Shown: positions 1 to 64,000 of the stretch, piece after piece | Position numbering within the stretch: the stretch's first letter is position 1 | How the letters are laid out: the number at the start of each line of letters is the position of its first letter | NCBI GenBank assembly: GCA_023078555.1 | Contig: CM041196.1 | Location: 11,426,985 to 11,490,984 of the forward strand | Length of the DNA stretch: 64,000 nt | Origin: Ulva prolifera | Taxonomy: Eukaryota; Chlorophyta; Ulvophyceae; Ulvales; Ulvaceae | Reading direction: 5' to 3' | Notes under the pieces: model-generated | What the model was told of the DNA's origin: nothing | Database searches by the model: none | The model's input: only the letters and a program-made list of their open reading frames with translations | Translations under genes and position numbers: made by a program

Positions 1-248
1 TAAGCCGCCCTCCCCATGTCTCGCACTCTGCACCAATGAGGTGGGCATGCATGACTATCACCCAGGACACCAACGCGACTGCATTGACTGCACGTGCGTA
101 CTTGATCCGACACATGTGGACCTGCAGAGCCGCCGTGATGGTGCTGAAACATGATGCAGGTGCTGGAGAATCAAAACATGGGCATGTCTACGGTCCACCT
201 CCATCAAAGGAAGGTGGCAGGGTGATTTCCCTATCACAAGCGGTCCAA
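1..248. other. 3' flank of Cys-rich gene, no gene seen
   Basis: This stretch lies downstream of the stop codon of the minus-strand Cys-rich gene. It holds only short overlapping open frames with no recognisable domain. It is probably 3' UTR and intergenic DNA. Confidence 0.5.
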
Positions 249-3246
249 TCATATGGTCATGCACGCATCTTCCACGCACACACGGCCCGCGGCGCAAGTC
301 CTCGGCACACATGTTCCGCCCGAGCAGACCTCGCAGGTAGGGCAGATGCCGCCGCTGCATTGGCCGTTGACACACGTTCGCACTCCGCACTCTGCAAGTG
401 GATCGGGAATGCTTGGAGGGGAGGGGGGCAGTGGCACTGAGGGTGTTGTGGGGGTGGTAGGGGTGGTGGGGGTGGTGGGGGTGGTGGGAGTGCCTGGCAC
501 TGTGTCAGGTGAGCTGAGCCTGCACACGTTATCAACGCACGTCCTTCCGGCAGCGCAGACTCGTGGCGCACATGTCCCATTCACACAGACTTGGCAGGTT
601 GGGCATGCACCGCCGGTGCAGACGCCGTTGCGGCAGATCACAACTCCACAAGTAGCCGGGGGGGTGGTCGGGGTGGTGGGGGTGGTGGGGGTGGTGGGAG
701 TGGTCGGGGTGGCGGGAGTGGTGGGAGTGGTGGGAGTGGTCGGGGTGGCGGGAGTGGTCGGGGTGGCGGGAGTGGTCGGGGTGGCGGGAGTTGTTGGGGT
801 TGAGCTGAGCCTGCACACGTTGTCAACGCACGTCCTTCCGGCAGCGCAGACTCGTGGCGCACATGTCCCACCCACGCAGACTTGGCAGGTGGGGCATGCA
901 CCGCCCGTGCAGACGCCGTTGCGGCAGATCACTGGTCCGCAGGTTGCCGGGGGGGTGGCAGGTGTGGAGGGTGTGGAGGGGGTGGTTGGGGTGGAGGGTG
1001 TGGAGGGGGTGGTTGGTGTGGAGGGGGTGGAGGGTGTGGTGGATGATGTGGCGACCTGGCAAACATCATTCACGCAAACCCGTCCAGCGGCGCAGACCCG
1101 TGGCACACACTTGCCACCTGAGCAGACTTGGCAGGTGGGGCATGCATTCCCACTGCACACGCCATTGACGCAGATCACTGCACTGCAGGTGGTAGCCGCG
1201 GACGGGGTCGTTGTTGCCGGGGGAGTGGCTGCTGGGGTCTTTGCTGCCGGGGGTGTGGCTGCCGGGGTCTTTGCTGCCGGAGGTGTGGCTGCTGGGGTCT
1301 TGTTCACACACACGTTGTTTGTGCAGACCTGGTTTGCTGCGCACTGCGTCTTGCACTCGCCGCCGACGCACGTGCTGCAAGCTGGGCAGGTCTTCGGCAC
1401 ACACTTGTTGCCCACGCAGACATCACAGCCGGAGCACGCGGACTGCTCACTGCAGACGCCGTTGATGCACACAGTCCCTCCGCAGCCGGTCCTGCCGGAG
1501 ACGGTCTTGCCCCCGCCGGTGCTCTTGTTGCCGATGACAACCTTGCTGCCCCCGGTGTCCTTGCTGCCGACAACAACAGTCTTGCCACCGACGCACTGGC
1601 CGGCGCTGCAGGTTGTGCCGGCGGGGCAGACCTTGGGGACTCCCTTGCAGGCTCCGGTGAAGGGGTCACACGTGTCGTTGTCGGTGCACGCGTCGCCGTC
1701 ATCACAGTTCCCGGGGACGATGTCGACCTGCACAGCACAATCCGATTGCCAGGAGTTAATCAGAGGTGAACCTGCAGTCGTGCAGTGCATCAGGCGCAAA
1801 TCGAGATTCACCGGGTCTGTCAATCTAAGAAGTGCACATGTCAATGGAGAAGGCCTTTGAGCGCTAGCAAACAGGCGTGCACGCTCGAAGATCAGTTGTT
1901 CCGCGATTTCAGCACTCTAATGCATTGACGCCAGTAACGATTCTCAACGTTCTACATTGGCACCAGACCACGCACACAGTGGCTCAGCTGTTGGCAGGCA
2001 CAGTAGCACGGACTATGTCACAGTTTAGCTGCCCATGTAAACTGAGCACTAGTGATGGGGTCACAGCGCACGTGGCTGCCCAAGAAAGCATGAGCCACGT
2101 GCGGTCCAGACATACTAGTGCCCCCCAGACACCCACTCATGCGCCCGGATGGCATGATGGAATATGTGGCATGCACAGCATCAATCCTGGACCGATGCGA
2201 CATGAGCAAAGCATTGCCATGCATGCACCTGATGCAATGCAGCACAAACCATGGTACACACCTTGCACGCCTTGTCTGACTCACTGCAGAAGGCGCGGCC
2301 GCACTGCGCGTCGATGGCCCCGAAGGGGGTCTTGCTGCAGTCTACGGGCGTGCCGGCGACGCACATAGCTTTGGCATTGCAGGTCTCTGCGCCATTGCAG
2401 AAGGATGCGTCTGGGCACGCCTTGCCCACGTCCGCCACGTTCTGCACAGGTGCACGAAACCGCGATCAGCAAAAAGATGCACGTCTTGGGTCTGTTGTCT
2501 CAGAATACATACTTTCGAATTCATGGGAGCCGTTGGTGACATGCATATGGCTCAGCACCACCACTGGTGACGTTTACGATTGTCCCGCTGGTGCTGACCA
2601 CCCTAGATCACTATCGATATCATTGCCATCTGAAGCCCTGCACCCGAACCCCGAACACCGCGGAGCACAGTGGGCATGCAGGCACAGTAGCGAGGCACAC
2701 ATAGACAGGGCACGATAATGCACCTACATTCGGGTACATACAAGACAGCGTGTGCACCCATGATGATGCCAAATCTTGATCAGGGGTGTGCAAGAAGAAA
2801 CCACCACACACAGCAATCAAAAGCATGGCAGCGGTCTCCCCCCAGGCCTGATGTCAGGTGCAACCAGCTCATGACAGCTGTTATATTCAACATGCATAAT
2901 GGGGAAGTGCTTGAAGCATGGAGGCTGCCATGGGAAGCAGAAAAGCACTGTCCAGCATGCTCACGCTAGGCGGAGTCAGATGTAGGATAACAAGACCAGA
3001 ATGACCAAAACAAGACAAGAACAAGCTTGCTCTGGTCTAGACTGGAACTGATGCAGCTACGGACTGCAGGAATGTCGGGACGCACCCAACCATTCTCGCA
3101 CTTCTCGCAGATGCCGAGGTGCGCGCACTCGTCAACTACTGTCACCGGGGCTGCGCCTTTAGTGGTCTTCGTGGTCATGCCTCCAACGGACGTCGAGCTC
3201 ATCGACATCGACGAGGCCGTCACAGTGCCATGGCCAGCCGCAGCAC
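249..3246 (-). CDS. Cys-rich modular protein with Thr/Pro linkers (5' end missing)
   Basis: Three exons on the minus strand join in frame: 3246-3086, 2441-2262 and 1727-249. Donors are GTGCGT and GTGTGT; acceptors are GTGCAG, TGTGCAG and CTGTGCAG. All junctions are phase 0 except the first acceptor, which is phase 2. The visible part is about 605 residues and is secreted-protein-like. The first exon has a CAHLGICEKCENGW stretch. The second has a CNGAETC-type Cys cluster. The third starts with a CDDGDACTDNDTC segment, followed by four to five repeats of a roughly 45-residue Cys module containing CRNGVCTGGACPTCQVC. The modules are separated by long Thr-Thr-Pro / Thr-Pro-Ala linkers, probably O-glycosylated spacers. 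The architecture suggests an extracellular matrix or cell-surface protein, but no family is assigned. The start codon and any signal peptide must lie upstream of 3246 and were not found. The plus strand is also open over 253-1860; that is a shadow of the repeats. Confidence 0.72.
425..1290. repeat. GGGGTGGTG-type degenerate microsatellites encoding Thr/Pro linkers
   Basis: Four G/T-rich triplet-based arrays (near 430-500, 655-805, 950-1045 and 1200-1290) alternate with the Cys modules of the minus-strand gene. Read on the minus strand they encode Thr-Thr-Pro, Ala-Thr-Pro or Ser-Thr-Pro runs of different lengths. Their length differences look like slippage within the coding sequence. Confidence 0.75.
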
Positions 3247-6200
3247 CTGCACATCAACATTCTGTAACATGAAAATACATGAAAATTCCATTTTTCTGTG
3301 CTGGTACCTGCCTCTCCGCCTTTGTCATCCCATCAAAGACACCAACATCAACATCCTCCTTGTGATAGCGGCTGCCTATGACATGGGCTTTCACACTGAG
3401 GTGGAGGGACACAGGTCTACTGACAGGCAGGCTGACGTGTGCAGCGCTAATCGTCGTCGGTCACCTGTAGCCATGCATGGCTCATAAGGGGCATGACAGA
3501 TCAACACCACACACCCAGAATGGGGATGGACTGGACGGAGTAGATGTGCAGACAGCCACAGAGAAGAGCAGAAGGCAGCACAACACGCCCATCACATAAA
3601 CCCATGCAACAGGTCCAGGGTAGCAATGCTCGCATCGCCCACATCACCCCATGCCGTACTCTGTACAAATTTGAGCTCTGCAGATGGCTGAAAGACAGCA
3701 TTGGGCCACCAGACCCAATCACATCAGATTGGGGGGGGGGGGGGGGGGGGGGGGCTGCAACCAACAGTATACCTGCCTACACTGCACGTCAGTGACTGCA
3801 ACAAGGACAGGGAGTGAGGAGACGAGTGGGCAGATAGAACACACCAACAGTGCACAGCGTGGCCACAAGGGCAACATGAGCCAATACGCGTAGCACCATC
3901 CTTCAATCCGCGCCTTAGTTAAGTATGGACCGTCCTGCACATCAGCACCCTTTCTGAGGTGTTATTCTGAATGATCACATAATTGTGCGGGATGGTATCA
4001 GCGCATGTGTGGTAGCATGCTCAGGGGGGAGATGGTGTCTGTCTGAGGAGAGGGTGTTAGGGAAAGGTGGAGCCGGGGGCGTGATTGGCAATGCTTGGAC
4101 TGGCCACAAAGCATACGCAAATTTTTGTGTGGTTATAGAGATGGACAGATGAGCTGAGTAGTGGTAACAGAAATACAGCATCGCAGAGGATCCTCACGGA
4201 TGCTGTTTGTGGCTCTTTATGAGACTTCTTTGCGAATGGGTGGAGAGTTGCGGCTGCCAATGCTTCCTGAATGTGCATGAGTGGTATGTTCATGTGGACA
4301 TGTGTGTGGAAGCTATTTCTGAGGAGACCCTAGTGCTGCATTTGTTTGTTTGGTCTTTGTGTACTTATCAGCTGCACATGCATGTGTGGTTGCTGGTACA
4401 CCAAATCACAGTGGGAACTCAAGCCAGCTGCACAGCTGCTGCAGATCAGCAGTGCCATGATGACTGCCAAAGCATACGGTGCTGATGCCATGGTGAAGTC
4501 AGGTCAGCAGCTTTGTCAACCTACTCAGATTCTGATCTCATGACCTCCCAGCTGGTCCCTAGGGACTGGCCACTGTCAACCTGTCAAAGCTGCAGACGAT
4601 TGTGCGGGTTTCAAACAGGTGCGTATGATTCATCACTCATGCTTGTGAGATCACGCAAAGGCGCGTACAGCAACTCCCCTCGCAACGTCACTGGCAACAC
4701 CCGCAGACTGGCCCCTCAAGGAGTCGATCCGTGCACCCTCGACAGTCCGACCTGTCATGACACCCCTTGACCCACGCGGGACCCAGCTGCAGCGCACGTG
4801 CTGGCGACCCTGTTCGATCGCCGCATGGCTACGCAGGCCTCCCTGACGACTGAAACCGAGCATGCCTTGCTATGCAACCCATAGCACGGTACCCTGTCAG
4901 TCATATAAGATATTATTGATTTCATCTTCTGTCATCCTGTGCATCTGTAGCGATCGATGACGATGCTACATTTCTGTGACGGATCTTCAACACTCAGATA
5001 AAATAACATGTTACATGTGAACTGCGATGTGAAGCTGTACATATCTACACCTTCGGCGGCACGGGATGCGCATCCGGGGTCTTTGGCGCACTCAATACAT
5101 GCGAAAATGCACTGGCGCGTGGATCTCACCTGGAACCGGGAGCAGCTGCCCAGGCATACGCATGTATATATGGCATGTCGGAAGCATGATGTTACAGGGC
5201 ATCACCATTAGGTGGCACCATGCACCAGTTCATACAATGGCCGGGTAGGTGTAACTAAACGAATGCAACAGCGGTCTCGCCAAGCTAAACCCTGCTACAT
5301 CACCGTCACAAACGGTTTCGCGGAAGCATGGACGGTCCGATGACATGCACAGGGGAACAGGTACAGACTGACATATGCATGTCACAAGTATGCCCAAAGC
5401 AGCGTCCACATACACGGCTACACGGCGTGAAAGGACAGTCAAGAGCCTGGCCGTCAAGGGCCATGGAAGCGAGAACATCATCAAAACTCGCTCCGAGTCG
5501 ACACGTGGATCTGAATAGATATAACCGTGAAACCGAACGAACAGTAATCGGCTCACGTTCGCGCATACGCAACTTCAGCATGCGCAAGCACAAACCAGAT
5601 CTAGACAGATCGATCTGTCGACTGGAAGCGCAGGTCCCCGCGATACAATTGTCCTTAGGCATACAGACATTGCATCGCATGCCATATGCTGAGAATTGAG
5701 ACACTCAAACATCAGTTCTCGACGCGATTCGCGTTAAATGTGCATCAATCTGTGCGACACGGAGACCCGGCAGTCCGGCGTTGATGGATCAGCCAACGTT
5801 CAACGACCTGAGAGAGGTCGCCTGAGGCAGGGTTGGTATACCTGAGAGGAGTTCGATCGGGCAGGTATCGACGCGTTTTCTGTCACTGTCGCTGCGGAGG
5901 GGCAGCGCTGGGATGTATCCACATCAGCGCTCTTCATTCCGCTCGCGCAGGGGCCGCAGTACGGATTCGATCAGGAACTGTCTTCTTGCGCTATGCCGTG
6001 GTGTACACGTCCGCTCGTCTGTGCCAGGTGCAGGCAGCAGCAGACCCGATCCGCAGCGTACTGCGTGGTCACACGTTAAAGTCTAGCTGGACCGCGTATG
6101 CCCGGAACTGCTACGACCATGTGAAGAATCAAACCTAGCAGCGACGCTGCCGCAGAGAAACCGATTCCAGGCTTGCCTCAAGCTGCGGCGCGCTGCTGAT

Positions 6201-8145
6201 GTGTATGTGCGTGCTGGTACCGTGCGAGCTGCTAGGGCCGGGTCACGCTTCGGCAACATACCACGTACTGCAGTGCTACGCGGAAACATTTACTGCGCTA
6301 CGTCTCAAACATTTGTTCTTTTGACAAGGAGCCGAAAGTCGCCGATCGTGATCGGAGGGCGTGTCAGGCTGCGACAAACGGGGCTTGTCATTTCGTGTGG
6401 ACATGGGCTGCGCTGTGATGCCTGCTGGGCGAGCCGGATGATGAGCGCCGAGGCCTCTGCACCAATGCAGCAGAGAGACATGTCCAGATAGTTTTGGCAA
6501 CTCGACACCGTTGTGAAAACAATATCAAGTGCTGATCCACGAACGCTTGTAGCTCCGACCGCGCACATGGTCCCGGAGCTAAGAGCATCAATACTCTATT
6601 GTCCCTCGTCTGCCCGGGCTGGGTGACCTCAGAGGCATTCGAATTCATGATCGCAAAACTTGTACAAGTATACACAGAACTAATATCGGTCCCAGATCAA
6701 CTTTCACACGCAGGGCCGCATTGCAGTTGCAACAGCTACAGAAAGCACGTGCACTTTGTAAATGGTTGTGACGTCGCACGTTGCACCTCACCAGAAATGC
6801 ATAAATGCAGGCGTAGCCAAGTCACGACCGGCATCTCACAAGTCAGGTGTCACTACAGAAGAGATATGGATGAATCTGGAGGTGTCAACAAGATTTCAAA
6901 ACAAGGACACAACTCTGGTCGCAGCTTTCTTTCGTCGTGCCGTGATGCGCCCCGAAAGAGAGCTAGGAAGCGCTTCGACGCGATCCCGCACTCGACGCAG
7001 CATACCGCAGCATACGGGGCATCTCAGAACAAGATATCAGGATAAGAATACTCACCTACTGCAGGATCGTTGCTGAAGGCTGGCCTGATGGGCGCTGGAA
7101 CTCGAAGCGCTAGTCTGCCGTGTAGGGGAAGGTGCTCGACGGTATCAATTCTGTGGCAGCACGAACGGATCGAAGCGGCTATACGAATCTCGAAGCGGGG
7201 TACTGCCGCGGTAATGCAGTCCGGGTACAGCTCGTAGGCCAACAGTTGTAAGCGAGCATATATACGCGTGCTCGCAAGCACTGCAGCTGGCGCGCATGAA
7301 GGCGAGTGGGGATTGATGCGCTCGTTCAGGGAGCAACGATCTCATGCGGTGAGGCTCCGGTAGCCACTTCACTCGTGTGTCAGTGCTGACACGTGCGCCG
7401 CGATATACCGGCTAAAGCCTTCGTTCCACGCTCTCGGATTACAGACGGATGAGTGGGCCTGGAGCAAATCTAGATCTAACGCAATATCAGAGTCCCACTC
7501 ACAAGCTCGCATACAGGGCATCGCTACTGCAAACAACGTGCCTTCAGCCTGGAATCTCATTCTGAGATCTTGAGAAATTTCGAGGCATGTCAAGATCACG
7601 ATTCGCGCTCAGTCTGGAAGCATGGTTGCACTTGTCAATGCGTCGTGGCGCAGAAAAAAGTGCGGCCCTTGGAGGTTTTGTATGCACACATGTTTGCATG
7701 CACAGCATGCATGCAAGGCTGTACACACCCTGCTGCTGCTGTGTGAACTTCTCAAACCCCTGCACTGGGCCCACCTGGGGTTGTAATCCCATAGACTTTG
7801 CCTAATGTATATACAATGCCAGACCTAGGACAGACAGCTTCACTGCCTGATGCCTTGTGAGACCTCGTCACTGAGGAGCACTTGACATGGCTGGCCTATG
7901 CATGTGGCATCCCAAGCCCAGCTGAGAACTACATATATTATATTGCCACTAGGAGAAAACCCTTGGCAAATTGGAGCAGTGGACTGGGGCGGCCCGGCGG
8001 CCAAGTGCCTGCCAGAAGCAGCTGCAGGGTGGCAGATAGCAAGCTTCAAGCCATCCATCGATATCAATCCAGGTTTCAAACGAGTGTTCGTCACGACCAA
8101 CAGATATCTATAAAGCTATTGAGCACCCCGTGACCACTGGTAGTG
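3247..8145. other. long stretch without a convincing gene
   Basis: Only short overlapping frames are seen, none with a recognisable domain or a consistent exon chain. The 5' exon or exons of the Cys-rich gene may lie in the first part. Sequence is rich in TGCATG/ATGCAT motifs. Apart from the G tract, no structured repeat was found. Confidence 0.4.
3731..3754. repeat. G24 homopolymer tract
   Basis: An uninterrupted run of 24 G on the plus strand, flanked by AGATT and CTGCA. It is intergenic. Such tracts can form G-quadruplexes and are prone to slippage and assembly error. Confidence 0.9.
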
Positions 8146-8225
8146 ACACACATCGGCGATTGTGCTTCCTCGTTATCCAACCGGCCCCTCCGGCTTTGTC
8201 CTTGTAACACACATCGGCAATTGTG
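8146..8225 (+). mobile_element. 42-bp LINE-C tail insertion with 19-bp target duplication
   Basis: Direct repeats at 8146-8164 and 8207-8225 (ACACACATCGGCRATTGTG, 18 of 19 identical) flank 42 bp (8165-8206). The insert ends in CCGGCTTTGTCCTTGTA, matching the 3' ends of the LINE-C copies at 21.0-21.7 kb and 55.0 kb. This is the signature of target-primed reverse transcription with extreme 5' truncation. Orientation is plus. Confidence 0.85.
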
Positions 8226-9030
8226 ATCCTGGCAGTCCGCAGCTCTCTGAGTCCATGGACTGTCAGAGCCCATGGCCTGTCAGAGCCCATGGCCACTGCG
8301 GATCTGGCTAAATCGCCTCTGCTTCACTTTCGCATGCATACGTGTCCACAAGCAGGAGGCCCAGAGAATGCCCAGGTGTGGCCACAGGGGTACACAGTTT
8401 GCCCATGCGGGCAGCATCGGCCACAGCCGCCACCATGCGACTGGGATGCATCCCCAGCAAGCCAGGCCACGGTGCAGTCCCGGGCCACAATGACCTCCAC
8501 GCTTCAATTAATTGCAATTGTTGCAACATGCAAGTTGCAAGCCAAAAACTGTTGCATGGCCACGGGTGCACCCGTAGTCCGGGGCAGATGATAGCCACAG
8601 GCCGAGCGTGCACGATCATCGGAAGCGGATGTGTGGCGCTTTCGCTGCAGTTTCCATGGGATGGACGGCCAGCCAGCTCACAGCTGGGAGTGGGCCTTCA
8701 CGTGAGAGCATGCATGCAGCAAAATTCCACTTGCCTGCTGTGCGGATGTCTGTGGCCATCTCAATTCGGATGCCCACGAACCCCGTCTTCTGCCTTTGAC
8801 ACAGGCGCACATGCATGCCCACGGCAGCTGCAAATGAGTCTGCGCGGAGTCGAGACAGGGCACATCCGGTGCGGTCTCCCACAGGCTAATGCGCTGCAGA
8901 GCATCTAGATCTGCACATGCGTTCACATGCACTGGCACACTGTACGACAGGTGCAAGATCTCCGGAGGGGAGGGGAATGCTCAGGCACACACAAAACCAG
9001 GCATGTGAAAACAACAGGGCAACAGGGCGC
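8226..9030. other. open frames on both strands, no supported gene
   Basis: Frames of 60-190 codons overlap on both strands (for example 8342-8908 plus and 8616-8882 minus). None shows a domain, a signal peptide or a splice chain. Perhaps a degenerate coding remnant. Confidence 0.25.
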
Positions 9031-9205
9031 TGGAGCAACATGGGCTTCTCGGCTCGCCCCCATAAAAAAAGGGCCTGGAGGACGCGATCCTGCCGGGCTG
9101 AGGTGTGGGCGCGGTTGTGATTTGGTTGTGTTTATGGTGCTGTTGTTTCGGATTGGATTCTTTTGTGGTGTTGTCTTCTCCCGTTTACTATTCTGGAAAA
9201 GAGAT
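9031..9205 (+). mobile_element. 5'-truncated LINE-A 3' end
   Basis: The segment has the LINE-A C-terminal codons (…LEDAILPG then stop), followed by a GT-rich 3' UTR. It ends in a diverged form of the LINE-A tail (TTGTCTTCTCCCGTTTACT). It is closest in organisation to 36.42-36.60 kb. No target duplication was found, so it may be old. Confidence 0.6.
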
Positions 9206-9326
9206 GGGAGGGGCGCGGAAGGGCGTACGTTGGAGTACACGTGCAATGTTTGTTACTAACAAGTAGAGGGGCCAATAATGGCCCCTGCAGGCATGGGCTG
9301 GCCGGCTGGCCGGGCCGGGCGGGAGA

Positions 9327-9421
9327 CGGGGCCCTGAGATCTCAGGGCCCCGACGGGCCTGTGGTGCACCTCTAGATCTGGCCCGTCCAGTACTGACGTC
9401 AGATCTAGAGGTGCACCACAG
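9327..9421. repeat. two adjacent perfect palindromes
   Basis: A 26-bp perfect palindrome (9327-9352, centred on GAGATCTC) is followed by a hairpin with 22-bp perfect arms (9359-9380 and 9400-9421) and a 19-nt loop. The second arm contains CTCTAGATCT. Both can extrude as cruciforms or fold as RNA hairpins. They could be a foldback element; no target duplication was found. Confidence 0.85.
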
Positions 9422-11044
9422 CATGCAGAGCTAAGGTGCTGTGCAAAGGTCGGAAAACGAGTATGGCTTAAGCTTGCATGGAATGCATCAGCATTGTCCT
9501 GATCCTACTGAAATTTCATGAAAGAGCCGGCTCCTGAGCAAGCATATGCATGCGGCAGTACAGCCCTCAGCCCACGAGCCCTTCAGTCAAAAGGGACACC
9601 GGCCCAAGGGCCGTTCAGGTTCCTTGTAGTGTGAGCACCTGGGGTGGCGGAGGCGGAGAAGGCGCCTCCCACTTGCAAGCAGCCTGAATTCGAGGGGGCA
9701 GCTAGCCTGAAAATTATTAGAAGGGGCCGGAACGGGCGGTGAGGTCTCCCTGCGCGTCTATCACCCCCCACTAACTATTTTCGTTTGAAAGCATCCATGG
9801 TCGACCGCGATCGTTTGGGCTGACTCGTCTGCATGCCATTGCGTGGAGCTCACGCACTCCGAGACAGGCTGATCTTTTCGTTTCCAAGATCACGTGAGCA
9901 CCATGCGCCCCTGTGACCTCATCTATGGCACCTGGACGTCGACGGCAGGAACGCCCAGCTTCGCATTCACATCGCGCGTTCACCGGCTGTGAACTCGTAT
10001 GCACATGGGCACTTTTGTGTTCACTTTTAGTGAGTTCCGTCGAACCATGTGAAAATCGAAGGAACACGTGCGTTTGGTTGCAATCGCGGACGGTGCACCT
10101 TACAACCAACGGCTTGGCCTGAGACTCGGAACGTAGCTTTTCGATTGATACGGCTAGCATCGGATACGGGTGCGGAATGGGCTGTTTGCCACAGGCGTGA
10201 TTGATTGACGTGGGCAGTGCAGTAATCGGACTGGGGTGCCAGTACTGTAGCTATAGCCACAAGCACCGTGCCACAAGCACCGTGACGGTGCTTGTGGCAC
10301 GGTGCTTGTGGTGGGTGCGCTCGTGGTGGCACTGTGGTGCGAGGGCACGCATGCACATATATCACTGCCATGGCATACCTACTCATTTGTAATCGCAGAA
10401 CAGTAGTAGTAAAGCAGACACATACCTGACGCGAGATGGCTACTGCCATGGCACGAGGGGAGTGCAAGGTGCGCACAAGCTTAAGGTGCACTGTGTGCCG
10501 GCGGTTTGGGGGACAGTGTTGTATCGATCGATATCATTTTTATTTTTATTTTGCTTGACAAATACAAGATGGAATGCCGCACCCGAAATATTCTGGTGAT
10601 GACCGACTCTGTTCGAGCTCACGGCCCAGGGGCTCCAGCAGATTTGGTCGTGGCCACGCGTGGTGATGCAGTTCTGCACGGAAGATCACGTCGACTTTGT
10701 TGTCTCTTTTGCACGTACGTCGACTCTGTTGTCATCCCAAACGCACACGTGTGCACATGGGCAGTGAACCTGTGGCTGTCTTTCTGCTGCGGGACGGTCA
10801 CCGGCTGCGGCGCTGCCTGCCTGTCCGCCCATGTGCTGTAGCACGTGCACCATATATAATGCATTGAAGATGCACCAGAAGACGAAGATCAGGACAGGCT
10901 GGTCCACCCAGAAGACGACAGGCTGGTCCACAGCCACAGCCACACCCAGGAGGACCGCAGCTGACGACTCGTCAGTGCCGAGCCTGCTGGCCGCGTTGTG
11001 CCACTTCGAATTCGTGAAGCAGCTGCGATCCGGGGTCAGATCGT
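9422..11044. other. no gene seen; one strong hairpin inside
   Basis: Short overlapping frames only. The main structure is the 10257-10311 hairpin listed separately. Confidence 0.4.
10257..10311. repeat. perfect 26-bp-arm hairpin with 3-nt loop
   Basis: Arms 10257-10282 and 10286-10311 are exact reverse complements around a TGA loop. Each arm is itself a tandem double of CCACAAGCACCGTG. A perfect long-arm, near-zero-loop palindrome is normally unstable, so it is probably recent or actively regenerated. Confidence 0.9.
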
Positions 11045-11152
11045 CACATATCGACAGTGAATTACAAAAGAGTGAACGGGAGAAAACAAACACTGAAACC
11101 GAATCTCATCCGAATCAACTTCAACACACACACTCACACATATCGACAGTGA
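11045..11152 (-). mobile_element. 76-bp LINE-A tail with 16-bp target duplication
   Basis: Direct repeats CACATATCGACAGTGA at 11045-11060 and 11137-11152 are identical. They flank 76 bp (11061-11136) made of the LINE-A 3' tail in minus orientation (starts ATTACAAAAGAGTGAACGGG). Only the 3' terminus was inserted; no coding sequence is present. Confidence 0.92.
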
Positions 11153-14100
11153 TACAATCAATAGGCAGTGGCCGTTTGTGTGTCGCTGTTGCTTCGGAAG
11201 AGGTTCATTGTTTCTGACTGTCTATTACCGTGCACTCGTCTGTTGCATCAATAGGCGATGATGTAGTTTGCAGGAGCCTCAGAAGGCTTGGCTGACATCA
11301 CGACCCGGTCACGACCCGGTCACGACCACTGTGGAGATCAGTGCGTCGAGCGAAAGCGACTGCGCATGCATGGAAGCTACGCTGTCATGATATGACAGGT
11401 GGACATGAAAGTCATGACACGTAATGACATGCGCGTCATGATGGCCGCGATAGGGCTTTGATTGGCCAAGCTTGGGTCATGGGTCATATTTACGACGACC
11501 ACTGTCCTGAGACGCAAGCGTGTGCATGTCAAAGCAGTAGGAGTGTCACGCGCCGGCTGATGACCTGCTCAAGCTGGGCATGACGTCGACCGCATGGTGC
11601 AACTGCGCGGCCCAGGAGCACAACACACACACGATTGCGGCCTGTAACACCACAACACGACGTTGTTTGTGAAACCGGCGGCGCTCTGCGTTGCGTGACG
11701 CGCTTGCGATGCTACCAAGCGAGGCCGGCAGGACAACTCTGCTCGCGCCAGAGGCTCGACTCCGCGAGCTGTATTGGCTAGGTCTGTGGCAATATGAACT
11801 CTGTTATGGTCATTCCCGAGGTCAAAAGGTCATTCCCGGGCGGCAGACAAACACCAAAGCTAAACGTCCGTGTCGCGTCAGCATGCTTCCTTCTACGCGC
11901 TGCATGCAGTCTCGTCGTTCGTTTTTGTGAACAGTCGCAACGTTGCGTTAACGCGCAGTTGTCGCTTTACACTCGAGTGATCAGCGCATGTATCTCTGAG
12001 ATAGCGGGAGCGGTTGGCCCCCTCGCAGCGCATGGCAGCCAGCGAGCATCAGACGTAACACCAACTGCGGCAACAAATTTAAACCTTAAACAATACTGCA
12101 ATAATGCCTCATATCACATCCGGGTACATGGTGGTCACGCATGGCTGGGAAGGTAGCGGTCATGACCTGCATAACCTGCATGCATGGTCTCGCTACTGCA
12201 TATGCATGTCAGGCGATATGATCAACCAGTGAACTTTCTGCCTCAGTTAGTACAAGTATGTCAGTGTGCATAGCTGTGATGCAGGCCACAAGGTCCCTTC
12301 CTTGCCCGCCTGGGAGTTGAGGAAAACTGTGGCAGCGGTGACAGCCACACTTTACCTGTCACATGCATGTATAGTCTGTCAGTGACTATACATGCATGTG
12401 ACATCCTGGGCCTTGCATGATGCCAGGAAGTTGATAACTGAGAGCCTGTCGAGTCATGTCGAGTGGCTTCCAGGGGCTGTGGCAGCAGTTTCACCGCTAA
12501 CAGTGTGCCAGGCAGGCATGGGTGCGGTGTCCAGCCTGAAGCCAAGCTGAACGGCATCACTTGTAGTGCAGACCTATCCCTGCTGCAGCCATGTGGCAAC
12601 AGTGCGATTGCAGATGTGGGCACACCTGCGTCCAGGGCACCCGGTTCTGCCTCCACCAGGCTGTCGGCCTGCTGGGGCACATCGTCTGCTAGACGATAGT
12701 ATCTGACCTTGCAGAGGCACATCTGCGATCCACTAGGTCCACCAGCATGGCAGCGACACAGAGTGTTTCCTTTCAGGCAGGGGGTTGAGGGCAGGCCGGC
12801 GTCATCGCAGAGGTATTGGGTGGCTTGATGGATGGCCCGCCCGTCGTCCGCACATGCCCCCACAACTTGAGCAGCGCTCGACGTGGATGTACATCAGCCT
12901 CAGCATGCAGTTCTGCACACAAATATTGTATGAGCGCCACCACGAGCCACTCATCGGATGCTGGCGTAGCCATGGACTAACAGCAGAGGGCAGCAATTGC
13001 ACAGTGGAAAGTAAAGTAAATCTAGATTGCGTGCTCCTGATGTCTGCATGAGCATGTGCGCCAGGATGAAAAACGATTGAGACCATGGCGGCAACACAGG
13101 GCTGATGCTTATGCAATCACCAGATCTGCCGTTGGCGCGTTCAGGTTCGCCTATTTTTGGGGCAGGTGTGAGTGCATCACATTCAGGTTGTCTCTGAGAC
13201 AGTCAGGATAGTCAGATTGACTAGGCGGATCCCGTAATGGGCCTTGATAACTGAGTCAAATTGAAGGGGACCATTGAAGGGGACCACATCCTGCCAACGG
13301 TGTCCAGGGAGGGAGGTGAGAGGTGGCATGTACGGCTCCGGTGTCAACATGCTCACAACGTTTACAAAGGCCAGTGAGTTTGTACCGGGGAGCCATCAGA
13401 GATCATGTGAGATCACATGGTGACGTCCCGGGAGTTGTTTTCCGAAGCATACCTCGGGCGTACACACACGCAACCTCACGCCTGTGCAATTGGCCATGGA
13501 GCAGCCAAAGGCAAAGAGTTACTGGCACGGGCAGTGGATTAGGCAGAGCAGCAAGGCGTGGCAATGCTTCGAGCAACTGATGACGCTATCGCCGCCAAGT
13601 ATCTCGAGATAGTCTGTTCATGGACGAAAGCTTGGTTCTTCTCCATGCCCTCACTCGGAACGCTTGAGCCAGAGAGGAAACAATACGTCTCGACTCCAGA
13701 CTCTCGAGGTGATGGATGCGAGTCATCACGAATCGCGCTGCCACAAGGTACGACTGGTTACATCGGACTATTTGCCACAGTGCAGTCAGCACTGCCACAC
13801 CATCGCGACCAGCTGTAGCAGCGTTCACGTGTACGTGTTATTCGAAGGACCATCGCAGGTGTTGGGGAGCACTACGGGGCAGCCATGCAATGCACCTCTC
13901 ATGCAGCTTTCATATTGCTATGGATACACCGTGAAAGCCTGCGACCGGGCCAGGGATCTGGACTCAAGACCGTGGGACATGAGGTTTCACAGATGGATGT
14001 GCTTGTAGCCACAGCTGTGACTTGCCGTGCGACAGTGGCGGAGATGCATAGCCGGCGCGGAACTCACGAAGAAGCGTACACAAACCCGCGGTGTGGCAGA

Positions 14101-14963
14101 CATCGGCGAGTTTTGGATGCACCTTTCCGCAATCTGTGACCAATGGCTCCAATCCGGCATGATCTCGATCCAGCCATTCCACGACTGACAGCGCGAGCGA
14201 ACCGAGCCGAAAGACATGCGTCCAAGAATTTGCCTGGCATGATAAATTATTCCCTGGATAGCCACACTCCAGGGCCCGGTTTCTGGCTACGGTCGCAGTG
14301 CCGTAGTTGCTGTCGTTTGAGCGGAGCTGCCCTTTCGGCCGTAGTGAGGCACATATTTCTCATGTGAGGTTCCGATGTGACAGTGAATCACTTTTGCCAG
14401 CTTTTGTTGTGCTATGTCCGACGGTTTTTTCTGGCGTGGGCTGGAACAGCCTTCCTCCATTGCACGCTCAACTCAGCAGTTGTACGGGCCTAGACGTCTG
14501 AAGATGAGCAGCACTGCACCGGACAAGGAGATCAACTCTTCTATTCAGTCGCTGAAGACTCGGCACGAGTTGTGACACACACACACTGGTGGGGTTGACA
14601 AGGGGAACACCATGTGGGCACACAGATGCAAGTAGGGCACGAGCACGCCTGCCCTGCCCCTGCCAAGTGCAAAGCTCCAGTGCCTCGATGAGCTCCAGTG
14701 CGTCTGAATCTGTGACAAAGGAACCGGACCATGTTGCGTAACTCGGACCGTGTCCCAAATGCTAGGCAAGGGGTCGATTTAGTCTCGGGCTGCTTCCGAT
14801 GCATCTGCTTCATGCACCTCGGGCTGCTTCCAATGCATCTGCTGCATGACGCAGCCGCTGAAGTGCACTGTTGCTTTCCTCTCCTCATTGTCTCTAGCCT
14901 CAGCCCGCGCTGGTAGAGCTGCCACTGTTCTGTGAATCTCTTTGAGTGGTTCAGGGAGCCATG
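11153..14963. other. no supported gene; possible orphan frame at 12.3-12.9 kb
   Basis: Mostly short frames. One minus frame, 12863-12261 (200 codons), is Cys-rich in its first third (LCRCHAGGPSG, MCLCK) but has no recognised family and spans a perfect hairpin, so it is not called as a gene. A short tandem of CACGACCCGGT lies near 11300. Confidence 0.35.
12358..12402. repeat. perfect 19-bp-arm hairpin
   Basis: Arms 12358-12376 and 12384-12402 (GTCACATGCATGTATAGTC and its complement) flank a 7-nt loop. No gene association is evident. Confidence 0.9.
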
Positions 14964-15081
14964 ATACACGCCAGTATTGGGTCATCGGGCCTGATCACAT
15001 AGAACAATCCCGAATATCCAGGTCTGTTTTTTGGGTGGCAGCCCTGGAACTGTTGTAAAGCGACCCAACACTGATACACGC
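14964..15081. mobile_element. hAT-type MITE, 102 bp, 8-bp target duplication
   Basis: The element (14972-15073) starts CAGTATTGGGTC and ends GACCCAACACTG, a 12-bp terminal inverted repeat with one mismatch. Identical 8-bp repeats ATACACGC flank it (14964-14971 and 15074-15081). A CAGNG-type terminus with an 8-bp duplication is characteristic of the hAT superfamily. It has no coding capacity. Related copies are at 25.78, 45.58 and 50.65 kb, with decayed ones at 22.0, 44.78 and 48.25 kb. Confidence 0.88.
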
Positions 15082-16053
15082 GCTCGGGTCAGTGCACACT
15101 GTGGCAGGCCTCGGCGTTCCAGTGTTACAGCAGTTCCGCCACGGGATTGATGAAAACATACGGCAATCGGCTGCCCAAGCTTTCAGTGAGACATGCGTTC
15201 TCTCTCACGAGTGCTGCAGCCCGGCACCAACAATGCCACGCGCACCTGCACTCAACGACTCGAAGTCAGCATTCAAGATGGCGTAGCCATACAGCTCGAT
15301 AGACGGTGGGGGTGTGCGCCATTGAACCCACGAATGATTCGGCAGAAGCTGGTGCAGCTGGCACTTGTCAACAAGGGTTGAGGTGCGCCCGCCCACGGCG
15401 GATCCATTGCGGGTGTGCGCTCGCCACGCTGCTTTAACACGCCCCGCTGCTCTAGCAGCGAGACTTGCCGTGTCTTCACAGCCATCAGACGCAAGTAGAG
15501 ACGCTCTGCTCGAGAGACGCTTTGCGGCGCAGTGGCCATGGGGGCGCTTGGTGACACGCTCCACTCCACCGCCAGCGATCGCTGCCGTCGCGACGCGTCG
15601 TCGACATGGATACGTCTGCCTTGCTGCGTTGCACTTGTAATCATGCTGCGGAATGCCGGGAGCGCGGCAGGAAGCATCAATCCCTGCGGAACGCTTGGCC
15701 ACATTTCGCCGATAGCATGCATGTGCACATGCCGGCCCGCCCGTGTGGCCTTCAGTGAGTATACACACATATAGTTTACATGTATACATACCAAGTTGTC
15801 ATCGACAAGCACATGTGCAATATTTTGCGGTAGGTTTTTGGCGTAACGACGGTGACCAGCAGCGCTGGCAAACAAACATTTTTCAGCCATTCCGCCAGCC
15901 TAAGCAGTCCACACTGGCCACCACCCCGATATTTCCACTTCCGCTACAGACCCTAGTGTACGTCCCTATTTCAACGATTGATGCTATACACACTCTCCAT
16001 CAGCCCCATCTCTCCATCATGCATCGACATCATACCTCACATCATACTCATTT
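15082..16053. other. frames open on both strands, no supported gene
   Basis: Between 15.2 and 15.9 kb two minus frames (about 195 and 205 codons) and one plus frame overlap. None has a domain or a convincing splice chain. It may be a decayed coding remnant. The rest is 3' flank of the LRR gene. Confidence 0.3.
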
Positions 16054-19000
16054 CTACATCTTGAACAGCATACCAGGCTTCATCGCCCGCACATTGTCAA
16101 CAACTTGCATCGTAAGCTCCGGCAGGCCACCGTCGCCCCCTCGGGTCACCCCACATCCACCGCACCCCCGCACATCCACCTCCTCAATGCATGGCAGTCC
16201 CTGCACGGCTCGCGCAAGCGCCGCGACTCCCTCCGGCTCCCGCCACTCCTGCCGCACCACCAGCTCACGCAGCCCTTTCGGCCCATGCATATGCACCGCA
16301 GCAACAGGCTCGGCGCTGCACCCGCGCAGCGCCGCCGCGATCGCGCCCACCCCCGCCGCAGTGAAGCGGTTGCCGCTGAGGCTCAGCCGCGTGAGTGCGG
16401 CGCCCGCGCACACCCCCGCCGCGAGGCGCGCCGCCGCCGCGTCCGCACCCATGCAGTTGTCGTCGAGCACGAGGTCGCGGAGCGTGGCGCCGCGCGCATG
16501 CATGACGTCCGCGAGCGCCCTCGCCCCCATCTCCGAGAGGTAGTTGCCGCACACGTGGAGCGACGTGAGCGCCGGGAGGCCGGCGACCTCGGGCGCGAGT
16601 ACCGCCATCTGGTCACCCGTCATGCGCCAGTTCAACAGCCCGAGGTGCCGCAGGTGCTTCGCGGCGGGGAGGTGCTCCGCTGCGGCGGCCGCGCAGCCGC
16701 GCAGGCCCGTGAGCGTGAGCCTGCGGAGGGTTGTCTGCGCACAAACTGCAGCGAGGAGGCGTGCTGCGTGCTGTGGCTGGAGGCTCATTGCAGAGCCGCC
16801 GGGCGGGGGGGAGGCAGACAGGGTGAGGGAGCTCAGGTTGGACGTTGCGCTAAAACCACGGCTGATTGCCGTAACACCTGCGATACGATGTGCTTGTGTC
16901 AGCCCAGACGTCCGCCTGGCCACTCACAGCGGAGTTTTGGCAGCACACACGTGGCGGGATACTATCTGTTGGATGTAGTCGCCAGGAGACTCGACAAGTG
17001 CTCGAGAGTGCAGCGCCCTCACCACGCCGCATGCACAAGCACAGAATGCCTGCCTCTCGGTTACTGGACAATGCCATTGAAGCAGACAAAGCGGTCACGA
17101 AGGCGTTGGCTCTCAGTGGGCACCCACCAGTATGTATGTATACAGGCCTGGCGGTATGGCCACTGCACGGTGGCATTGGAGCAGCCACTGTAATACACGA
17201 AACGCATGGCTCCACTCGGGCACGTATACAATGTACAGCATACGTGCTACTATTGTGTACAAGTGGGGTAGTCCGTGCCTCGCTCATCGAGGGATATGCC
17301 CTCCAGTCGCAGCTCCTGCAGCTCCTTGGAAGCCTCCAGCAGCAGCCCCACCGCCTGCGCATCATACGCGGCGCTCTGGAGCAGCCCGCGGTGCTGCGCC
17401 CCGTCGCGCCGCTCCGCCGCGTCCACGAGCTCCAGCCGCGTCAGGCCGCGGCAGCCCGCGGCAAGGTGGTGGCAGAGTTCGTGCATGAACGTCGGCGGCA
17501 GACGGCCGCCGGCAGCCTCCGTTGCGGCGCCCTCGTGCAGAACGAACTCGCGCAGGCCGCTGATGCGGCCGATCGCGGTCGCGAGTCCCATGTAGGGTTC
17601 CGGGGGCGTTGGCGGAGGTGGTGCGTGCATGCCTCCCTGGACCCCCTTGGCCACATCGGCATCGACGTGTACCGATGCGGTCGGGCGTGAGGTGGTGAAG
17701 GGGGAACAGGTTGGAGGGACAACGCAGTGGTCGAGGGTGACGGACGCGAGGTGCGGGAGCTCTGCTGCTGCATGCATGAGGCCCATGAGATTGCCGGTCG
17801 GCATGCGGACGGCCAGTGCGAGCGTGCGCAGATCACACAATTGTGTGAGGTGCTTTCTAAGCTGCGCTCCTGGTAGGGTTCCCCGCCCCCGCAGCTCGAG
17901 GGTCTTTAGCCTAGTCAGCTGCATTGCCGCCAGTTCGAGCGCAGGCATGGCCGGCAGTAGCTCGTGCGCTACAGGGTCCCCGGGGATCTGGAGGGAGAGG
18001 GCTGTCAGGCCGGAAGCTTCCGGAAGGTTCGCAGCGAACTTGGATGCGAACTTTCGGGACGTGCCGAGGATGACATGGAGGGAGGAGAGGTGGGGCAGGC
18101 GGCAGGCCGCCAACGCCACATTTTCAAACTCCCACGGCAGCGAGATGAATGTTTCAGAGTCGAGGTGGCGGCAGTCGAGCGTGAGCTGCCGCAATGCATG
18201 GAAGCGCACGACCGCATGGGCCGCCGGCAGCGCGCCAAGGCGGAGGCGCGCCGCGGCGGTCACCGCGAATACGCCGTCCGCGTCAATGCATGGCCACCAT
18301 GCATGAATGACTTTGGTCCAGAGGTGGCGGGGGAGGTGGAAAAGGCCGTCAGGGTATGCGACACCGGTGGTGCTGCACGGGAGGGGGTGGCGACCGGAGT
18401 GGTGGTGGGGGAGGAGGGCAACGCGGATTAGCCTCACCGCCAGGTCATGGTTCAGCGTTGACAGCACCTGCAGATTGACGTGAAGATTGGTGTTTCCCTC
18501 ATGGATGTGAACGCACAGACCACACACTGAGACAGCGGAGAGGCAGCGATTCTGATTGCTCGCTGCTGCCGCAGCGCATGGCATGTGTACACTTCAGATG
18601 TCACAGAAGGGTCAATCTGCAGATGGGTGAGTATGGCACGCGTGGCAGTGCCGAGGTCCGCCTGCACGCGGTTGGTGTGACACGTGTACAGGCTGACGTG
18701 GCTCGCTGTACGCACCCGGGACTGAACGACCAAATCGATCTGGAGGTCACCATGCATGTGTTTCAGGGATTGAGATGCAATTAGCACCGCAGGCGACAAG
18801 AGCTGGACCACAGGAGCATACGTGACCATGCATGTCTGGCAGTTGCTAGATACACATCTGCGCGCGGGTGGTGGCAGGGGCTGGTGCCGGGGTGCTGTGT
18901 TACAAAGGAAAAAGCCGGGGTGCTGTGCACACCTGGGATGCCCATGCAAGGTCGAAGCGGGCCCGCTGGTGGGGGGCAACCTGGTCGCAGGGGTGGGTGC

Positions 19001-19127
19001 TGCCGGGGAAGGGGTGCGGGATGCTGAGGGCCGTGTGGAGTGGGCCTCGCATCGCCTGGCAGAGCTTGTCCACTGTCGCCTCGTCCACCAGAGCATCTGC
19101 AGCCTGCACGCAAGCACCTGTGTTCAT
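16054..19127 (-). CDS. leucine-rich-repeat (RNI-like) protein
   Basis: Three minus-strand exons join in phase: 19127-18933 (donor GTGTGC), 18467-17261 (acceptor CTGCAG, donor GTACAC) and 16877-16054 (acceptor ATCGCAG). The product would be about 741 residues. The N-terminal 65 residues are not recognised. The next part (LSTLNHDLAVRLIRVALL … LWTKVIHAWW) loosely resembles an F-box-like helical start. Most of the rest is repeats with LxxLxLxGN-type spacing, for example LTRLSLSGNRF and LRDLVLDDNCMG near the C terminus, of the ribonuclease-inhibitor type. Such proteins bind partner proteins; if the F-box resemblance is real it could be a ubiquitin-ligase substrate receptor (inference). The ATG at 19127 is the first in frame, but an upstream exon cannot be excluded. 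Intron 1 contains a 14-bp LINE-tail insertion just inside the donor. Confidence 0.75.
18886..18927 (-). mobile_element. 14-bp LINE-tail insertion with 14-bp target duplication
   Basis: GCCGGGGTGCTGTG occurs at 18886-18899 and again at 18914-18927. The 14 bp between is TTACAAAGGAAAAA, the reverse of a LINE 3' terminus of the TCCTTTGTAA type. It sits in intron 1 of the LRR gene. The target duplication is as long as the insert. Confidence 0.75.
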
Positions 19128-21027
19128 TGTTCATTGATCATTCACACGCCTGGGTCTCGCACGTGCACATATAGTACACAGGTCGCTCTGATGCTGTGTT
19201 GGAAGCATCTGCAGACTGCGATGGCCCTGCTTGCCTGAAGATCTCTGGCTAGGTACAGATCTCTGGCTAGCCAAGCGGGCTGTCATCTGAGAGATCGACG
19301 CTGGGCCCAGAGACTCACCGCTGCTCTGTGATAGGGCAGGTGCGTGGCTCGATGGAGTGGCGTGGTCGATAGTGCTCTGTATGTTTACACATATATAGAT
19401 ATGCTGTTTGGTGTAGACATGCTGTTTGGTGACCAATGAGGCAAGGTGACCAATGCAGGGCGGTGGTTGAGCGACCAGAAAAGTGCTATATACCGGCCAC
19501 GACATGAGGCATCGATTGAGAGCAATCTCGAGTGTTCATGGTGTCGCTCGAGGACGATGCACGCCCGTTTGTAGGCTTCATGCCAGACTTCTAGCCCAGT
19601 CAGAGGCTGCCGCGCGCTGTCTCAGCGCTACACTCAGCCAAAGACCGCCTGTATATAATTTAATAAGGCTGCATGTCGTCGTTGAATATGCCACGAATCT
19701 GTGCGCGGTAGTCTGCTGCGATAGCGATGCAGTACACCGCTTGAAAGCAGCAATTCTCGGTTGGACATGCGCCATCAGGTGAAGAACCCGCACCAGAAGG
19801 GTGGACAGATAGTCTGCAGTGGATAGGCCTTGAACATCACCGGCCTCAGCGTGGACAGCTGCTCGCCAGCGGGTAAACTGGTCGCAGCTGATCGGCAGCA
19901 AGGCACTTCGCGGCCAGGTGTCATGGTCAGAGTCTCTCACGAAAGTCTTCAGTACCTCGCTTCGGTCGAGCAGGTCCGCCTCCACTGAGCAGAAGATGTG
20001 GTAGAGCTGAGGCTGGCCTATGTCGGATAGAGTGTGTCGGACGCAACAGGGCTGCTGCTTGGTCTGTTGGCGCATGCGTGTACATGTGCAGGTGCTTGCA
20101 CTGATACACGGCATCGCACACACGTTCCGGCAGGGCACACTCAAAGATGGCTTACTCAGAGATTCTCCTTCCACTGTTCTATTGCAATTGCCAACCGGCC
20201 TGGTGTATGGAGAAGCTTCGCGTTAGCTAGCTCTGTACATGTGTTTCGAACAACAGCGATATCGCATTCGCGCGTGCCGACAATCACACCGTCACGCACG
20301 AGACGCTTCGCCTGCTAAACGTTTCGACAAAGTCCATGTGTGGCATGCTAAGTCGCTGCTCGTGTGCAGGATGGAGTGGATCACCATCACGTCCGATCGC
20401 TGCGCAAGTGTACGACGCAACGATGTGTCACCATCCGCGTACCTGCCCATCAACCATGCAGCACGCCAGCTGGCAGGTAGCATCGCTGTGAGGCCGCGAG
20501 TCGGTCCAAAGCCTCTGGGTCCGACTTTTGATGTTGCCAATCTGTCGCGGCGTTCCAAACTGGCAGACGAAAGAGATTCGCAAACTTCGGTTGTGCTGCC
20601 CAAGCTCTTGGCTGACACAGCTCCGAGGGTCTTGGCTGCTCAGCGTTGAGTTGCCTGACCATGCAATGGCTGTCGACAACAGCTGGCCACATGAGGGTCT
20701 CACACATGCTCATCTCTGCGAAAATTGCTGACTCAGGTGAATCCAGCACAGCAGGAGGGCCCAGCCAGAGCACCAGGAGCACAATGCATGCAGATTCAGG
20801 CTTTCAGATGATGCATCAAAAAAACAAGCTTCAAGTCTGTGTGCATTCATGCATGGCTCCCACATAATCAGATGTAATGTACACCGAATGATGTGCGTGC
20901 ATGTGCGTGCACATCGGCTTGAGCCAACGCATCATGCAGCTGCAAAGGAGTCTGGACTGCTCCCCACATGTGCCATCTGTCCAGACACTTGCAGTCTGAG
21001 ACGCCTAATATGAGGACATATGCAGGC
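19128..21027. other. no firm gene apart from one possible exon
   Basis: A minus-strand exon-like segment at 19794-20007 is listed separately. A second minus segment, 20292-20782, is open in two frames but not recognised. The remainder shows no structure. Confidence 0.35.
19794..20007 (-). CDS. possible BTB/POZ-like exon
   Basis: A minus frame reads SVEADLLDRSEVLKTFV … LLPISCDQFTRWRAAVH … LSTADYLSTLL, ending at a GTGCGG donor of the type used throughout the window. The spacing (a protected SEVL segment, a LP-x-S-x-x-x-F segment, then a D-x-L helix) resembles the middle of a BTB domain. The acceptor near 20007 is a guess. No neighbouring exon was found, though it lies just upstream of the LRR gene on the same strand. 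Could be a pseudogene fragment. Confidence 0.3.
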
Positions 21028-21536
21028 ACACACACAGGCCTCGCCCGCGTGCCCCGGCCCCCGCACACGGCGCGCCTCGGCCGTGCTCCGTTCCGGGTTT
21101 CGCGGATGGGGGCGCCCCCATGTGTGTTGTCCCGGCGCTCGGGGCTGGCCTGGTCGGGGCATTGGGGCGGGGGTCCTGGGGGCCCCCGGCGGCTTCCGTG
21201 TGGGGCCGGCGCCGGCCGGGCCGCTGCATGGGGCTGCCGCAGCCGCGCGGGCGGCGGGGTCGTGTGGCGTGTTGGCGTGTGGGTTTGTGGGTGCTTGGGT
21301 GTGTGTTTGGGTTTGGGTCTGGGCCGCGTGCGGGTGCGTGGGTGCGTGGGTCGGGTTTCAGTGTGTGGTTCGTGTGGTAGTGTGTGGGAGCGTGGGGGTG
21401 TGTGGGTGCTTGTTCTGCCTTGGCGTTGGCTGTTGCGCTCCTGCTGCGTGCGCTTTGCGTTGTTCGTGCTCTCCCTTTTGCTCCTGGCGGTGCTACCGGC
21501 CCCTCCGGCTTTTTCCTTTATAACACACACACAGGC
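21028..21536 (+). mobile_element. LINE-C 5'-truncated copy, about 485 bp
   Basis: A strikingly GC- then GT-rich segment (21040-21524) ends in CCGGCCCCTCCGGCTTTTTCC and TTTATAA. Direct repeats ACACACACAGGC (21028-21039 and 21525-21536) flank it. The duplication is low-complexity, so it is weaker evidence than others here. Base composition differs sharply from its surroundings. Long frames on both strands result from composition, not from a recognised gene. Confidence 0.68.
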
Positions 21537-21722
21537 AGTGGGTGGGTGTATGGGCGTGGGCGTGTGTGTGGCTGTGTGGCTGTGCCCAGCCCGGGTGCTG
21601 CCGTTGCATGGGTGTTTTGGTGTGTGCTGCGTGTGGCTTGTTGCGTGGTGTGCGGTTTCCCTGGTTCTTGCTTGCGGTGTTATCTGCCTCGCTTGCTTTG
21701 TCCTTGTAACACACAGGCAGTG
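21527..21722 (+). mobile_element. second LINE-C tail inserted at the end of the first
   Basis: The 14-bp repeat ACACACAGGCAGTG at 21527-21540 and 21709-21722 flanks 168 bp (21541-21708) ending in TTTGTCCTTGTA. The insertion landed exactly at the 3' boundary of the preceding LINE-C copy, giving a tandem head-to-tail pair. Confidence 0.8.
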
Positions 21723-22591
21723 CAATTCAATGGCGTGGAGGCGTCCAAATGTGTGCCCTGTCCTGTCCAGAAGTGCATGAGCTAGCTTGCCGTGGGTTGT
21801 GTTACAATCTTAAGGACAAAGCAAGAAAGGCAGGTAGCACCGCAGGGCATCCGCCTGCTGGCCCAGAACTGCCGCCGTCGCTGTAAGGCCCTCGCAGGCA
21901 CCGCGGTGTGGGGTGACCTGGCTGCACATATGTTATACAATATTCAGGGCTGCTATCCAGAAAGTGGACCTAAGTAAAGCATATCTGGATTTCCATTAAC
22001 GAGTGTTTGGAGGTGGTACATGTGATCGCGGCCGAAGACCCAGCACTGGTAGACATCAAGAGCTGTGCAGCTGACCGGATCTGCACTTTCACCTCCAGCC
22101 CTCAGGACGAGAGACGCCTGTTCTTCAGTTCTGGAGAAGTATGATGCGGAGGCAGGCAGCACCGCGAAAATAGCGAGCAGCTCTGGTGATGTGTGACCGG
22201 CAGCAAATGCTGAAAGTTGGTGCAGTATCCGTGTCCGACGTGTGGTGGGCGAGCTGTTTCAACAGTTGGCAGCAGCGCCTGATGTCACCCTGCTGTGCCA
22301 GCTACACCCTGCCGTGTCCGTTTTGCACTAGGCTACGCTGTTGGCCATGGCGCGTAACCCATCAGGATATGACTGGCAGTGCCAGCGCTTACAAATATCT
22401 GCAGCAACGCTCATACCTGTGCAGATGTGTGGCCTCCAACAACACGGACAACGGCGGAGATGTAAGTGCGTTTCCCAGACTCAGTTCTGAATAAAGAGGC
22501 GGATACCAGCGTGTATGGCATTATTCGAGAATCTCGCTGGTTCTGTGAGGCTGCTGGAGCGGATGGAGCGTAAAAGTGCGTGAGTGATCGA
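21723..22591. other. no gene; LINE-C tail and decayed MITE
   Basis: A minus-oriented LINE-C tail starts near 21798 (TGTGTTACAATCTTAAGGACAAAG) and runs to about 21855. A decayed hAT MITE with an internal insertion spans about 21940-22062; it keeps the segment resembling TACATTTGATCGTGCCCGACGACCC. No coding region was recognised. The outer edge of the inverted duplication lies near 22380. Confidence 0.5.
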
Positions 22592-22638
22592 GTAACGCTC
22601 ACCTCCTCGCTCACCCGACGGGCTGCAGTGAGCGTTAC
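22592..22638. promoter_or_regulatory. inverted repeat upstream of ABCG gene A
   Basis: GTAACGCTCAC (22592-22602) and GTGAGCGTTAC (22628-22638) are perfect 11-bp inverted arms, ending 232 bp before the ATG of gene A. The same arms occur upstream of the paralogue B (54441-54517) although the spacer differs in length. Conservation of arms but not spacer suggests a dimeric factor site or a pair of sites; a structural role is also possible. Confidence 0.5.
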
Positions 22639-22870
22639 GACCACCACTCGCCAAAGGAGGATCAAACCGACAGCGCGCATGTGACCGACATCTTCTCATG
22701 ATCTAATGGTCTTCTAATGGATTCAAATACAGAGTGTCCTTCAAGATGACAGCGATTCTGCCACAGCACTGCTTCTTCGTCACAAGTGGAAACTCTGCTC
22801 TTCGACCTCCGAAGGCAGCGACGACCCACAAACATTTCTTTCAGTTGTCTACAAACCTTGCTGTTTTTCT

Positions 22871-25800
22871 ATGGTTCTTGGCGTTGACCTTGAAGCTAGC
22901 ATGCCGCCTGGAAGCAAGCAGGAGCCCGTAGCCACGCCAACGAGCGTGCAGAGCCACGCAGCGAATTCCAGACCTTCCACGGGAGTTCCCGTCGTCTTCA
23001 AGGTATGCACAACTTCCGGGACGATATTCTTTCGGGGCACCTTGTCGTAATTGTGCACTGGCCCAGCTCGAGGCTGTGGGACTGGCCAGCTAATTTGCAC
23101 ATTGCATTCGACTCGCTTGGGTGCAACGCTGGCGCAAGAATCTCTGATTAACAGCGTTTGAATTCTTTCGTGTGGTCTGCACTGCTTTCTCGCGCTGAAG
23201 GTTGGCTAAGGGTGCAAAGATATGGACCCGCACTCGAGAACAGGTAGCCAACATTCTACAAACATTGCATGTACTGTTGCAATGAAAGACGTCCATCAAC
23301 ATTCGTTTTACCTTGACTCCATACCGTCGACTTCCTGAATTTATAGAAAAACGACAACAACGAATTTCCTGCTGTCAAACAGCAGGTGAGCCAGCCTGGC
23401 CGAGAGAGATCCGCTGCATGGGGTACTGCCCGCCAGGACTTTGACTATGTCCTTCGTGGCTGCCCTGGGCTGAATCTCTCTCGCCTGAACCATGCATGAA
23501 ATTGAACGTGCCTCGTCATTCGGCGAACGATGTGATCGGGGCACAGCAATTGTTATCTCAAGACGGCTACTTCAATTAAGCCCTCGTGGGGGGGTGTACA
23601 GGTGCCTCAGCACTGTTTCTGTTCTCATCATGGCGGCGTCGCTGCTCACAGTCTCAAGTTGACAAGCCCTGTGTCTCTGCAGGATCTGTCGTACACCGTC
23701 AAGTCGGCTCAGAGCAAGAAGGAGAGTGCCCGGATCTTGAGCGGTGTTACTGGATGCTTCTCCCCCGGGCAGATGTCAGCCCTGGTGCGCAGCCACTTCG
23801 CCCCGGTGTAGCATCTGCATAGTATGCAGTGCATACCACTTCAGCGAACTGTATCAATTGCAGTAGTATGGTGATGCCGCCTCCTTGCACATCGTTCCTG
23901 GACCCGGATGCAAAGGCCTTCTTACGGGCGCGCTCCCTTGATTATCCCCCCCCAAACGACCCTTAACAGTGCGTGTTGCAGCGGAATTCCAGCGCTCAGG
24001 TAGCTGCCCGGCTGCATGCATGCTGCCATGAGCAGCAGCCGCTCAAGCCGTCTGAATCTCTGCCATGTGCACTCAATCGCCGGTGCTGCTGCAGATGGGC
24101 GCCAGTGGCTCTGGCAAGACGACTCTCCTCGACGCCATCAGCGGTGTGCCCCCGTGCTCTCTCGCTATCGGGGTATGTGGTCCCGTCAACGCAGAGTTGT
24201 CAATGTCCAATAGGATACGGCTGAGTAAATTCAGATTTGCTTTACTGTACTGCCCCCATTGGCTAGCCACGCATGTGACTCAGCTGCCACCTGTCACGAT
24301 GAACAAGTCCATCACGACCGGTGGGCGCTGAGTCCCATGCATCGCTGATCGATGCTGCCTATGAACCAATACAGCGCTCCACTCGAGGCAGATGTCAAGC
24401 ATGACAAAGGCATTGCCCGCGCTGCTGTCTCGGAGGCCTGCTGAGTCCGCACTTCAGCTCAGATCCCTCGAGCTCGAGCCACTGCACCCGGCCACTCTCC
24501 ACTTCATCCAGGCAGCTGGCTCAGCAGAGCAGTTTCCATCCGCTGCTGACCTCAAACATGCGCGAATCACTCAGCTCCTCCTCGGTAGCCCGGCCAATCA
24601 CCCCAGCTGCAAGGAGACCGATCAGGACTTGCACACGCGCAGGTCGAAAGACGCTGGGCAAGCTGGAGGGCGAGATCCGCTACGCGGGGGCCTCCCCGTC
24701 GCGGCCATTCCTGCGGCGGCACACCGGCTACGTCGAACAGGCCGACACGCTCATCGGCGTGCTGACGGTGCGCGAGATGCTGCTCTACACCGCCGAGATG
24801 AAGCGGCCGGTTGATGAGCCGCTGCAGGAGAAGCGGCGGGTTGTGGACCGCTGCATCGACGTGCTTGGGCTGGAGGGGTGCAAGGACACACGCATCGGGA
24901 ACCGCCTCACCCGGTGCGGCTCCCTGCATCCTTCTGAATATCACTGCGCTACACTGTGTGATGTCTCTATGCTTGCATCGGCCGTTCCGCCATACCTATC
25001 CTATTCTGTGAGATGGCTCGGGGGGTACCGGTGCTCCAGGTGATTCTCGCGTGTCACACTCACGCCTCTGAAATGCGGTGGAGGAGGGTTCAGTGTACGT
25101 AGGTGATGCGGTGGCGTCACATTCGAGTTGTTGGTGTGTGCAGGGGGGTTTCGGGCGGGCAAGCTAAGAGGGTGAATGTGGGGCTGGCACTGGTAGTGGA
25201 CCCGCAGGTCCTCTTCCTGGATGTGCGCCCATCCTCTCTGCACCCGTGCCGGCACGGCCATATGCATGTTTTTTGTAGGCACAAAGGACAGAGGCTGGGC
25301 ATCGAGCCGTTTCTCGGAATCCACTCGCAAATCCACTCACTCATTCATGGCACTAGGCCGGGCACGAGCGCGTACCACAGCCCTGCCGGTGATTCCAGTC
25401 AAGTATTGAAGCCCCGCGCGGAGCACAATAGCATTCCCTTTACACAACGCCACGCTCAACCGGCCTGTTGTATGTATGGCCATATGCACGAGCTGCAGCT
25501 GTTCAGGCCTCTCTGTAGCATGTCCGGCATTACATGCTTTACTTTTACTTGACATGCTGAATTTCCATATTGCAGTGCCCTGCAGTACCTGTTGATCATT
25601 GCAGCTGGTTTTGGGTTTCTAGAGTATATTGCAAGCCAAGGCAGCGGCATGCGATCAGGTCTGCTGTCGTACGCAGCATCGGCTTCTGTGCCATGGGTCT
25701 GATTCCCGGTCAACGAATCAAGGCTTCCCCAGAGGCAGCTCGGGCACGCCTGCATCCGCACGCACCTGCATGTGTCTGCATATCAGAGTTGGGTCGCTTT

Positions 25801-28604
25801 GCAACATTTCCAGGGCTACCACCCTGGAAATTAGACCTGAATATTCGGAATTGTTACATTTGATCGTGCCCGACGACCCAACGCTGCTGCATATACACAT
25901 TGCCTCTGCTTATAGGAGCCGACCTCGGGCCTGGACTCGTACACATCGAAGGAGGTGATGCTGGCGGTGCGTGACGTGGCTGACCGCGGCGTCACCGTCT
26001 GCGCCACCATCCACGCGCCCTCGCAGTTCTGCTTCAGCCTGTTTGACCGCCTCCTGGTGCTAGCGAGTGGCCAGGTGGCGTACCACGGGCCTACCGGCGA
26101 CGAGATGCTCGATTTCCTGCTACAAAGTGCGCCCCGCGGATTGAAATGTAAATGGGGTTTTTTTTTACCCCAAAATTCATATCCAAAAATTCAAACTCTA
26201 CTGCAAACCACCCATTACAATGTGCTGTGATTTTAGTTGGTGGGGCCGTCAGTGTGTGGGGCCGCACGTGCATATGATACATGTATACTGGGAGTACATT
26301 GTGGAGTGCAACACCAATATTGCTGCAGGCTGCGGGGTCGCCCCTCCGGAGGCGGTGCTAGCGCGGCACGCCACGGCGGCCGCCGGCGGCATCCGCAACG
26401 CCGCCGAGTTCCTCACCGAGCTCGTCGTGGGCGCGCAGCGGGAGGGCCGCTCGGGGGAGTACGTCGCGGCGTACGGCGCGAGCGCCATGCGCGCCCGCAT
26501 GCATGCGATCGCTGACGAAAGCTCTCAGGTACACCCCCACTGTCGCGGACAGAGATGTGGAGTGTACGTGCATACGTCCAAGTAGTGCACATGCGTAGCA
26601 TTCATCATCTGCCCGCCGCGGAGCGCAGTAGACCTACTAGTACACTTACTATTATGCTATAGCAAAGATTTGTTGTGAAGCGTGGGCTCATACGATTCTC
26701 AAATCCAATCGTGTGTATGGCCGCAGTGCAATTTGCATGCACATGTACACCACGCCGTAGGCGTTTGAATGGTCACCTCCTGCGACCGAGCCTCGCCCGC
26801 CCCCCGTCCGGACTCTCTCACCATGACCCTACGACGCATAATGCCCACGTGAAAGTGAACCGTCATCGGTGCCACTCCCAAGTGACGATCTGTGTCTACT
26901 GCCATTCAGGTCAAGTCAGAGGAAGCGGCCGCGCTCGTCGCCGGTGGCGGCGGCGGCGCCGCGGTGACGCCGTGGTGGAAGGGCGTCGCGACGCTGGTGA
27001 GGTACCGCACCGTGCGCAACCACTGCGACCCGGACTTCCTGCTGCAGCGCTTCTCCGACAAGATCATCTTCTCGATCCTGATGGCGACGCTCTACCGCGG
27101 TGTCGGCTCGGACCTCATGGAGACAAACTACATCAACATCGCGGCGGTGCTCTTCATGTGGACGGCGATGCCCGCGTACGCCCCCCCCCCCCCCCCGCCC
27201 CCCGCCCTGTATGTAAAAGTATGTGCCGCGCCAGCTGTATTGCGCCGCTGTGCGTATGGTTCTACCCAGCTCCTCTCCAGTAATACCCGGAAAGCACATC
27301 ACCACACATCCCCCCCCCCCAAACCCTTACACAACACCAGCTGTAACGCTCGCCACCCCCATCCTGTCGTGCAGCTTCACGGCGACCTCATTCGTCCCAG
27401 AGCTCTTCCTCGAGCGGCCGCTGTACGTGCGCGAGCGCGCCGACGGCCTCTACCTGCCCATCACCTACCTCATCGCGAAGATCATCGACGAGCTCGCGGC
27501 GCTCCTGCTATCGTCCGCCCTCTTCTCGGCGCTCGTCTTCTACGTCATCGAGCTGCAGGGCAGCTTCCTCGTCTTCTGGTTCACATACCTCGTGACTCTT
27601 GCGACCGGGCTGATGCTTGGGTACCTCGTCGCGGTGCTGTCGCCGACGATGGACTTTGCGAATGCCGCGCTGCCGGCGTACGTGGTGCGCCTCCGGGGGC
27701 AGTGTTGGGCCTTCCCGCGTGCACACTTCTCAAAACGACCATGTTTGCAAAGCGGATCGGCTGATTCTAGACTTTCATGCTTAGAATTGTGCCATGTGGT
27801 CATGTCCGACGTCTCAAGCACGGTTCAGGAGCTACTCCCTCCTATTGATTGCAATTTGCCGCGGCTGCAGTGTTGCTCGACTGTCGCCTCGTTGATACAC
27901 CGGCACGTGCTGCTCGGCCTTTGAAGGGTGCAAGCGAGATATGCCACACTGACGTTGCGATGATAGTGGGTGATTGGCGATCGTACACTGCTGGCGGATC
28001 TGCGATGGAAGCAGGTCTGCGTGGCGTGGCGCTGAGTGTTTGCTGCGGGCGACGTTGCATTGCGGACATTCACGCCTGGCGGGGTCAATGGGCTTTCACT
28101 GAACACATGCACACACGTGCCGCCCGGTGCAGTGCTTCAGAGACTGTGGAAGTGTACTGCCAACAAAGCGCACGCATTCTCCCCAGAGCACTCCTGATCA
28201 CGGTACGGACGTGCAGTGCTGCAGCAGGCATGCACCGTATTGCTCCCGGAAAATCGAGGTATTTCCCTATGTGCCCTCCTGAAAATTCCTCCCATGTGCA
28301 GGCGTCGCTGCTCTTCTTCACGGGCTTCGTGCTCCGCTTCGAAAACATGCCGGGCTACTGGAAGTGGTTCTCCTACCTCAACTTCATGCGCTACTGCTGG
28401 GGCGCCCACATGATCAACGTGTTCAAGGACGTGAAGGCCGGCGACGGCACCGTGCCGCAGATTAGCGGGCAGCCGGTGCTGGAGTACTTTGACCTGGCTG
28501 GGGAGAGTATGTGGGGGTACATCGGGTACGAGAGTTTGTTCGGGGCAGTGTTCTTTGTGGCTACTTGGGCGGCGCTCCAGTTCAGGAGCTTCGCGAAGCG
28601 GTAA
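22871..28604 (+). CDS. ABCG (WHITE-type) half-transporter, gene A
   Basis: Ten exons: 22871-23002, 23683-23784, 24095-24143, 24643-24913, 25144-25222, 25916-26126, 26329-26528, 26910-27175, 27375-27684 and 28302-28604. They sum to 1923 nt (640 residues), and every junction keeps phase. The nucleotide-binding domain comes first: Walker A GASGSGKT (about residues 80-87), Q-loop in GYVEQ (about 127), signature VSGGQ (187-191), Walker B LFLDE (208-212; an intron splits D and E) and switch His in ATIHAPS (about 244). The C-terminal half has about six hydrophobic helices of the ABC2 membrane type, for example LALLLSS-like and FLVFWFTYLV segments. Domain order and length match ABCG half-transporters, which dimerise to export lipids or other hydrophobic compounds; the substrate is unknown. 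The ATG at 22871 is supported by an equal-length first exon in paralogue B. Intron 5 contains a LINE-B fragment and a hAT MITE. Confidence 0.93.
25256..25488 (-). mobile_element. LINE-B fragment in intron 5 of gene A
   Basis: Direct repeats GGCCATATGCA (25256-25266 and 25478-25488) flank 211 bp. The insert is in minus orientation. It contains the C-terminal codons LSVALCKGNA … GLQ and a tail beginning near ACAAAGGACAGAGGC. The same intron of paralogue B, near 50850-50866, has the uninterrupted target (rc GGCACGGCCATGTGCATG). The insertion therefore happened after the duplication. Confidence 0.87.
25776..25894. mobile_element. hAT-type MITE in intron 5 of gene A
   Basis: The 103-bp element (25784-25886) has termini CAGAGTTGGGTCG and CGACCCAACGCTG. 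It is flanked by identical 8-bp repeats CTGCATAT (25776-25783 and 25887-25894). It ends about 29 bp before exon 6, so it supplies sequence near the acceptor. Confidence 0.9.
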
Positions 28605-30104
28605 TGGGTCACCGTGAGGTGTTTTGTGATAGGTCGCCGGGAGTGGGACCCAGATTGAAGTACCGTCTGAGTCCAGAGTGGTGTGTGTATCACGCCGTCG
28701 GCGGGGCAAGCTTGAGTTAGTGTAGATGTATGACAAAATTAAGTTCTGTGCTTCGGGACAGTCGTGAACGAGAGAAGCTTCGCATGTCATCTGCAGAGTT
28801 ATGTGCACAACGACGAGAGTGGTCCACCACACTTTGGCTGTTTTTGGGTCTGCATACCTGGAAAAACTGCCTGAAGCTTCAAAACAACCCCATTCTCTGC
28901 ACCGGTGCGAAATCAGTGGAGGGCCTCTGACCTCTGCTTACCAATGCGACGAGCAGTGCTCAGAAAACTGTGGCGGAACTGGTCTCGCGTCTGTTGGCAC
29001 TGGTGTCTGTTGCATTCACGGCTCTGTCTGGTGCTCATGGCACCAGCTGCCCCAACACAATTTCGGTTAGCTAACATCGACCATGCTGGATGTCTTGATG
29101 TCATTTGCAACCGCCCAAGCCGACATTTGCTGTGGCACAGCAAGGTGGCAAGCTGTGGCTACATGTGCAGATGCAGCATGAATGGTTCAAAAGAATGTTT
29201 CAATTTCTGCTTTGTGTATGCATGCCGGCAGGCGCATGTGTGCAAATCTCGACGGATGAAGGATCGTCAGCTGCAGATTGCACGCAGAGACTTTGTGTGG
29301 TATGATTGGACCTGTTCTGCGGGATCTCAGGATGCGTTGCGTCGTCTTGCACCTGACTCATCTGGCTTGCTTGCCCTCTTCTGTGTCGCTGAGCTGAGGC
29401 ATACGCCTGCCCGAAATGGAGCGATCGTCAGCAATGAAACAATTGACCGTCGTCGATAGTAATTTCTGTTACATTGTCGTGAGCTGTATTTGCGACGTTG
29501 CGGCTGTCTCCTCTCACTTCGCCGGACTGCAGCCACAGCACAGTGGGAGTACACATGCCAGGATAAGCTGGTGCAGGTGCGTCTGAAATGCTTGACGCTC
29601 TGTGTGGAAACTGCTGTGGCATCACGCTACGTGCTGCTTCGTGCTCGAGCATTCCTCAATTCCGCTGATGATGATGGCCTGGTCAAATCGCCTGGCCTCG
29701 CATCGCAATAATAGCCCCAACGAGCCCTTGAAGTAGGCATGGCGTCATCATAGTATCCACTTATTCGGCTGCGTGATATTCAGCGGTGTCTGTCTGTGAG
29801 GACGTTCAGTCTTGTGTGTCGCCTCTCATCACATTCGCGCGACCGAACGCGCGTATACTTCAAGTAGAGTGTAATGGCATGTCATATAAGAGAGCTGCAG
29901 CCGGCTCATCAGGCCGATTCAAGGTTGCTCGATCTGTTTGACGAGGTCTGAGGTCTGGTCTAGGGCTAGCGAAGTATGCAGTATTTGTGTGCTAGAGGAC
30001 CGGCCATCATGCGCCGTCTCTCCAGACAGGCAGCAGACAACCACTTCGAGAAATCGGCACTGCGGAAATGCACTCATTTACTCACAGTCTACATTACTCC
30101 TAGT
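28605..30104. other. 3' flanks between gene A and gene C
   Basis: This is the convergent intergenic space between the ABCG and VWA genes. It is homologous to 45.0-47.1 kb in the other arm; for example 29.50-29.70 kb matches the reverse of 45.93-46.18 kb. Both sides carry a short conserved frame (LVQVRLKCLT / LVQVQLKYLT), but no exon chain was found. The empty site for the 45.58-kb MITE is near 29943-29958. Confidence 0.5.
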
Positions 30105-32677
30105 CTACATCATCCCACACAGTCTACATCTCACTTCAGCCTGGACGCCACGTGGTCCACACTCTGCCTCGAGCTCCAGGCGCACTGGAGTAAGGTCAAA
30201 CACGCTTGCATGTACATTCGAGCCCTTGCCTTCACAGCGCTCCTCAGCCTCCAGCCACAAAACGTTTCCATAGTGTACAAATATGGAGACCCTTGCTGAC
30301 CTCGCCACAAGAGGTAGCACTAGCAAAGATTGGGAAGCATTGCATCCGTTGTCACCGCCAGAAATCTCAGCCGCGAGGCAGCCGATGATCCCCGGGTCCG
30401 TCTTGTCGGGGTCGGTGGGGCAGCCGTCGTCGCAGTCAAGCACGGTGCCGCCGTTTGTGTCTGCAGCACCACCAATTGAACTTAAACGTGCACGGGTGTG
30501 AACTACTCGGAGTCTCAACAAACACCGCTCGGGAGTCTCTCCCAGACCTCTGAGCTTCCACACATCGATGGCATGAAGGCACCCGCATGCCACTACATGC
30601 ATGATGCTGGTGCCACACACACGTGCACGCATGCTGGGCCCGCTGGCGAGTACTGTCGGCATCAGGTCTACCTCCTGCAATCCATGGCGAGAGCTCCAGG
30701 TGTTGCACCCACTGCCAACGGCCCAACTGCTGACTGCCTTACTCCGAGTCAAGCTGAGTCATGCTTGTCAAGCACATCCATAATTATTCATTTGTACTTG
30801 TATTCAAGACACAGCGCACCCACGTCGATGATGGTATCTTCCAGAGGCATCGCAATTAAGTTGAACGCCTGCGCTTCGAACACAAGGATCGGTTGGCTCG
30901 CGATCTCACTCATCGTCGCGGCCGGAATGGCGGTTCCAATGGGAACTCCAATGACGGTGACTGGGAAGTCCAGGTTCGCCATGGTCGAGTCCTTCAGGGC
31001 CTGTGCCACGGCAGTCAGCGTAGACGCGGCGTCGGAGGAGACGCCGTCCATCAAGACAATCGCGATTGCCGAGTACACGGGGTCTGTGATCACGGAGGAT
31101 TGAGTCGCCATGTCCGCGAGCCCGGCGGCGACATTGGAGGCCTGGTTGCCGAAGTCTGACTGGAACATGCGGACCTGGAACTTCAACCAGGCCTAGGTAA
31201 GCAGTGCACACGTTGGGATGCCGTTTCGGATTGATTAGAGAAAATCTGAGGACTGTGGTATGATGTCTGGATGGCAGCACAGAATCTGCTGCGCAGCGAC
31301 CCGACACTGCCGCAGATCATGGCAGCGGGTCGAGGCACTCTGGTTGGTGGCCGATCGGTCAAACTCAAGTTGTATGATTGGTGCCGCACACTCGAAAGTA
31401 CAGGGGCCAAGCAGGCGGTATGGGGTGGCCAAGGTGCTATGAAGCTGCTGCCACTGTGTATTTGGTGCACAAGCACAACAGCTACCACATGCATGGCATG
31501 TACGCTCATCGTGGCGGACTCCCCTCGGGTCGGTCGAGTCGCCGAGGCCGGTGCCGAAGAGGTTGGCGTAGAAGAGGCTGGGGTTGGTGTCGTTGTCTGA
31601 AGAGACCTGGTCGATCGAGTCTGCGATCTGCAGGGCGAACAGCACGCGTCACATCTGTGGAGCTCAATTGATACGACGCTCTGATCACATGTGCAGGAGT
31701 ACATGCTGGCGGAGTCAATGTGACATGAATAAGGGAAGTGAAACGTGCGATGGCGGGGACAGGTGCGCTGCGGGAGCAGCAAGCTCTACAAGGCAGCTCC
31801 AACATATGTGCATGATGGCAGTCTGCAAATGTGAGGTTAGAGCCTGAGTTGTAATAGTTGTATTATAATATATTGTATACCGGCACCGACCCTCCAAAAC
31901 ACAACGCCATGATGCCATAGGGGTCGCTGGCCGCTTTGTCACCAGGGCTGCACTATGGAGAAGTTGTTAAGGCAGTTACTAACTAATAGTATTAGGGCAG
32001 TTCACCCATGCATGCATGCTGGCAACGACGTCGACGGCATGCGACAGGAGCCCGCTGTGGCAGCTGCAGGGCGGTCACCAGGGCACGGTTGTTGTGGCCG
32101 CTAGCAGGTCTGGGCGCACAGCATTCTTGATCTCCGTCATCTCGTCCGCATCGACGCTGCCAGAGCCGTCCAGGACGAACCCGACCGCCATGCCTCCATT
32201 GCACCTCAGGCGGACCCCCGCCGCCTGGACCAGGCACTCCACCGGCTCGCTGCCGTTGTCGATGATCGCAAGGACAGTGGCAGGTGCGTATAGCCCAGCG
32301 GGCCCAGGGGCGGCATCACCTCCGTCGAGTACAGCGTCAACGATATCAGCTGCAACGTCAGTGAGACTGCCGTCCATGGCCACTTCGACTTCAACTACGA
32401 AGAATTTGTCATCGTCTCTGGCATCTGCAATGGACTCCTCGCGATCGGCGGGCTCCAGATCAAGTGTGGCAGCGATGATGGTATCCTCTGTGGGGGGATT
32501 CAGGTTCGTTCCAACTGCACGTTAACGTGCAGTTGGAGCCCGTCTCAAATTTGGGCGGATGAATTCGGGTGGAAAGCATGTTGTAGGCAGAATCAGCGAT
32601 GCGTCGTCAGGGTCCGCATCGGCGTCTGCGCGGACCGGCGCTGTCAGTGTGGTCAGGGTAATTATAAGCAGCAGCAT
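30105..32677 (-). pseudogene. VWA-domain protein, gene C (probable pseudogene)
   Basis: Minus-strand exons correspond to gene D: 32677-32120, 31627-31520, 31174-30820 and 30460-30105, with GTGCGC, GTCCGC and GTGCGC donors and conserved phases. Exon 1 starts with a signal peptide (MLLLIITLTTLTAPVRA), then an acidic segment and the MIDAS motif DGSGS in FVLDGSGSVD. Exons 2-3 carry the rest of one VWA domain (VLMDGVSSD, VTVIGVPIG). Exon 4 is a thrombospondin type 3-like DxDDGCPTDP segment. Signs of decay: an in-frame TAA at 32524-32522 in the middle of a perfect palindrome, loss of the upstream ATG context used by D, and a deletion that fuses the first Ca-binding motif to 3' flank, removing the second VWA domain. 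Exon 1 keeps about 330 bp that D lacks. If the stop is bypassed it would still be a secreted one-VWA protein. Confidence 0.72.
32510..32537. repeat. 28-bp perfect palindrome carrying the in-frame stop of gene C
   Basis: TCCAACTGCAC, GTTAAC and GTGCAGTTGGA form an uninterrupted 28-bp palindrome. Read in the frame of gene C it contributes GCA CGT TAA. The frames before and after it agree, so the palindrome alone breaks the reading frame. Confidence 0.9.
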
Positions 32678-34040
32678 GCTGCGCAGCCCGAGGAGGGGTG
32701 CCGCGCTGCGCCATATGGCGTGAAAAGGGGCGGGCGGTGTTGATAGGCTGCGCCACGCCGGGCGGAGCTATTGGCACCGGTGCGGCCTGTCATTGCTTTG
32801 AACATATCTAAGTTCTTTCCTGCAACCATAGTGGCAGTCGGGAACAGCGATGGGATGCGATTGAGCGGCATGCCATGCGTGAGTTGACCACTGGCAGCGG
32901 TCCCGTAGGCTGGAGATTCTGCAAGCATGCTGATTCACAGGGTGCGACAGGCCTAGGGTGCGGCATGTACACGACAGACGTCATGCATACTACCCATGCA
33001 TCATGATGTGAACGTCCCGTCATATGCATGCATCCCATCATGATCACTGATCGTGGCACCCATCAAATGGCATGCAGTGACTGCTGCAACTAGCTGTCAC
33101 TGCACTGCATCTGGCAGATGCTGAGAACGAAGCCCACTTAATCCACCACCTCCGGCCATGCATGTAGAGACACACCATCAGGATGCACACAGATCTATAT
33201 TATAAGTTCACTTTACACCCCGACTGCAGGCCAAATAGCAAAATTGCTGGCTACAAGTGTAGCCACTGAAACAGAATGCTACATGAAACTTTGAATCAAT
33301 TCAGATCAATGAAATGGGCATGTTGCAGCCACTGCAGCATCACTGATGGCATGATCTCAGTTCTCGAGAAGGAACTGGCACGTTGCCGTCTCCTGGACCA
33401 CCTCCCGGACCACGGTGCAGGTCGAAATGCATGGATTTATCCAGGAGGATGTGAATCCACCGCAACTTTGGACATTGTAATGTTTGGACCGTCCAACATG
33501 CGCTACTAGTAGTGGCAGGCTGTCCAACCATGATGCTTTACATCAGAGTATATCGATATACTGTGATATCACAGTGAAAGCATGCCAGTGCCACCCAGTG
33601 CCCGAGTGCCACTGCGCAGTGAGCAATGCCTGAGTGAGCTCGCTTCGATCGTAGTGCCGAAGTGGCCCCAAGTGATACGAAGTGACATATGCCAGTGCTT
33701 GGTATGATAACCATTGCGTGATGTTATGTACGTACCATGGCCATGTGTGTGTGCCATGGCACACACATGGCTATAGCCATAGGGAAACTTTGAAAGGCGA
33801 ACCGCGTGCGAACCGTGTTTGAATTCAGCACACACCGGTAACGTTTACTAGCTTAGCAAGCTCTACTGCTTTCAGGCTGGCTGGCCTGGATACTAGTAGT
33901 AGGCGCCTAGTAGGCGCATACTGAGTATGATCAGCAGGACTCGGAGCACCATGGTCAGCAGTGCAGAACATGGCTTGGACTTGAGGACCAACTGGCGTAG
34001 CGCTGGAAAGTTGCAATGTATGATACAGCCTGGTACGTAC
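32678..34040. other. 5' flank of gene C, no gene seen
   Basis: The first 200 bp match the reverse of 40.07-40.25 kb (5' region of gene D). Beyond that only short frames occur. A palindrome-rich patch (GCCATGTGTGTG-type arms) lies near 33740-33772, with a smaller one at 33548-33573. Confidence 0.45.
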
Positions 34041-34140
34041 AGCCCGGCTCTGAGAGTATTACAAAAGAGTGAACGGGAGAAAACGAACACTGAAACCGAA
34101 TCTCACTGAAACCGAATCTCAGCCCGGCTGTGAGAGTGCT
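34041..34140 (-). mobile_element. short LINE-A tail with about 20-bp target duplication
   Basis: AGCCCGGCTCTGAGAGTATT (34041-34060) and AGCCCGGCTGTGAGAGTGCT (34121-34140) match at 17 of 20 positions. They flank about 60 bp of LINE-A tail in minus orientation (ACAAAAGAGTGAACGGG …). The tail contains a tandem double of CTGAAACCGAATCTCA. Confidence 0.8.
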
Positions 34141-34178
34141 CATGAGGGGGCGCCCTCCCTGCGCAGCATCGGTGCACA

Positions 34179-34299
34179 CCTTTGTCCACACTTCTGTAGT
34201 TTACAAAAGAGTGAACGGGAGAAAGCTAACCGAATCTCACTGAAACCGAATCTCATCCGAATCAACAGCGACATCCCCTTTGTCCACACTTCTGTAGTT
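34179..34299 (-). mobile_element. 75-bp LINE-A tail with 23-bp target duplication
   Basis: Identical 23-bp repeats (34179-34201 and 34277-34299; core CTTTGTCCACACTTCTGTAG) flank 75 bp of minus-oriented LINE-A tail. The reverse of about 38.95 kb (TGCACACCTTTGTCCA) shows the target without insertion. Confidence 0.9.
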
Positions 34300-34369
34300 C
34301 CTTTGTCGACAAACGGACGTCCACCGGCCATATGCCACTGTCTCTAGCACTGCAGCTGCACTGCAGAGA

Positions 34370-34790
34370 GGATTGGCCCGTACATATATACGCTGCAAAG
34401 GATTCGTGCTTCGCGCCGTCCTGCCCGTCGACGCGAAGCAGCCATATGGGCGCTCCCTGCGATCCTCGCGGCGCGCACACGTGTGCACGCTGTTTGGTGC
34501 TCGTGCGCGCACACGATATATCACTGTATCACGACGCTGCTTTGCCGGTCAATCTTCTGTCACAACGCTATATATATCATATCCTCCCGGCCATATCTGC
34601 GAAGGCTCACATGTGTGGAATCGCGTGCAGACATACGTGCGCAGCGAGCCGAATTCGTTCGAACGACAGGCTGTGGACATGTGACATGTCCGGATCGGAT
34701 GCTGTTACAAAATGGATGTACGGGATACCGCGGCCGCGTTCGTGCTCCCGACGTCAATCATGATTAACGCGGCGTCGCGTCGAAGTCTGG
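34370..34790 (+). repeat. inner pair of the inverted duplication (left copy)
   Basis: This segment aligns with the reverse complement of about 38.42-38.80 kb (shared GTACATATATACGCTGCA, GCACACGATATATCACTGTA). Both contain a similar short frame (MxRTYIRC …), not recognised as a gene. It places the axis of the inverted duplication near 36.5 kb. Confidence 0.75.
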
Positions 34791-35056
34791 CCATGGGCTT
34801 GTCATCCCTCGTGAGCAAGGGTTGCGGTACGATGCGGGCCTGGAGGACGTCAACCTGTGGCGTTGGTTTAATATGGCCTGGAGGACGCGATCCCGCCGGA
34901 CTGAGGTGTGTGTATGTTGATGCTTTTTACAAAAGAGTGAACGGGAGAAGACAAACCCCCAAACCGAATATCATCCGAATTAGCAACATGTCTTGCTGTT
35001 GATTCGGATGAGATTCGATTTCAGTGTTTGTTTTCTCCCGTTCACTCTTTTGTAAC
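34790..35056 (+). mobile_element. LINE-A 3' end with an inverted second tail (hairpin)
   Basis: A 5'-truncated plus LINE-A copy (GLVIPREQGLRYDAG-like codons, partly duplicated, then a stop) is followed by a minus-oriented LINE-A tail (34926-34985) and then its own plus-oriented tail (34996-35056). The two tails are inverted, each about 60 bp, separated by about 10 bp. A transcript would fold into a long hairpin. Confidence 0.78.
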
Positions 35057-35289
35057 AACAATTGTAACCATGGGATTGTGCTTCGTGCGCAGCTGCCAAT
35101 GGGCACTTCCAGATACGAAGACAGAGACATACATATGAAGAAAAGCATACTCAACTTTTCTTTCAGCCAAGTTTAAAGCACGAAGAGCACACGTGTGCGC
35201 GCACCTCATGATCATCACCGCCACGCTGTAGTCTGGGCCAGGGCCGGGGTGCACCATGCGACAGGGTGCATGGCGTGAGAGATACAAAT
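35057..35289. other. no gene seen
   Basis: Short spacer between LINE fragments without recognisable features. Confidence 0.4.
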
Positions 35290-35363
35290 ATATAGAGTAC
35301 TAGTGGCTCAGTGTTTGTCTTCTTCCGTTCACGCTTGGGTAACTAACATATAGAGTGGCTCAG
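35290..35363 (+). mobile_element. about 36-bp LINE-A tail insertion
   Basis: ATATAGAGT(ACTAGT)GGCTCAG (35290-35311) and ATATAGAGTGGCTCAG (35348-35363) flank 36 bp resembling a diverged plus-oriented LINE-A tail (TGTTTGTCTTCTTCCGTTCA). The duplication differs by a 6-bp indel. Confidence 0.6.
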
Positions 35364-35529
35364 ATGGCGGAAGTGCTGTGAGCTTAAGCTACATCCTGAT
35401 CCAGCCATGCGTATGAACATCGTTTTGATGGAACACATGCACAGTCACCCATGGATTGCGAAGGCAGGCATGATATACCTGGCAACTTGGCAGCTAAAGT
35501 TGAAGCTTGCGTGTGCGTGTGTGCGCCGC

Positions 35530-35612
35530 GCGTGTGTTACACGGATGAAGGTGCCACTGGCGAGGCAGGCAGCACCGCAGCACTGCGAAAGAAGCAAGCA
35601 GATCGAGTACGC
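35530..35612 (-). mobile_element. diverged LINE-C tail
   Basis: The segment GTGTTACACGGATGAAGG … GGCAGGCAGCACCGCAG matches the minus-oriented LINE-C tail at 55.0 kb (GTGTTACAAGGACAAAGG … GGGCAGCACCGCGAAAG). It abuts the LINE-A tail at 35622. No target duplication was recognised. Confidence 0.6.
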
Positions 35613-35621
35613 ACCCATATT

Positions 35622-36662
35622 TTACAAAAGAGTGAACGGGAAAAGACAAACCCCGAAACCAAATCTCATCCGAATCAACAGCAACACACACATCGACACA
35701 TGATCACACTACAACCGCACGCACACCTCAGTCCGGCAGGATCGCGTCCTCCATTGGCAGCTGCCAAGCAGGCGCCTCATACCGCAACCCCTGCTCAGGC
35801 TGCTCAGGCTCACGAGAGATGACAAGCCCAGACTTCCGATACATGTCTGCATTGCCCCGCTGCAATGACACCGACAGCACCCGCAGCGCCCATGGCGGAG
35901 GTGCCATGGCCACTGGACAAACGCGCCTTTGGAGATGCATCCACTAGCAACCTGGCTCGTGCCTTGCGCCTGGTCGCCTCTTACGCCGGACTGCAGTCTG
36001 CCCTGGAGCCGCTCTACCGTGCCCTCGCGAGGGGCGCGGGTGTTGAGCTGAATCGCCGCGGGGACGTCGTCGTGGTCATGCCGCGCCTGGAGATGGCGGC
36101 CGTGGACGTCGTGGTCACGCATGCGCCGGCGGCCTCATACGTGGCCGCTGCGGCGCGGGGGACGGGTGCGACGGCGGAGCGGGCGGAGGACAGGAAGCGG
36201 GACCGCTTCCGGCGGGACGTGCCTGACCATGCCGCGTTCCGGTTTGTTCCGTTTGCGGTCGAATCGTGTGGCTTCATGGGCAAGGCTGCCGTGAGGTTCG
36301 TCGGTCAGTTGGGGGATGTGGCCGCTGCCAGTGGGCGCATCTCCAAAGGCGCGTTTGTCCAGTGGGCGCTGCGGGTGTTGTCGGTGTCATTGCAGCGCGG
36401 CAATGCGGATATGTATCGGAAGTCTGGGCTTGTCATCTCTCGGGAGCAAGGGTTGCGATATGATGCGGGCCTGGAGGACGCGATCCTGCCGGACTGAGTT
36501 GTGAGTGCGGTTGTAGTGTTCGTGTGTGTGTGAGTGTATGTTGCATTTGATTCGGATGAGATTCGGTTTCAGTGTTTGTTTTCTCCCGTTCACTCTTTTG
36601 TAAAATACATCCACTAGCAGCAGCCACATCCCCCAACTCGCCGATGAACCTCACGGCAGCCT
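35622..36662 (-). mobile_element. older LINE-A 3' fragment, interrupted
   Basis: Minus orientation. The tail is at 35622-35700. The C-terminal codons (ISKGAFVQW, LSVSLQRGNADMYRKSGL, EDAILPD stop) run up to 35949 and resume at 36608 with AAVRFIGELGDVAAASG. The break is the insertion of a second LINE-A copy. Small internal duplications (WPWHLRHG, EPEQPEQ) show decay. Near 36663 it switches to sequence resembling 55.42-55.51 kb. Confidence 0.82.
35938..36619 (+). mobile_element. nested LINE-A insertion with 12-bp target duplication
   Basis: CATCCACTAGCA at 35938-35949 and 36608-36619 flanks about 658 bp of plus-oriented LINE-A. Codons from about 35960 to the stop at 36497 encode the C-terminal region of a LINE protein: DVVVTHAPAASY, AEDRKRDRF, FRFVPFAVESCG, AAVRFVGQLGDVAAASG, LSVSLQRGNADMY, EDAILPD. 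The DV … VDV … K pattern recalls the restriction-like endonuclease region of RLE-type LINEs, but the reverse transcriptase itself is absent. The 3' UTR ends CTCCCGTTCACTCTTTTGTAA, with no poly(A). Confidence 0.85.
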
Positions 36663-36852
36663 GGTACCAGGGACGATGCGGTGCCCAAGCCGTCCCCGTA
36701 TTCCCTGCGCATGCCACCAAAGTCATGCCGCACGCGAGACGGAGCCGGCCACCCGAGAGCCAGAGGCCATCTGTCGGTGGTGCCAAGCGGGCGGGGTCCC
36801 CGAGGGGCAGCTCGCCGCTCAGGCCGGATGACCTGTTAGCGGCGAGAGGTCA

Positions 36853-37430
36853 TCAGACGGGATTGTGAGTCCCGCCAAAACTGCCTTGCCCGCATGACGT
36901 GCCATCAGCGGAGCCGCGGCGCTGACGTTCGAGGCAGGCCCGCGCGGACCTGGCGTGCCACTGCACGACAGAGCGTCGTGGAGAGATCGCGCATTGTATT
37001 CTCGAGGAATCGCCGCCGAGAGGCCGCGCGAGACCTTGCAGCCACATCAGAAAGCCTGTTGAGCAATGCGAGGGCGGCCGGGCCAACCCGTCCGTACGTC
37101 TCATGCGACAGCGGGACCAGCGTGAATGGCCCGCACCGGCCCGGCCGTTTGCGCCGGTCAGCGGCCTCTGCCGAGGCACCGTCGTGGAGCGCCGCGGCGC
37201 TGACGTTCGAGGCAGCCAGCGGGTGGGTGACGCACACGTCGCCGATCAGCAGCGTGTCCGAGAAGAACGCCAGGATGTCACCTCGCTGTGCGGGTCTGCG
37301 AGACCGGGGGACAGCCGTCGCGATGGGGCAGCCTGCGCCTGGACTGACCGCTGCGCAGTGGCCATGGGGTGCCCAAGTAGCAACCTGCCCAGTCGAGCAA
37401 GTTCACGCATGAAGCAAGATCATTCACAGG
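36853..37430 (-). mobile_element. LINE-D C-terminal fragment
   Basis: Minus codons read GDILAFFSDTLLIGDVCVTH, then PLAASNV, AEAADRRKR, FTLVPLSHETYGRVGPAAL and LSTTLCRA. They follow the order of the LINE-A and LINE-B C termini but are distinct in sequence. It is a 5'-truncated, somewhat degenerate copy. Its 3' tail was not delimited. Confidence 0.7.
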
Positions 37431-38299
37431 AAATTTAAAGCCAGCGCAAGTGCCACCAGCTCCAAGATTGATCAATCTTCCAGTTTGAACTAAACAATGC
37501 AATTGAGTGCAGGAGCACTATTAATAGTACTAGTGCCAATATTGGCCAATTGGCCAAAGGCAGCGGAGCAGCATGCCTGCATGGGGCACATGTGTGTATG
37601 TCAGAGCACAAGCTTGAATATGCCAAGTCTTCGGCACTGAAAATGAGCAATATGCTACCTTGCCACCTTGCTACCGGTGAACGAAAGGCCTTCTTTCTTG
37701 CAACCACCAATTCAATTCAAGTTGGTGCCATGGTGCATCGATAGATATCTCCGCCAAAAGCGGCCAAGTTGGCCTCACAGATAGAAATGTATGCTTAGGC
37801 TGCCATCGCAATCCATGCCATGCAGTGCATGGGTGACCGTGGTTTCCAGCGAAACAAGTTTGATAGCTGGATCAGGAGGATTTATAACTATAGCTTACAG
37901 CAGTTTAGCCATATGCACTGTAGTACGAGCCTACTTGCCTGCAAGCAATTGTGGCTGTCATGCTCAGATCGTGCGCAGCTTTAGCGACTGTCGGCGGCAA
38001 TATACTCTATTGGCGGTGAAAGCTGCATTCTGATTCTGATATGCATGCAGGCATTGGTACGTGCGGTGACTTTGCGCCACGCTACTCTAAAGCGGACGTT
38101 GGTGTGGTGATAAGGTCCGTACGCATGTGCTCTTCGAGCTCTGGCTAGAGTAAAGTGTATCTGGAAATGCCTATCTGAAGAGCTTCAGCTGCGCACTGAG
38201 CGCATTGCCATGATATCGATGTCGATCATGCGATGCGCCCGGGTCTCGACGGGCGACATGCCTGTAATGACCCGTCGATCGCTCGCGAGCTAGATCACT
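37431..38299. other. no gene seen (loop of the inverted duplication)
   Basis: Short frames only, AT-richer than the flanks. No match to the opposite arm was noticed. Confidence 0.4.
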
Positions 38300-38800
38300 A
38301 TCCCACGCCTTGTACATGTACGAACCGAGCATGACGGTGACTCCTTCGGGTCAACAGCGCACAGGCAACAAGCCGCTGGGGCCCCGGCGGGAGCGCCGTT
38401 GCCGTGGATGCAATCACACACAAGTGATACGTTGCTCGACGAGCACCACCGTCGTCCGCGTGTCCGCGGTCGCGACGCGTTGATGATGGCCGACATCGGG
38501 AGCATGAACGCCGCCGCTGTATCCCGTACATCCGGACATGCCCCGAAACCCCTCGTTCCGCGCGCTGCGCACGTATATCTGCACGAGTTTCCACACATAC
38601 GTACCTTCGCAGGTATGACCGGGACGATATGATAGTGTCTTGATACAGTGATATATCGTGTGCCCGTACTACGCACCGGACAGCGTGTGCGCGACGCGAG
38701 GATCGAAGGGGGCACCCATATGCATCCGGCTGCTTCGCGTCGGCGGGCCGGACGGGTCGAAGCACGACCGTCTGTGCAGCGTATATATGTACGGACCAAG
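38300..38800 (-). repeat. inner pair of the inverted duplication (right copy)
   Basis: Reverse-complement partner of 34.37-34.79 kb. The minus frame MVRTYIRCTDG parallels MARTYIRCKGF on the other side, but no protein family is recognised. Confidence 0.75.
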
Positions 38801-39966
38801 CCTCTGTAGGCTAAATGACCACGGCATATCGTTGAATCTCTCGCTTTTGATACAAGATATCTGCATCAATATCACTGTCAAAGCCTGCCAGTGACTGCTG
38901 GGTATCATATGCTAGATACAGCTGCCGTGATATATATCGATGGACAAAGGTGTGCACCCATGCTAGCAGCGCTGCAATGATCATAGGCACTTTCTGTGTG
39001 CGTCATCGTGAATTGCCAGCCGTTTCCAGTGCAGTATCTACATATGTATATCTTCTGCGCTGCTGATGTCATACTGTCAGGCCAGCCAGCCTGAGCTCTA
39101 CAGAGCTTAGCTGTATGTGGACGTGAATTCGCCTTTACATCCTTTGTGATTGTCCCAATGGATGTAGCTATGTGTGGTATACCTATATATGTATAGTATG
39201 CATGCATACCCCAACAGAAGTCACTTCGTCGGTAGGCGTCGGTATGCATACCCCAACAGAAGTCACTTCGTCGGTAGGGTAGTCGGTAAGCATTGAATGC
39301 TTACCGAGGATTGGCATATGCCACAGTGGTTGGAGAACTCGCAGCACTTACGCTCTGATATACTGTTTCTACTAAATTAAATGCATCATTTAATTTAATT
39401 TAACATGTAACGGGTAACGCAGCTAGGTAAACTTGATCATGATTTTCCAGAGTGCGCCTGACGTGATTGACACGTGATTGACCCAACACAGAGTAGAAGT
39501 TTTTGTCCTAGACCCCATGTAACGCTGGCCTCGATATACATATGTCGATGAACTTAATTTCGAACGGTACTCTGATGTTAGGCATAGTTGGCCCCCCGAC
39601 AGGCCACTAGTACCAGCCACTAGCTACAGTACCAGCCACTAGCTGTAGGTCCACTGGTGATTGAACATTGCTGGATTCACATCGCGATCGATGTCAACTT
39701 TGTTGACCCCCCCCGGGCCGGGATATGTCCATTCGGACCTGCATGATCCAGGAGATAATAGAACTTACCGTGCCTTCTAAAAGCTCAGTGGGTGCAACTG
39801 GTCTGTTTCATTCAGTTGCATTGATATCTCAGGCTGGTAGCATTCTAGATATCTGTTTTTCTGGCTACACTTGTATACTATAGCTAGCAATCCGCCCCTG
39901 GTTGAGATCTCAACCGGGGGGTGCATCCTGGTAGTGTGCAATCTCTACATATGCATGGCCGGCCGT

Positions 39967-40017
<51 letters not shown>

Positions 40018-40248
40018 TCCTCCTGGCGAAGGCCCTGTCGCACCCTGCGAACCTGCATGCTTGCGTCAGGCTAGGTGTCTGCTGGGCCACCCGGCATGCC
40101 GCTCCAGCACGTCCCATCGCTGTTCCCGACTGCCACAATGCCTGCAGGACGGAATATTAAACTGCTCAAAGCAATGACAGGCCCCGCCGGTAGTACTGCG
40201 TCTGCCCGCCGCGGCGTAGCCTCGCGACACCGCGCGGGCGTTGTCCGC
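38801..40248. other. 5' region of gene D with simple repeats
   Basis: A 42-bp tandem duplication lies at 39203-39278 (TGCATACCCCAACAGAAGTC …). It is followed by a small hairpin at 39284-39306 (CGGTAAGCATT arms). A (TA)n tract lies at 39969-40015. From about 40070 the sequence matches the reverse of 32.69-32.89 kb, the 5' region of gene C. Confidence 0.6.
39969..40015. repeat. (TA)n microsatellite, about 47 bp
   Basis: Uninterrupted TA dinucleotides. The open frames across it are artefacts of the repeat. Confidence 0.95.
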
Positions 40249-43200
40249 ATGCTGTGGCGCAGCACGGCCCCCCTCCTTGGGCTGCTGCTGCTCACTCTGA
40301 CCACGCTGACAGCTCCAGTCCGCGCAAACGCCGATGCAAACCCTGACGACCAATCGCTGATTCTGCCTGAGGCCGTAAAAGCCGGGGCATCCACTTTGGT
40401 GCAAGGGTCCCGCCTGACGTGCAATGGCGGCATGGCGGTCGGGTTCGTCATCGACGGCTCTGGCAGCGTTGATGCGGTCGAGATGGCTGAGATGAAGAAT
40501 GATGTGCGCCCAGAACAGCTTGGGGCCACCCTGTACTGGCGGTGACTGCCCGGCTGCAGCGGGCTCGCATCACGTACCGGCATGCAAATTACCAGCATCA
40601 TGATGCACTGGTGACTACTCCACCCAACTACCCCACAGTGCAACCCTATAGCTATAGTGCCGTGACGGCGGCCAGCAGCCCCTGCGACAGCGTGTCGTTG
40701 AGTCTAGGAGGGCCGCTGCCGGCAACTGTTCTGCTCATCTTCACAATTGCGCAAGACCGCCATCATATGCATGTCGGAGCCTGCCTTGTGGAGCTTGCTG
40801 TCCCTGCAGCGCGCCTGTCCCCGCCACTGCCTTGCATTGAAATCACTTCCATCATCAATTTCAAATCGGTCCCGCTAGCATGTACACCTGTGATCAGGCC
40901 ATTGTATCAAGCTCCAAAGATGTGACGCGTGAGAATTGTCTTGCAGATCGCCGACTTCATCGACCAGATCTCCTCAGACAACGACCCCAACCCCAGCCTC
41001 TTCTACGCCAACCTCTTCGGCACCGGCCTCCGCGACTCGACCGGCCCGGGGGGCTTCCGCGACAATGTCGGCAAAGCCGTTTCTGACAAGGTCCGCCTGC
41101 GCCACCACGTTGCCCCACGTGCGCTGGCACACCATGCACGCCGACTGTAACCAAGATCTTGAATCTCTGGCGTCATATACCTGCTGTACAGTCCCTTGTA
41201 CGATTGTTGTTGTACAATATTGCCTGCATGCCAGCCAGTGTCCCTGAGCAGCAGTGACGTACTGCACACACCGATCTGCCAGCGCGGAGGCCCCGCCAAG
41301 GTCCACTGCCAGTTCCAAGGAGAGGCATACAGTAGCTACTCGCCGGTATACAGAAGGCCGAGTCCACCTCGCAGGCGGCGGCCTCCGTAGGAATCCTCAG
41401 GCGTGCACACGAGTTGCTGCATGCCCTTGTGTAGCTGGCGGACTAGGTCTGCCTGTTGCGTGGCACGCAGCTAGCTGTGCGCCCGCCGCAGGGTGCCCCC
41501 CCTAAATGCGTGCGCGTCTTTGTCTGCCATAAATGTGAACATATTCGCGATGTGGTGCTGTTTGTCGCCCCAGTTTGATGCCCTGCGGTGTCATGATGAG
41601 TCATCAGCACTCAAGTATATACATGACCAGAACCTCAAAGGAGTAGTACACCTTCGGGTGGGCGCTTTTCCTGACATGCGGCTCACCCGTCGCACCCTGA
41701 TCGATATCTAAATGCGACGCGGGCGCTTCGATGGCCGAGTTTGTTCGCTCCAGATCTGCTCCATCATGTGTCACCTGGCATGATGCATGGTAACTCCATC
41801 GAGTAACAGTTCGTCCATGCCAGTGACTCTGCTGTACAAGGACATATGCATGGTCGGAAAGGCGGCACACAGGAGGACACCATGAGAGTCTGTCTGTGCC
41901 CGTTAACTCTTCTGCAACAGTCATACAACAGAAAGCCACATGGGCGTAGGTGGTGTCATCGTCGCTGTCGTCCTCACGCACCAAATACACATGTACAGAG
42001 GCAGCAGCTCTACGGCACCTTGGCCACCCAATGCCGCCCGCTTGGCCACACGCCCTTACGGCACCTTGGCCACCCAATGCTGCCTGCTTGGCCACACGCA
42101 CCAAATACTCAAGTGCTTTCGGGTGTGTGGCACCAAAGGCTGTGAGGGTGACTGCACGGCCACCAACCAGAGTGCATCGAACCGCCGCCATGATCTACAG
42201 CAGTCACTGGTGTCGGGTCGCCGCGCAGCAGTTTCGGCGCTACCATCCAAATATCATACCCAAAATCGTGGGATTTATTGTATGTAATTGGACTCGAAAA
42301 TCCAACATGTGCATGTGCTGCTTACCTGGTTCAATCTGCAGGTCCGCGCGTTCCAATCAGACTTCGGCAAGCAGGCCTCCTCCGTCGCCGACGGGCTCTT
42401 GGAGATGGCTTTTGAGTTCTCTGGGATCACAGACCCCGTGTACGCGGCGATCGCATTTGTCTTCATGGACGGCGTTTCCTCTGATGACCCGCTTCTGCTG
42501 GCTGCCGCGGCACAGGACCTGAAGGACTCGACCATGGCGAACCTGCACTTCCCGGTCACCGTCATTGGAGTTCCCATCGGACCGGCCGTTCCGATCGCAA
42601 CGATGAACGCGATCGCCAGTGACCCGGACCTTGTGTTGGGAGGGCCGGCATTCAACCGCCTCTCGCCGCCTCTGGAGGACGGCATACTTGCCGTGGGTGC
42701 GCTGTGTCCGAAGTGCACACAATTTAAGCAGGCATGGATGTGCTTGTCATGATCAAACATGCGGCAAACAGTCGGCAGCTGGGCAGTGGGTGCATTACCT
42801 GAAGAGTCCTGCATGCATATGGATCGCAGGACGTAGACCTTATACCGACAGTGCACCAGCATCATGCATGTGGCAGCATGTGTGTCATTTCATGATAACT
42901 GATCATTGAATCCACGGCGGGCGATGTGTGGAAGCTGAGATCTCTAGAGGTTTGGGCGTTCATCCTGTGCTGTGCTGTGCTGTGCTTGTCGAGGCCTGTT
43001 CTCCCGTGCGCAGCTGTAAGTACAGTAATTACACAAGAACCGATCGGGAGAAGACAAACCACACCACAAAAGCTGTAAGTACAGCTGATAGTGCTGCAGA
43101 CACGGACGGCGACACTGTGGCTGACTGCGACGACGGCTGCCCCACCGACCCCGCCAAGGCGGACCCGGGGGTCGACGGCTGCCTCGCCCCGCCGCCCTCC

Positions 43201-44999
43201 TGCCGGGGCAGCTTTGGCTTTGTGATCGACTCATCGACCAGCTTTGGCCAGGCCAACTTTGACGACGTGGTCGCACAGGTGCGATCGTCCGCACCATTGA
43301 GAGGCTTTCCCTGGCTACAGCAGTGCCCGGTGAGCCGGTGTCAACGAGCAAAGGCCCTGGAACGAGGCCGGGGCTGTCAGAATTATCTCATGGCACCTGC
43401 CACCATCGAGTCCCAAGAACGGGCTCATGCTGTGTACCAGCTTGTTCACCCGACCGCATCATGCTCATGCGGACATGTCTAGGGCCATGGCCAAAACGAC
43501 GGCGATGCTGATGGAGCCCTCATCCCAAAACTAGCCCCAGAAATTCGCGATTACCCCCGTGTGCAGGTGTCGAGCTTTATCTCAGACAATTCCGAGTTCA
43601 CCACCCTCGGCGTCGCCAACAGCAACGAATACTATGCCGTCTCCTACACCACCGTCGTCGACGACCGCACCAACCTCTTCTCCCCAAATGACTTTGATGG
43701 CATTGCCACGAGCACCGCGACCGCCTTATCCTTCGCCGGTGGCGCCACCAAGGACACGGCGGTTGGCCTGAGCGATCTCCGGGAGCAATTCCTGCGCCAG
43801 GTTAGGCATCCCTCTAGTATTCACTGCTAGTAGTAGTGCTGTGTTTTGCGTTTGTGTTGCGGCCCTTCACTCTAACAGCTGCAGCCTCTGCACATATGTC
43901 ATGCATGAGCTTTCGCGTGCGTGTGACGCCGCTCTGTGTGTCGCTTCACATCTCGCAACTGACAGCAGCACGATGCAGCTATCGATTTGTTATGACTGCT
44001 CTGAATCAGGAGGGTTGCGGGTATACGAAGCGAACAATGTGTGTAAGCAGCTGATATCCACAACATGCGCTCAAACATTAACCACCGCACTCACACCCAC
44101 CTGCCATGTGCTGTATATTAATGTTGTTGAGCCCCCACATTTCAATGTGCCTTGCAGGACGAATCGGGCCTGCCGAGTGACGCGCGCTTCGCCTTTGTCA
44201 TCACCGACGGCATCGGCGACGCCGTGCCGCTGGTCAGGGCCGCGGCCAAGTTGCTGAAGGCCCGCAGCGAGGTCATCATCGTGGTGCTGCCGCCGGCCGG
44301 CGCATTCAATGCAGCTGTCGTGAATGCGATCGCGTCCGAGGACCAGAACGGCGCCAAGCTGGTGGTGCCGATTGCAGATTACGCACAGCTGGCAGCGGCG
44401 ATGGCCCGCAGCCTCGCGACCCTCGGTGCGCCTTGACTCGTGACTGAAGTGCCGTGTTTGTGCGGGCATGTCATGATCATTTGCGTACACGGATTCTGTG
44501 CGGGATGGCGTCGAAGCGCCCGCATCGGCTATGGCTGTGGTGCTGATGCGAAAGATGACATGTCATGTACCTACTCCATGGGCCAAGGCCATGGCATGTT
44601 GTAGCACCAGCACAGGCTGTGTATTCCGAACCATTTGATCCCGAGGCTCGTCCAGCACACAGATTGACAGTACCAGCTGAGGGCAGACAACTCTAGGGGT
44701 ACAAACAGCACATGACTGGCGCGTTGTTAAATGTGTTGTGTGAGCCAGTATGCCTGCACTCCTCCACGTCGCTGCTGTGAAGCGCTCGGACCTGATCAGA
44801 TGGAACGACCCCGAATAGTTAAGTATTTGACAGTCTGGATGGCAGCCCTAGAAGTGCTGCAAGGCAATCCAACACCGATGGTTGTGCAGACTCTGATGGC
44901 GACGGGACGATCGACTGCATGGACGCATGCCCGCTGGATGCGCTCAAGCTGGATGGCGGCCTCTGCGGCTGCGGCAAGCCGGAGGTGGCCGGCTGCTAG
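40249..44999 (+). CDS. secreted protein with two VWA domains and TSP3-like motifs, gene D
   Basis: Seven exons join in phase: 40249-40503, 40947-41090, 42342-42696, 43100-43278, 43567-43800, 44158-44425 and 44890-44999 (1545 nt, 514 residues). A signal peptide (MLWRSTAPLLGLLLLTLTTL …) is followed by VWA domain 1. Its MIDAS is DGSGS in FVIDGSGSVD, with later strands FVFMDGVSSD and VTVIGVPIG. A thrombospondin type 3-like Ca-binding segment (DTDGDTVADCDDGCPTDP) follows, then VWA domain 2 (DSSTS in FVIDSSTSFG; FAFVITDGIGD; VIIVVLP). A final DSDGDGTIDCMDACPLD motif ends in a short Cys tail before TAG. The apparent TGA at 44434-44436 lies just after a GTGCGC donor, so the real end is exon 7. VWA domains bind protein ligands through a metal ion, so an extracellular adhesion or matrix role is likely. 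Donors are mostly GTGCG. Intron 3 carries a 45-bp LINE tail close to the acceptor, and intron 6 ends next to a decayed MITE. Confidence 0.9.
42011..42101. repeat. 46-bp tandem duplication in intron 2 of gene D
   Basis: Two copies of a unit starting TACGGCACCTTGGCCACCCA (42011-42056 and 42057-42101). The equivalent intron of gene C (about 31.4 kb) has a single copy, so this doubled after the arms diverged. Confidence 0.85.
43012..43084 (-). mobile_element. 45-bp LINE-A tail with 14-bp target duplication, next to exon 4 of gene D
   Basis: AGCTGTAAGTACAG (43012-43025 and 43071-43084) flanks 45 bp (43026-43070; TAATTACACAAGAACCGATC …), a diverged minus LINE-A tail. It ends 29 bp before the exon 4 acceptor, so it lies where the branch point should be. 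Confidence 0.8.
44775..44878. mobile_element. decayed hAT MITE before exon 7 of gene D
   Basis: Aligns along its length with the 14972-15073 element (shared GACCTGATCA, CCCGAATA, GGCAGCCCTAGAA, GCAATCCAACACCG). Termini are degraded. It ends 11 bp before the acceptor of the last exon, so the acceptor region may be partly MITE-derived. Confidence 0.65.
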
Positions 45000-45335
45000 C
45001 CAGCAGCTCAGGATGCCAGCTGAGATGTCAGGCTGTTTATTGAGCCCTCCGGGCACTCCTCCCAGTGGCACCTGAGTTCTCTGGCGAATAGAGTGGATGC
45101 GATGGCTCCCAATCTTCGCTGCTGCTACCTCTTGTGGCGAGGTCAGCAAGGGTCTCGATGTCTGTACACTATGGAAATTGTTTTGCGTTTTGTGGCTGAA
45201 GGAGGAGGAGCGCTATGATGGCTTTGCTGTACATGTATGTTGTTGATGCTGTTTGAAGCTTACTGAAGCTTACTCCCGTGCACCTAGGCAGATAGGCAGA
45301 GAGTGTGGATCACGTGGCGTCCAGGCTGCACACTA

Positions 45336-45380
45336 TGTGGCAATCCAGTGATATGGCCGCTATACCACTGGATTGCCACA
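45336..45380. repeat. 15-bp-arm hairpin
   Basis: TGTGGCAATCCAGTG (45336-45350) and its exact complement (45366-45380) flank a 15-nt loop. It was not seen in the corresponding part of the left arm. Confidence 0.85.
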
Positions 45381-45571
45381 CACTACGGTAGTGAGATGTA
45401 GACAGCGTGGGACTTTATAGGCTAAGAGTGATTCCGATTGTGAGTAAATGAGTGCACGTCCGCAGCCCTGATTTCTCAAAGTTGTTGTCTGCTGCCTGCA
45501 TGGCTGGAGAGATGGCGCATAGTGGCTCTCTAGCAAATAAATACTGCATACTTCGCTTGCGTTGGACCAGG

Positions 45572-45691
45572 CCTCAGGCCAGTGTTGGGTCGCGGTGCAG
45601 CATTTCCAGAGCTGCCACCCAGAAATGGAAGCTGAATATTCGGAATTGTTCCATATGTGATTGGGCCCGACAACCCAAGACTGCCTGACCT
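45572..45691. mobile_element. hAT-type MITE, filled in the right arm only
   Basis: The element 45580-45683 has termini CAGTGTTGGGTCG and CAACCCAAGACTG. The flanking 8-mers (CCTCAGGC and CCTGACCT) are only partly alike. The matching left-arm sequence at 29943-29958 (GAGGTCTGAGGTCTGG) runs through without the element, which confirms it as an insertion. Confidence 0.8.
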
Positions 45692-47105
45692 CTTTATTCC
45701 GGTCTAGGAAACCTGAATCGGCCTGAGAAGGGGACTGCAGATTTCTTGCATAGCATTTCATAACACTCTACTTGATGTATATGCGCGTTCGGTCGCGTGA
45801 ATGCGATGAGATGGGTGACACACTGCGACACGCCTGAACGTTCTCATGATGATCACGGACTCTCACAGCGAACTCTCACGAAAATGGAGGGATGGACACG
45901 GACCTGATAACGTTATGCCTATTTCAAGTTCTCCTTGGGGCTATTTCCGCATTGCGATGCGACCTCAGTCCAGTTCTCCCGGCCATCAGCGCCTGCAGCA
46001 GAGTTGGGGAATGCTGGAGCACGAAGCGGCAAGTAACCTAATGCCAGAGCTAGTTCCACGACGAACGTCAAGTACTTCAATTGCACCTGCACCAGCGTCT
46101 CCTCAGCGTCTCCTGGCACGTGAACAGCCGCTGCGCCGTGGCTGCGCATGCAGTTCGGCGATGTGAGAGGAGACAGGCGCAACTTGGAAAATACAACTCA
46201 CGAGCATGCAGCAGAAAACGAAACTTCCAATTATCGAGTGTTTCTGCGCAGTACCGATGATAGATCCGGGCAGGCGTCTGTCTCAGCACACACAGCTTCC
46301 GTATCGGGCAGGCAAGATAGATGAGCAAGACGACGCAACGTATCCTGCTTTCCCGAAGAACAGCTCTGATAATGAGACAAATATCTCTGCGTGCACTCTG
46401 CAGACGAGAATGCTTCATCCGTCCAAACTTACGCACTTGCGCCTGCCGGCATGCACACGCAAGGGTCGAGACGCTGCTTAGAACAGGGGCTCGTTCAACA
46501 ACTGGGCCGCCGTGCTGTCTTCAGTCCCCGGTCATGTAGCGAGTCTCAAAGAACGCTGCCGCTATGATCGGGCGGCATTGGTCAATGATGTATACCGCAA
46601 GTCGCGGTCCGCAACTCGCGCTGAGCTAGCTACTGCCTCTACCACCTTGACCAGCAGATAGTCTCGTGGAGTGATCATAGAGGCCATTGCAAACAGATGA
46701 GAGACCAGGTGCACCCCAGTGTTCAGGCAGGCGAACATGATCTAAAATGTGCAACGAATCGTTTACACCAAGATTCGAACCGGTGCCGACGAAGCGGCAT
46801 TGATTCGCAGATACAGGCAGCTTTTTCAGGTAAGCAGCCGCGGAAAAGCCAAAAAATTTTGAACCATTCTCGATATTATGCGTGTCATCCTTGCGCAGGG
46901 AACATGCTAATCTTCTCTGTATCGTTCACAGTAATTATCAGATGTCCCGAAGGACAACATCAGGGGCGAATTTGTTGTCTATATATCCGAAATGATACTT
47001 GATCGAACAAACGTTCATACCAATGGCGCCATCGTGCACTCAGACGCCAGCTAACCCCCTCCACGTCTCCCCACGCACCACCATTCATTACATCATGGCA
47101 CTCCT

Positions 47106-50100
47106 CTACCGCTTTGCAAAGCTCTTGAATTGGAGCGCCGCCCAAGTAGCCACAAAGAACACTGCCCCGAACAGGCTCTCATACCCGATGTACCCCCACA
47201 TGCTCTCCCCAGCCAGGCCGAAGTATTCCAGCACCGGCTGCTCGGCGATCTGCGGCACGGTGCCGTCGTCGGCCTTCACGTCCTTGAACACGTTGATCAT
47301 ATGGGCGCCCCAGCAGTAGCGCATGAAGTTGAGGTAGGAGAACCACCTCCAGTAGCCCGGCATGTTCTCAAAGCGGAGTGCAAAGCCCGTGAAGAACAGC
47401 ATCGACGTCTGCACACCAATGCATACCTTGACCGGGAGTGCTCATGGGGTGGACCCGTGTCTGGTTTCCAGGTGCGCGCATGCATGCGGTGGTGGTGCAG
47501 CATTGGCTCTTGCATCATCATCAGGGCCGCCACCCAGACCCTGTAGCCTAGTTTTCTTGGTTGTCCTACTAGGCCCTTGCAATGTGTAACCGGGTTTACA
47601 GACCCAAATCTGCAACAGTGCGTGGCAGCACTGCATGAGATGCCGGAACGTGGTTTGAGTGCTCTGAATAGGCCATGCAGTATGCCAGCTCTGCAGTGGC
47701 GCGGGACAGCACGTGCACTGCATGAGATGACACAACTTTTTTGGCTAGGGTGCATGTCCCCAGAGCCTGTCATCACGATGGCAACACCAGGTGTCAGCGA
47801 TCAGTCTTTGCGATGCCATGCCTGCCTGCTATCGAAGCAGACCGGCAGCAGGGCTGCATCGCGTGACACTCCTCAACGGCACATAAGCCATGCAAACTAT
47901 CGAAGTGGACCGGCAGCAGGGCTGCAACGCGTGACACTCCTCAACGGCACATACGCCATGGAGACGTGCCCCGAACAGAAGGTCCCGCCAGCCCGGCACT
48001 GCCACACATGTGCCAGGCTCTCTATAGAGTACACAGAATAACCCCCCCGGGGGGACACCACATGCACATGGGGTTGCCGATCACCCAAAGACGATCGCCA
48101 GCATTCACAACATAAAACATTCATATGAAGATATCTCAGTTTTGGAACCATGCTCGACACATCAGTACCGGCAACTCAAGAGCACAGCCACAACAGCAGA
48201 CTCCGTTACGCAAAGGGTAGCTCCAGAACCGCGCCGAGTGCGGCAACATCACATATATCCAGTCTCATTAGGTATTAATGTCTGAACGGCTGCCCTAGAA
48301 GTGCTGCGAAACGACCCAACATTCCTCCAGCAGGAGGTTGAAGCTGTCAAAAACCAAGCTCTGGAGGCGCACCACATACGCCGGTAGCGCGGTATTTGCA
48401 AAGTCCATCGTCGGGGAGAGCGCCGCGACGAGGTACCCAAGCATCAGCCCGGCCGCGAGGGTCACGAGGTACGTGAACCAGAAGACGAGGAAGCTGCCCT
48501 GCAGCTCGATGACGTAGAAGACGAGCGCCGAGAAGAGGACGGATGAGAGCAGGAGCACCGCGAGCTCGTCGATGATCTTCGCGGTGAGGTAGGTGATGGG
48601 AAGGTAGAGGCCGTCGGCGCGCTCGCGCACGTACAGCGGCCGCTCGAGGAAGAGCTCTGGGACGAATGAGGTCGCCGTGAAGCTGCACGGCAGGGCGGGG
48701 GCGTTGAGAAGCCGTATGTATCATGCGTCTGCAGGCTGCCGAAACACGCACACCACGGCATCAAACACACAGGTATTAAAAACGCCTAAAACCACACACA
48801 AACACCCAAACAGCCAGCTGTGGCTGGGGGGGGAGCGCACGCAGGCAATGCGGTCCACATGGAGAGCACCGCCGCGACGTTGGTGTAGTTTGTCTCCACG
48901 AGCTCCGAGCCGATGCCGCAGTAGAGCGTCGCCATGAGGATCGAGAAGACGACCTTGTCGGAGAAGCGCTGCAGCAGGAAGTCCGGGTCGCAGTGGTTGC
49001 GCACGGTACGGTACCTCACCAGCGTCGCGACGCCCTTCCACCACGGCGTCACGGCAGCGCCGCCGCCGCCGCCGGCGACGAGTGCGGCCGCGGTCCCCGG
49101 CGCTGTTGTGCACGTCTGCACAACACAAGACAATGGTATCATTATATTGCTTGCGAGTGGCTCGTGACGAGTGACGATGAAGGGGTGCATCACCCCGACG
49201 AGTGATTCGAGGACTGTCCCGTGAAAGCCAGCCGGAAATCGAAAGTCGCCGGAGACAGTCCGGGATGCTCTGTCGCAGGAGGTGGCCGCAAAACGAGCAT
49301 GTAGATGAGTGCACGTATGTGGTTGCAGCTGCGCGATACGACTGATCAATGTTGAGGATCGTGTGGACACTGCAGCACGAGAAACTAGCGAGATAGGTCA
49401 ATGTACATACATGGCTGTACACGGTATGTTGCCGGGCCTGTGGACTGCTGTACATATGCATCCCACATATGCATCCAACATCCAATTCCGTATCCAAGTC
49501 ACCAGTCAGGGGGGGCAACTTGAAGGGGGACATGCCTGCGCGCTTTCGTCGGCGAGTGCATGCATGCGGGCGCGCATGGCGCTGGCGCCGTACGCCGCGA
49601 CGTACTCCCCCGAGCGGCCCTCCCGCTGCGCGCCCACGACGAGGTCGGTGAGGAACTCGGCGGCGTTGCGGATGCCGCCGGCGGCCGCCGTGGCGTGCCG
49701 GGCTAGCACCGCCTCCGGAGGGGCGACCCCGCAGCCTGCAGCAACGTTGACCACTCGGAACAGTACCGTTGGTGAGTAAGAGATTTGTTCCGAGGATATG
49801 ACACGCGTGCGAGTGCCTGTGTGCACTTCAAGACACCACTGTTGCTGATTATTATAACACATCCCAACTCACATCTGTGTCGTGTGGTGCTCGCACGGTG
49901 CCACACACTGATGGTTTGTCCTTGTAACACACACTGATGGCCCCACCAGTCAGACTTCCACAGTATGTTGCGTTGGTGTATTTTCTGGGGTGACATCCCC
50001 ACCAATAGCTACAATTTTAAGGGTGGGCGCACTGTGCAGCAGGAAGTCAAGCATCTCGTCGCCGTTGGGGCCGTGGTACGCGACCTCCCCGCCCGCGAGC

Positions 50101-53100
50101 ACGAGCAGGCGGTCAAACAGGCGGAAGCAGAACTGCGAGGGCGCGTGGATGGTGGCGCAGACGGTGACGCCGCGGGCGGCCACGTCCCGGACCGCCAGCA
50201 TCACCTCCTTCGATGTGTACGAGTCCAGGCCCGAGGTCGGCTCCTGCATGTTGCGGCAGCATGCATGTCATTTACATATGTGTACGCGGCCGCAGGCATG
50301 TGCGTGCATGTTGCGGCAGCGTGTGTACGCGGCCGCATGCATGTGCGTGCGGGTGCAGGCGCGCCAATGATGCAAGGCTGTTGCGTGCCGGCACGAGGAC
50401 AATAATCATCCACCTGATCAGAGGACAGACCCACAGAAGCAGTGCATGCTGCGTTTGCCAGCAGACATGGTCAGGCACGGCTGTCTGCGCTCAGAACACA
50501 CACAACCATCCATGCAGGATCCACAGTAAGACAGCGCGCGTGGGGGACGTTGTCGCAGCAGTTCACTCTTGAGGAGCGGGAGCTTCTGCAGGAAACTCTG
50601 AGACGAAGATCAGCTGCAAAACATTGACAGTGTCTGCGCATGGAGCAGTGTTGGGTCGTGGGGCCCAAACATATAGAACAATTCCGAATGTGCAGGTCGA
50701 ATTTCTGGATGGCAGCCCCGGAGAGGCTGCAGAGCGACCTACCACTGGCGTGCAGGCCGCCGAAAAGTGCCACCACCTCTGGTGCTGTGACAGACAGACT
50801 GCAGCGAAGGAAGCTCGAGGACCCAGGTAACATTGAATCATGTGGCAGCATGCACATGGCCGTGCCGATACGGGCATGCGCAGAGGCGCGGAGGAGCGCA
50901 CATCGAGGAAGAGCACCCGCGGGTCCTCGACCAGCGCCAGCCCCACATTGGTCCTCTTGGCTTGCCCGCCCGATATTCCCCTGCACACTCCGCCTCTCTA
51001 ACCCCACTGCGGAAACATACTGAGTTTTTCAATGCCCCTCAACCGCATTCCATTGGCGTTATGCTACAGGAGGCTCATCTGTGCCGCATGAGACTCCGAG
51101 CCCTCTGAAGCGCCGCCAGAGGCACCTCACAGAACAGGATACGGACGGCGATGCAGATGAAGAGGCAGCGCATAGTGCAGAACACAGCTTCTCATCAGAA
51201 CCGCGGAGTCGCACCGGTTGAGGCTGTTCCCGATGCGTGTGTCCTTGCACCCCTCCAGCCCAAGCACGTCGATGCACTGGTCCACAACCCGCCGCTTCTC
51301 CTGCAGCGGCTCATCAACCGGCCGCTTCATCTCGGCGGTGTAGAGCAGCATCTCGCGCACCGTCAGCACGCCGATGAGCGTGTTGGCCTGCTCGACGTAG
51401 CCGGTGGACCGCCGCAGAAACGGCCGCGACGGGGGAATCCCCGCGTAGCGGATCTGCCCCTCTATCTTGCCCAGTGTCTTGCGGCCTGCGCAGCAGAGGT
51501 CTCTTCGCTCTCCTTGCAAGTGTTGCAAGTGGGGTGCTTGGCTACCGACAACGTTGTAGCATGGGCCCGGGTGCTTGGCCGGGCTACCGACAACGTTTGA
51601 ACCTCGTGGATGGCACAACAGAGAGGCCAGCAGCAGGAGTTGCTCAGCTATGCCAATTGACTGAACCGGTTGAGTTGTGCCTGGCCCTGCGGTCAGAGCG
51701 CGTCTGCGATCAGCCACGGTGCGATTGCCCTTGTAAGCAGGCGTCCAGAGGCAACAGCATGGGCGATGCGCATGGTCTACTGAACAGCTGCCGTTCGCAG
51801 AGCTGCAACTGCAATGAAAATGCAGTGCTAAAACTGAAAAACTTCTATATATAATGCTTCAGAAGCATCATCTAGATTGTTGACGCTCACAAGCAGTATG
51901 ATCACTAGCGCCGGCAGGTAGCTTGGATGCATGTTTTGGTCCCGGCTCCCAGAGTCGTCAATGCCCAAATGGATATAGCTGTTGTTACTCCTTATGTAGT
52001 TACAAAGGACAGAGGCCGGGCAGCGAGCCGTTGCCAGGAATACACACGCAAATCCACTCACGCAGTCATGGCACTAGGCCGGGCACGAGCACGTACCACA
52101 GCTCGGCCGGTGATGCCAGCCAAAGATTGAAGCCCCGCACGGAGCACAAGAGCATTCCCCTTGCACAACGCCACACTCAACCGGCGCAGAGCATTCGTCA
52201 CAAACAAAGCACGGTTCACCTTACCACACCGAGACGCAACCTCTGCCAGCCGATTCAAGTGATTCATGGCAGGCCGCCCCAAGCGACCATGCGTCTCATG
52301 CGACAACGGCACGAAACTGTACGCATCAGGGTCGTACAAACGATAAGCAGTGCGTTTCTGCACGTCCCGCGTCTCCGCAGCACCCCCGTCCTCGCGGGCC
52401 GCACGGCCGCAATAGGAACCAGCACAGGGGTTCACAACCGACACATCTCCTATGCACAAAGGGTCGCCCGGCGGCATACTCCTTATGTAAGCATGCATAC
52501 ATACGCACGTGCGCGGCCTGGTGCCATAACTGAGTGAGTGGACTTGCTCGTGGATTCCGAGAAATGGCTCGTTGCCCGGCCTCTGTCCTTTGTAATTACA
52601 AGTGAAAATTGGGCCACATGCGAGCAGACGCCGAGAGGGAACAAAAAGAAAACAAAACCCCAAACAAAACAGAGCACGGGGGCACACCGCTGATGGCGTC
52701 GAGGAGAGTCGTCTTGCCAGAGCCACTGGCGCCCATCTGCAGCAGCACCGACGAGTGAGTGCACATGGCAGAGATTCAGGCGGCTTGAGCGGCGCCGCTC
52801 GTGGCACAAACCATGCAGCAGGGCAGCAAGCTCAGCCATGTGATTCGGCTGTTCACTGTGTGGCCGCTGCTTGCACCATTTGCAGGGTTTACGTCAGGAG
52901 AATGACTGGCATGGTTGTAAATGAGGGGGGGGCGCTGAAGGCCCCACATGTCTGGTAGGCGGCACTCATGGCGTGGGCATCTACATGCTACATGTTGCAG
53001 CGAGCCGGTCTGCACATGTGCTGCATAGCGACACAGCGGCCGTCTGAATGAGTCACCATGACCTGGGACCCTCGATCGCTACTAGTAATAGTATAATAGT

Positions 53101-54185
53101 ATAATAGTATAACAGTATAATAGTATATACTGGTAGCATGCCGGTGGTCTCTCTCCAGAAGGAAGTGGCTGCGCACCACCGCCGACATCTGCCCAGGGGA
53201 GAAGCATCCAGTCACACCACTCAGGATCCGGACACTCTCTTTCTTGCTCTGAGTGGACTTGACAGTGTAGGATAGATCCTGCAGATAGGCACAGATCCTA
53301 AGCACTAGCACTCTGTTGTCTTACGGTCTTACAGACCTCGCTGCAAGCAAGCCATGGAACGCTTCAAGCAGCTCTGTACATGACGCAGCCATATTGAGAG
53401 AGGGTGTAAACTATAGTATAGTGTCGCTTTACCTCCCATACATGTGTCTGCGTCCGGGTAGTTGGGCAGGTGCAGGCTTCACGTGTACAAGCTGTGCGGT
53501 TGATGGGCCCGTTCACATTGCCACCCCACTTCTGGTGTGGACTGCTTCAGGTATCACATCTGCGAGACAGGACAGATGCACTCCAGAACATCCACCGAGG
53601 ACACCGGTCTAGGCGTGGGACTAGTGGGAGTACTGGCATTTGTTGCATGTAGTGGATCTCTGGATTCCTGCTCACGTGCTGAGTCAGAGCATGCCCTGGA
53701 GGACCTCAGATGATGAATTTCATGAACAGAAGCACTTCTAAACGTCTGTCAGGCTGACACGGTATGGAATGTTGGCAGGTGCTGTGGCTACTTGGTCTCG
53801 GTTGCAGGCTAAATCTTGGCATCCTGAACTGAACCAGGCGCGAAAACGCATGTCAAACGATACAGGTATCAGCTACTGTTAACATAGAACTTTGAGGCGG
53901 CGTTTCAACCATAAGCATCGCCTGTAAGGTGCGCGGAGCAGGCACGTCGACGTAGCGCGATCAGTGGGACTCTGTCGCGTGCTATAGCTGTAGGCCGGAG
54001 TCAGCATTGAGATAGGATATATTGCATTTCGTCGCTGATTGACAGGGGCATACTTTAAACACGACGGGGATCCCCGTTGATGGGCTGACACCCGGTGACT
54101 GCCTCGGCTCGCTCGCTGGCGTGGCTACGGGCTCCTGTTTGCTTCCGAGCGGCATGCTTGCCTCGAGGTCAACGCCAACATCCAT
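47106..54185 (-). CDS. ABCG (WHITE-type) half-transporter, gene B
   Basis: Paralogue of gene A with the same ten-exon structure: 54185-54054, 53278-53177, 52736-52688, 51485-51215, 50980-50902, 50243-50033, 49735-49536, 49115-48841, 48682-48373 and 47408-47106 (1932 nt, 643 residues). Nine of ten exons have exactly the same length as in A; exon 8 is 9 nt longer. Walker A (GASGSGKT), Q-loop (GYVEQ), signature (ISGGQ), Walker B (LFLDE) and switch His (ATIHAPS) are all intact, as are the membrane helices. Substitutions are mostly conservative (IRYAGIPPS versus IRYAGASPS), so it is probably functional. Exon 7 ends at a GC donor (GCAG|GCATGT) where A has GT. Intron 3 carries a LINE-B fragment, intron 5 a MITE and intron 6 a 13-bp LINE-C micro-insertion. 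Confidence 0.93.
47829..47963. repeat. 68-bp tandem duplication downstream of exon 9 (intron 9 of gene B)
   Basis: Two copies starting CTATCGAAG at 47829 and 47897, sharing CGGCAGCAGGGCTGC and GTGACACTCCTCAACGGCAC. Confidence 0.85.
48253..48328. mobile_element. decayed hAT MITE in intron 9 of gene B
   Basis: Retains the right half of the element (GGCTGCCCTAGAAGTGCTGC, then ACGACCCAACATT). The left terminus is lost. Confidence 0.55.
49902..49940 (+). mobile_element. 13-bp LINE-C tail with 13-bp target duplication (intron 6 of gene B)
   Basis: CACACACTGATGG (49902-49914 and 49928-49940) flanks TTTGTCCTTGTAA (49915-49927), exactly the LINE-C 3' terminus. The paralogous intron of gene A has the uninterrupted target CCGTCAGTGTGTG at 26246-26258 in otherwise matching flanks. 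The net gain is 26 bp. Confidence 0.92.
50638..50755. mobile_element. hAT-type MITE in intron 5 of gene B
   Basis: Element 50646-50747 begins CAGTGTTGGGTCG and ends CGACCTACCACTG. Flanking 8-mers GCATGGAG and GCGTGCAG agree at 6 of 8 positions. It lies in the same intron as the MITE of gene A but at a different place, so the two look like independent insertions. Confidence 0.8.
51986..52489 (-). mobile_element. LINE-B fragment with 13-bp target duplication (intron 3 of gene B)
   Basis: TACTCCTTATGTA (51986-51998 and 52477-52489) flanks 478 bp. Minus codons give the C-terminal LINE region: GDVSVVNPCAGSY, AETRDVQKRTAYRLY, SFVPLSHETHGRLGRPAM, LSVALCKGNALVLRAGL, then a stop. The tail ends in GGCCTCTGTCCTTTGTAA (read on the minus strand). 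The order of motifs matches LINE-A and LINE-D. Confidence 0.88.
52490..52605 (+). mobile_element. LINE-B tail in opposite orientation
   Basis: Plus-oriented tail: GGCCTGGTGCCATAACTGAG … GGCCTCTGTCCTTTGTAA. It abuts the minus copy, so intron 3 of gene B holds two tails facing outward in head-to-head order. No clear target duplication was found. Confidence 0.75.
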
Positions 54186-54440
54186 AGCGGAGCAGCACGA
54201 CAGTACCAGGTAGATTACTGATTTCACACTACAACAACGATTTCACAATTTGTCCTTTCTTTCGGAGGACGAACAGCCCGTGTGTTGTCCGTGACGAAGC
54301 AATATTATGGTCACCACGGTGTTGTGCCAGAATCGATGCCATATCTCCGCGGATGCGCTGTATTTGAGTCAACTGAACGAGCGATAGCCGTCAGCCTTAT
54401 GTCTATACTTGCACTGTCGCTAGTTTGGATAGTGGTGAAA

Positions 54441-54517
54441 GTAACGCTCACCCCCGGTGCCCTGCATCACTCTCATCACGACTTATCCCCGCGGGTAAGC
54501 GAGGTGGTGAGCGTTAT
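54441..54517. promoter_or_regulatory. inverted repeat upstream of ABCG gene B
   Basis: GTAACGCTCAC (54441-54451) and GTGAGCGTTAT (54507-54517) are inverted arms about 256 bp upstream of the ATG of gene B. They match the arms upstream of gene A, with a longer spacer (55 versus 25 bp). Confidence 0.5.
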
Positions 54518-54994
54518 TCCATCACTCACGTCCCTCGACACCCCCTCCTCTCCGCCGTCCACACAGCGCCCATCGCCAACAAGATGCATATAAAATCACA
54601 CACTATCTGTTACGCGTTTGCATTGACCGAGACGAGTCGGGTGCGCACCTGCAGCTCCGTTGTGGGTGTCGGTAGATGTCCAACAGCTACGGATACATGA
54701 GCGCTGCTACAGCGCCGCGGCAGTCAACATGTTAGCGCTGGCAACCGCAAATTCAACCGGTTTTGCGGCATATGGGCAGTTGCGTAGCTGGGCGAAAAGC
54801 AGGCACAGATGCTAGGAATTTTCCAACAGATCGCCCAAACATTAGCACTGCTCCAATATGCCAGCACTTGCTGCCGGACGCTGAGTACCAGCACATGTGC
54901 CTGTTGGACAAGCCCCTTGGGACCTGAGGGCTGGCAAGGCTATCAGGAGCTATTATGGACACAGTATCTCGGTAGAGGGTGTGGGGGGCTGTGT
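54518..54994. other. no gene seen; outer edge of right arm
   Basis: Similarity to the left arm fades near 54740. Nothing coding was recognised. Confidence 0.4.
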
Positions 54995-55490
54995 GTGTTA
55001 CAAGGACAAAGGCAGCAAGGCGGGCAGCACCGCGAAAGAAGCAAGCAGACGAAGCAGCAAACACCAAGACACCCACGCACGCGACACCCACCACGCCCAG
55101 AAAACCCATCACCGGCGCAGCAAACGACACGGATCCGAAGACCGCCAAGCACACACCCACACACCCATACACGCACGCACAGACCCCACGGCCCACACAC
55201 AACAACACAACGGCCAACACCACAACGCCCGCCGCTGTACGACAGGGCCACGCCCAACACACCGCTGCCTGAGGCCGCCCATCATGGCCGCCCGATTGCC
55301 GGGGGGCCGCCCCAGCTAGCCCCAAACCCCACCCCCACCCCGCGAGCCACAGCCCACCACGCCAGCCCGGCACACCGCCGCGCAGCCTCGCCGGCCCACG
55401 CTGCACCGTACCCAGGATAATGCATCGCCCAAGCCGTCTCCGCAATCCCTGCACATGCCAACGAAGGCACCCCGCACGCCCATCGGACCC
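54995..55490 (-). mobile_element. LINE-C fragment, minus orientation
   Basis: Starts with the tail complement GTGTTACAAGGACAAAGGCA and continues as a C/A-rich tract, the same composition as the 21-kb copies in reverse. At 55.42-55.51 kb (minus) a short segment reads FVGMCRDCGDGLGDALSW. It resembles 36.69-36.75 kb, where one frame reads FGGMRREYGDGLGTASS. The far end and target duplication were not found. Confidence 0.65.
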
Positions 55491-55901
55491 GGCCTAGCTG
55501 GAGTCAGAGGCCATCGCACTAGGAGAATGGTGACATTCCGGGGCGGAACCGAAGGCGTTCCGCTGACAGAGGAACGTTCCTACGAGGCTCTTGACCTTCC
55601 GCCCGCGTGCGTATGCTTCACAAGGAACGATGGTGGCGGAATGTCCTATGGCTTCCTCGGTGGCCGCGGAATGTCCTATGGCTTCCTTGGTTGCCGCGGA
55701 ATGTCCTATGGCATCCTGGGCAACAGCGCTGACCGGAACGTACGCGTGTGCTCTTCCATAGCGCGAGACCAGGCCAAGCAGTCTCCGCAGATGAAGAACA
55801 CTGGAAAGCCATTGCAAGCTGTTGCGAAAGCTACAGCGCACATGCAGGTCCGGCAGACCGAGCTTGGAAATGTGTTGACACATTATGTTGGAAAGGAGTG
55901 A
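55455..55901 (+). CDS. unrecognised frame with 10-residue repeats
   Basis: A plus frame of 148 codons contains three tandem RGMSYGFLG-type decapeptides (30-bp units at 55638-55727). The opposite strand is also open across the repeats (GHSAATKEAI). No domain or neighbouring exon was identified, so coding status is unknown. It begins within the LINE-C fragment, which argues against the start. Confidence 0.2.
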   Translation: MPTKAPRTPIGPGLAGVRGHRTRRMVTFRGGTEGVPLTEERSYEALDLPPACVCFTRNDGGGMSYGFLGGRGMSYGFLGCRGMSYGILGNSADRNVRVCSSIARDQAKQSPQMKNTGKPLQAVAKATAHMQVRQTELGNVLTHYVGKE

Positions 55902-56026
55902 GCACAGCAGGATTTAAATGCGACGCACATATGCGTCGAGGATTCGCCTTATAGGCTGGTCTGGTGCAACGCTGGATTGTCTGGGTAAGATATGGACCTC
56001 ATTCGTAATTTGGATCTGGCCTGCTA

Positions 56027-56480
56027 ATGGTCGGTGTGGCACCTTCCATGGCAGCGCCTGTGTGCCCAGTCAGCACCTTCGTGGAATGGTCGGTGCCTCA
56101 CCAACCATTCTGTATGCGAGCAATGCATGTGCCCCTTCCATGGCAGCGCCAGTCAGCACCTTCGTGGAATGGTCGGTGCCTCACCAACCATTCTGTATGC
56201 GAGCAATGCATGTGCCCCTTCCAGGGCAGCGCCTGTGTGCCCAGTCAGCACCTTCGTGGAATGGTCGGTGCCTCACCAACCATTCTGTATGCGAGCAATG
56301 CATGTGCCCCTTCCATGGCAGCGCCAGTCAGCACCTTCGTGGAATGGTCGGTGCCTCACCAACCATTCTGTATGCGAGCAATGCATGTGCCCCTTCCAGG
56401 GCAGCGCCTGTGTGCCCAGTCAGCACCTTCGTGGAATGGTCGGTGCCTCACCAACCATTCTGTATGCGAGCAATGCATGA
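56027..56480. repeat. tandem repeat with alternating 83- and 92-bp units
   Basis: Five to six units contain GGAATGGTCGGTGCCTCACC, then ATTCTGTATGCGAGCAATGC and CCTTCCA(T/G)GGCAGCGCC. Units alternate by presence or absence of TGTGTGCC before CAGTCAGCACC. Copies are nearly identical. All three plus frames stay open, a property of the repeat rather than proof of a gene. Confidence 0.9.
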
Positions 56481-56760
56481 GCCCGGCTGCTGAAGTGTCG
56501 ACCGGATGCCCACGAGCACCGAGTATCGACTTTGCTGAACTCTGGAGTGAGCGTGGTACCTTCCAAGTTTCCCAGAGCGCTGTGAGTCGCTTCAGACGAG
56601 GCAAGGTTGTTGTCGCGTGACCGCGGTCTCATCACGGCATTGACATAGACTCAGAGTTGTGTATCTATCGCTGGTATCGTCCTGGCGTCTACTGCGGCCA
56701 GCTGATTGTGTGCTGCGTCCCGAAAGTTTTTTCAGATAATTTCGAAAAGTGTTGTAGAAG
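56481..56760. other. 5' flank of gene E
   Basis: No recognisable feature between the tandem repeat and the ATG of gene E. Confidence 0.4.
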
Positions 56761-59700
56761 ATGTCTGTCGTGGGTGGTGAGGAAGCTGTAGCCTGTTGCC
56801 CTGGCGATGCCCAGCCTGACACAAGCGTTGCTGCGTTCACACCACCCGCCTGTCTGCGGCCGGCGCTGTCTCCCGTGATTGGCACGCTGATATCTCGGTC
56901 AGGCCATTTTACGGACTTGGGGCGCGTCGGCCGTAAAGGACAGCCCGGCTCTGACAGCGCTTGCGACGCTTGGTTGAATGCCGGGCTACAGGCGGTGGGC
57001 CGTATCTCGCAAACAGTAGAACAGGGCGTAGCATACGTGAAATATTCTGTAGTGCTCGCTTGTCTGCAACTCGGGGCGTGGATGCGCGAGCAGGAGGAGT
57101 TGTTGGTGCCAGCATGGGAGGGAATCTCAGCACCTCCACCTGGATGTGACGCCCCTTGTGTGTTGGCGAAGTTGTACGGTCAGAAAAAGGTGTGCCCACC
57201 CCAGACCCAGGAGGTCCGTTCTGTTTGGCCCCGACATTACACACGGGAAATGCACTGTCGGCGCCCATGCCCATCCGCCACACCCCCGCCCTTGTCACAC
57301 CCGCCCTTGTTTGTGAATTCGCCATCCCGAGTCCCCCCGGATCATGTAGGTGCCTGTAACTGGGAATGTTCGCCAGCATGCCCCACCAGCGCCCGCTCGG
57401 GCGACTACCGAATCGGGTCACGCTGGGGCTGCTGGCTCCGAGACTGTGCAACAGAGCGACAGGGCGGCGCGCGGGCTCCCGCAGTTGAAGAGCTCCAAGA
57501 AGCGGAAACAGCCCGATGCCCCCCCGAAGGAACACGGCAGTATGAAATCCCCCCCCCCCCCCCCCCCCCCCTCTACGACACTTGTGTACTGTCGACAGTG
57601 CCTCCCTGTCGCCGTGTTTCCGACAGTTGCACGTGGTGTATCACGTTGTGTGAGCGGGGTGTGTTTTGTAGAGTACTACGTCGCCACTCCTCGGGCCATG
57701 TTGTGGGCCTGGTGCTTTTTCTTCAGTGGCCTCCCCCCAGACGCTCAGTGCATGGACGTGCCCAGCACCAAGCGTTCAGAGGCCGAGGAGGGGACGGGCG
57801 GTAAAAAGGGCAAAGCCAAACTTAAGGTGCCCGAGCCCACCTGCAACGTGCCGGTGGGTTGTAACCCCCTGTGCTCGTTGTTTTTGTACGAGAAGACGAG
57901 GGCGGCACTTCTCTGCTCTGAAAGCGGGAGGTCTCCAAGCGATGAATTGGCAGTGAAGGTCTACCAGGAGACAGCTTGCCGATCCGTCCTGTCAGGGCAC
58001 AAGGGTGAGGTGTCCAAAGCGGTGACAAACTTGGCCGCCGGTGGGAGTCTGCTTACCGACATCCACACATTCTACCCTCATCTCATAGACGTACATGTGC
58101 GTTCCTCCTCTCTGGGCACCCTCTACAAACTTGCCTGGCGCATGTGACGTTGACCAGTAGCCTATCGCTGTTGTCCCCATTCCGGCCTTGCGTGTGTCCT
58201 TTTCGCCCAATCGGGGAATCAGGTCAGGGGTGCAGCGATTTAGCAAACAGACCGTCTGCAGGACATTGACATCATCGGGGAGTTTGTTGCGGCCGTCTAT
58301 AATCTGGCCCCTTTTGTTGTGGAGTACGCAGCGGCACACCCTCTGCTGAATCCGAGGCTGGTGTGGCTCCTTCAAATACGAATCTCCCTGTAGCCACGAC
58401 TACGGCGTGTGTTAGCTGCACATGTAGTCACTCAATCTAGGAGTTGTATACTCAACTAGCATGCAGGAGTCTGATCAATCGAGGCTTTTTGCTGAATGCT
58501 TCGCAGATGTCACGACGTTCCACCAAGCCATGCTTAGTGCCTGCGTCGCGTACATGCCAGTACGTGGGTCCTCCTGCGGGTCGGGGCTGCAGCTTTGCTT
58601 CGCCGCCTACCAGGCTATGGTGTTTGGGTGGGCGCACGCAGACCCCGATGTCAAGCAGCGGGTCCCGGGGTGGGAATATGAACCCTATCGCGAGGCCGGG
58701 CCCTGCTTTTTGGATCCTCTCATGGCGGCCATACTGGTCACCGCTGTGAACACTTCCTGTGCGTCCCTATACTGCCTCTGCCTGTTCCGAGGTGTTGCTG
58801 GTTCGGCTCCCTGGTTTGGTAGTGTACGCGATGCCTTTCCCCCGGTGGGCCTCTAAACGGTACCCCGCTTGCAGGGCTGTCACCCACCGGCGTCGGGAAC
58901 CCGGTGCACCGTTTCACCTCCCTCCTCATTGACGTCTGCCCGGGCGATACCATCTGGCATTGGGCATTGAGGGCATGGCGGTTCCTGTGCACCACCAGTG
59001 TCCCTGAGATTGAAGGTGCCGCAGATCAAGGGGGCGCAAAGAAGAAGAGTAAATTGCTTGCCCTTGTCCCAGCGTCGTTCCAGGACATTGAGGACTGGGG
59101 GTACGACGCGGCGCAAATCCTGGCTACAAGGGCTATCGTCATGGGGATGCAGGTTCCAGAATGCGCCAGGTGTGTCATGCCGCTCATGTGTGTTTTCCTG
59201 GATGCCCTGCAGTGTCATAACAGCGTTCAACAGCCCGCGTGAGACACAGCTAGGGGGATGGTTTCAAACACACTCGCTGTTTGTACAGCGGCGAGCTTGG
59301 GCACCTCCCACATTGTGTACGCCAGCAGCTACCCCCCGATGCCCTGGGTGCACCGCTGGTGTCCACTGCGGAGGGGGGTGGGAATAGTTCCACCTGCACC
59401 ACCGGCGGTGGAAAGGGATCTGGTAGCGACGTGGACAAGGGTGATGGGGACCTCGCCGGGCGCAGGGCGCAGCCCAAGCCACGGACTGGCGCGAGTGCGT
59501 CTGTCTGGGGCCTGCCAAAGGCCGCGGGGGGGGGGAGTGGTGGCAGTGGCCCCGCCGCTGCAGCCGCCGGCACTGACAACGCCGCAGCTGCGCTGTCGCA
59601 GCCGGCTCAGCAGGCAGCTGCTGCCGGGGGGGGCCTGCCGAAGCCCCGGGGTGGGGGGAGTGGTGGCAGTGGACCCGCCGCTGCAGCCGCCGGCACTGAC

Positions 59701-61598
59701 AACGCCGCAGCTGCGCTGTCGCAGCCGGCTCAGCAGGCAGCTGCTGCCGGGGGGGGCCTGCCGAAGGCCGCGGGTGGGGGGAGTGGTGGCAGTGGCCCCG
59801 CCGCTGCAGCCGCCGGCACTGACAACGCCGCAGCTGCGCTGTCGCAGCCGGCTCAGCAGGCAGCTGCTGCCGGGGGGGGCCTGCCGAAGGCCGCGGGTGG
59901 GGGGAGTGGTGGCAGTGGCCCCGCCGCTGCAGCCGCCGGCACTGACAACGCCGCAGCTGCGCTGTCGCAGCCGGCTCAGCAGGCAGCTGCTGCCGGGGGG
60001 GGCCTGCCGAAGGCCGCGGGTGGGGGGAGTGGTGGCAGTGGCCCCGCCGCTGCAGCCGCCGGCACTGACAACGCCGCAGCTGCGCTGTCGCAGCCGGCTC
60101 AGCAGGCAGCTGCTGCCGGGGGGGGCCTGCCGAAGGCCGCGGGTGGGGGGAGTGGTGGCAGTGGCCCCGCCGCTGCAGCCGCCGGCACTGACAACGCCGC
60201 AGCTGCGCTGTCGCAGCCGGCTCAGCAGGCAGCTGCTGCCGGGGGGGGCCTGCCGAAGGCCGCGGGTGGGGGGAGTGGTGGCAGTGGCCCCGCCGCTGCA
60301 GCCGCCGGCACTGACAACGCCGCAGCTGCGCTGTCGCAGCCGGCTCAGCAGGCAGCTGCTGCCGGGGGGGGCCTGCCGAAGGCCGCGGGTGGGGGGAGTG
60401 GTGGCAGTGGCCCCGCCGCTGCAGCCGCCGGCACTGACAACGCCGCAGCTGCGCTGTCGCAGCCGGCTCAGCAGGCAGCTGCTGCCGGGGGGGGCCTGCC
60501 GAAGGCCGCGGGTGGGGGGAGTGGTGGCAGTGGCCCCGCCGCTGCAGCCGCCGGCACTGACAACGCCGCAGCTGCGCTGTCGCAGCCGGCTCAGCAGGCA
60601 GCTGCTGCCGGGGGGGGCCTGCCGAAGGCCGCGGGTGGGGGGAGTGGTGGCAGTGGCCCCGCCGCTGCAGCCGCCGGCACTGACAACGCCGCAGCTGCGC
60701 TGTCGCAGCCGGCTCAGCAGGCAGCTGCTGCCGGGGGGGGCCTGCCGAAGGCCGCGGGTGGGGGGGGGGGGGGTGTCCGCAGCTAGGCCAGGATCTGGCA
60801 GCAGCTCGGGGCCCAGGGATGATTGGGGCTGCGCGTCAGGGCCACCAACGGCCCTGAACGCATCATGGCCCGACGGAGGTACCCTTCTGGGTACTCTGGC
60901 CCGCGTGTCAGGCGTTGCCCCCCCCTCTTCGGATCCATCCTCTGGGGTCTTGCCGGGGGGGGGGGGGGGGGGGGGGGGGCGGGGGGGGGGGCACCCCGGG
61001 CGTCGTGAGGTCCACCGCCTCACAGCCCCCAACGGTCGGGCCTCAGTATGACCCCGTCGACCCCACGTCGGGACCAGACCGCCCTATGTGGGACCCAGCG
61101 ACCTCGCTGGTGCCAGCCGGTCCTGGGACTCTTGTAGTATCCGTTAACAAGCAGGACCGTGGCCGCAAGACCGTCATAACCATCAATGACGATCCGCCTT
61201 CGTCCGGTCCATCCACCTGCGACAGGGAGACGAAGCTGCAGTGTGCCGCTGCCATGTGGGGGACAATGACGCGCTGCAACCCGCGTCTACAGTCACCCGG
61301 GGATGACCAGAGGATCATGCTCATGGTGGTCCTTTCTGGCCATGGGCTGATTCCAGACGCCACCACCATGAACGAGGTCCTCTTGACGAGTCAGGAGGTG
61401 TGTCGCTGGTTGTATGAGTCCCCTGTCCACCTACGTCGTCCCTGTCCGGTCCACCGTATCTACGATCCCGAAGTGTGACCTCGTGATGTGGCCTAACTGG
61501 CGCCGTGTTTGCAGTCTCCCCAAGACCCCATGAGTGAACTACGAGAGGCGCTGGGTATACTGGAGGCGGATGACGGTGACATTGCCGGCGGGGAGTAG
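56761..61598 (+). CDS. unknown multi-exon protein with low-complexity repeat region, gene E
   Basis: A chain of exons agrees in phase: 56761-57189, 57350-57539, 57741-58096, 58467-58821, 58875-59169, 59289 to about 61472, and 61515-61598 (ending EALGILEADDGDIAGGE stop). Donors are GTGTGC, GTATGA, GTGCGT, GTGTAC, GTGTGT and GTGTGA. The N-terminal exons contain a basic nuclear-localisation-like patch (SKKRKQP, GGKKGKAKLK). Then come unrecognised globular parts (FAECFADVTTFHQAMLSA; FTSLLIDVCPGDTIWHWALR). A Gly/Ala/Ser-rich region of eleven 41-residue repeats follows, then a last domain (ETKLQCAAAMWGTMTRC, IMLMVVLSGHGLIPDATTMN). Two G homopolymers in the large exon (60760-60773 and 60955-60991) shift the frame, so the exact junction is uncertain. 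Intron 2 has a C23 tract. It is convergent with the Ulp1-like gene. It could be a host gene or the main ORF of a large transposon; I recognise no family. Confidence 0.6.
59511..60759 (+). repeat. 123-bp coding minisatellite, about ten units
   Basis: Units start CCTGCCGAAGGCCGCGGGTG and recur every 123 bp (59511, 59634, 59757, 59880 and onward). They encode a 41-residue unit with GLPKAAGGGSGGSG, a run of Ala, then TDNAAAALSQPAQQ. All but the first two units are virtually identical, indicating recent homogenisation. The other strand is open for 567 codons, a by-product of the period being a multiple of three. Confidence 0.93.
60760..60991 (+). repeat. G14 and G25-C-G11 homopolymer tracts in gene E
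   Basis: G14 at 60760-60773 and G25, C, G11 at 60955-60991. The preceding repeats, the segment between and the following domain each lie in a different frame. One-base changes in these runs would restore continuity. Natural length variation or assembly error are equally possible. Confidence 0.85.
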
Positions 61599-62114
61599 GC
61601 TGCCTGTAGATTTGTAGGGAATTTGAAGGGGTTCATTGCAGTGGCGTGTGTGTGTTAGCGTGGGGGTGCGATGTGCCACAACACGGATCTGTAACCTGCA
61701 GTCCGTGTATACCTATGCAATTACTGGTGCGTATTGTCTCGAGCTGATACTTATGTTCGTGATGCCATTTCGCTGCAGCTGCACTGTACCTCGTTATCTC
61801 GAGTACTGCAGCGCTGCGGGCTGCTGCCAGGGGGGCACAGTTGACACTGTTCTGAACACAATAGGTACATAAGGCAAGACGCCGTAGTTAACCTACGGAT
61901 TTCGACTCAGTATCCCAATCGTTATCGCGTGTAAACATAACTATCCATCCTCAATGGCTTCAGTTCGCGTGCAACACATGTCTGCTGTTAGTATTACAAT
62001 CATCAAACGACTCAACTTTGTCAGTCGTTTCTGCTAAAATAACATCCGCCTGGACAGCATCAGTCATCTACTGAGCAGCGCAGCTGCTGTACTCAACATG
62101 CGCATATTCTGTAT
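61599..62114. other. convergent 3' flanks, no gene seen
   Basis: Space between the stop of gene E and the stop of the Ulp1-like gene. Only short frames. Confidence 0.45.
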
Positions 62115-64000
62115 TTATCGCCTAAGGCTTGGCAATGGCAGTTGGAATAGGGATTTATACTCGGCGTTCAGGGCCATCGCCGGCTTCTGAACACTGGGGA
62201 CAATTTCAGTCCACAATGTTGTCCTGAACCAGTGCCTGCAGACAGATGCTCCGGCGTCAGAAGACATGCCAACTATCGATGGTGCCTGGACATGGACACG
62301 CGCAACGTACATGCATTGCACTGTGGGAGGCAATTGGTGGCTGGAGCGGTACCGTAGTTCCTCTTCCGTGAGGTCCGGGCAGATAGGCTCCTTCAGGTTC
62401 ACATCCCACCTGGCATCAATTAAGATGCGTCGGGCCTCCTCTGAGCCTAGGCGACCAACGAAATCCCCTGCACGCCCCTTATTCTCCCATTCTTGTAGCA
62501 GTGTACGTGCCATGAGGACACGGTATATCACTACATGCTCCGCCTTCAACAGCTTCAGCCGGCTGACAGCCCCCCGATCCACAGCGGACCCGTCGCTGGA
62601 GGACAATACCACCATGTTCTGGCGACCCTGGTCGCACTGTTTAATGGCGTCACCCACAGCCTCTGCCATCAGGCAGGTGTGGACCCCGCAGTCAAAGGTA
62701 TTCCGCTGTTCAGGAACACCTTTCACCTGCACACCGCGCCTGTGTTCAGAGGCCCCACTTGTGGCTGGCAGGACTAGTCCGCCACACTGTGATGCGGTGT
62801 AACTGACGGCGACAGTGAGGTGACACACAGATGAGACATACCACGCGTAGCTTGAGGAGGTACTTCGGCTTCAGCGTTGGCAGGGCACTTTGTTTGGCTC
62901 CGCGCTTCGGCTGGTACTTCTGTCGACCAGGTGTCGATAACCCCTCTGGCAGTTCAGTTAGGGGGGGTACCCCCTTAAGGCCCTGACACAGCGCCAGGCT
63001 CATCACGTCTATGAGGGCAGTTGGTGCTGACGCCGACGCGTCGGCAAGTGAGTCGAACCAGCTCATTACGGGGCACTTCCCAAGCAGCAGAAGCCCTGCA
63101 TGTAGGGGTGGTTAGAGTGTCCACAGCGGCACTGTGTCATACGGCACAAACGGGGGAAGGTGGGGAAATCGGGGGGTTTTGGGGGGGGGTGTTCACATGC
63201 ACAGTCACAAGTGCATACGATGGTATTTGGAATCGCACTTGGAGAGTACACCGCTGCAAGTGCCCAGTGCTTCCCCGTTGGCACCGGGATGAGGATACAC
63301 CTTGAGTTCAGTGCGTCCGCCCTCTTCAGCCACTTGGCGAGGTGCATCAGCATTCTACGGGCCTCGGGGTCGCTGCTAGGGTCACGGGTGACCAGTCCTG
63401 CGATGTGGTCAGACGGGACCGCAATGACCCCCGGCCCGGCTAGGACAGCCGCCTTCACTACCGCATACTGCACCGGGATGGAGCTGAACCACTCTGTCAC
63501 CCAGAACTCCCGGAAGTGGTTGACAGCCAAATGTACCGTCACTTTCACGGCACCGAAAACTGCCAGGTGCACTTCAACACTGGGCACTCTAGTGCTGCCT
63601 GATGGACACTCCACGTCCACCACGTCGAGCTTCTGGCCGCGGAGGAGGTTCCCCGTGGGGGCCACGTGCGACATTTCAGCGGCCAGCCGCTTCAGCGGCC
63701 GGGCATCCGACCTCTCCGGAGCCCGGTTCATTGGCTGTCTCCCTCCCCCGCCCTCCGGTGGCAGCAAGCTCGCTGGGGACAAGAACCCCTTCCCCACGGC
63801 GGGTGGGTGAGCTGCGCCATCCCCACCGTCTGGGGTGTCCACCTCCATCGGCCCAGCGGCACCGGCTAACTGGCCCGAAGTGGATGGGCGAGCTGCGCCA
63901 TCCCCACCGTCTGGGGTGTCCACCTCCATCGGCCCAGCGGCACCGGCTAACTGGCCCGAAGTGGATGGGCGAGTTGCGCCATCCCCACCGTCTGGGGTGT
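62115..64000 (-). CDS. Ulp1/SENP (C48)-like cysteine protease (N terminus beyond window)
   Basis: Three minus exons, all phase 0: from the window edge to 63219 (donor GTATGC), 63075-62842 (donor GTATGT) and 62726-62115. The C48 catalytic triad is spread over the three exons. His is in GKHWALAAVY, Asp in MSWFDSLAD (compare the YDSL motif of the family), and Gln and Cys in EQRNTFDCGVHTC. C48 enzymes cleave SUMO or related ubiquitin-like proteins from targets; many eukaryotic transposons also carry one. The N-terminal part is a tandem of 27-residue units (MEVDTPDGGDG …) and a Pro/Arg-rich linker. The C-terminal 150 residues after the Cys are not recognised. The acceptor of exon 2 (GGGAAG) is weaker than the usual TGCAG, but the phase fits. 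The convergent arrangement with gene E suggests the two may belong together. Confidence 0.82.
63807..64000 (-). repeat. 81-bp coding tandem repeat at window edge
   Basis: Units of 81 bp (27 codons: EVDTPDGGDGAA, then a STSGQLAGAAGP part) repeat at least 2.3 times and run off the window. They code for the N-terminal region of the Ulp1-like protein. Confidence 0.9.

Follow-up and report, generated by a model that had tools for sequence, protein, structure and literature searches.

How short can a LINE insertion be and still be recognized as one? This question is raised by a stretch of 64,000 nucleotides of Ulva prolifera DNA (assembly GCA_023078555.1, contig CM041196.1, positions 11,426,985 to 11,490,984 of the forward strand; in the following referred to as the window, with positions counted from its first letter), in which short sequences resembling LINE 3′ ends lie between direct repeats. 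An earlier note claimed at least a dozen such sites, of which it listed nine, and took the shortest inserts for a class that had not been described, in which reverse transcription aborts at once. The nine listed sites are those that we checked, and each of them has the repeat–insert–repeat structure claimed for it, with the boundaries claimed.

The inserts represent at least three families of tails, A, B and C, with CACA as the target of family A, TACATA as that of family C and no fixed target in the few family B sites seen. The shortest is a 13-bp family A tail on the plus strand (TTTGTCCTTGTAA; 49915–49927), flanked by identical 13-bp duplications (CACACACTGATGG; 49902–49940 as a whole). On the minus strand, a 14-bp insert (TTTTTCCTTTGTAA; 18900–18913, whole 18886–18927) is enclosed by identical 14-bp duplications, which start with CACA in the orientation of the insert; it is similar to a tail variant at ~21.51 kb. 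Two longer family A tails lie on the plus strand: one of 42–43 bp at 8146–8225 (insert listed as 8165–8206), with an 18–19 bp duplication carrying one mismatch, and one of 168 bp (21541–21708, whole 21527–21722), with a 14-bp duplication and at least 42 genomic matches (40 of 1009 candidates scored). A diverged tail terminates just upstream of the left duplication of the latter. The remaining inserts are on the minus strand. They comprise a 45-bp insert ending in TTGTGTAATTA (43026–43070, whole 43012–43084, 14-bp duplication), family B tails of 75 bp (34202–34276, whole 34179–34299, 23-bp duplication) and 76 bp (11061–11136, whole 11045–11152, 16-bp duplication), a family C-like tail of 211 bp (25267–25477, whole 25256–25488, 11-bp duplication; 86–88% identical to family C copies) and a family C tail of 478 bp (51999–52476, whole 51986–52489, 13-bp duplication TACATAAGGAGTA), which codes for the final 138 codons of a LINE protein. 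Tails related to the 75-bp one are found at 11061, 34058, 34927, 35055, 35622 and 36603, and the C-terminal coding region of the family A LINE survives as a decayed copy, 83% identical to L113, at 36683–37355 (minus strand). The terminus is not always TTTGTAA or CTTGTAA, as had been claimed: two of the nine sites end otherwise, namely the 45-bp insert and the 211-bp tail, whose end is CTTTGTG followed by ~13 extra nucleotides.

The earlier note had proposed a scan against shuffled controls, which we ran in the window by searching exactly for TTGTAA within a few nucleotides of a repeat measuring 10 bp or more, with inserts of up to 700. It recovered seven of the nine listed sites, while 59 permuted hexamers gave 0–2 hits each (mean 0.31). 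Six of the seven were recovered exactly as listed; the 8165 site was called with an insert of 49 bp because of the mismatch in its duplication. In a wider scan of 339 kb, with inserts of up to 1500, TTGTAA scored 25 against a permutation mean of 3.25, a weaker contrast than in the window, and TATGTA and ATGTAT scored 21 and 18; the weaker contrast is probably due to the family C target TACATACA and to LTR elements. The regions brought in by our RVT_1 search, mostly LTR elements, are part of the 339-kb scans. The same 339 kb contain 39 repeat–spacer–repeat structures, most of them without a LINE tail, so the structure by itself proves nothing and the tail is what discriminates. In the genome as a whole, the 13-nt tail TTTGTCCTTGTAA occurs 1617 times exactly (813+804 in 88.9 Mb), compared to once for its reversed control (0+1) and ~2.6 expected by chance arithmetically. 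The doubt raised in the earlier note, that such inserts might be no commoner than expected, is thus answered by 7 against a mean of 0.31 in the window and by 31 against 2.2 with permuted flanks in the family A sample described below.

For this sample, we fetched 60 of 93 merged loci, which contain 67 family A tails. The bases directly following the tail are C in 64, A in 61, C in 61 and A in 57 cases, so that the 3′ junction is fixed and free of poly(A); exceptions to a direct junction are L086, with 14 extra nucleotides before the duplication, and, in the window, the family C-like insert at 25267–25477. The exact CACA follows 47 of the 67 tails and, genome-wide, 1176 of the 1617 (control 0), and the family C tail is followed by TACATA 553 times (control 0). 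The targets are therefore sequence-specific, CACA for family A and TACATA as the preferred target of family C. A target duplication accompanies 31 of the 67 tails, or 25 of 58 when counted by independent locus (three tandem loci contribute eight of the 31, and a duplicated locus one more), whereas 40 permutations of the flanks yielded 2.2 on average and 5 at most. The duplications mostly measure 9–34 bp, some with mismatches. The other 36 tails, many of which are longer inserts, have no duplication scoring at least 9 within 185 nt, and at 13 of them the homology ends (extents of ~17–180 nt) without a clean duplication. Among 21 automatically scored single loci, the insert length given by the duplication differs, by our reading, from the second-longest homology extent by no more than 6 nt in 17, the exceptions being L062, L063, L071 and L088. 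Together with the continuity of family A with a coding LINE, the paralogues that lack inserts and tail counts orders of magnitude above chance, this agreement bears out the view that LINE 3′ ends, bounded by target duplications, make up the inserts.

Diverged old paralogues without the insert appear to support two of the listed sites, if weakly. The 13-bp site has an inverted paralogue at ~26.2 kb with a single target copy and no tail, and its alignment score to this paralogue rises from 37 to 40 when the insert is removed; its C4 paralogue (L117) gave no alignment across the site. The 45-bp insert is kept in one paralogue (C1:11504637–11504873) and absent from two others, and its removal raises the paralogue alignment score from 55 to 57. 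Likewise, the 211-bp tail is absent from the inverted arm at ~50.85 kb. For the 14-bp insert, one flank copy was found in the genome and no empty site, and a search with the flanks of L068 returned other family A tails.

Where do the tails come from? As the parent of family A we identify a LINE that carries an R2-like reverse transcriptase together with putative restriction-like-endonuclease (RLE) motifs. Its open frame of 1012 codons harbors the reverse transcriptase, a C/H cluster and RH and KX2KY motifs, and is followed by a 3′UTR of ~560 nt that leads into the tail. The reverse transcriptase (L114, residues 43–257) matches that of R2 in PDB 9nl3 with an E-value of 8.2e-6 and Pfam RVT_1 with one of 8.8e-5, under the curated cut-off. 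By eye, the C/H cluster of family A is spaced CX1CX8HX3C and that of family C differently, compared to CX2-3CX7-8HX4C in the zinc knuckle published for RLE LINEs, which lies upstream of the endonuclease (PMC5678591). The putative endonuclease motifs, likewise read by eye, are ARHN with KRDKY (L112) or KREKY (L113) in family A and RH with KRTAY in family C. The C-terminal regions had no Pfam or PDB match, and a single-sequence model of the endonuclease gave no reliable fold (pLDDT 39.6); from the motifs, the predicted C-terminal domain type is common to families A and C. A C2H2-like finger was seen by eye in a related frame, in L039 and L040 only.

Several other candidates for the parent were rejected. 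Gypsy elements were at first taken for parents: the RVT_1 search, in which 150 of 452 candidates were scored, and 20 fetched regions brought mostly LTR elements. Two families were discarded, one of 1357 aa, which has an integrase, and one of 6.17 kb, which by eye has duplications of 4–5 bp and both ends of which match one ~205-bp stretch; L001–L012 were not assigned to an element class. An APE-type LINE found at 25 places has no family A tail close to its C1 copies on their 3′ side (by eye, in the range listed). Set against the family C list (95 C1 places among 100 listed), three of its seven C1 copies are followed on the same strand by a family C tail, at a distance of up to 6 kb. L118 explains one of these three: the end of an in-frame ORF is followed by TACATACATACA, and a truncated family C copy comes right after it, a layout showing that the family C copy is nested at this place and does not form the APE-type element's own end. 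L103 lies beyond the nesting point and is uninformative on the tail.

The truncation lengths bear on whether the shortest inserts form a class of their own. The duplication-resolved family A events of 13–185 nt number 8, 6, 5, 5 and 4 in successive bins, the first of which covers 13–40 nt, and the hazards per nucleotide in these bins are 0.0055, 0.0034, 0.0035, 0.0041 and 0.0071. These counts rest on 60 of the 67 rows, after removal of two copies (L045 of L043, L065 of L063) and of five tandem repeats from L060, L069 and L081. The 32 resolved lengths include nine read by eye (L050, L053, L060, L069, L077, L081, L083, L086 and L091), which supply four of the eight in the 13–40 nt bin, and two with scores below 9 (L047, 6; L098, 8). 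Against a constant termination rate, chi-square is 2.09, or 5.59 with the homology-only ends, whose values are approximate (4 degrees of freedom, neither significant); termination thus fits a constant rate of ~0.4% per nucleotide over 13–185 nt. Consequently, the micro-inserts look like the shortest products of a single truncation distribution, and there is no need to postulate a class of their own in which copying is aborted immediately. Family A also gives inserts of ~300–470 nt and the open frame of 1012 codons that reaches back from the tail. At the 5′ junction, microhomology to the target averages 1.48 as against 0.51, a value that no shuffle out of 2000 attained (based on 23 of the 25 cases, L050 and L063 having no reference; some rows are placed with an uncertainty of 1–3 nt).

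What these sites have in common is a LINE 3′ end beside a preferred target, with duplications at many of them and an abrupt 5′ end anywhere from 13 nt upwards. We therefore favor, with a probability of roughly 0.85, the reading that LINEs lacking poly(A) gave rise to the micro-inserts through 5′-truncated insertion and that these occupy the lower end of a single truncation process, in which very short inserts are to be expected. In such a process, the endonuclease would nick the target, reverse transcription would begin at …TTGTAA, where the element RNA has its fixed 3′ end, and copying would stop with a roughly constant chance of ~0.4% per nucleotide; the short cDNA would then be joined via microhomology to the staggered cut on the opposite side, and fill-in would produce the target duplication. 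A bolder version, to which we give even odds, holds that insertion completes at almost any cDNA length, with a constant stopping chance from the start and no minimum length for the second-strand steps. It would entail hundreds of 13–40 bp insertions from one family alone, further ones that are shorter still, and arrays by repeated insertion at a restored target. In a genome-wide count, inserts below 13 nt would be swamped by longer tails with point mutations.

Same-site arrays are a feature of family C, which restores its own target beside each insert, so that head-to-tail arrays can pile up. Arrays make up 17 of its 40 loci; 16 of the 17 lie on one strand, and many contain copies of unequal length. 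For equally spaced arrays, such as that of L081 in the family A sample, tandem duplication of one insertion fits better than repeated insertion.

Four other explanations have to be weighed against truncated insertion. Internal deletion of formerly longer LINE copies is improbable, but could account for the thirteen tails whose homology ends without a clean duplication and has a precedent in the family C copy L118, which is internally deleted. However, where duplications are intact, the left copy directly abuts the tail, so a deletion would have had to stop exactly at the duplication edge every time; the smooth length distribution and the microhomology at the 5′ junctions also argue against it. 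Less probable still, the tails could be templated patches from LINE RNA or DNA, used in the repair of double-strand breaks and not primed at the target. Microhomology at one junction marks end-joining repair as well, but a patch would be expected to have random edges on both sides and to show no preference for a target, whereas here almost all tails have one and the same LINE end at their 3′ edge, next to CACA or TACATA, and the duplications are mostly of 9–34 bp.

We give even less credence to a short, non-autonomous SINE-like element with a fixed 5′ end of its own. Many copies are indeed shorter than 600 nt and non-coding, but in family A, to which this evidence applies, the 5′ ends are many and different, and one copy is continuous with the LINE frame. 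The least probable explanation, and one that we regard as next to negligible, is that slippage or ordinary tandem duplication made the repeats and that the likeness to LINE tails is accidental. The 39 repeat–spacer–repeat structures, most of them tail-less, speak for it; yet the excess of the 13-nt tail over its reversed control and chance, the duplications on the correct side, with CACA adjoining the tail, and their count above that with permuted flanks are all at odds with it.

Truncated insertion at this scale matters for several reasons. A fixed end without A residues and a known target make inserts recognizable down to 13 nt and the in vivo stopping rate of reverse transcription directly measurable, whereas in mammals poly(A) masks short LINE insertions and thus obscures the truncation curve at its low end. 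Furthermore, a class of small indels could be assigned to retrotransposition, as such inserts would otherwise pass for just that, and the data suggest that joining and duplication do not need a long cDNA. It is unusual that extreme truncation is visible here with no poly(A) tail involved and that family C forms same-site arrays.

The mammalian L1 element appends a poly(A) tail and favors T-rich targets. The tails described here have no A tail, their target is CACA or TACATA, and the family A parent carries putative restriction-like-endonuclease motifs. Nevertheless, they share with L1, an APE-type element, the 3′ anchoring, the variable 5′ truncation, duplications of ~10–20 bp and the microhomology at the 5′ junction; as described in PMC2912911, L1 insertions that are severely truncated at the 5′ end and show microhomology are standard. 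To call such inserts an undescribed class, as the earlier note did, is therefore too strong, all the more as short extremes are on record. The shortest human cases given in PMC4859970 are a 6-bp Alu remnant with a 40-nt A tail in SERPINC1 and a 112-bp L1 in PTEN. The likeness to these lies in the extreme truncation, but the SERPINC1 Alu came with its A tail and a 1.4-kb deletion (PMC4859970), whereas here we find intact duplications at many sites in one genome. The RLE LINEs (CRE, R2, R4, NeSL, HERO; Utopia) are described as having sequence-specific targets, including microsatellites, with tandem insertion in Utopia-1_NVit (PMC4640811). Family A resembles this group in its R2-like reverse transcriptase and its sequence-specific target, and may do so in a C/H cluster followed by putative RH and KX2KY motifs, but departs from it in the spacing of the knuckle and in a target of only about four bases. 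By target alone, it may also be likened to Togen, the NeSL-related, (TG)n-specific LINEs of fish (PMC4640811), with which it shares a TG/CA-type target; unlike Togen, it requires little beyond CACA and no TG array.

All nine window sites singled out in the earlier note show the repeat–insert–repeat structure described there, and at two of them the insert is indeed no longer than its own target duplication: 13 nt with a 13-bp duplication at 49915, and 14 nt with a 14-bp duplication at 18900. The proposed TTTGTAA/CTTGTAA-like terminus holds less generally: an exact scan of the window recovered seven ends in TTGTAA next to a duplication of 10 bp or more, and missed the other two of the nine sites, whose ends are variants. 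The note had also called for a comparison with shuffled controls, and in the window the tails exceed these clearly, as 59 permuted hexamers gave an average of 0.31 and a maximum of 2 such sites. A scan of 339 kb yielded 25 against a permutation mean of 3.25, yet single permutations reached up to 21.

Across the genome (88.9 Mb, 44 contigs; the window corresponds to C1:11426985-11490984), the 3′ tail of the LINE family inserted at CACA targets (family A), TTTGTCCTTGTAA, occurs in 813 forward and 804 reverse copies, compared with 0 and 1 for the reversed control; for a given 13-mer, arithmetic at equal base composition predicts about 2.6. Followed by CACA, this tail occurs 601 and 575 times (control 0), and the tail of a second family (family C) followed by its target TACATA 282 and 271 times (control 0). 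The first 100 family A tails listed on contig C1 merged into 93 loci, the first 60 of which were fetched and contain 67 tails. A duplication with a score of at least 9 flanks 31 of these, whereas permuting the flanks among loci (40 rounds) gave 2.2 on average and 5 at most; as the 31 include eight from three tandem loci and one from a duplicated locus, the count by independent locus is 25 of 58. In 17 of 21 single loci, the automatically scored insert length and the second-longest extent of homology were read as agreeing to within 6 nt (e.g. 151/151, 165/165, 106/108 and 22/25), the exceptions being L062, L063, L071 and L088. The eight inserts of 13–40 nt measure 22 nt with a 21-bp duplication (L068), 23 nt (L080), 28 nt (L074) and 33 nt (L070) by automatic scoring, and, by eye, 13–14 nt twice in tandem (L060), about 24 nt (L050), 26–27 nt four times in tandem (L081) and 28 nt (L069). 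At L086, 14 extra nucleotides, perhaps an addition made when reverse transcription began, separate the tail from the right duplication, and at L101 an inverted copy of the tail's own last bases adjoins it.

One family A copy (L061 with L106, L112 and L114) can be followed without a break from its tail across a 3′UTR of about 560 nt and into a 1012-codon open frame, which continues past the fetched 5′ end. Searched against the PDB, its RT region hits R2 retrotransposon proteins (9nl3, E 8.2e-6; 9dou, 1.1e-5), and it matches Pfam RVT_1 below threshold. The C-terminal part contains a C/H cluster, ARHN, GDVCV and KRDKY; PMC5678591 names RH and KX2KY as hallmarks of the restriction-like endonuclease of LINEs, together with a knuckle of the form CX2-3CX7-8HX4C, where the family A cluster is spaced CX1CX8HX3C. 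The family C C-terminus is of the same kind, but with KRTAY, and its structure model is poor. For family B, a third tail family seen in the window, no parent was found. At C1:1771790-1772390, a family C copy that is truncated and has an internal deletion lies within TACATACATACA, directly after the end of an ORF that shares its frame with an APE domain further upstream; family C sits here in TACATACA, at the apparent 3′ terminus of an APE-type LINE. Of the seven APE copies on C1, three have a family C tail within 6 kb downstream. In the window, 58637-60773 is 91% identical to a locus (L103) downstream of an APE-type LINE copy and has an open frame in which a 123-bp unit recurs about ten times; at 61756-61965, about 205 bp match both ends of a 6.17-kb element (L019, L020, L021 and others), probably as a solo LTR.

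The bases following the 67 family A tails are C in 64, A in 61, C in 61 and A in 57 cases, with an exact CACA after 47; further on the preference is weak, except at the fifth place, where A is rare (4 of 67). For the analysis of lengths, 60 tails were left once two loci that are duplicates and five copies in tandem had been set aside. A duplication resolved 32 of them (nine by eye, two at scores below 9) and homology alone 13, while 15 extend beyond the stretch seen. In bins of 13–40, 40–80, 80–120, 120–160 and 160–185 nt, the duplication-resolved events number 8, 6, 5, 5 and 4, with hazards of 0.0055, 0.0034, 0.0035, 0.0041 and 0.0071 per nt; the overall hazard is 28 events in 6458 nt, or 0.0043 per nt (chi-square 2.09, 4 degrees of freedom), at counts so small that a modest excess at short lengths would escape detection. 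With homology-only ends added, the bins hold 11, 11, 5, 7 and 7 events, at 0.0064 per nt (chi-square 5.59). When eight copies were extended by 400 nt, four of them showed longer inserts, judged by eye at about 307, 407, 457 and 470 nt. Inserts of 13–40 nt make up 8 of the 60; if this proportion, extrapolated from part of one contig, holds for all 1617 tails, family A would account for about 200 inserts of this size.

Two paralogous arms lie in the window in inverted orientation (22543-32951 and 40034-54566), locally 70–96% identical, with more paralogues close by at C1:11504637 and C1:11514596; an ORF on one arm (27849-28604) has a weak match, slightly below the cut-off, to an ABC-2 transporter domain. 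The arm opposite the 13-bp insert has a single target copy (CACACACTGACGG) and no tail, and taking out the insert together with one duplication lifts the alignment score from 37 to 40, a small gain because the far flank has diverged. The 45-bp insert (43026-43070) is kept in the paralogue C1:11504637-11504873 and absent from the other arm and from C1:11514596-11514695, with a score of 55 rising to 57 without it. The 211-bp insert (25267-25477) is likewise absent from the opposite arm. No family C match was found opposite the 478-bp insert (51999-52476), in an interval that aligns poorly, and the flanks of the 14-bp site are present as one genomic copy only. These sites without insert are old paralogues, not alleles.

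Tails also cluster. Two or more lie within 200 nt in 17 of 40 family C loci scored (from 1136 candidates), on one strand in 16 of the 17; three of the 17 arrays, which all lie on C7, seem to be copies of a single one. Of 26 gaps within arrays, 17 measure 6–15 nt, the size of a duplication. Among the tails listed on C1, a same-strand neighbour within 1 kb accompanies 55 of 95 in family C (32 adjacent pairs on the same strand, 1 on opposite strands) and 17 of 100 in family A (10 and 2). In head-to-tail family C arrays such as C1:4130704-4132100, C1:4491254-4491357 and C7:6450362-6451230, the copies differ in truncation length. Since unequal lengths do not follow from duplicating one insert, repeated insertion is the better reading there, which suggests that each event restores a TACATA target; PMC4640811 mentions insertion in tandem for Utopia-1_NVit. 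Where the spacing is equal, as at L081, the array may have arisen by simple tandem duplication. At L081 (a 39-bp unit, four times), L069 and L060, a family A micro-insert and its duplication form tandem arrays, possibly the birth of minisatellites from LINE micro-insertions. Family C tails further recur every 926–930 bp in several places (e.g. C1:10900425-10902281 and C1:12394993-12395919).

At the 5′ junctions of family A, the end of the left duplication and the LINE bases upstream of the truncation point share on average 1.48 nt, compared with 0.51 in shuffled pairs (0 of 2000 shuffles as high); at least one base matches at 17 of 23 junctions, two of 25 cases lacking a usable reference. The mean of 1.25 for the eight short inserts is driven by one five-base case, three of the eight having none, and stands without its own null. 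The inserts combine a fixed 3′ end, a target preference, duplications, a continuous range of 5′ ends and microhomology. We infer that target-primed reverse transcription would start at …TTGTAA, without a poly(A) tail, that copying would stop with a constant chance, and that the cDNA would be joined to the staggered break by microhomology and then filled in. Stopping may be due to the enzyme, to RNA breakage or to host end-joining; for L1, PMC4859970 considers low processivity unlikely and suspects host factors, and end-joining is proposed in PMC2666801 as a source of truncated insertions.

The micro-inserts are best read as ordinary 5′ truncation, which the lack of an A tail makes visible down to an unusually short limit. 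Among the papers listed in our searches of the open-licence PMC literature, none was seen to describe LINE inserts that are as short as the duplications around them; the idea of an undescribed class is nevertheless too strong, as extreme short insertions are already known in humans, according to PMC4859970. In human L1, truncated 5′ ends commonly show microhomology (PMC2912911).
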